IMG/VR virus record: IMGVR_UViG_3300010392_000877
Location: 1-28,140 of that record
DNA length: 28,140 nt
Strand: one strand, 5' to 3'
From: a virus
Shown: positions 1 through 28,140 of the stretch, piece after piece
Layout: every line of letters begins with the position of its first letter
Position numbering within the stretch: the stretch's first letter is position 1
The notes under the pieces: model-generated
What the model saw: only the letters and a program-made list of their open reading frames with translations
Database searches by the model: none
What the model was told of the DNA's origin: nothing
Translations under genes and position numbers: made by a program

Positions 1-766
1 CATTATAAGCCTCAACGCACTGAATAGTGCTTGTAATCATCTGACCACCACCAACTGTGAAACGCATCCACAGTGGAAGGGTGACATCATCCCCATCATA
101 AATGCTGAGCCAGTTTTGAGTCGCAACAATAATGGCTCGCGCCGGGAAATCTTTACGTGCAGAACGAGTTGAGCTGGTAGGTTCATTTGCCCAACTTGAA
201 TAATTAGAACGAGTTCGCCACGCACCTCCGTCAGAATCATCACGAGTATCGTATACGATTGTGTCAACGAGGGAGCCACCGCCGGTCAGTTGGAAAACTT
301 TATTCACACTGGCAAGAATGAAGTCATCGGCTGTAACGTTTCCGTAGAACAAACCACTACCATCTACCTGCATGTCTTTTTTCACATGGAACAGGTCTTG
401 ATAGACTTGCGCGACTTGGGCGCCATTAGCACAGAAGCCAACCCATTTCTTTGAGCTGGTTATTCCGAAGTTGATACCTGTCGTAGAAACTCCGTATGCG
501 CCGTAAGCAGGAATGTTAACTGTACCATTACCAGCAAGAATGGCTTTCTTTGCCTTGATTGAATAATCAGTTCCGATAACTTCATCGAAGCCAACACCCA
601 AACCACCTTCGCTGTTGACGGTTGGATATTCAATCTTTGTTGTTGGCCCGGTAGCGATTTCGAGTCGCTTGTAGATCGGGTCGAAGAAAGGCTCACCTGC
701 AAGGGCTTGCTCGCTGTCATTCGAGTGAGCTTCACCAAGACGCAGTGTGATATGAAACGGACCCAT
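1..766 (-). CDS. Tail-fibre/structural protein, C-terminus beyond window
   Basis: The reading frame opens at ATG 766 and is still open at base 1, so at least 255 residues are present and the C-terminus is missing. The start is fixed by GGAG 8 nt upstream, which overlaps the stop codon (770-772) of the preceding gene. No catalytic motif is visible. Residues about 170-230 contain a D-T-R-D-D-x-D-G-G-A-W-R-x-R block followed by S-W-x-N-E-P, F-P-A-R-A-I-I-V and IYDGDD-x-x-LPLWM. I recall this pattern from large structural or fibre proteins of other phages, but I cannot name a family. It follows two fibre/collar-like genes at the distal end of the tail cluster, which fits an adhesin or fibre at the baseplate rim. 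A virion role is likely; the exact function is unknown. Confidence 0.7.
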   Translation of the reverse strand, partial: MGPFHITLRLGEAHSNDSEQALAGEPFFDPIYKRLEIATGPTTKIEYPTVNSEGGLGVGFDEVIGTDYSIKAKKAILAGNGTVNIPAYGAYGVSTTGINFGITSSKKWVGFCANGAQVAQVYQDLFHVKKDMQVDGSGLFYGNVTADDFILASVNKVFQLTGGGSLVDTIVYDTRDDSDGGAWRTRSNYSSWANEPTSSTRSARKDFPARAIIVATQNWLSIYDGDDVTLPLWMRFTVGGGQMITSTIQCVEAYN

Positions 767-769
767 GAA

Positions 770-1564
770 TTAATCTCCGAAGTTTTTGCCACCGCTCGGC
801 TCTACCGAACGGGTTTGGTTGAACGAACCGCCGTCACGCTCAAGAGAGACAACGCGCTTATCTGAATATTCACCACCGTAAAGAACTTTACCGGCAGGTG
901 AAGTGTAAAGGTCACCGACAACGCCGCCAGAAATTACGCCGTATGCGCCAGAAGCCATATCGATAAAGAAGGGGTTTGCCCACCACATGTCGTTTGCCGC
1001 ATCAGCGTACAGAATAGCCGGTCGGTTTGTACCCTTGAAATTTTCACATAAATAGACAGGAAACTCTGCAACGCTTGGGAGTGTTCCTGTAACTGCTGTC
1101 TCAACCGCAACAACCGGAAGCGTCTTTTGATCAATCACTGATACGCTGACAGAAGCCGGGGTTTCATCTGTGAGAATGCGTAACGGAAACTGAATATTCA
1201 TTTCAGTACCTAGTACGGACCGTTGTGAGCGTACTTTTGGAACGGACGTAGAACGAACTCCGAAAGCGAATGGTTGGTCGCGATTGTCATACAACATTAT
1301 ATTTCCAATGTCGAAATCTCCGACACTGTGATCAAGTGTCAGCTCGATAACTGCAACCGCTGTCCACGAACCAAATTTCAGTTTGATCTGAGAAGCATTG
1401 CCTTCGTATACAAAGTCTGCAACATCGGTATCATTCGGCTTTGGCGAGAAGCCTGCCAATGAACCAATGCGAAACTTTGGAATTGAGATTGGCTTACCAA
1501 GAACCAGCGCACGAGTGAATGCGATTGCGCCTTGTTGGGTAAGGATTGTTTTTATTTCACTCAT
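770..1564 (-). CDS. Tail fibre/collar-like protein, paralogue of the next gene upstream
   Basis: This 264-residue protein starts at ATG 1564 with GGAG 6 nt upstream. The N-terminal half has the layout of phage tail-collar/fibre attachment domains: a short helix 'LTQQGAIAFTRA', a strand 'FRIGSLAGF', then 'FDIGNIMLYD' followed by 'PFAFGV'. Its neighbour at 1574-2236 shares the same order of motifs and a matching C-terminal block, here 'WWANPFF' then 'GVISGGVVGDLY'. This protein continues for about 35 more residues after that block, rich in Gly and Ser. The two genes are therefore probably a tandem duplication. Position after the baseplate wedge genes suggests a baseplate-to-fibre connector or short fibre. 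The fold is inferred from pattern only. Confidence 0.65.
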   Translation of the reverse strand: MSEIKTILTQQGAIAFTRALVLGKPISIPKFRIGSLAGFSPKPNDTDVADFVYEGNASQIKLKFGSWTAVAVIELTLDHSVGDFDIGNIMLYDNRDQPFAFGVRSTSVPKVRSQRSVLGTEMNIQFPLRILTDETPASVSVSVIDQKTLPVVAVETAVTGTLPSVAEFPVYLCENFKGTNRPAILYADAANDMWWANPFFIDMASGAYGVISGGVVGDLYTSPAGKVLYGGEYSDKRVVSLERDGGSFNQTRSVEPSGGKNFGD

Positions 1565-1573
1565 TTGCGTCTC

Positions 1574-2236
1574 CTACGAAACAGTTCGATCATACAAGTC
1601 ACCAACTTCCCCGCCTGAAATTATTCCAAAGTCGATTGAGACAGGGAAAAAGAACGGATTAACGAACCAGTTGTTTCCGGCATAAGCTACAGCTGGAATA
1701 TTAAAATTTTCTGTGAGCTTATCGAACACCGTTGTAACTCGCGACAATTCGGAAATGTTAGCTTGTCCAGTAATCTCGTTCGTTTGAACGTCGAGTTCCA
1801 TTTCCGTCGATTGGCCACTTGGAAGATTGAATAATCCGAAGATGTCTTCATACTGCAAGCTCAGGCCTATGGTTACCCAATCACCACCATTGTCGTCACT
1901 CTTCGGAACTTTCGTAAGTGTGCGATCAAACACACCATAAGCGAGTGGCGTCCCATCTGACAGGAAGAACACCACGTTGCCAATGAATAATTCAGAATCG
2001 TCACGAAGATTGATCAATACAACAAGGCGGTCGGAACCAAATGGCGTATAATAAACGTTTGCAGCCAAAACAGTTGTTTGCAGGTTACCAACAACGTCAG
2101 TAAGCGAAGCGCCTATAGTTGGGTGAGTTGCAAGTGACGCATCGCCAATTTTCACAGAACCGAGTTCTAACGAACCGGCGGTTGCAGCTGCCAGCTTCGT
2201 GCGTCCAAGATCAGTAATGCCTCCACGAAATGCCAT
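1574..2236 (-). CDS. Tail fibre/collar-like protein (paralogue)
   Basis: This 220-residue protein starts at ATG 2236 with GGAG 9 nt upstream; that SD overlaps the stop of the preceding gene. The spacer between SD and ATG is an AATTATTC block, one of the dispersed AT motifs. 'ITDLGRTKLAAA', 'VKIGDASLA', 'LFIGNVVFF' and 'PLAYGVF' match, in order, the motifs of the downstream gene at 770-1564. The C-terminal 'NNWFVNPFF' then 'GIISGGEVGDLY' matches that protein too, but here the chain stops a few residues later. This layout is known from tail-fibre N-terminal (collar) domains that dock to the baseplate. The role is inferred from this and from position. Confidence 0.65.
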   Translation of the reverse strand: MAFRGGITDLGRTKLAAATAGSLELGSVKIGDASLATHPTIGASLTDVVGNLQTTVLAANVYYTPFGSDRLVVLINLRDDSELFIGNVVFFLSDGTPLAYGVFDRTLTKVPKSDDNGGDWVTIGLSLQYEDIFGLFNLPSGQSTEMELDVQTNEITGQANISELSRVTTVFDKLTENFNIPAVAYAGNNWFVNPFFFPVSIDFGIISGGEVGDLYDRTVS

Positions 2237-2242
2237 GAATAA

Positions 2243-3127
2243 TTACTCCGCTACTGCCATGAACCGCATATTAAGGTGCGATCCGTTTGCAGTTCTATGT
2301 TTCATATCAAAGGGCGCGATTAGTGCGAGAATTCCGTCAAGCACAACGTTAATTGGCGCTTGCACCAAGAAGAGTTCCTGCATCTTTGCAAGGTCAATGT
2401 AAGGTGTTTTTTCAGCATCATACTTCAGTAAGACGTGTGAGGTCGGGAAGTATAGAATAGAGCCGATGTAGCCACCTTTTGAGCTTCGGCCTGTGAACTT
2501 CAGCGCGCCTTCACGGTAGAAGTTCTCACCATCTGCAGTCCATAAATATTCAACAGTGAAGTTTGCGTTGATCATCCACGACAGAAACTTGACTGACTCG
2601 TTCGTTGAAGACTGGCGGCGATACCGTCCAGCATTTTGTGCGATACGCCAGTAAGCTTCTGTTGAAAGATCGTCCGACAGGAATGAGATACCAAGCATTT
2701 CCACATGCTGGATCATGAACGGACGTTCAATACGATTGAAGATACTGAAATATTCACGACGGCGGCGCTTTACGTTGGCGTTGCGGTCGTATTCGTCGTA
2801 ATAGACATATACCGTATCTTCGATTTCTTCTGTAAGCGTATCATCAGCTGTTTCGACAAGCTCAGCAAGGCCGCGATCCCCGAGAACAAAACGTTCAGCC
2901 TGAGACGCTACAAGACCAGTTCCATCTTCATCAATAATGAAAAAATCACCCGCTTGGAACCGAAGCAGGTTACGCTTAGCAGCAAGCTCCCGGCGCGGGA
3001 CAGTCACATATATGTGATTGAGTTTGTCCCAAGCTGTGAATAAATCAACAATGAACTCACTGGATGCCAGCGGTGCAGGAAGATTTGGCTTTAGGTTTGT
3101 TGCAGGTGTGCGGAGACTACGAACCAT
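2243..3127 (-). CDS. Baseplate wedge / tail protein I-like protein
   Basis: I chose ATG 3127 (294 residues), preceded by GGGA at 8 nt and overlapping the upstream gene by 11 nt; an in-frame GTG at 3145 would add six residues. No enzyme motif is visible. The central region 'AYWRIAQNAGRYRR' followed by 'FLSWMINANFTVEYLWT', and the later 'APINVVLDGI', resemble the helical wedge proteins that follow gpJ/gp6 in contractile-tail clusters (P2 gpI or T4 gp7-like). Residues about 100-135 are a charged stretch with 'RRRRE'. Position directly after the gpJ/gp6-like gene supports a wedge role joining the inner baseplate to fibre proteins. Homology is tentative. Confidence 0.6.
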   Translation of the reverse strand: MVRSLRTPATNLKPNLPAPLASSEFIVDLFTAWDKLNHIYVTVPRRELAAKRNLLRFQAGDFFIIDEDGTGLVASQAERFVLGDRGLAELVETADDTLTEEIEDTVYVYYDEYDRNANVKRRRREYFSIFNRIERPFMIQHVEMLGISFLSDDLSTEAYWRIAQNAGRYRRQSSTNESVKFLSWMINANFTVEYLWTADGENFYREGALKFTGRSSKGGYIGSILYFPTSHVLLKYDAEKTPYIDLAKMQELFLVQAPINVVLDGILALIAPFDMKHRTANGSHLNMRFMAVAE

Positions 3128-4682
3128 CGACAGTATCCCGTTCACTATAGTTCACGTTGATTGTAATGTTGCGAAGCTTGATGAAGCTTTTTTCATCAAT
3201 CTTTACATCATTCGCTGGCCCACGAACGATTGCGTGCGTGATCAGGTTCTTTGTTGTGTCTTCATTTTTCAAAGCGCGGTGAACGTCATCCTTGTAAAGC
3301 GACCGGCCAAGTGACCCTGTTTTGATTTTGAACTTATCACGCAAATGTGTTTCGAGCGCTTGGCGAACTGACTTCAGGTTTGCTTTTGCCAGACAATAAA
3401 CGTCGGCAGTAATGTCCACGATAACTGCGCTAGGGTCAGCGCGCTCTAAGTGCACGCCAATCAGTGAACGGTCTTCTAGCCAGAGTTTGAACGTCTCCCA
3501 TTCATCGTCAGTGAAGTTCTCACCATTATATTTCAAAGCAGTAACTCGAACACGGTTGAAAAGTTTTGGGTCCGTTGGATCAATATCACGCTGCCCTAAA
3601 GCCTCGGCATCCACGATACCGGGATAGGTTGAAATAACAGCGCGGTATTGTTCGCGAGTAACCGCTTTGTTGATTGCAGAATGAAGGCTCGGGCCGTTGA
3701 CTTTGTAGAACTCAAAATCTTTTTCGTCGCCTCCGCCTTGTGAGCCGGTTGTTGTGAAGCCTGTAATGTTCGCATTGTTTTGACAGGTAACATCGGCGCT
3801 TGCAGAAGCGTAAGCACCGGCTTCACCGCGAGTACGACCGTAGCGGAATAATATTTCAGAACCAACAGGAGGAATGTTGCCGTTGACACCAGAGCCAAAT
3901 GTTATTTCAGCTGTGCCCTTTGCCGTGGTATCTTCTTGGAAGACATTTTCTTGACCATGGGACCAAACACCTTCGTCAGTACGATCCCACTCAACACCGG
4001 CAACGTAGCAGAGAACGTCTTCGTTCGATAACGTGAAGTCTGACAAACCAATCTCAAAACGCTGGTATGCCGCGCCATTTGAAATAAAGCGTTCTTCGAT
4101 TATGTCACCTTCGTAAAGCTCAACGTCCTCAAGAGTCGTCTCGCCTTGCTTGAACACAATAACTGAACGATTGAAGTAAACGTCTCGGCCAACTGACCAA
4201 CGTGAGTAAGGCTGAATAATTTGTTCAACCGTAGTGTCTGAGTTAGTCAGCGTCGTAAGCACAAGTGATGGCGTTTTACGTTCAATACGTACACCAAGCA
4301 TACGAGCGATTGCATAAACAGAGTTTGGAAGACGGGCTGTATCGAGAACAGTTTCCTGTGCGGCGCGAATAATCGAAGCTTGCGAATAGGCAATCCCTTC
4401 CGCAATTGCTGCCAGCAACATTGAACCAGTTGCCGAAGTCGAAAGATCGTTCCAGCTTTGGTATTTTGTAACCTCGACTTGCAAAGCACTGAATATTTGT
4501 TCAAAGTCAGGTGCAACCTTAGACAAACGAATCTGCGTTGGCAGCTGTTCGGTCATGAATGTGCGATACCAATCGGCAATATCATCTTTCGTAACAAGTT
4601 TGCCTACTGCCACGCCTTTTGCTGCTAGGTTCTTCAGCAAGTAGTCTGCAAAACTTGTTGCGGTCTTATCGTAAAACGTCAT
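3117..4682 (-). CDS. Baseplate wedge protein, gp6 / gpJ-like
   Basis: This 521-residue protein starts at ATG 4682, 12 nt after the stop of the gp25-like gene. It has the layout of baseplate J-like (T4 gp6) wedge proteins: an N-terminal helical region (about 30-140), a beta-rich centre containing 'ITFGSGVNGNIPPVGSEI' (about 265-282), which is the typical 'FGDG-x-x-G-x-x-P-x-G' type turn, then 'AVTREQYRAVISTYPGI' (about 340-356) and a C-terminal 'VDITADVYCLAKANL' section. In the family these proteins form the wedge ring around the hub and trigger sheath contraction. The gene order gp25-like, gp6/J-like, I-like is the standard one. The family call is solid; the T4-versus-P2 subtype is not resolved. 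Confidence 0.85.
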   Translation of the reverse strand: MTFYDKTATSFADYLLKNLAAKGVAVGKLVTKDDIADWYRTFMTEQLPTQIRLSKVAPDFEQIFSALQVEVTKYQSWNDLSTSATGSMLLAAIAEGIAYSQASIIRAAQETVLDTARLPNSVYAIARMLGVRIERKTPSLVLTTLTNSDTTVEQIIQPYSRWSVGRDVYFNRSVIVFKQGETTLEDVELYEGDIIEERFISNGAAYQRFEIGLSDFTLSNEDVLCYVAGVEWDRTDEGVWSHGQENVFQEDTTAKGTAEITFGSGVNGNIPPVGSEILFRYGRTRGEAGAYASASADVTCQNNANITGFTTTGSQGGGDEKDFEFYKVNGPSLHSAINKAVTREQYRAVISTYPGIVDAEALGQRDIDPTDPKLFNRVRVTALKYNGENFTDDEWETFKLWLEDRSLIGVHLERADPSAVIVDITADVYCLAKANLKSVRQALETHLRDKFKIKTGSLGRSLYKDDVHRALKNEDTTKNLITHAIVRGPANDVKIDEKSFIKLRNITINVNYSERDTVDGS

Positions 4683-4693
4683 TTATTCAATTC

Positions 4694-5089
4694 CTATGCT
4701 GCAAGACGATAGGCGAAGGTTTCTGTGCCGCCGAGAAGATCAACAGCAACGGACAAAGTGACCTCATTGATACCAGTCTGCGAGGCCTTTACGTTACGCG
4801 GTTTGACACTTCCGTATCGAAGCCATTGGTTAAGGGCTGAAGTCACTTCGCTCTCAATCTCATACAAGGTCCCAGCCGAAGCCAGACGAAATAGATATTT
4901 TTCAAGATTTACCCCAAACGTCGGCTCGAACGGGTAAGTTCCTTTTACCGTTTCGATAATATTCAAAATCTGATAGTTGATAGCCTCAATGTCTACAGCC
5001 TGCGCACTTGAAACGTTGCGCTTGTAGAAGCGGTTAAGGTCAACAACACGAGCCCTGCGAAGGACTGTTTCAGGAAGATCAATATTCAT
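4694..5089 (-). CDS. Baseplate wedge protein, gp25-like
   Basis: This 131-residue protein starts at ATG 5089, overlapping the upstream spike gene stop by ATGA, which implies translational coupling. Family hallmarks are visible: 'AINYQILNIIETVKGTYPF' followed by 'EPTFG' and 'LEKYLFRL', then helix 'IESEVTSALNQWLRYG' and a beta-rich C-terminus. This matches the gp25/GpW ('lysozyme-like' by old naming) wedge subunits that prime sheath polymerisation at the baseplate in T4, P2 and other contractile injection systems. Length is normal for the family. Its place between the spike and the gpJ/gp6-like gene is also standard. Confidence 0.88.
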   Translation of the reverse strand: MNIDLPETVLRRARVVDLNRFYKRNVSSAQAVDIEAINYQILNIIETVKGTYPFEPTFGVNLEKYLFRLASAGTLYEIESEVTSALNQWLRYGSVKPRNVKASQTGINEVTLSVAVDLLGGTETFAYRLAA

Positions 5090-5766
5090 AGCTTGGTGTT
5101 CCCGGCAACATTACGCCCGGTTGGTTTTGTCCGGGCCGTAGTGGTAACTGGCGAAGTGCCAGATTGTGAATCGTTCAAATGAATTTCAGTTGCGCGAATA
5201 TCAACTAGGCTGCCGCCATGAACTGAAACTTTATTAGCGGCTAAAACGTCAACTTGGGTTGAACCGCTCACAGTAACTTTTGTGGCAGACGCAATTGTAA
5301 GTTCACCGTCAGGTGCAATTTCGATCTTGGAGCCAGATACATGAATAAATCGAACTTCTTTTGTGATCGTGTTCACAAAGAACAGGTTACCTGCAGCATC
5401 AATCCAACCGTAGCTGTTCGGGTAGTCGGCAAGCAATTCGGCGGGAATTGAATTTTCATAAGCAAAGTCGGCAACGTATGACGTATTGTAAAGGGAATCG
5501 TCATTGAACTGCAGCATGACCTTTGCGCCAACTGCGGGAACACGTATGCCGCCAACGCCGCCACCGACGCCAGAAGGTCCAAGGTGCATTTGCGGACGCG
5601 ACCATGGAAGCTTTGTATCCGGAATATCACGATGCAGTAATGGAACGCGAACGCGAACACGCAACAGTTTGTCTGGATCGTTATTATTCACGACATCGCC
5701 AGCAACAATCAATCCCCGTAGGGATTCCCTGCCTAGCGCTTTCGATAAAGGCTGTGCAGAACTCAT
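5086..5766 (-). CDS. Baseplate central spike, gp5 / gpV-like OB-fold protein
   Basis: This 226-residue protein starts at ATG 5766, overlapping the hub gene by ATGA. The N-terminal domain has the spike OB-fold pattern: 'VVNNNDPDKLLRVRVRVP', then 'KLPWSRP', a Gly-rich loop 'GVGGGVGG' with 'RVPAVGAKVMLQF', and 'SYVADFAY'. The C-terminal part (about 150-200) consists of short strand repeats such as 'KVTVSGSTQVDVLAANKVSV', typical of the beta-helix needle of membrane-piercing spikes. There is no lysozyme domain of the T4 gp5 type; the only visible peptidoglycan-degrading domain is in the tape measure. No metal-binding HxH tip or PAAR motif is seen. Confidence 0.85.
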   Translation of the reverse strand: MSSAQPLSKALGRESLRGLIVAGDVVNNNDPDKLLRVRVRVPLLHRDIPDTKLPWSRPQMHLGPSGVGGGVGGIRVPAVGAKVMLQFNDDSLYNTSYVADFAYENSIPAELLADYPNSYGWIDAAGNLFFVNTITKEVRFIHVSGSKIEIAPDGELTIASATKVTVSGSTQVDVLAANKVSVHGGSLVDIRATEIHLNDSQSGTSPVTTTARTKPTGRNVAGNTKL

Positions 5767-6983
5767 GTCAAATCCTTTGCCGGGTTGAAACCGCGAGAGT
5801 TGCTTGTCAGACGAATGCGTTCAAAGTACCGATTGTTATTGATCCCCGCCACCTTTGCAGTCACAAAGTAAGTACCTGAATAATTACGTTGGTCTTCGCC
5901 GGGACGCTGATCGCCAATGTCGAGTTTGACAGTTTCGAACAAGCCTATGTTTGTCCAACTCTCTGTATAGATTTCGGCGTGCAGGTTGAACGTATTCAGA
6001 AGGCGGTCGTTCTGGTGCTCGGCACGATGGTAATTTTCATGGAAGTTTCCTGCGCCCAACGTTGATAGTCTGGAACGTACAGAACCCATATTGTCATTGA
6101 TAGACTTCGAACGGTCGATATAGTCACCATGGCGGACAGCTTGAACAGTTGAATATTCAGATACATTGCCTTTGTAGTTTTGTTCCAGCAGAGTGCCTTC
6201 ATAACCGCCAATCAGGTTTGCTGCGCCAGAAGGGGCTTTGATCGTGCAGTGCATGACCTCAAAGTCAGTCTCATCTTCCAACTCTTTTAAATATTTAGCC
6301 GTAGCGATTGGTTTCTCATCAGCAAGACGGTTAAGGTCCACGTAGCGAAGAACCATATCACGGTCCATTGCCATAGCTGCGCAACTGGACGGATCGGACC
6401 AAGCATGGTTTGAAATTTTATTGGCAAACCGGGAATAGCTTTCCATTGCCGGAAACCAAGTCATGTTGTCGTTGAAGCTATGCGGGCCAAAGAAACCGAT
6501 TTCGCATTCCTGTGCTAATTTTTTCAAGACATCGGTAGACGTTCCGTCGAAAGCACCTTTGCAAATACCTCGCCACCACTTCATTGCGTCCATCACAGCG
6601 ACAACTCGAATGTCCGCATTACCTGCGCCCGGATTGATTGCGGGGATAGACATAAGGCGGAAATGGTGAAGGTCTGGCGGTTGTGATCCGTCACTTAACC
6701 CAATTGAAATTTTAACCCCGTTACCAAGCGTATACTCGCCAGTACCGGAATCTATTTCGATTTCATTGGTCAGCATACTCATAAGATCGTTTGCGACAAA
6801 AGAGAATGTCGGGAGGATCGTATGAATATTTGAAATAACCCGCATGTTGCGAAGAAGAGAAGTTGAGACCGGATAGGCTGAGTCATTAATCCGAAGTTCA
6901 ACAGAGTACGCTCCGTCTACCGTAGCCGTAGACGCCGGATCAGAAGGTGTCGGTTTTCGTTTTGGATAGATAAGGTCAGCCAT
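5763..6983 (-). CDS. Baseplate hub protein, gp27 / gpD-like
   Basis: I chose ATG 6983 (406 residues, starting MADLIYPK) because it lies 11 nt after the upstream stop and has a TAGGT-like SD. The longer reading from GTG 7016 would overlap the upstream gene. The protein is beta-rich with no catalytic motif. 'MRVISNIHTILPTFSF', 'GVKISIGLSDGS' and a C-terminal 'RPGEDQRNYSGTYFVTAKV' resemble hub proteins of the gp27/gpD/VgrG-N-terminal group, which form the trimeric ring between tube and spike. The position immediately before the gp5-like spike, with a 4-nt overlap, is the classical hub-spike pair. The family is inferred from layout and context more than from motifs. Confidence 0.78.
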   Translation of the reverse strand: MADLIYPKRKPTPSDPASTATVDGAYSVELRINDSAYPVSTSLLRNMRVISNIHTILPTFSFVANDLMSMLTNEIEIDSGTGEYTLGNGVKISIGLSDGSQPPDLHHFRLMSIPAINPGAGNADIRVVAVMDAMKWWRGICKGAFDGTSTDVLKKLAQECEIGFFGPHSFNDNMTWFPAMESYSRFANKISNHAWSDPSSCAAMAMDRDMVLRYVDLNRLADEKPIATAKYLKELEDETDFEVMHCTIKAPSGAANLIGGYEGTLLEQNYKGNVSEYSTVQAVRHGDYIDRSKSINDNMGSVRSRLSTLGAGNFHENYHRAEHQNDRLLNTFNLHAEIYTESWTNIGLFETVKLDIGDQRPGEDQRNYSGTYFVTAKVAGINNNRYFERIRLTSNSRGFNPAKDLT

Positions 6984-6993
6984 GAATAAATAC

Positions 6994-7353
6994 CTACAAC
7001 AACACGCGCGAGCCACGGCCCGGTGATTGCGACTTCGTACTGGAAACGCGGGTTGTCGGTCGAGGAATACTGATAAAGCTACCAGTCTTCAATTCACCCG
7101 GATGCTGCGCACCATTGAAAAATAATGGAAGCCACCACGCCGATACTGTACCGAATTGAGTATGCGCCAGAACGTCAAGCTTCAGTGACTTATCCCATTG
7201 GAAGTCGCCTACCGAAGTCAGTGAGTTTACAAACTTGGCTCCATCTGGATTGAAAAAATCTATGGAGTCTTTCGTCTCCCCATCTTCATCCTTGTACGTT
7301 GTCATAGGGAAGTATGCAGACAAGTTGTATTGTGCATTAGATGAGCTAGCCAT
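6994..7353 (-). CDS. LysM-like baseplate protein (gp53-like)
   Basis: This 119-residue protein starts at ATG 7353 inside a TAATG stop-start overlap with the upstream gene. Residues about 58-98 ('LDVLAHTQFGTVSAWWLPLF', then 'FNGAQHPGELKTGSFISIP') follow the LysM pattern: D-x-x-A, then 'FG' for the usual 'YG', WW, N, and a closing G-x-x-(I/L)-x-I-P. Small LysM proteins at this place in contractile-tail clusters (T4 gp53, P2 gpX-like) join hub and wedges and do not bind peptidoglycan. The C-terminal 20 residues are Ser/Arg-rich and probably disordered. Confidence 0.72.
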   Translation of the reverse strand: MASSSNAQYNLSAYFPMTTYKDEDGETKDSIDFFNPDGAKFVNSLTSVGDFQWDKSLKLDVLAHTQFGTVSAWWLPLFFNGAQHPGELKTGSFISIPRPTTRVSSTKSQSPGRGSRVLL

Positions 7354-8246
7354 TACAGGTCTCCATCGAAGTAATCACCCGGCGACAAACCGTCAGCAGT
7401 TCGCGCGGTTGAAAAATCATCATCACCAAGAGCATCAGCAACTACGTCTTCGCTTCCGGAGTTGTTGCCCCAACTGAATGCGGCCTTGGCGTATGACTCA
7501 GCATCAGTTATTGGTGCGTACTTAACGCCGTAGGTTGTGTCTTTTGTTTTGTTGCCTTCTTTGTCTGTAGACATAAAGAATTTTTCAATGTCATCTTGAG
7601 TAGGCGTGTTCACAGTCGTAACAGCGACATCAACCGATGCTGAGATTGGCGCACCATTCTTTGTCATTCGAGTGTCAAATGTCACATTGACATCATTGAT
7701 CAGAACAGAGTGATAATAATTCATGTTACCAATCTGCATAGACACACGGCCATAGTCCGGATTGGAGATAACTGGACCGGGCGGCTTTAATAAATACTGA
7801 TCAAGCTTACCGCCGGTTACGTCATTCAACGCGCCCGTATCTCCACGGAACGGAAGTGTTAGAGACATCAGCTGCTTGATAGGCAACACAACGTCTTTTT
7901 CTGCATCCTCAACAGCATCAAACAACATTGGGATACTGAAGGAAATTGGAGAGCTTCCTGTCCAGACTTGGTGCGAGGCCAACTGGAACACACGGCTGAC
8001 TCTTGAAAAAACCTCTGCACCACGAGCAAGATTGCCAAGGGCTGGATTGATCGCCCCTGCAATCTCAGCCGCATTGAATACGGAAGGCAACCGGGCTTCA
8101 TAGTTTGCGGTTACACCAAAGGAAAACGATTCAGGCAGATTACCAAAGATTTTTATTTCAGGCAAATCCTGACTTTCAGGCCGGTGAATGATAACCTGAT
8201 AGTTTGGATTGCTTACAAGGTTGCCATTGCGGAGTGTCTCACCCAT
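7353..8246 (-). CDS. Tube-to-hub adaptor / baseplate protein
   Basis: This 297-residue protein starts at ATG 8246 with AGGAG 8 nt upstream, the SD lying against the stop of the tape measure gene. The most recognisable stretch is 'VWTGSSPISFSIPMLFDA' followed by 'DVVLPIKQLMSLTLP' (about 94-135), a pattern I associate with proteins located between tape measure and hub that form or extend the inner tube base. 'NYYHSVLINDVNVTF' near residue 190 adds a tube-like strand pair. The C-terminus (about 235-297) is acidic and low-complexity, ending 'SPGDYFDGDL'. The role as adaptor is inferred from order: tape measure, this gene, LysM protein, hub, spike. Confidence 0.62.
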   Translation of the reverse strand: MGETLRNGNLVSNPNYQVIIHRPESQDLPEIKIFGNLPESFSFGVTANYEARLPSVFNAAEIAGAINPALGNLARGAEVFSRVSRVFQLASHQVWTGSSPISFSIPMLFDAVEDAEKDVVLPIKQLMSLTLPFRGDTGALNDVTGGKLDQYLLKPPGPVISNPDYGRVSMQIGNMNYYHSVLINDVNVTFDTRMTKNGAPISASVDVAVTTVNTPTQDDIEKFFMSTDKEGNKTKDTTYGVKYAPITDAESYAKAAFSWGNNSGSEDVVADALGDDDFSTARTADGLSPGDYFDGDL

Positions 8247-8257
8247 GAATAATTCTC

Positions 8258-10906
8258 CTATAGGCCCGGAATATTGAGAACAGCAAGTCCGGAGTCGGTG
8301 GTATCGACAAAGGCTACACTACTCGGCGCTTCAACTGGCGCGGCGGGCGCTTGTTGCGAAACTTCCTTAGCCGGTTCTTTCTTGTCCAGTCTCTGTTCGG
8401 TGCGTTTGGTTGCAGCCATTATTTGCGCCTGTGAAGAGGGCGATACGTAATCTGAAGATGCAGATTGAATATTACTGCCTTGAACTGCTGATCCATAGCC
8501 GCCAATCGTGCGAGTAATCCCGCCAACTGACAGTGAGCTAAGTTGATCATACGAAACTTTGCCAGAAGTGATCTTCCTTGAAGCTGTTTCAATAGCACTT
8601 TGAATATTTGCTGCTTGAGCCGGAGTTATGTTACCTTTCTTCTGGGCAAGGCTAAGCTGCGACATAGCTTTCTGCCGGTAGCTTTGAGCGTATGCGCTTC
8701 GGTCTTTATCCGTACCCGTTTTAACTGTAGACGGTGAGGCTGGCGCAGGCCCGCCCATCGTTGCAGCCGCGTCACCGCCGTACATCTGTGTGAACGCCAA
8801 TGTATCGCCAGTCGTGAAGCCCTTCGACAATGTATCATAAACTTGCTGGTATGATTTTTCAGTGATGCCATCGGACATAAAGAAAATGCCCATATTCGAA
8901 CCAGCAACCGTCCCCGGTCTGCTTCCGCCGAAGTCCCGTGCTGCAGGTGCACCGGGCGTCTTCTGCCAATTGCGAAGGAATTTGGTTCCGTTGCTATCAC
9001 CAAAGAAGTGATAAATATACAATTCGTTTGGATACGGAGGACGGCCAAGAACTTTCTGAATCTTTGCAGCATTCTTATTAGCCAGAAGTCCGGCCATGAT
9101 ACCAGAACTTGTTGCGTTGGACCGTTCCGTAGTTGAATAAATAGTACGGCCCTTGGAATCCTTGCCGAGAATCTTCTCTTTCTTGATACCGTATTTGTAG
9201 CCAACTTCATCAACCATGGAGTTCCATGTGCTGCCGATGAACTGGTCAGCTCCGAAGGCTGAAGAAGTCTTTGCCGAAGCAGTAGCGTTGAAAGAACTTT
9301 CCTTTGCAGCAAGCGCCATAAGGAAACCAAAGTCGGCGCCTGTTACGCGCGCAGCTTCTAAACGTGAACCGGCTAAACTTGAAGCTCCTGAATATTTCTT
9401 TGCTCTGGCCAGCTCTGAAGCACCTGCAGTTTGACCACCGGCAAGCTGCATTGCACGAGGTAAGTAAGTCCCGCCAACCATAGAAGCGCCAGAAGCTGCA
9501 ACTTCAGGACGCGGAGAAATACCCATATTGAAACGCGCGCTAAGTTCGTTCTCTGCCATTGCCGCAGCTTGCGTATAAGACTGCGATTTATTCACGTACT
9601 TCTGATAGTCTCTTTGCTTGCCTTTGGCTAAAGCCCGTTCTGCTTTCTTGGCGTATTCGTCAGCTTTCTTCTGCGCGTAGCTTCTGGTCTGATACAGGTC
9701 TTTCATATCAGCACCGGCCATCATGGCTGTCTTCGCCGTAGCTGATGTTTTTTCATTCATCAGTTTGCGTGTAAAGCCCTGACCCTTACCAAAGGCAACC
9801 GGGGAGTTTTCGACGGCCCAGCTCCAAGCATTCGAGACAAAATCCGACATACCGCGTTTGAAGCTTGTCCATGTTTTTTCAATCCACGGGCCAACCGTTG
9901 TTTCTCCCCAAGCTTTGACAACACTGTAAGCAGGGATCGTAGCAGTAAGGTGTTCATCGACAACACCAGATACATTATTGAAAAATCCAGTGATGTTGTT
10001 CCAAGCACTAGCGGCAAAGTTCACGTTCATGCTAAACCAGCCCTTGATGAACTCAGAGCCGGGGAGCTTATTGAATAATTCCTTTGCAGAATTTCCGATA
10101 GAACCAAAGAAACCTTTGATGTTAGACCACGCATCGCCTAAGCCTCGAACCAATCCGAGAGCCATCTTCTTTGCACTACCGAATTTTTTCATAACCCACG
10201 CATTGATTTCCTTGTGGAAGTCCGCGTAGATCGAACCGACAAGCCCAACACCCGCACCAATCAGTGCACCAACTGCAGTACCGACAACCGGGACAACAGA
10301 GCCGATTGCTGCACCAGCAAGTGCGCCAGAGCCGATGTTACCGGCGTAACCGGCGGCACGGGAATTGAGACCACCTTCTAAGAAGCCTTTTCCTTTATTT
10401 TTCAAGATACCTTTGGTGGAGAAGTAAGCGCCGGTTCCGGCAATAGCCAAACCAGCCCCAACTAAACCGGCACGGCCAAGCATTCCCATGCGTCTGTTAC
10501 GCGCACTGACAAAGCGACCATCTTTGCCACGGTAACGCCTACCAACGCCGGGAATATCTTCAGGCATTGCACCACCGGCTGAATAAATACCACCGAGTTT
10601 CTTGATAGCCTGCTGAATTGAGTTGAGTGAGTTGAGTTGCTGTTGGTGTCGGCTAGCATCAACTTTGTTCTGTTGCCTGCGTCGTATCTCACCCAGCTGA
10701 TTTCTATTGCGGAACATATTGACAAGGCCGTTCAACGCACGAGCCGACTGTGCGTTGTTCTCTGAATTTTTCAAAGTAGCGGCCATGTTCGTGCGCTTGT
10801 CATTTGCAGCCCGCGCCTTAGCAAACATTTGCTGACGTTCTGCTTTGACTTGCTCACTTCTGGTCATGGAGCGAGCTGCGCCGAAAGTCGATGTTCCTTC
10901 TAGCAT
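8258..10906 (-). CDS. Tape measure protein with lytic transglycosylase (SLT) domain
   Basis: This 882-residue protein starts at ATG 10906, 7 nt after the stop of the small frameshift-type ORF. The N-terminal ~100 residues are basic and helical. Two hydrophobic Gly/Ala-rich segments lie at about 145-165 and 192-226, as in tape measures that insert into the host membrane. Residues about 515-660 form a transglycosylase domain: 'ALAAKESSFN' with probable catalytic Glu536, 'GADQFIGSTW' (552-561) and 'NELYIYHFFG' (627-636), matching the E-S-x-F, F-Q-F-x-x-S-T-W and (E/D)-L-Y-x-x-H-F-x-G motifs. It likely sets tail length and opens peptidoglycan during DNA entry. At about 1.5 angstrom per residue, the rule of thumb for tape measures, the tail would be around 130 nm. 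Confidence 0.88.
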   Translation of the reverse strand: MLEGTSTFGAARSMTRSEQVKAERQQMFAKARAANDKRTNMAATLKNSENNAQSARALNGLVNMFRNRNQLGEIRRRQQNKVDASRHQQQLNSLNSIQQAIKKLGGIYSAGGAMPEDIPGVGRRYRGKDGRFVSARNRRMGMLGRAGLVGAGLAIAGTGAYFSTKGILKNKGKGFLEGGLNSRAAGYAGNIGSGALAGAAIGSVVPVVGTAVGALIGAGVGLVGSIYADFHKEINAWVMKKFGSAKKMALGLVRGLGDAWSNIKGFFGSIGNSAKELFNKLPGSEFIKGWFSMNVNFAASAWNNITGFFNNVSGVVDEHLTATIPAYSVVKAWGETTVGPWIEKTWTSFKRGMSDFVSNAWSWAVENSPVAFGKGQGFTRKLMNEKTSATAKTAMMAGADMKDLYQTRSYAQKKADEYAKKAERALAKGKQRDYQKYVNKSQSYTQAAAMAENELSARFNMGISPRPEVAASGASMVGGTYLPRAMQLAGGQTAGASELARAKKYSGASSLAGSRLEAARVTGADFGFLMALAAKESSFNATASAKTSSAFGADQFIGSTWNSMVDEVGYKYGIKKEKILGKDSKGRTIYSTTERSNATSSGIMAGLLANKNAAKIQKVLGRPPYPNELYIYHFFGDSNGTKFLRNWQKTPGAPAARDFGGSRPGTVAGSNMGIFFMSDGITEKSYQQVYDTLSKGFTTGDTLAFTQMYGGDAAATMGGPAPASPSTVKTGTDKDRSAYAQSYRQKAMSQLSLAQKKGNITPAQAANIQSAIETASRKITSGKVSYDQLSSLSVGGITRTIGGYGSAVQGSNIQSASSDYVSPSSQAQIMAATKRTEQRLDKKEPAKEVSQQAPAAPVEAPSSVAFVDTTDSGLAVLNIPGL

Positions 10907-10912
10907 TGAATA

Positions 10913-11056
10913 TTACCTCGCTCTTTGCTGTTGTTCCAGCATCTTCTGTTCGTTCTCTGAACGTTTGACATGCAAGTTCCAGATTTGCAGAATGTCCAGC
11001 ATTCCCATATCGTTAGTTATGGTGAAGTTGCGGTCAGCCTGTAACTCAAACTGCAT
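10913..11056 (-). CDS. Short ORF between assembly protein and tape measure; probable frameshift extension
   Basis: After the stop codon of the 431-residue assembly protein (11070-11072), another frame is open down to TAA at 10913-10915. Read from ATG 11056 it gives a 47-residue protein, 'MQFELQADRNFTITNDMGML' onwards, ending in a Gln/Arg-rich helix. GAGG lies about 11 nt upstream, so independent initiation is possible. However, the frame opens exactly at the T6C run at 11087-11093, preceded by an in-frame TAA. Slippage by +1 or -2 there would fuse about 57 residues (RLFKIEELNR plus the 47) onto residue 426 of the upstream protein. Tail assembly chaperones just upstream of tape measures are known to be made in two forms by such slips. 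I consider frameshifting more likely than a separate gene. Confidence 0.6.
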   Translation of the reverse strand: MQFELQADRNFTITNDMGMLDILQIWNLHVKRSENEQKMLEQQQRAR

Positions 11057-11069
11057 TCGGTTCAGTTCC

Positions 11070-12365
11070 TCAATCTTGAATAGCCTGAAAAAAGCTTAGA
11101 GCATCGATGTTCACATCGACTTTTTCGATGCGAGGCACGACACTCTCTCCCTTTTCAAGTTTCTCCTGAATCTCCAAGGCTTCTTTGCGATAGTCTTGAA
11201 CCATTTCGAACAAGTCTTCATCAAAGCCAAACTTGAATAAAGCCGCCTCGCTACGATCTGCTGCGTTGGTCAGCTGGCGGATCGCACTTTCAGGATCAAA
11301 CTTGCTCGGGTCAACTTGAACTTCAACCGTTTCATTAACGCCATGTGCAAACTTGCGCTTGAACTCTTGCAAGTCTTCAAGAAGTTCGATACTGTCATCC
11401 ATTAATTTTTCAACCCGAGCCATACGCTCACCAACCGTCTCGCCTTCGAGCGGGCGGAAGAATTGAGACTGTTCGTAAGACCAAGCATCAATCTCCGGGT
11501 TTTCAGTTGCATCGAACTTTGTAATCGCGAGAATGTCGTATACACGCGGGAAGTCAAATCCCTTCTCTTGATATTTTTTCAATTCAGCACGGTTCTCATC
11601 GCTCAGTGTAACTCGAATCTCATTGAGCTTACTGAGGTTGACTACCATTGATTCTGTTGTGCCGTAGCGTGAAACCCATTTGACTTGCATAGGCGATTTC
11701 GGAAGGCTTACCGAACGCAGCCAATACAGAAGATATGTCAGATCGCCTTGAGTTAATTTTTGAATATCAAAGTCGATTGTTGACGAGATTGCATCCATGA
11801 GAATGAACGGGTTCTTGACTGTCAGCAGCGCATGTAATTTTTTCATGTGCTGGAAACCAAGTTTGCGGCCTCGCACGCCATCTGTGTCATACAGAATGCA
11901 TTGGCTAGGAAGATCAAGTGGCGTGAATATATCAGTTACTTGAACTTCGGACATTCGTGCCGGGACAATAACTGAACCATCGTACTCGGCTTTGAGTTTC
12001 TCCCAATCACGATTATCTTCCGGCTCGCCGCCGTCAGATTGAACCTGACGGACAACCTTGCGCGGTGTCATGTCGTCATTCGAAATTGGCGTTTCTTTAT
12101 TTTCAGTCTTGCCTTCCACAATGTGTTGCGGTGCAGTCTTTGGCTTGGCTTCGATATTCACAACAAACGTGTTAAGTCCGAACAGGTCATTTGCCTTTTT
12201 GAAATCATCGAATGCGGCTTTCGCACCTTCGTTTGTGATTTGACCGCCTTGAACGCACTTTGTCAGGCGTTCCTTTAAATTTTCAAACGTGAACTTGGGG
12301 GTTTCGCCATCAGCAGGCGTAAACTCATCCGCCGTTTTTTGCGGGGTTATTGGTGTAACGTCCAT
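11070..12365 (-). CDS. Tail assembly chaperone / baseplate hub assembly protein, gp26-like
   Basis: This 431-residue protein starts at ATG 12365 with GGAG 7 nt upstream. Residues 1-130 are charged and low-complexity. The core 'LDLPSQCILYD', 'LMDAISSTIDFDIQKLTQGD' and 'LTYLLYWLRSVSL' resembles the T4 gp26-type group, where an LT-x-x-D segment precedes a 'LLYWLR' helix; these proteins act as hub or tail assembly factors. The C-terminal third is helical ('RMARVEKLMDDSIELLEDLQ'). Its last codons contain the slip site described separately, so a longer isoform of about 483 residues is likely. Position between tube and tape measure genes fits the G/GT chaperone slot of long-tailed phages. The T4 gp26 link is by pattern only. 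Confidence 0.68.
   Translation of the reverse strand: MDVTPITPQKTADEFTPADGETPKFTFENLKERLTKCVQGGQITNEGAKAAFDDFKKANDLFGLNTFVVNIEAKPKTAPQHIVEGKTENKETPISNDDMTPRKVVRQVQSDGGEPEDNRDWEKLKAEYDGSVIVPARMSEVQVTDIFTPLDLPSQCILYDTDGVRGRKLGFQHMKKLHALLTVKNPFILMDAISSTIDFDIQKLTQGDLTYLLYWLRSVSLPKSPMQVKWVSRYGTTESMVVNLSKLNEIRVTLSDENRAELKKYQEKGFDFPRVYDILAITKFDATENPEIDAWSYEQSQFFRPLEGETVGERMARVEKLMDDSIELLEDLQEFKRKFAHGVNETVEVQVDPSKFDPESAIRQLTNAADRSEAALFKFGFDEDLFEMVQDYRKEALEIQEKLEKGESVVPRIEKVDVNIDALSFFQAIQD
11087..11094 (-). promoter_or_regulatory. Candidate programmed frameshift site (C-T6-C)
   Basis: On the coding strand the zero frame reads AGC TTT TTT CAG near the 3' end of the 431-residue assembly gene. A run of six T flanked by C lets tRNA-Phe re-pair after +1 (TTT to TTC) or -2 movement. 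The resulting frame is open for 57 further codons, whereas the -1 frame stops after eight. The site lies six codons before the zero-frame stop and immediately upstream of the tape measure gene, the usual place for tail-chaperone frameshifts. Confidence 0.5.
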
Positions 12366-12379
12366 CTATCCACTCCTGA

Positions 12380-13120
12380 TCAGAATACACTGTTCACTTC
12401 TCGGAACAGTTTCTGGTATTTATTCAAGTCGCTAAGAAGACCACCAGAGCCTTCATCAGTTGATTTACCGAGTGCAGTGAACTCAATCGTACTTGAATCG
12501 ACTGAAAATTGCACAGAGGTCTTCACCCGATCCGCGCCTTCATACGAATACTGGTGTTCGGTTACCTCTGACGGCCAGCAACCGTGCAGGGTTCCCTTCA
12601 TTACCGGAGTGGAAGAATCCGTATGTGAAAAAAGATTGAGAGTGAGGGGATACTTGTATTCACTCGCCGCAGCGTAGTTCCCAAACTCGTCAAGGATAAG
12701 CTTCTTCCAAGCGTAGATGTAATGAAGCGCTGAATAATTAACGTCTTCGTACAGCTCTACGTTGGTTCCTGAAATGTCATTGAAGTCAGGAAAGTAAGTC
12801 ATTGAACCGCCGCCGAAGCGACCTTGCGACGGAATGTGAGGGTGAGTGAGTGTGAATGATTCAGCAACCACCCAACTTTGAGCCATACGCTCAGAGATAC
12901 CTGAAATTTCAGGGAACTCGACAAGGTAACGCCAAGACGGGGCAGGATCATTCAAAGCTTCGCCGTAATCACGATCAAGCAAACTGCCTGATGGAGTACG
13001 CGAACCTGATCTGAAAATATCAGTCAATCCATTCTTGCCGGACTGACCTATGCTTTTAGATACAGAGCTAAGTTGACTGCTCGAAGAAAGGAACGAGGTC
13101 CCCAAGTTCCCAATAGCCAT
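12380..13120 (-). CDS. Third tube-fold protein (tube initiator/baseplate tube-like)
   Basis: This 246-residue protein starts at ATG 13120 with GAGG 7 nt upstream. After a Ser-rich leader (1-50), residues 60-240 show a tube-protein-like pattern: 'PSWRYLVEFP', 'WVVAESFTLTHPHIPSQGRF', 'SMTYFPDF', 'YIYAWKKLILDEFGNY', 'YPLTLNLFSHTDS', 'LHGCWPSEV' and a closing 'TSVQFSVDSSTIEF'. The order strand, loop, long helix, strand, 'G-C-W-P' turn, strand matches T4 gp19/gp54/gp48-like folds. Together with the two upstream genes it makes three tube-like paralogues in a row, suggesting that this one caps or initiates the tube at the baseplate. Confidence 0.68.
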   Translation of the reverse strand: MAIGNLGTSFLSSSSQLSSVSKSIGQSGKNGLTDIFRSGSRTPSGSLLDRDYGEALNDPAPSWRYLVEFPEISGISERMAQSWVVAESFTLTHPHIPSQGRFGGGSMTYFPDFNDISGTNVELYEDVNYSALHYIYAWKKLILDEFGNYAAASEYKYPLTLNLFSHTDSSTPVMKGTLHGCWPSEVTEHQYSYEGADRVKTSVQFSVDSSTIEFTALGKSTDEGSGGLLSDLNKYQKLFREVNSVF

Positions 13121-13135
13121 GGCTATGCCTCAATT

Positions 13136-13795
13136 TTAAAAGAACCGGTTTAAACGGCCAACGGTCTCGGCGGAAATTCCCGAGAGAGCATTGATTCCCG
13201 TGTACTGCGTAATCAGACGGCCAATCTTACCGGTTGCATCTGCTTGCGTGTACTCGAAATAATCATACTCGAAAGTTGTTGAGAGGCTGACAACATCATT
13301 GCCATCCCCTGAAAATTGAATATCTCCGAAGTCGGAGAGCCATGCGTTGCGGAACACAAACTGTCCGCCTGTTTCGCCAGTCACCGAAAGTGGTGTAACG
13401 AAAATATCTGTTGTCGTTCGGGCACTTGTTCCGCGATGGGGTGCACCAGCATCGCCCGAAGACGTTTTTGATTGGTACTCAAACCAACCGTTGAACGTTT
13501 GATAGATTGGCAATAGTGCGCCTTCTACAAACGTCATTGTTATCGGTTGGCTTTCTTCCCTCGGTCCTCTGAATTTATAAGAGTGCCCAAACAGCTTGTA
13601 GCTCATGACAGTTAAAGCTTTGTTCGGAATATTCACTCCCTGACACAAATTGGTCAGGGAGCGAGCACTCAAAATCCCAAGAGCTTCTTCGACAATGCTA
13701 CGGATTTGTGCAGGCAAATCCATCTGCATAAGGAAATCGCCAGAGCTTAGCGGATCGCCTTCAGAGATAACATCGTCAAGAGTTACCCGTCCCAT
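13136..13795 (-). CDS. Second tail tube-like protein
   Basis: This 219-residue protein starts at ATG 13795, only 6 nt after the upstream stop. A GGAG is not evident, so translation probably depends on coupling. It opens with 'MGRVTLDDV', very similar to the 'MSHVTLDEV' of the tube gene before it, and carries the same downstream elements: 'YKFRGPREESQPITMTFVEG', a helix 'IYQTFNGWFEYQ', then 'DIFVTPLSV' and 'WLSDFGDIQF' before 'STTFEYDYFEY'. It is about 45 residues longer, mostly in an N-terminal insertion. A special tube ring (tube initiator or terminator) or a minor tube protein is likely. Confidence 0.72.
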   Translation of the reverse strand: MGRVTLDDVISEGDPLSSGDFLMQMDLPAQIRSIVEEALGILSARSLTNLCQGVNIPNKALTVMSYKLFGHSYKFRGPREESQPITMTFVEGALLPIYQTFNGWFEYQSKTSSGDAGAPHRGTSARTTTDIFVTPLSVTGETGGQFVFRNAWLSDFGDIQFSGDGNDVVSLSTTFEYDYFEYTQADATGKIGRLITQYTGINALSGISAETVGRLNRFF

Positions 13796-13801
13796 GAATA
13801 A

Positions 13802-14326
13802 TTACTGGAACGGGTGCAACTTGGAGCGGTAGTAGTCATAAGAGAACGAGGCTTGAACAAGCATCGCCTGAGAAGACTGACCATCAAGCTGAATTTCTGG
13901 AACATCGGTAGGGAACACGCCGTATACGCTAAGTACGTCAACCGTCTTGCCAGTAATATCCATGACTTGCACTTCAATCGTTTTGGCGTAATCCGATTTG
14001 TAACCTTGTGCAGAGCCTGACAGCGTACCTTTTGCGAATTCGGCCCAAGTACGAAGGCGGCGTTGAATGTCCATTGCTGAATTTTCAACAAAGCCAATAC
14101 TCATTGTACCTGAGAAAGTACGCTTACCAACATAACGAACAGTGTGGCTATGCAGGCCGACTTCCATCTGTTCAATTGTGAAGCCGGGAATAACCGCAGT
14201 TTGGCAATTGATTGTCATAGGGCGGCTATCGCCTGCGCCCGGAATGTCACCGAACAACACTTTGAAGTGTTCGGAGTCCATTGCATCCGGTTGCTGGTTT
14301 ACTTCATCCAAAGTAACGTGGGACAT
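13802..14326 (-). CDS. Major tail tube protein, gp19-like
   Basis: This 174-residue protein starts at ATG 14326 with AGGAG 9 nt upstream. It lies directly downstream of the sheath gene, the near-universal sheath-tube order in contractile tails. Features are the tube-typical loop 'HTVRYVGKRTFSGTMSIGFV' (about 61-80), a helix 'AMDIQRRLRTWAEFAKG' and closing strands 'VYGVFPTDVPEIQLD' and 'MLVQASFSYDYYRS'. Length fits the 140-200 residue tube family. These subunits stack as hexamers inside the sheath and form the DNA channel. Confidence 0.88.
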   Translation of the reverse strand: MSHVTLDEVNQQPDAMDSEHFKVLFGDIPGAGDSRPMTINCQTAVIPGFTIEQMEVGLHSHTVRYVGKRTFSGTMSIGFVENSAMDIQRRLRTWAEFAKGTLSGSAQGYKSDYAKTIEVQVMDITGKTVDVLSVYGVFPTDVPEIQLDGQSSQAMLVQASFSYDYYRSKLHPFQ

Positions 14327-14346
14327 TATTTCAAACTCCTGAAGGA

Positions 14347-16707
14347 TTAAGCAGCGGTGGCGTTAGCTTGCAGCTCTTGGAACGTGATCTGTCGATCAGT
14401 AATCGTCGTAACCAGCTTGATTTTTTCAGCCGGGGTAACGAAGTACAGAATAACATCAACGTTCAACTGACCAGCAGCTTCGTGATATTCCTTGTTGTTG
14501 AGACCATCCACAACAACTTCGAAATATTTCAAAACACCGGCACGGCGGTAAGATTCAAGCAAGTTTGAAATGCTTTGCTTGATGCGGAAGCGTGTCGTAT
14601 CGTCGTTTGCCTTAAACACTGAAAAATCAAGACTAGCAACAATCGCTCGTTCGATCTGGTTAAGGTCTAGGCGAACCGGCACAAACGAAAGCGGGCTTTG
14701 CTTCCGTTGCATAGTGCGGGCACCCCAGATAACGATACCGCTACCACGTTTTTGAATAATTGGATTGACGTTAGAGGCTTGAAGTTGGCCAATATCCCCG
14801 TGATTGTAATCTTCTCGAACTTTCGTAGCGCGAGAAATGGAACCGTTGTCGATACCTGCCGGGGCACCAACGTTGCGGATTTGTGCCTGACGCTCAGCGA
14901 TGCGAGCACAAACATCACCGGAAGGCGGAAGGTAGCGACCACCCGGCGAATATTGAGAGACTGCGAAGATGTCAGGTGAGTACAGTGCAACCTGCGAACT
15001 ATTCAGCGACAAGGTGAAGTCTGAATATTCTTTGGCAGCGTCAACAGTCTGATGAGTACGTGGCATGTCTAGAACACCAAAACAGTCACGGCGTGCTACA
15101 CAAACTTCGTTGATCTTTTTCTGAACAGAGGCGCTTGTGTAACCAGCGTTCATGAAAAGAGTGATCGGGTATTTTTCACGATCTTTGAACTTATCCATTG
15201 CGGCCATGATGATCGAGTCGGTAACTGCACTACCTGCAGCACCGTTTTCAAGCCATTGAATGTCACTATGCACGTTCAACAGAGTTTGTGCGGCGTCGTA
15301 CCATGTTCCCGGCATACGCGGCTTATGCGAGCCGTCGGTCGCGGCATACAATGTATATTCAGGCTGGCGAACTCGAATGTATTGCGACCGGCCACCGCTT
15401 TCATTCACGGTATATGAAATATTCGTTTGCTCACCGAAGTCATTGACGTTCTCGTTCAGCGTAACGCGGAAAGTTTCAACCGGCGTATTCGGATCGTCTT
15501 TCAGGTACACTTCGAGAGTGAACAGGCCAGACCAATCATCCGGCTCAACAACCGTTTCAACAGTTGCGGTCGGAGGCGTGCCGGTTCCGCCGGTCGTAGC
15601 AGTGAGCGCAAAGTCATCACCATAATCACGATGTCTGAAATAAATCGTGTAGGTAACGTTGGTTCCGCTTTCGGGAGTTGCGCCAAGGGCCGTCTTCCAA
15701 TCCTGCTCACCAATCTTGGTTGAAATATTATAATCATCCAAAGCAGTATCAAGTGCGGTCTTGATTGCATCCATAGTGGTCGCATGATCTGTATCAAACG
15801 AAACAGGCCCAACACTGATGCCGTCAACAGAGAACGAAATTGTCTGACCAGTGACAAACGCTTTGCTCAGTTCAATCTTCTTTGTCGTTTGACGACCGTA
15901 GTCCATGTTGCGCACGCGGTAGCCAAGGCGGTTTGCCCAGATACCCGGCGAGATAGCATAGACTTCAAACAGAACCGGCTTCAATGAAATTTTACCAGTG
16001 CCGCCAGTACCAAATGAGAAAGCAGACAATGCAGGCAGATATTCACCTTGTGCAGAAAGAATACGAATGTACTTCGTTCCGTCATAATCTGCATCAATCA
16101 ACTCTACTGAAATATCAGAGTCGATTGTTTGAAGATCAGTCTCAAGGTCGGCTACAAAAGCTGCAAGCGTAGTTGCGTGGTCAGAGTCAAAAGCAGTTGT
16201 GGTAACAACATCTGCTGCACCGTTACCCGGAGAAGCGGTGATTGTTGCGCTTCCCGCTGTCATTGTACCGCCAACTTCTAACAACGCCATATCACGACCA
16301 GCGGCTTCATAACCGACGGTCGAGTCTGTGTCGCTGGTTGAAATAACAGCTTTCGGGAAGAAGCTTTCTTCGCCAGTTTTCGAAAAGCCTTTGTTATAGT
16401 CCGAAGTCGAATGCAGAATTGACATTGCGTACTTCGAGCCATTGTCAGCTCGCAGAGCATAAACAGAGGCGCCAGTTCCCAAAAATTCAAGGATACATTC
16501 ATGAGCGTTCGAAACAGCCGGGTTAGGGCTGCCAAATGCCTTCTTGAATTTTTCAGGATCGCCATTGATAAGAACCGGCTCGTTCACCGGACCTTGTTCT
16601 GACTCGAAAACAACAGCAGCAACCGTCGGTGCGGCTGCAGCGATAGCTTGGGCTTGATCCACTGTGTAAGCGTATACACCGGGGGCAAGATCATTAATGA
16701 GGTCCAT
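14347..16707 (-). CDS. Tail sheath protein
   Basis: I chose ATG 16707 (786 residues, MDLINDLAPGVY) because GGAG lies 5 nt upstream; a TTG 13 codons earlier has no SD. Sheath hallmarks are the N-terminal 'LAPGVYAYTVDQ', 'GDPEKFKKAFG', and at the C-terminus 'GIVIWGARTM', 'FVPVRLDLNQIERAI', 'LDFSVFKANDDTTRFRIKQS', 'LESYRRAGVLKYFEVVVDG' and a final beta strand 'VDVILYFVTPAEKIKLVTTI'. The C-terminal domain is the conserved handshake region that links sheath subunits. The large middle (about 130-430) holds two similar beta modules, each with an 'FD(S)DHATT' motif (residues about 185-190 and 320-325), and is probably a surface insertion with an internal duplication. The protein is longer than T4 gp18 (659). 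Confidence 0.92.
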   Translation of the reverse strand: MDLINDLAPGVYAYTVDQAQAIAAAAPTVAAVVFESEQGPVNEPVLINGDPEKFKKAFGSPNPAVSNAHECILEFLGTGASVYALRADNGSKYAMSILHSTSDYNKGFSKTGEESFFPKAVISTSDTDSTVGYEAAGRDMALLEVGGTMTAGSATITASPGNGAADVVTTTAFDSDHATTLAAFVADLETDLQTIDSDISVELIDADYDGTKYIRILSAQGEYLPALSAFSFGTGGTGKISLKPVLFEVYAISPGIWANRLGYRVRNMDYGRQTTKKIELSKAFVTGQTISFSVDGISVGPVSFDTDHATTMDAIKTALDTALDDYNISTKIGEQDWKTALGATPESGTNVTYTIYFRHRDYGDDFALTATTGGTGTPPTATVETVVEPDDWSGLFTLEVYLKDDPNTPVETFRVTLNENVNDFGEQTNISYTVNESGGRSQYIRVRQPEYTLYAATDGSHKPRMPGTWYDAAQTLLNVHSDIQWLENGAAGSAVTDSIIMAAMDKFKDREKYPITLFMNAGYTSASVQKKINEVCVARRDCFGVLDMPRTHQTVDAAKEYSDFTLSLNSSQVALYSPDIFAVSQYSPGGRYLPPSGDVCARIAERQAQIRNVGAPAGIDNGSISRATKVREDYNHGDIGQLQASNVNPIIQKRGSGIVIWGARTMQRKQSPLSFVPVRLDLNQIERAIVASLDFSVFKANDDTTRFRIKQSISNLLESYRRAGVLKYFEVVVDGLNNKEYHEAAGQLNVDVILYFVTPAEKIKLVTTITDRQITFQELQANATAA

Positions 16708-16773
16708 GTCGGCTCCTATTGTGTCAGCATGAATATTTACATGCAACGAATTTGGTCAGTCACCATTAGTTGC

Positions 16774-17064
16774 TTATTTTGAATTTTGCGGGCCAGACTT
16801 TGCTTTAAGTGTCAGGTCAAGGCCTTGCGATTTGGAACCAGAATCCAGAGGCGGAGTCTCAGGTTCCTTTTTGGGCTCCGGCTTCGGCGGAATCTTCTTT
16901 GTTTTTTCATTATGAACGTACAGGTTATGCGCACGCTCAAGGAAGCGCTTTTCCACACTGATGCGCTCAAAGGCGCGAACTATGCACTCGTCCCCTGTAA
17001 CCCCGTCACGGAGTGGAACGTCATGTGCTGTTAAGTTTTCTACTTCAACCATTTCATTTGACAT
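16774..17064 (-). CDS. Small hypothetical protein next to sheath
   Basis: This 96-residue protein starts at ATG 17064 with GGAG 8 nt upstream; the spacer is an AAATATTC block. The first 55 residues look beta-rich ('VEVENLTAHDVPLRDGVTGD', then 'CIVRAFERISVEKRFLERAH'), followed by a Lys/Pro/Glu-rich disordered tail 'PPKPEPKKEPETPP'. I do not recognise a family. Its place between the sheath terminator and sheath genes suggests a neck or tail completion role. The 66 bases between it and the sheath start hold two of the dispersed AT blocks and nothing else that I can see. Confidence 0.6.
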   Translation of the reverse strand: MSNEMVEVENLTAHDVPLRDGVTGDECIVRAFERISVEKRFLERAHNLYVHNEKTKKIPPKPEPKKEPETPPLDSGSKSQGLDLTLKAKSGPQNSK

Positions 17065-17077
17065 GAATATTTCTCCG

Positions 17078-17425
17078 TTATGAGTAGAGGATATTAACTT
17101 CAGCTGTCAGAGCATCATCTTCATTCTCGACAACAAGGCTATACAGTCCGCCGGAGGGGACCGTGAAGCAAAAGTAGTTTTGGATGGGTATTGAGAATTG
17201 AGTTCCACCATTTGGTGTAATATTCAGGGTAACCGGACGCTCAGCTGTAATCTCAACAAACTTGGAAAAGCTGATTGCAGAAAGCGACGACGATACAGCT
17301 ACTGTATCGATTGCCTGAAAGTAGTCTTCAACCGCACGAGAGATTGACTTTGTAGAGATTGTGCGACGTGAAGTACGAGACGCCAGTTGCGTAATCGACT
17401 TTAAAATAATTGATCTATTGGCCAT
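17078..17425 (-). CDS. Small hypothetical structural protein
   Basis: This 115-residue protein starts at ATG 17425 with GAGG 5 nt upstream. The N-terminal 45 residues are Ser/Thr/Arg-rich and probably helical ('SITQLASRTSRRTISTKSIS'). Residues 50-115 alternate hydrophobic and polar residues ('FVEITAERPVTLNITPNG', 'NYFCFTVPSGGLYSLVVEN') and should form a small beta sandwich. I do not recognise a family. It sits between the gp15-like gene and the sheath, so a tail completion or virion decoration role is possible. Confidence 0.58.
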   Translation of the reverse strand: MANRSIILKSITQLASRTSRRTISTKSISRAVEDYFQAIDTVAVSSSLSAISFSKFVEITAERPVTLNITPNGGTQFSIPIQNYFCFTVPSGGLYSLVVENEDDALTAEVNILYS

Positions 17426-17455
17426 AACAACCTCGAATTATTCACCTTCTTACAT

Positions 17456-18211
17456 TTAGGGTGAAACGTAATCATCGTCTAAGCCAATCACGATGTCTTC
17501 AATCGTAAGCTCATCAACGTTACCAGTACGTGCTGCAGCAATCGATCTAACAACTCGTGTTTTTTCATGATCTAGTTTGGTAGGATCAACTGTGAGTGAA
17601 CCGCCTTGTACTTTGATAGTCTGAACACTAGGCACTTCAACAACCATTCCAGTGTATGTATCGAGGGAGACCGGGAAGTTAAGCTCGAACTTTGCGACCT
17701 CGGCTTGCGAGTCCATTTCTGGAATAGAGATACCATCTTTGTTGATTGAAAAATGAAGAGGTATTCGCACACCATCCGCAATTTTCATATTGGGGTGCAT
17801 TTCTCCACCAAGTATCATCAGCTGCTCAATGATTTCAAGCATTTGATTGTTGTCATCCGTGAAGAAGATAATGTCAGCTTCGACTCGCACAGACCTGCCG
17901 AACAGGAATGTGCACACTTCACCGTCATTTTTCAAAAGAAGGCCGTCAGACTTCAGGCGCTTTTGGTTTGCTGCTGAATCTGGGTTCAGCATTATGTTCG
18001 TCATCTTGACGCCAAAGAACGGAAGAATGTTTTGAGCATCACCATGTTCTTCAAAAGCTCGGCGTATCGCCTCTCTTGAATAATAAATGGTGGATTCGAT
18101 TTGAGGCCGTCCCTGAGAAGGTAACCCGAACTTTCGAGTTAGCAGCTTCGGGATGGCCTCAACCGATTTACGGAAGAATGGTGAGAGGTTCCAAGGAATG
18201 TACTCAACCAT
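17456..18211 (-). CDS. Tail sheath terminator/stabiliser, gp15-like
   Basis: This 251-residue protein starts at ATG 18211, 6 nt after the upstream stop, without a clear SD, suggesting coupling. The central pattern 'VRVEADIIFFTDDNNQMLEI' followed by 'IEQLMILGGEMHPNMKIADG' and later 'FELNFPVSLDTYTGMVVEVP' resembles T4 gp15: a strand 'F-(T)-x-x-(D)-D-x-M-x-x-I-(V/I)-E-Q-(I/L)', a helix, then a strand pair ending in an aromatic. In T4, gp15 caps the sheath and tube and joins tail to head. The length is close to gp15 (272). The location two genes before the sheath agrees. The similarity comes from visual pattern matching, so this is a good candidate but not proven. Confidence 0.6.
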   Translation of the reverse strand: MVEYIPWNLSPFFRKSVEAIPKLLTRKFGLPSQGRPQIESTIYYSREAIRRAFEEHGDAQNILPFFGVKMTNIMLNPDSAANQKRLKSDGLLLKNDGEVCTFLFGRSVRVEADIIFFTDDNNQMLEIIEQLMILGGEMHPNMKIADGVRIPLHFSINKDGISIPEMDSQAEVAKFELNFPVSLDTYTGMVVEVPSVQTIKVQGGSLTVDPTKLDHEKTRVVRSIAAARTGNVDELTIEDIVIGLDDDYVSP

Positions 18212-18217
18212 GAAAAA

Positions 18218-18805
18218 TTACCGCTTAACGCGTTTCCCCAGAGAGGCTTTGTTTGCGATAGCACGGGCAAGAGTTTGATTGTGAGAAGACTTGCCTTGGC
18301 GTTCTTTACGGCGACGGCGACCGCGTTCTTCCGAAGCAGTCATATCGTCTTTTACATCTTCACCGAACATATCGTCTTCGCTATCTGGTTCTGAAAATTC
18401 AGAGTCTTCTTCCTCATCATCTTCTTCGTCTTCTTTGTCCTCAAACTCTGAGTCATCCTCAAAGTCTTCCTCATCATCTTCTTCGTCGTCGAAATTTTCA
18501 TCGTCAGAGGAAGTTTCGAGCATGGAAGCAATCGCGGTTAAAGCAGCTTTCACTTCTTCGCTGTCTTCATCCACGTCTTCTTGGAATTCTTCTTCAGTCA
18601 AACCTGCGGCTTCAATAGCAGCAGCGTTCACAGTGTTGAACGTGTCTGCCAAGTCTTGAGCATCGTCAGATTCGATAGCAACTTTAAGTGCCGCTAACGC
18701 TTCCTCTGTCTTGCCTTCATTTTTCAAACACATAGCAAGAGAAAAAGCTTCACCTGCGAAAGTGAAGCCGTGTGCGATGGCGAGTTTTGTTTTTGTATTA
18801 GACAT
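18218..18805 (-). CDS. Acidic protein with basic C-terminal tail, possible internal head/core protein
   Basis: This 195-residue protein starts at ATG 18805 with GGAG 8 nt upstream. Three zones are clear: a helical N-terminus (1-95) with a TPR-like 'GKTEEALAALKVAIE' segment, an almost pure Asp/Glu tract (about 100-150), and an Arg/Lys-rich end ('RGRRRRKERQGK', 'KRVKR'). The same charge layout, on a larger scale, is seen in the probable scaffold protein at 20762-22417. Such proteins can serve as scaffold, as internal head proteins, or as DNA-mimic binders of basic partners. It lies between the major capsid and tail genes. No enzymatic motif is seen and the function is unknown. Confidence 0.65.
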   Translation of the reverse strand: MSNTKTKLAIAHGFTFAGEAFSLAMCLKNEGKTEEALAALKVAIESDDAQDLADTFNTVNAAAIEAAGLTEEEFQEDVDEDSEEVKAALTAIASMLETSSDDENFDDEEDDEEDFEDDSEFEDKEDEEDDEEEDSEFSEPDSEDDMFGEDVKDDMTASEERGRRRRKERQGKSSHNQTLARAIANKASLGKRVKR

Positions 18806-18834
18806 TGCAGGCGCTCCTGATTATTCAAGGCCAA

Positions 18835-18862
18835 TTGGCGGGCGCAATTAAGCACCCGCCAA
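18835..18862 (-). terminator. Strong hairpin downstream of major capsid gene
   Basis: An 11-bp stem (one G-T wobble) with a 6-nt AT loop lies 18 nt after the capsid stop codon. No U-tract follows on the transcribed strand, so it is a poor intrinsic terminator. It more likely protects or processes the abundant capsid mRNA, or partly attenuates transcription into the tail genes. One arm shares the nonamer ACCCGCCAA with the leader region of the head operon (22456-22464). Confidence 0.5.
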
Positions 18863-18880
18863 CCAGTTTACCGCTGAAAA

Positions 18881-19975
18881 TTAGCGAGAGCCTTGCGACA
18901 CACCGCGACCGTTGTGCGTGGTGATCGACAGGATTTCAGCCATGTTCCAGCCTTTCGACGTATGGCCGTTGATGACCATGTTATCAACCGGAACAGACTC
19001 AACCGGGCCACGATCCGTATAACCACCAACATATTCCGGCGGGGCGAGTGCGAACACTTCACCTTTCGACAGAACTTTAAGGCGCGGGTCACGGAACTGG
19101 TCTGTAACGATTTCCGTACCGTACAGACGAGCCACGGTGCCAGTCATGATATTTTCATGAGTAGTAACCGGATCGAATGCAGCAACGAAAGTCGATGCAG
19201 TCAGAATGTCGTTCATGACATCGGAAGCGATGAGCATGGACGGGCAGTCATAGCCGTAGTTGCGAATATTGAACATGATAGTTGCAACAGTAGCCGGAGT
19301 ATAGCCGCCACCCACGTAGGTGATAGCATTCGGCATACCAACCATGCCTTTCATCAGACGAATGAAAATTTCGTCTTCTTTGCGCATGATTTGCTCTTGA
19401 GCTTCAAAGAATTTTTCATCCAGAAGCGAAGCAGAGCCTTGCTGCATTTCAATATTCGAGACACCGACAGAAGCACGAACTTCAAATTCCGGTGCCCAGA
19501 TGTAGTAACCGCGAGCCATTTCTGGCTGGATCGAAGACGGGCCAGCGGCAACAAGTGCCGAAGTCGTCTTGCGCTTAATGCGGTGACGCGGAATGTCGCC
19601 TTGCGACAGGTCGCCACGAAGCAGGAAGCGGCGCATGAAACCTTCACGATCAATCGACTCGTAAAGTTCAGACGCAATCATTGCTCCGAGTTCGGACCAA
19701 TGCGTGCGGTCAGAGTCTTGATAAGCGGCTGATAATTCAGCAATCACCTGACGCTTATCTTCTTCAGTTTGTTCAACTGCACGCTCATCAGAAGCATTCA
19801 TGACTTCGCCCGAAGCAACAGCTTGTGCGAGTTCAAGAATACGAGCCAGAGCTTCTTGTTTGCTGCCAGCGTTCATTTCGCCTTTAGCATTGAAAAGCGG
19901 CTCACTTCCACGACCACCGGGACGCCATTCGCGCGAGGTGACGGCAGAACGTCCATGCAAGTTATTCAATTTCAT
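18881..19975 (-). CDS. Major capsid protein, HK97-like fold
   Basis: This 364-residue protein starts at ATG 19975 with GGAG 8 nt upstream. Residues about 1-95 form a charged helical N-arm ('QEALARILELAQAVASGEVM'). The rest has capsid features: E-loop region 'RHRIKRKTTSALVAAGPSSI' (about 131-150), a long spine helix 'LLDEKFFEAQEQIMRKEDEI', A-domain 'GYDCPSMLIASDVMNDI', and a C-terminal P-domain strand 'DRGPVESVPVDNMVINGHTS' followed by 'GWNMAEILSITTHNGRGV'. This subunit builds the icosahedral shell. The N-arm may be cleaved by the prohead protease encoded upstream. It is shorter than T4 gp23 (521). Confidence 0.88.
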   Translation of the reverse strand: MKLNNLHGRSAVTSREWRPGGRGSEPLFNAKGEMNAGSKQEALARILELAQAVASGEVMNASDERAVEQTEEDKRQVIAELSAAYQDSDRTHWSELGAMIASELYESIDREGFMRRFLLRGDLSQGDIPRHRIKRKTTSALVAAGPSSIQPEMARGYYIWAPEFEVRASVGVSNIEMQQGSASLLDEKFFEAQEQIMRKEDEIFIRLMKGMVGMPNAITYVGGGYTPATVATIMFNIRNYGYDCPSMLIASDVMNDILTASTFVAAFDPVTTHENIMTGTVARLYGTEIVTDQFRDPRLKVLSKGEVFALAPPEYVGGYTDRGPVESVPVDNMVINGHTSKGWNMAEILSITTHNGRGVSQGSR

Positions 19976-20012
19976 TTTGGATACTCCAATTTTTCAGGTT
20001 GAGCCGATTCTC

Positions 20013-20726
20013 TTAGAATGCCGAGAATTCAATGCCGAGGTACGGAACGTCCGCAGTCGGAACGGCGATAACGCGAGCATACGGAATTTCCAATGCACTC
20101 GAAGAGGCGAGAGTCAGAAGACCGTTCGCCTTACAGTACACGGCTGCCGATGCATTGTTACGCCAGTCAGAAGACAGGTCGCACTTGTCAGTGTAGACAA
20201 TGCCTTTGCGGATAACCGAAACGGAGTCGGCAATCTCGGTAGACTCCAGCGGCGAAACGTTGACGCCGTGGCCGTACAGAGCTTGAGCTTCCGTAACAGT
20301 AAGGTCACGACGGTACACGACCAGCAGAGAAGTATCTGATTGGCCAGAGTGCAGCGTAACAACTTTGCCGCTGATTGAATATTCATTGGCATTCGATCCC
20401 GGCGTACCCGCAGTTTGTTTCGTACCTGCACCGCTGTTCGCATAAATCGACAGATCGGTAGAGGACGAAGGCGTATACGTCAGAGTAAGAGTCGTACCGT
20501 CAGCGGTAAGAACTTCTTCGACGATTGCTGTGGTCGGATATTTCAGGCGACCTTGTGCAATGCCGTAGAATTTTTCACCAGAGCCAGTAACAACGCGGCC
20601 AACTGATACACCGTTCTCCATTAGAGAGGCGATGCCCTGACCATCTTCAACAGAAGTCGTACCCGAGGCCAGTGCGATTTCATGCACATCACGCGGGTCG
20701 AAACGAGTTCCCATTTCAAGCAACAT
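20013..20726 (-). CDS. Head structural/decoration-like protein
   Basis: This 237-residue protein starts at ATG 20726 with GGAG 10 nt upstream; a second ATG four codons in is possible. It begins with 'MGTRFDPRDVHEIALASGT', then a beta-rich domain (about 85-165) with Ser/Thr/Gly loops ('LTYTPSSSTDLSIYANSGAG'), and ends in 'PYARVIAVPTADVPYLGIEF'. The gene lies directly upstream of the capsid gene, where decoration, stabilising or vertex proteins are often found. No recognised motif gives the function. A virion protein of the head surface is my best inference. Confidence 0.6.
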   Translation of the reverse strand: MLLEMGTRFDPRDVHEIALASGTTSVEDGQGIASLMENGVSVGRVVTGSGEKFYGIAQGRLKYPTTAIVEEVLTADGTTLTLTYTPSSSTDLSIYANSGAGTKQTAGTPGSNANEYSISGKVVTLHSGQSDTSLLVVYRRDLTVTEAQALYGHGVNVSPLESTEIADSVSVIRKGIVYTDKCDLSSDWRNNASAAVYCKANGLLTLASSSALEIPYARVIAVPTADVPYLGIEFSAF

Positions 20727-20761
20727 AATTCAATTTCTCCAGTTTGTGGCTTGATGCCGGT

Positions 20762-22417
20762 TTAGCTATTTCGACGCTTCAAGTGGCGGCTGATAGCACT
20801 GAATTTTCCCGGTTGAGCATCTTTAATAGATGCTTGCTCTTGCGAGCGCTCTTTCGGGGTGGCGGGGTTTCTGAAAGACTCGATAGGATCAGCCGAAGCC
20901 TCTTCCTCGTCGTAGTCTGTCCGGGCTGCAGTCGTAGAACGAACAAGGCGAGACATTGAATTGATATATTCAGGGCCTTCCTCATTGATCTGTGACGCTT
21001 GTGCCAGAACTGTGCGCAACCAGTCTTCACTCGACTCTTCAAAGGCAGAGTCAACAAGACGGCTAGCATTTTTCACACCTGCGACAGAGAGCTTACGGAT
21101 AAGCGCTTTTTTCAGGGTATGATCAACACCGGCAATGGTTCCTTTGTTGACGCCTGCAAGAGCAACAGCAACAGCTTGCGAGTAGCTATCCACTTTCGCT
21201 TCAGCTTTCGAAACTTGTTCTGCAACTTGCTTGGCAACTTCTTTCTCAATGTGCTTTGAAGTCACACTGGAAACAAGAACTTCGGAACGGAGCAGGTCCA
21301 GACCGAATTTTTCAACAACGTCTTCAGTAAGGCCAGAAGCCTTAACTGCCGAAAGCAATGCTGTCTCAAAGCTGGCCGGTTTGCTTTGCAGCATCTTGGC
21401 CGGAAGTTCAGCACACAATTCGGGATTGACGCGCGCAATTGGCGTATGGCCTGAAATAAGCCACATCGAATCATTGATCCGTGCAACTTCAGCCTTCGTC
21501 AGATCAGCGGTATCAGCAACAATGTGCTCGATTACTGCATCTTCGTCGTCTTCATCTGAAATATCATCTGAAGAGTCATCTTCAAAGTCTTCGATGTCGA
21601 AGGAATCTTCTTCCTCATCATCTTCGTCATCTTCGTCATCTTCGTCATCTTCGTCATCTTCGTCATCTTCTTCGTCGTCTTCTTCATCTTCGTCGGACTC
21701 ATCGTCCTCATCTTCTTCATCATCGTCTTCATCATCTTCATCTGACTCATCGTCATCTGAAATATCATCGTCTTCGTCGTCTTTATCTTCTACATCATCG
21801 TCTTCATCATCTTCGTCGTCATCTTCGTCTTCGTCTTCGTCGGACTCATCGTCCTCATCTTCTTCGTCTTCGTCTTCATCTTCTTCATCTTCTTCGTCGT
21901 CTTCTGAAAATTCAAATTCAGAATCGTCTTCAATATCGAGTTCATCGTCAAATTCGATGTCATCGTCGTCTTCATCGTCAAAATCTGCATCATCTTCGAG
22001 GTCGATTTCGTCATCGTCCTCTGAAATATCATCATCCAGCTCAGCGAGATTAATCAGAACCTTCTCGCCGGTTACCGGAGAATGAATGGTCTCGCCGTCG
22101 AGTGTTGCGGCGAATTCTGGAATAGTGCGAAGAACAATGCCGCCTTCAAGGCGAGCAATAACTTGCGTCTCTTCCAACTCTTCTTTCGAAATTTTCACAT
22201 CTTTGGAACCTTTGGCGACTTCAACGTCACCACCCGACACGGGCGAGAAAGGCTTTTCGATGGAAGATAAGACAAGCTGAACACCGGTATCCTTACACTT
22301 GTAAGAACTGATCCACTGTGAAGTTAGATCGCCTTCCGAGTGTGCAAAGATAGCAGGGAGCACTTTGCCTTTCTTTGAAAAAAGAGCAGCAGTTTCAGCA
22401 ATTCTTTTTCTGCCCAT
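20762..22417 (-). CDS. Hyper-acidic protein, probable prohead scaffold/core
   Basis: This 551-residue protein starts at ATG 22417 with GGAG 9 nt upstream, after the long leader region. Residues 1-125 are a mixed globular domain. Residues about 126-294 are a nearly continuous Asp/Glu tract of some 170 residues with only scattered Ile, Phe, Ser and Lys. Residues 295-520 are predicted helical ('EKEVAKQVAEQVSKAEAKVD' around 400), and the end is basic ('RHLKRRNS'). A helical, charged protein with a basic tail placed between protease and capsid gene is the normal slot for scaffold/core proteins, which bind capsid subunits and are degraded during maturation. The long acid tract is unusual for that role and could mimic DNA or fill the prohead. 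Homology is not established. Confidence 0.65.
   Translation of the reverse strand: MGRKRIAETAALFSKKGKVLPAIFAHSEGDLTSQWISSYKCKDTGVQLVLSSIEKPFSPVSGGDVEVAKGSKDVKISKEELEETQVIARLEGGIVLRTIPEFAATLDGETIHSPVTGEKVLINLAELDDDISEDDDEIDLEDDADFDDEDDDDIEFDDELDIEDDSEFEFSEDDEEDEEDEDEDEEDEDDESDEDEDEDDDEDDEDDDVEDKDDEDDDISDDDESDEDDEDDDEEDEDDESDEDEEDDEEDDEDDEDDEDDEDDEDDEEEDSFDIEDFEDDSSDDISDEDDEDAVIEHIVADTADLTKAEVARINDSMWLISGHTPIARVNPELCAELPAKMLQSKPASFETALLSAVKASGLTEDVVEKFGLDLLRSEVLVSSVTSKHIEKEVAKQVAEQVSKAEAKVDSYSQAVAVALAGVNKGTIAGVDHTLKKALIRKLSVAGVKNASRLVDSAFEESSEDWLRTVLAQASQINEEGPEYINSMSRLVRSTTAARTDYDEEEASADPIESFRNPATPKERSQEQASIKDAQPGKFSAISRHLKRRNS
21535..22041 (-). repeat. Acidic-codon low-complexity tract with internal duplication
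   Basis: About 170 codons are almost all GAY/GAR. Within it, five exact 9-bp units (TCTTCGTCA on the plus strand) run from 21621 to 21665, and a block starting at 21691 is repeated 147 bp away at 21838 (28 identical bases), an in-frame 49-codon shift. Expansion by slippage and unequal exchange is likely. The few non-acidic interruptions (DDIS, FEFSE) mostly coincide with copies of the dispersed AT motif at 21557, 21758, 21905 and 22022. Confidence 0.75.
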
Positions 22418-22577
22418 GTTTCAAACTCCAAGTCATGTATGGCAGGAAGCCTGCCACCCGCCAATTTTTGGCGGCAATGGAGTTTAGAATGGTAAAAGTT
22501 TTTTGTGGAATTTTTACCATGGTAGAAGTTCGGATCGGACGAGACCCTACCACAATATGGGAATTTATATATTCAGC
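22418..22577 (-). promoter_or_regulatory. Leader region of head operon with four hairpins
   Basis: This 160-bp region is the longest non-coding gap in the window. In transcription order it holds a TATAAAT-like box (plus 22564-22570), a pair TGGTAG/CTACCA (22547-22552 with 22520-22525), a 9-bp inverted repeat ATGGTAAAA/TTTTACCAT (22489-22497 with 22512-22520), CCGCCAA-TTT-TTGGCGG (22458-22474) and TGGCAGG-AAG-CCTGCCA (22440-22456), then the GGAG of the next gene. None is followed by a U-tract. It probably sets expression of the scaffold and capsid genes, either as promoter plus 5' leader or as a processing site. A 41-codon ORF (22395-22520) passes through it but has no SD. Confidence 0.55.
22563..22574 (-). 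promoter_or_regulatory. Candidate late-type promoter box (TATATAAAT)
   Basis: On the transcribed strand the sequence reads ATATATAAATTC just after the topoisomerase stop codon and about 145 nt before the scaffold start. T4-type late promoters consist of a TATAAATA box. The match is 7 of 8. It sits exactly where a promoter for the head operon would be expected. No second such box lies in an intergenic gap, and AT blocks are common here, so this is only a candidate. Confidence 0.35.
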
Positions 22578-24857
22578 CTAAGAGTCGGTCTTTGGTATCC
22601 AGTTAGGCGGTCTATAGCCACGTTCAACGAACCAGTTGCGACTTACGGAAGGATCGATATACGACTTCACAGAGGTCAAATAAAGTGCTTCGCCGCTTGC
22701 GCTCTTGTGTCCAAGAGCTTTCGCAACTGCCGTAGCAATCTTTTCCTTGAAAAATTTGGTTGCTTCGCGGTATTGAACGTCTTTTGATTTGCCTTCTGGC
22801 GGTGTGAACTTGCGAACTGAAATAAGCTCACGTGCAATCTTCGTGCCTTTGGCATGGCGAAGCTTGTGCGGTGTAGACGGAAAGCCGATTGATTTGAGCC
22901 AATTGCGGAACAGGGCTGCCGAAGCGTGCTTCTTTGAAACCATACCGGGAACTTCCCAAAGCATATCATTCTTGCTACGGCCTTCAGACAACTTCTTGAC
23001 CAAAGCAATGACTTTTTTCAGGAGCGGGTTTGTGCCACGAATGATATGCTTTTGCTTCATACCTTTCTTACCTGAATATTTAATGACAAGCTCATTGCTG
23101 TTAAGCTTGCTTATGTGGCCGACCTTCCAAGTCGTAACGCCGTAAGTTGTTTTGCCGTCCGTCTTGTTACCCTTACCGCCGATACGTGCCTGACACTCAT
23201 ACATGAATATTGCCTGAGCAGATTGCAGGACTTCCATGTCAGGGCGTTCTTTTACGCTCCAATTCTTAAGTGGCGCTTCCCACTTTGTCTGATATTTCTC
23301 AATGTTGTCCATAACGACTTCGACAACCTTGAATTTTTCAGTACGTGAAGATTGGTGGTGATCATACGTATAGTACGAGCTTTCAAGACCGGTTTCGTCA
23401 TCAACGGCTTTGAACACATACTGGTTTGCGCCTTCAATACCGAACTCCGGGTTCATGAAGATGCGGCGACCGCGCTGAGGCCAGCCTTGGATGGGCCGAT
23501 TGTCGTTCGTGAATAATTCAATCTTCTTGCCATTGATACCAATCTTGGCATTGAAGCCCTTCGGCACGTAGTTCACTAGAACACCATCTTGCTTTAGGCG
23601 CTGTAGGAACTCTTTAACTGGAATAGGCTTACCACTACGGCGCAGGATAGACAGTGTTGCTTGGTTCCACAGTGCACGCATCTGGCGCTGCACTTCCATG
23701 TATTTTTCATAGGTGGAGCGTTTCTTGTGACCAACCTTGAACTCACTCGCTTGTTGGAACGTAAGCAGGTATTGCCCCTTGTCCGGGTTCTTGACCAGTT
23801 GTGCAATCAATCCGCGAAGCTGTTTTTTCAAGTCCATGATTTCCTGAGAGCTGACTGCATCAGGAATGAACTGAACTGAAAGCTCGATTATGTTCAGAAG
23901 ATCAACCGTGCGGAATACACGATCCCATGAAGACTTTGAACGGTTACGATAGTAGCCGCCGACTGCAGACAACATGTCCAAGTCTCGGGCTGAAAATTCC
24001 ATGTTATGACGAGCAGCTTTGTCGATCAGCAGGATTTCCTTGCCGAGCATACCAATGCTTGCGTAAGCCTCACCATCGATGCGCCCTTTGCCAATTCCCG
24101 TGCATAATTTTTCAATAAGCTGGAATTGCAAAGGAAGGTGATCAACGTAGATTGCAGCGCTGGCATCTTCAAGCCAACGCGGAATCATATTCTTTACGAT
24201 GTTGTCATTTGCAGGTTGACCAGTCTTGTCCATGAAGGCGGCTGTATATAGGATTGCCAGCACACCACGGATGGATTCTGATCTTGATTTTTCATTAAAT
24301 GGGGATTCGGTTTCTTCTGGCTTTCTCGGCAGTATAGTTTTCATCTTCTTTCGGCGTCTCTTCTTCGGTAGAAGATTAACCGACTTCAGGTATTTTTCAT
24401 GTTCCATATCACTTACCATAAGAGGAGCTTTCTTAGGTGAGTTTACAGGCTTTGCCTTAGCTCTGGCAAGTATTGTTTTCACGTGTTCGAAGAAGGAATC
24501 GAGGTCGTCAACATTGCCCTCGTGAACCATCCAATTCCACTTACCTGAATAAGAACTCATACCCCATAAAGTGTCGCCGCCGTATGTAAACGGACTACTG
24601 ATTTTATAGCGTTCCATTCTGTCAGTAACGCTTGCCAGATCAGGATCATTCCAACGCCAGTAAAGGTGCACCATAGTTGGCGAAGTGCTAAGCGACATTT
24701 CGCCTTTGCCAAGCAAACTATTGAAATAATACTTAGAAGACTGTTCGGGTCCACTGCCAGAGTCTGGACTAGGTTTGAGTCCGGCTTCTTCAACGACTTT
24801 AATGAAGCGCTTTACAATAGCTTCGCGGTCTTTTGCCCTTCCAAAAGGTTTTTTCAT
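22578..24857 (-). CDS. DNA topoisomerase IB with large N-terminal extension
   Basis: This 759-residue protein starts at ATG 24857, 8 nt after the upstream stop. The C-terminal ~330 residues carry the type IB (poxvirus/bacterial) catalytic set in order: Arg558 in 'CQARIGGKG', 'TTYGVTTW' (580-587), Lys597 in 'YSGKKG', Arg667 in 'TPHKLRHAKGT', His717 in 'ALGHKS' and nucleophile Tyr733 in 'KSYIDP'. Spacing matches the vaccinia enzyme pattern (R130, K167, R223, H265, Y274) with modest insertions. Such enzymes relax supercoils through a 3'-phosphotyrosine intermediate. A tyrosine recombinase is the alternative, but the GVTTW and SGKKG motifs favour topoisomerase. Residues 1-430 are unrecognised, with a basic 'KKRRRKKMK' patch at 165-173. 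The place inside a head gene cluster is unusual. Confidence 0.82.
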   Translation of the reverse strand: MKKPFGRAKDREAIVKRFIKVVEEAGLKPSPDSGSGPEQSSKYYFNSLLGKGEMSLSTSPTMVHLYWRWNDPDLASVTDRMERYKISSPFTYGGDTLWGMSSYSGKWNWMVHEGNVDDLDSFFEHVKTILARAKAKPVNSPKKAPLMVSDMEHEKYLKSVNLLPKKRRRKKMKTILPRKPEETESPFNEKSRSESIRGVLAILYTAAFMDKTGQPANDNIVKNMIPRWLEDASAAIYVDHLPLQFQLIEKLCTGIGKGRIDGEAYASIGMLGKEILLIDKAARHNMEFSARDLDMLSAVGGYYRNRSKSSWDRVFRTVDLLNIIELSVQFIPDAVSSQEIMDLKKQLRGLIAQLVKNPDKGQYLLTFQQASEFKVGHKKRSTYEKYMEVQRQMRALWNQATLSILRRSGKPIPVKEFLQRLKQDGVLVNYVPKGFNAKIGINGKKIELFTNDNRPIQGWPQRGRRIFMNPEFGIEGANQYVFKAVDDETGLESSYYTYDHHQSSRTEKFKVVEVVMDNIEKYQTKWEAPLKNWSVKERPDMEVLQSAQAIFMYECQARIGGKGNKTDGKTTYGVTTWKVGHISKLNSNELVIKYSGKKGMKQKHIIRGTNPLLKKVIALVKKLSEGRSKNDMLWEVPGMVSKKHASAALFRNWLKSIGFPSTPHKLRHAKGTKIARELISVRKFTPPEGKSKDVQYREATKFFKEKIATAVAKALGHKSASGEALYLTSVKSYIDPSVSRNWFVERGYRPPNWIPKTDS

Positions 24858-24865
24858 GACGGGAC

Positions 24866-26065
24866 CTATTGATCATCGTCATCAGAGATAGCGCGTTCTT
24901 TCTCCGCTGCATCACCGTCTGAGTGCAAAACCGTATTGTTGTCGATCTTGTACCCCTTGCGATCAAGCCATTTGAACAAGTCGCCGTAGGTCTCATCTGG
25001 CTTGCCGTACTTGCGGATTATTTCAACCTGTTGCGGGGACATGATACGCGAAAGCTTGTTCACGTTTGAAGGTTTAAATCCGCCGGTTGGGAGTGTATTC
25101 GCAAAGTACGCAAGGTCCATCTTGTATAAGAAGAAGCGATACCTGTAGCCAGCGTTCTCTAATTTTTCAATTGCAGCATATGCGCGGTTTTCATCAGTAA
25201 CGCGCATCGCTTTGACAGAGTTTTGTTCCCGGCCTTTGACTGTGACCTTAAAGAACATAAGGATGAGCCAATACGGTTTCTTTGTTTTTTCAGACAGGTC
25301 ATCTTCTTCAGTGTCAACGTCGAACTCGCCAGCCATGCGAAGCTCCGGATCATCGTCATCCCAATTGTCCTGCACTGAATAAATATTCGGAACACCCATA
25401 TATTTTTCAATCTTCTGAGCGTATTTCTTGAACCAAGGCCCGTGAGCATTGTACCCAAGTTGACCAAGTTCCTTACGAATAAGGTGGTCATACATGTGAA
25501 TCATTTCATGCACGAGACAGATAAAGACTTGTTCAACAGTTGTAGCGTACTCCGGGTTCACAACCATCTTGCGGGTCTTTAAATAATAAACGGCCATAGC
25601 ACCGCTCACCTGCTTCTTTTTGTCCATAGGAGGACACAAGCGATTACGGATCATCAACTTGTTTGCGAAGAAACGGCGGTTCGAAAACAGGAAGATAGCC
25701 CGTAGCAAAGGACGGCCCCACTTGATCATCACTTTGCGTGTGAAATATTTCTTCGGATCGGTCGGAGCTTTGTCTGCTTTCTTGATTGAACGTTTCTGCG
25801 CGTCAGTCAGCTCTTTCTTCTTACCGGAATCCTTTTGTGTCAGCCAGTTATCAAACTTATCCATATGCAAGAAGTTGATCTTGGCATGAATATTACCAAA
25901 GTCATCAATTGCATTGACCAGATCACCGCCAGTATTGATCACAACACCGAAATGGTAACGGTCGCGTTCATCGCGCCAAGTCACCCGGCAACCAGTGAAG
26001 AACTTCTTCGAAGCTGTTCCGCCATCAGCTGTTTCAAGTTGTTTCGAAAGCTCGCTATACAACAT
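24866..26065 (-). CDS. SprT-like zinc metalloprotease
   Basis: This 399-residue protein starts at ATG 26065, 4 nt after the upstream stop, with GAGGA 8 nt before. The motif 'LVHEMIHMYDH' gives HExxH (His186, Glu187, His190), and the third zinc ligand is His208 in 'AHGPWFKKY', the SprT arrangement. Residues about 20-75 look like a small beta-barrel ('GCRVTWRDERDRYHFGVVIN'). No C-terminal zinc ribbon is visible; instead there is a 150-residue unknown domain ending in an acidic tail 'ISDDDDQ'. The SprT superfamily includes Wss1/SPRTN, which digest proteins crosslinked to DNA, including trapped topoisomerases. The next gene, 8 nt away, encodes a topoisomerase IB, so a joint role is an attractive inference. 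Confidence 0.8.
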   Translation of the reverse strand: MLYSELSKQLETADGGTASKKFFTGCRVTWRDERDRYHFGVVINTGGDLVNAIDDFGNIHAKINFLHMDKFDNWLTQKDSGKKKELTDAQKRSIKKADKAPTDPKKYFTRKVMIKWGRPLLRAIFLFSNRRFFANKLMIRNRLCPPMDKKKQVSGAMAVYYLKTRKMVVNPEYATTVEQVFICLVHEMIHMYDHLIRKELGQLGYNAHGPWFKKYAQKIEKYMGVPNIYSVQDNWDDDDPELRMAGEFDVDTEEDDLSEKTKKPYWLILMFFKVTVKGREQNSVKAMRVTDENRAYAAIEKLENAGYRYRFFLYKMDLAYFANTLPTGGFKPSNVNKLSRIMSPQQVEIIRKYGKPDETYGDLFKWLDRKGYKIDNNTVLHSDGDAAEKERAISDDDDQ

Positions 26066-26069
26066 TTAT

Positions 26070-26402
26070 TCAGTCCTCATAAATGGGAAGTGGGATTTTC
26101 TTTCCCGCGTTCGAGTGTGTGCAGTCGTTCAGGAATTCCACTACACCATCAGTTATGAATATATGACAGATTCGCTTAGCTTGGTCAGCTAACGGTTCCA
26201 GCTCTTGTGAGTGATTATGCTTCCAAGTCGTCAGTAAGCTAGGGCGAACAGTTGGCTTGAGTTCATCGCCTTCAATTGTCCAACCTTTGCTTCCGGCACG
26301 CTCACCAACACGAAAGGTGTGAACAGTTCCGCAACCGGGGCACTTAAATGAATAATAATCACACCCATTAATATTGGGATGAGCATCGAATACCCTAGGC
26401 AT
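26070..26402 (-). CDS. DUF6527-like small zinc-binding protein
   Basis: This 110-residue protein starts at ATG 26402, directly after the TAA of the protease gene (TAAATG), with no clear SD. It has 'CPGCGTVHTF' (Cys21, Cys24, His28) near the N-terminus, 'TVRPSLL' in the middle, and 'CHIFITDGVVEFLNDCTHSN' followed by AG near the C-terminus (Cys79, His80, Cys94, His96). This is the signature of a small family common in phage genomes, which I believe is DUF6527 and which is sometimes mis-named ammonia monooxygenase. Zinc binding is inferred from Cys/His pairs. The function is unknown; position after the protease gene suggests a role in head assembly or merely co-transcription. Confidence 0.72.
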   Translation of the reverse strand: MPRVFDAHPNINGCDYYSFKCPGCGTVHTFRVGERAGSKGWTIEGDELKPTVRPSLLTTWKHNHSQELEPLADQAKRICHIFITDGVVEFLNDCTHSNAGKKIPLPIYED

Positions 26403-27179
26403 TTATTCAATGAAGTTTGGGTTCACAGCCTGCACGTAGGCCGGGACTTCAACGGATGAACATTCAAAGCCGATAGGATCGAGAGCGCGATAGTACGCAA
26501 CCTTGCCCTTATACATCGCCAGCTCAGGCTTGCCTTTAGCAACGTGGTTACAGCCTTTATTTTTCAAAGTCTTACCACAGATTGAGCATTCGTAATCTCG
26601 CACCCATGCACCCATTGAGTAGCCGGTGCGTTGTTTTTTCAAGATGCTATTGACGAGTTCCGGATCGCGGCCACGGTCAAACGCATTCAGTACAACAATC
26701 TGCCAGAGATTGCCTTGGAAACGCTTCATCGGACGCATCGCAGCGTCAAGAATAATCCCCTTGGCTTTCGTATGGTCTGAATTATTATGCTCCACAAAAG
26801 TAGGCTTGCCACGCCATGTCTTGTAAGCAATCGTTCCGTGTTCGTGGTTGAACGCTGTCAGTTCCTTCATCGGGAACGCAACGCCGTTACGGTTCGGTAT
26901 CTCAGTTGTCATGATCGAAGTCGGAACCATAACATAGTCTTCGAGCTTCGATGAAATATTATACGACTCTGCAGCAAAGGGAAGCCACTCGTGAGCGTCC
27001 AGAACACCTTTGAAGGTCTTCTTAACTTCATCACCTGCAATAGCCATGGTGCGGCGTGCAGAGTTTTCATTGCCTTTTAGAACTTGGTGAATGTCGATAG
27101 GATCAAGCGCTTCACAACCAAAATCACCAGCATATGAATATTCAGCTGTACGACCATTTAACATTTTGAGAGGCTTCAT
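26403..27179 (-). CDS. Prohead (maturation) protease with zinc knuckle
   Basis: This 258-residue protein starts at ATG 27179 with GGAG 6 nt upstream. The protease core is recognisable by 'GKPTFVEHNNSDHTKAKGII' (about 124-143) with candidate catalytic His131, and 'TGYSMGAWV' with candidate Ser188, followed by the terminal 'FECSSVEVPAY' where E-x-S-x-V-x-x-P-A is typical. Between them, 'CSICGKTLKNKGCNH' (Cys198, Cys201, Cys210, His212) forms a zinc knuckle, also known in other T4-like phage proteases. The enzyme cleaves scaffold and capsid precursors inside the prohead. Position upstream of scaffold and capsid genes fits, although three unrelated genes intervene. Confidence 0.75.
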   Translation of the reverse strand: MKPLKMLNGRTAEYSYAGDFGCEALDPIDIHQVLKGNENSARRTMAIAGDEVKKTFKGVLDAHEWLPFAAESYNISSKLEDYVMVPTSIMTTEIPNRNGVAFPMKELTAFNHEHGTIAYKTWRGKPTFVEHNNSDHTKAKGIILDAAMRPMKRFQGNLWQIVVLNAFDRGRDPELVNSILKKQRTGYSMGAWVRDYECSICGKTLKNKGCNHVAKGKPELAMYKGKVAYYRALDPIGFECSSVEVPAYVQAVNPNFIE

Positions 27180-27207
27180 AGGAATCTCCGTTATATCTCG
27201 CTATCTT

Positions 27208-28140
27208 TTAGGGTGTGACCGGCTCATTTCGATGATCATCCCAGACTATGTTTTCGGCACCACCAAAGCGGCTATTCCAAGCCTTGAAAAATACTGTATG
27301 CGGTTGTCCGAAGTGTAGGCCTAATTGGTGCTGAATTACTCGGCCCATATGGTTCTTATCCGGGTTCGGTACTGTCCAATTGGCTTCAAACGAAAACACA
27401 AAGTCAATACGGGGTCCGGGCGTTCCGTCCGGGCGGCGTGCGCCTTTGATGAACTGAGCCGCCGGAACGGCATCAGCGTTGAACTTGATGATCTTCTTTG
27501 AGACTGACGGTCTTGAAATAATATTGTTCGACTCATGGTCAAGCAAACGATTATCGCGCATGACCTCACATTGAAGGATTGCAGGCAACGGCTTCACAAA
27601 CTTGCCGGTCTGTGAGTCGCGTACAAACCAGTTCGAGTCATTGTCTTGCGTAGACAATTCGTGCCTTAAAATAATCTCCCAATCGTCTTGACGTGCTAGA
27701 GAAATCCGAGCGGCAGCAGCGAACATGTAACGACATGCACGATGGATATTTTTTGCGATTGAGTCATCTGCCAGAAGTTCGTTCTTGATACCTTCAAAGT
27801 AACGATCAAAGATTGGCCACACCATTTCCGATTTGTTAACCTTTGAATAATCATAAGCTTCCATAAGAGCTTTCAAAGGGTCTTCATTCGGATGCAGGCG
27901 GGAAACGTGGTGCGGGATTTTCGGCTCTATGAGAACGTAATCCGGAAGCCGTAGGCACGACACCATTGGATACACGCCAGTTACGTTCTCTGCAGCATCA
28001 AAAGCTGCATCTACAGCATTTGAAAAATCCCGGTACGCTGTCAACGTACCGGAACGCAAGTCACTTCCATTACGGCAACGCGGTGGAACTTCAAAAACAA
28101 TTCCGGACACCGACCGGTCACGTGCACTTTGTGTTGTCTC
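27208..28140 (-). CDS. Hypothetical protein, N-terminus beyond window
   Basis: The frame is open to the right edge, so the true start may lie outside. The first in-frame start codon inside is GTG 28110 (300 residues), without a good SD. No known motif is visible. The middle is helical ('KNIHRACRYMFAAAARISLA', about 120-140) and the C-terminal part beta-rich ('RIDFVFSFEANWTVPN'). It precedes the prohead protease gene with a 28-nt gap that holds the protease SD. The head cluster context suggests a virion or neck protein, but I do not recognise it. Confidence 0.6.
   Translation of the reverse strand, partial: ETTQSARDRSVSGIVFEVPPRCRNGSDLRSGTLTAYRDFSNAVDAAFDAAENVTGVYPMVSCLRLPDYVLIEPKIPHHVSRLHPNEDPLKALMEAYDYSKVNKSEMVWPIFDRYFEGIKNELLADDSIAKNIHRACRYMFAAAARISLARQDDWEIILRHELSTQDNDSNWFVRDSQTGKFVKPLPAILQCEVMRDNRLLDHESNNIISRPSVSKKIIKFNADAVPAAQFIKGARRPDGTPGPRIDFVFSFEANWTVPNPDKNHMGRVIQHQLGLHFGQPHTVFFKAWNSRFGGAENIVWDDHRNEPVTP

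Follow-up and report, generated by a model that had tools for sequence, protein, structure and literature searches.

A 28,140-base DNA fragment of a jumbo myovirus (IMG/VR record IMGVR_UViG_3300010392_000877, analysed along its whole length and here called the window) carries an octamer, TGAAWWWW, which is almost certainly a selected, lineage-specific DNA word that covers the DNA evenly. Coverage of a whole genome was established only in the related Rhizobium phage RHph_N46 (N46 in the following), which uses a different word, (T)GGTARNA; for the window phage, the statement refers to the 28,140-bp fragment. In the open-access literature, no account was found of a virus genome that carries an evenly spaced DNA word under selection. 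Should a protein recognise the word, this would be a chromatin-like phage system with its positions encoded in the genome sequence itself, and a single DNA-level rule would shape the silent sites and the protein sequences of most genes together.

Number, spacing and coverage of the word in the window

The virus record is linear, and every main gene in it is encoded on the minus strand (Table 1). The gene set comprises baseplate wedge, tail sheath, tail tube, a tail sheath stabiliser-like protein, major head protein, head maturation protease, an SprT-like protein and a type IB topoisomerase; the major head protein gene identifies the window as part of a jumbo myovirus. The relatives of its proteins are jumbo myoviruses at 25-43% identity, namely Rhizobium phages RHph_N46/RHEph12, NCTB, PaBG, Lu11, Motura, BcepSauron, and phages of Erwinia and Dickeya. 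The window adjoins N46 with moderate support in the trees of head protein and tail tube, and is not placed beside it in those of portal and protease. A search of genome contigs for relatives found none. A second IMG/VR contig, with 99.98% identity to the window across 16.6 kb, adds 4.3 kb that contain terminase and portal genes and 24 additional matches to TGAAWWWW.

Table 1. Sites and genes of the window, with coordinates on the 28,140-base stretch
Feature	Position	Strand	Remark
Array of 177 merged sites TGAAWWWW[T/C][A/C], either orientation	197..28028	.	mean spacing 158 bp
Palindromic double site TGAAWWTTCA	863..872	.	example among 17 dyads of 10-11 bp
Palindromic double site TGAAWWWTTCA	1036..1046	.	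example among 17 dyads
Palindromic double site	1191..1200	.	motif match
Palindromic double site	1984..1994	.	motif match
Palindromic double site	2746..2756	.	motif match
Site abutting start codon (sense WWWWTTCATG)	2236..2243	+	example
Further start-codon sites, e.g.	4682, 8246, 10907, 13795, 14326, 17064, 18211, 26065, 26402		
Tail sheath gene	14347..16746	-	Pfam PF04984; PHROG 23
Major head protein gene	18881..19975	-	PHROG 2522, E 6.5e-56; MCP tree: beside RHph_N46
Type IB topoisomerase-like gene	22578..24857	-	Pfam PF01028; rejected as reader of the word
Head maturation protease gene	26403..27179	-	PHROG 18299, E 4e-80

TGAAWWWW matches the window 194 times (99 forward, 95 reverse); its reversed control, AAGTWWWW, matches 7 times. 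Once each of the 17 overlapping dyads (TGAAWWTTCA, TGAAWWWTTCA) is counted as a single site, 177 sites remain, at a density of one per 158 bp, in good agreement with the first-pass annotation, which had counted about 170 copies in both orientations at about one per 160 bp. Base composition predicts about 14-19 copies, and the excess is thus about 10-fold, close to the 12-fold claimed earlier. In coding DNA, 173 of the 194 copies compare with 31.8 ± 5.1 after synonymous-codon shuffling (maximum 48, n = 500), an excess over codon usage of about 5-fold; this shuffle had been suggested as a check, and it does not reproduce the count. Among A/T runs of at least 6 bases, 177 of 239 are anchored, and 56 unanchored runs contrast with 153 ± 8 in the shuffles, so that the reported rarity of runs lacking a TGAA/TTCA anchor holds as well. 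A/T runs are depleted in both the window phage and N46. At about 10 of the 27 gene starts in the window, a site abuts the start codon.

The gaps between merged sites have a mean of 158 bp and a coefficient of variation (CV) of 0.43, compared to 0.99 for random placement and to a lowest value of 0.77 in 20,000 random placements. Gaps below 50 bp number 6 versus 47 expected, and gaps above 300 bp number 5 versus 26 expected. Both the shortage of short gaps and the non-random gap distribution had been noted from the letters alone; the one gap over 400 bp listed with them does not exist, the longest being 387 bp. Counts per 4 kb stay between 24 and 27 across the whole window, site counts in 2-kb bins have a Fano factor of 0.05-0.09, and a joint motif-and-spacing (duration) model returns TGAAWWWW[T/C][A/C] with a spacing of 164 ± 58. 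The spacing is not crystalline, and helical phasing of the sites was rejected, as no 10.5-bp signal was found. Orientations are balanced and independent between neighbours (82 plus, 78 minus; runs z -0.9).

The rule behind this pattern is one of coverage: selection for a copy is strong when the nearest other copy is more than about 80-100 bp away, whereas a copy close to another is neutral. Permissible positions, defined as coding sites able to carry the word without amino-acid change and computed from the proteins, number 345 in the window, and 173 of them carry the word. When sites are drawn at random from these positions, the mean CV is 0.89 (minimum 0.68, n = 5000) versus the observed 0.43, which rejects the possibility that the regularity is forced by the positions that the proteins permit. 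At least 100 bp from another site, 115 of 128 permissible positions (90%) are used; closer than 30 bp to another site, 4 of 65 (6%) are used, which is the neutral rate obtained when codons are shuffled around fixed sites. This relation between occupancy and distance is partly geometric, as the neighbours of a used site follow the gap distribution, but random use of half of the positions would make it approximately flat. Of the 21 gaps above 250 bp, more than half are devoid of any permissible position. Given this occupancy pattern and the long gaps without permissible positions, sites are missing where the protein does not allow them, and extra copies are tolerated but unwanted. Active short-range exclusion, for example by a steric footprint, was hinted at by the pair correlation but was withdrawn because surplus nearby copies occur at the neutral rate; the apparent short-range repulsion is mostly absent selection for redundant copies, not active exclusion.

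Words in related phages

The closest cultured relatives of the window phage are the Rhizobium phages RHph_N46, I42, N28_1 and RHEph12. TGAAWWWW is not enriched in N46 (8 sites in 42 kb versus 13 expected). When every 4-mer was scanned without bias in RHph_N46 (about 188 kb), GGTA had a gap CV of 0.69, compared to a mean over all words of 1.02 ± 0.06, and the full word, (T)GGTARNA, is evenly spaced, asymmetric and common to RHEph12, I42 and N28_1. In the comparison with relatives proposed in the first-pass annotation, the Rhizobium phages thus lack TGAAWWWW itself but have an evenly spaced word of their own. A spacing model that includes weaker variants gives 100 ± 39 bp in N46, and GGTARNA alone 171 bp. 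The word is found in all four quarters of the genome, on both strands, and in early and late regions, whatever the gene direction. A host-derived word was rejected because GGTARNA is not enriched in the Rhizobium etli plasmid p42f (11 per 40 kb versus 265 in 42 kb of N46). The presence of the trait in cultured Rhizobium phages, albeit with another word, makes the binder directly accessible to standard methods, and the two lineages, each with its own word, amount to a natural experiment on how more than a thousand sites evolve together with a protein that binds them.

Conservation at synonymous sites, another check that had been called for, is pronounced between N46 and RHEph12. In the structural region, 3 of 172 fourfold sites differ inside the word versus 852 of 5685 outside (1.7% versus 15%; p = 9e-9), and in the replication region 10 of 195 versus 1306 of 6345 (5% versus 21%; p = 3e-9). 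This constraint is specific to the word, since GGTA without a following RNA shows 26% divergence at fourfold sites. Word copies were lost at 14 of 53 redundant sites (another copy less than 60 bp away) versus 20 of 222 isolated ones (p = 0.002), as the coverage rule predicts. Compensatory gain near lost sites is only suggestive: in one pair, gains lie within 60 bp in 4 of 18 cases versus 1.0 expected (p = 0.015), and the effect is absent in the other pair.

Moreover, the proteins are altered to fit the word of their own lineage. When residues were shuffled within each window protein, 251 ± 13 permissible positions were obtained versus 345 observed (z 7.2); for the word of N46 and for a control word, the same test in the window gives z values of 1.5 and -0.4, respectively. 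The N46 proteins give z 3.6 for GGTARNA, 0.1 for TGAAWWWW and 2.3 for the control, and because the effect is weaker there and the control is not zero, weight is placed on the window result.

About 150 further relative loci, several of them overlapping, were found with sheath, head protein, portal, baseplate, polymerase and protease queries, and contain no regular word above background score. Their best-of-many z values are between -2.3 and -4.5, while the window reaches -7.1 and N46 -8.5; corrected for the merging of close hits, the values are -6.8 for the window, -10.8 for N46 and about -3 for two further relatives. The weak candidates TAAA (L112), AGGT (L140) and TGAA (L122) are common 4-mers at background level and were rejected. 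Likewise, no regular word was detected in the scanned stretches of PaBG, Lu11, Motura, NCTB and PhiXhv-12, which carry related type IB topoisomerases, in phiXF1, which has gyrase A, or in the scanned stretch of Peetri, which has an SbcD-like exonuclease.

Possible readers of the word

The first-pass annotation had proposed that the word is probably read as DNA, not as protein or RNA, with a nucleoid-type or condensing protein or the encoded topoisomerase among the candidate readers. The first part is upheld by the occurrence of both orientations and several codon phases, by the synonymous constraint and by the proteins altered to fit; the balanced and unordered orientations point to duplex DNA as the thing that is read. 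A nucleoid-type binder fits best and stands as a candidate only, whereas the topoisomerase has to be given up, as relatives with the related enzyme lack a regular word in the scanned stretches. A phage-encoded reader is likelier than a host one because GGTARNA is not enriched in p42f and because the words differ between lineages.

The chance that the words are binding sites of a phage-encoded genome-organising protein is, in our estimate, just short of even. A sequence-specific protein that organises the phage DNA as a nucleoid or chromatin, probably encoded by the phage, would land on each word and service about 100-160 bp of duplex around it, and a long site-free stretch would be bare and costly. 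When the specificity of the protein shifts, the word would shift between lineages, and the sites would follow the new specificity via codon choice and even amino-acid changes. The purpose might, speculatively, be to compact replicating DNA or shield it from host nucleases, or to order the DNA for packaging. Even coverage of the whole genome, established in N46, and silent-site constraint, as expected for sites of such a protein, were both found. The wider notion of a jumbo phage group with sequence-addressed chromatin, in which a protein with a lineage-specific word coats or folds the whole genome at intervals of about 100-160 bp, and in which the demand for the word fixes silent codons and alters protein sequences throughout the genome, is more tentative.

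A lead to the binder is provided by an N46 gene (L010:45139-45822) for a 227-aa orphan histone-H1-like protein. Its first half is rich in Lys, Ala and Pro and resembles the tail of histone H1, while its second half is Ala-rich and presumably forms a helical domain; a recognised sequence-reading domain was not found in it. By tblastn, the protein occurs only in the five Rhizobium phages of the N46 group, a restriction that low-complexity masking may overstate. Among the about 205 N46 proteins, Pfam detects no HU/IHF, H-NS, Lsr2 or AbrB domains. Nucleoid proteins of the HU/IHF, H-NS and Lsr2 types and the phage protein TF1 also organise DNA genome-wide, some of them via short A/T-rich sites, but normally impose no evenly spaced specific sites on a genome.

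The nearest known patterns are DNA uptake words and HIP1, both of which belong to cells and depart from the phage word in density, rule or symmetry. It is possible, although unlikely, that the phage word is a self-recognition mark (Chi-like or uptake-word-like) that is recognised by a nuclease, a recombinase or a transport process of phage or host, in which case no fragment of about 150-200 bp may lack the word. The coverage rule, both orientations and the lineage "dialects" resemble uptake words, and N46 encodes Mre11/Rad50-type exonuclease subunits. However, known self-words are much sparser, at about 1 per kb, relatives with the same type of exonuclease, for example Peetri with an SbcD-like one, lack a regular word in the scanned stretch, and the sites show no order of orientation relative to replication, as Chi-type sites would. 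The uptake words DUS and USS are cellular, occur about once per kb and serve natural competence, whereas the phage word is viral, occurs once per 100-160 bp, is far more even and, although over-represented on both strands, is carried by a tailed-phage genome, not by a naturally competent bacterium. In other respects, DUS and USS of Neisseriaceae and Pasteurellaceae are alike, being short, over-represented on both strands, mostly genic and divided into lineage dialects (PMC3630211). Their even spacing was noted by Karlin and once taken as a sign of compaction, for which uptake words were, however, judged too unevenly spaced (PMC1939737).

More doubtful is that a phage enzyme modifies the DNA specifically at the word, to protect it or to mark a strand. 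The N46 annotation includes a putative DNA methyltransferase, the word is short and asymmetric, and the HIP1 words of cyanobacteria, likewise massively over-represented octamers, accompany orphan methyltransferases (PMC4390886). According to the same paper, another word may replace HIP1 where it is rare. HIP1 is palindromic and cellular, contains methyltransferase sites and is not known to follow a coverage rule. In contrast, TGAAWWWW and GGTARNA are asymmetric, and 17 of the 177 window sites are dyads. Modification alone would leave the coverage rule and the neutrality of nearby extra copies unexplained, and TGAAWWWW, with its degenerate A/T half, does not resemble a methylase target.

A dispersed transcriptional silencer, comparable to the stoperator system of Cluster A mycobacteriophages, in which a phage-encoded protein also reads an asymmetric word dispersed across the phage genome, is improbable. 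Stoperators number about 20-30 per genome, are mostly intergenic and have a preferred orientation, whereas the window word, with about 180 sites per 28 kb, is several-fold denser, lies within genes (173 of 194 copies) and occurs in both orientations without order relative to transcription. Nothing observed points to a temperate lifestyle. Still, phages with dispersed repressor sites are known (PMC9283540, PMC6550527), and N46 encodes several small helix-turn-helix proteins.

Slightly less probable again is that the word marks primase sites, at which replication would start, or sites of topoisomerase or gyrase; the primase, DnaB, gyrase A/B and topoisomerase IB of N46 could be invoked here. Gyrase wraps about 130 bp of DNA, but phiXF1 with gyrase A and the relatives with topoisomerase IB lack a regular word in the scanned stretches, and known primase words comprise about 3 nt. 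Finally, a mutational or codon-usage artefact is extremely improbable: the depletion of A/T runs in both phages implies some general sequence bias, but the synonymous shuffles and the specific silent-site constraint rule out such an origin of the word, and the proteins are bent for their own word only.

Site placement and A/T runs

In the window, 19 TGAAWWWW sites fall within 1447 bp of intergenic spacer, which corresponds to about twice the coding density, and in roughly 10 of the 27 genes a site abuts the start codon or lies one base from it. Outside the sites, both phages have far fewer A/T runs of at least 6 than their synonymous shuffles, with 56 observed versus 153 shuffled in the window and 62 versus 112 in L005, a stretch of the cultured relative RHph_N46. 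RHph_N46 shows the depletion although its own evenly spaced word, GGTARNA, is no A/T run. In two loci from relatives (L140 and L122), the common 4-mers AGGT and TGAA were slightly too even (z ~ -4), within the scan background.

Basic proteins and DNA-related genes

A family search with the very basic protein of the window phage returned no significant match. The H1-like orphan of RHph_N46 was found only in the five phages of its group, a tblastn-based restriction that low-complexity masking may overstate. RHph_N46 also has genes of its own for gyrase A and B and for topoisomerase IB, together with two that resemble thymidylate synthase genes; this set perhaps hints at a modified thymine. One early-region protein (L012, RHph_N46 1-46200) matches the anti-CBASS family Acb1.

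Coordinates of the features discussed
Feature	Position	Description
Start-codon TGAAWWWW sites	window 2236, 4682, 8246, 10907, 13795, 14326, 17064, 18211, 26065, 26402	
195-aa protein gene (window phage)	L001:1673-2260	very basic; between terminase and portal
Orphan 227-aa protein gene (RHph_N46)	L010:45139-45822	N-terminal half Lys/Ala/Pro-rich, histone-H1-like
Gyrase A/B, topoisomerase IB, thymidylate synthase-like genes (RHph_N46)	L010:9045-12418, L011:41314-43134, L012:31118-32230, L010:18792-19508
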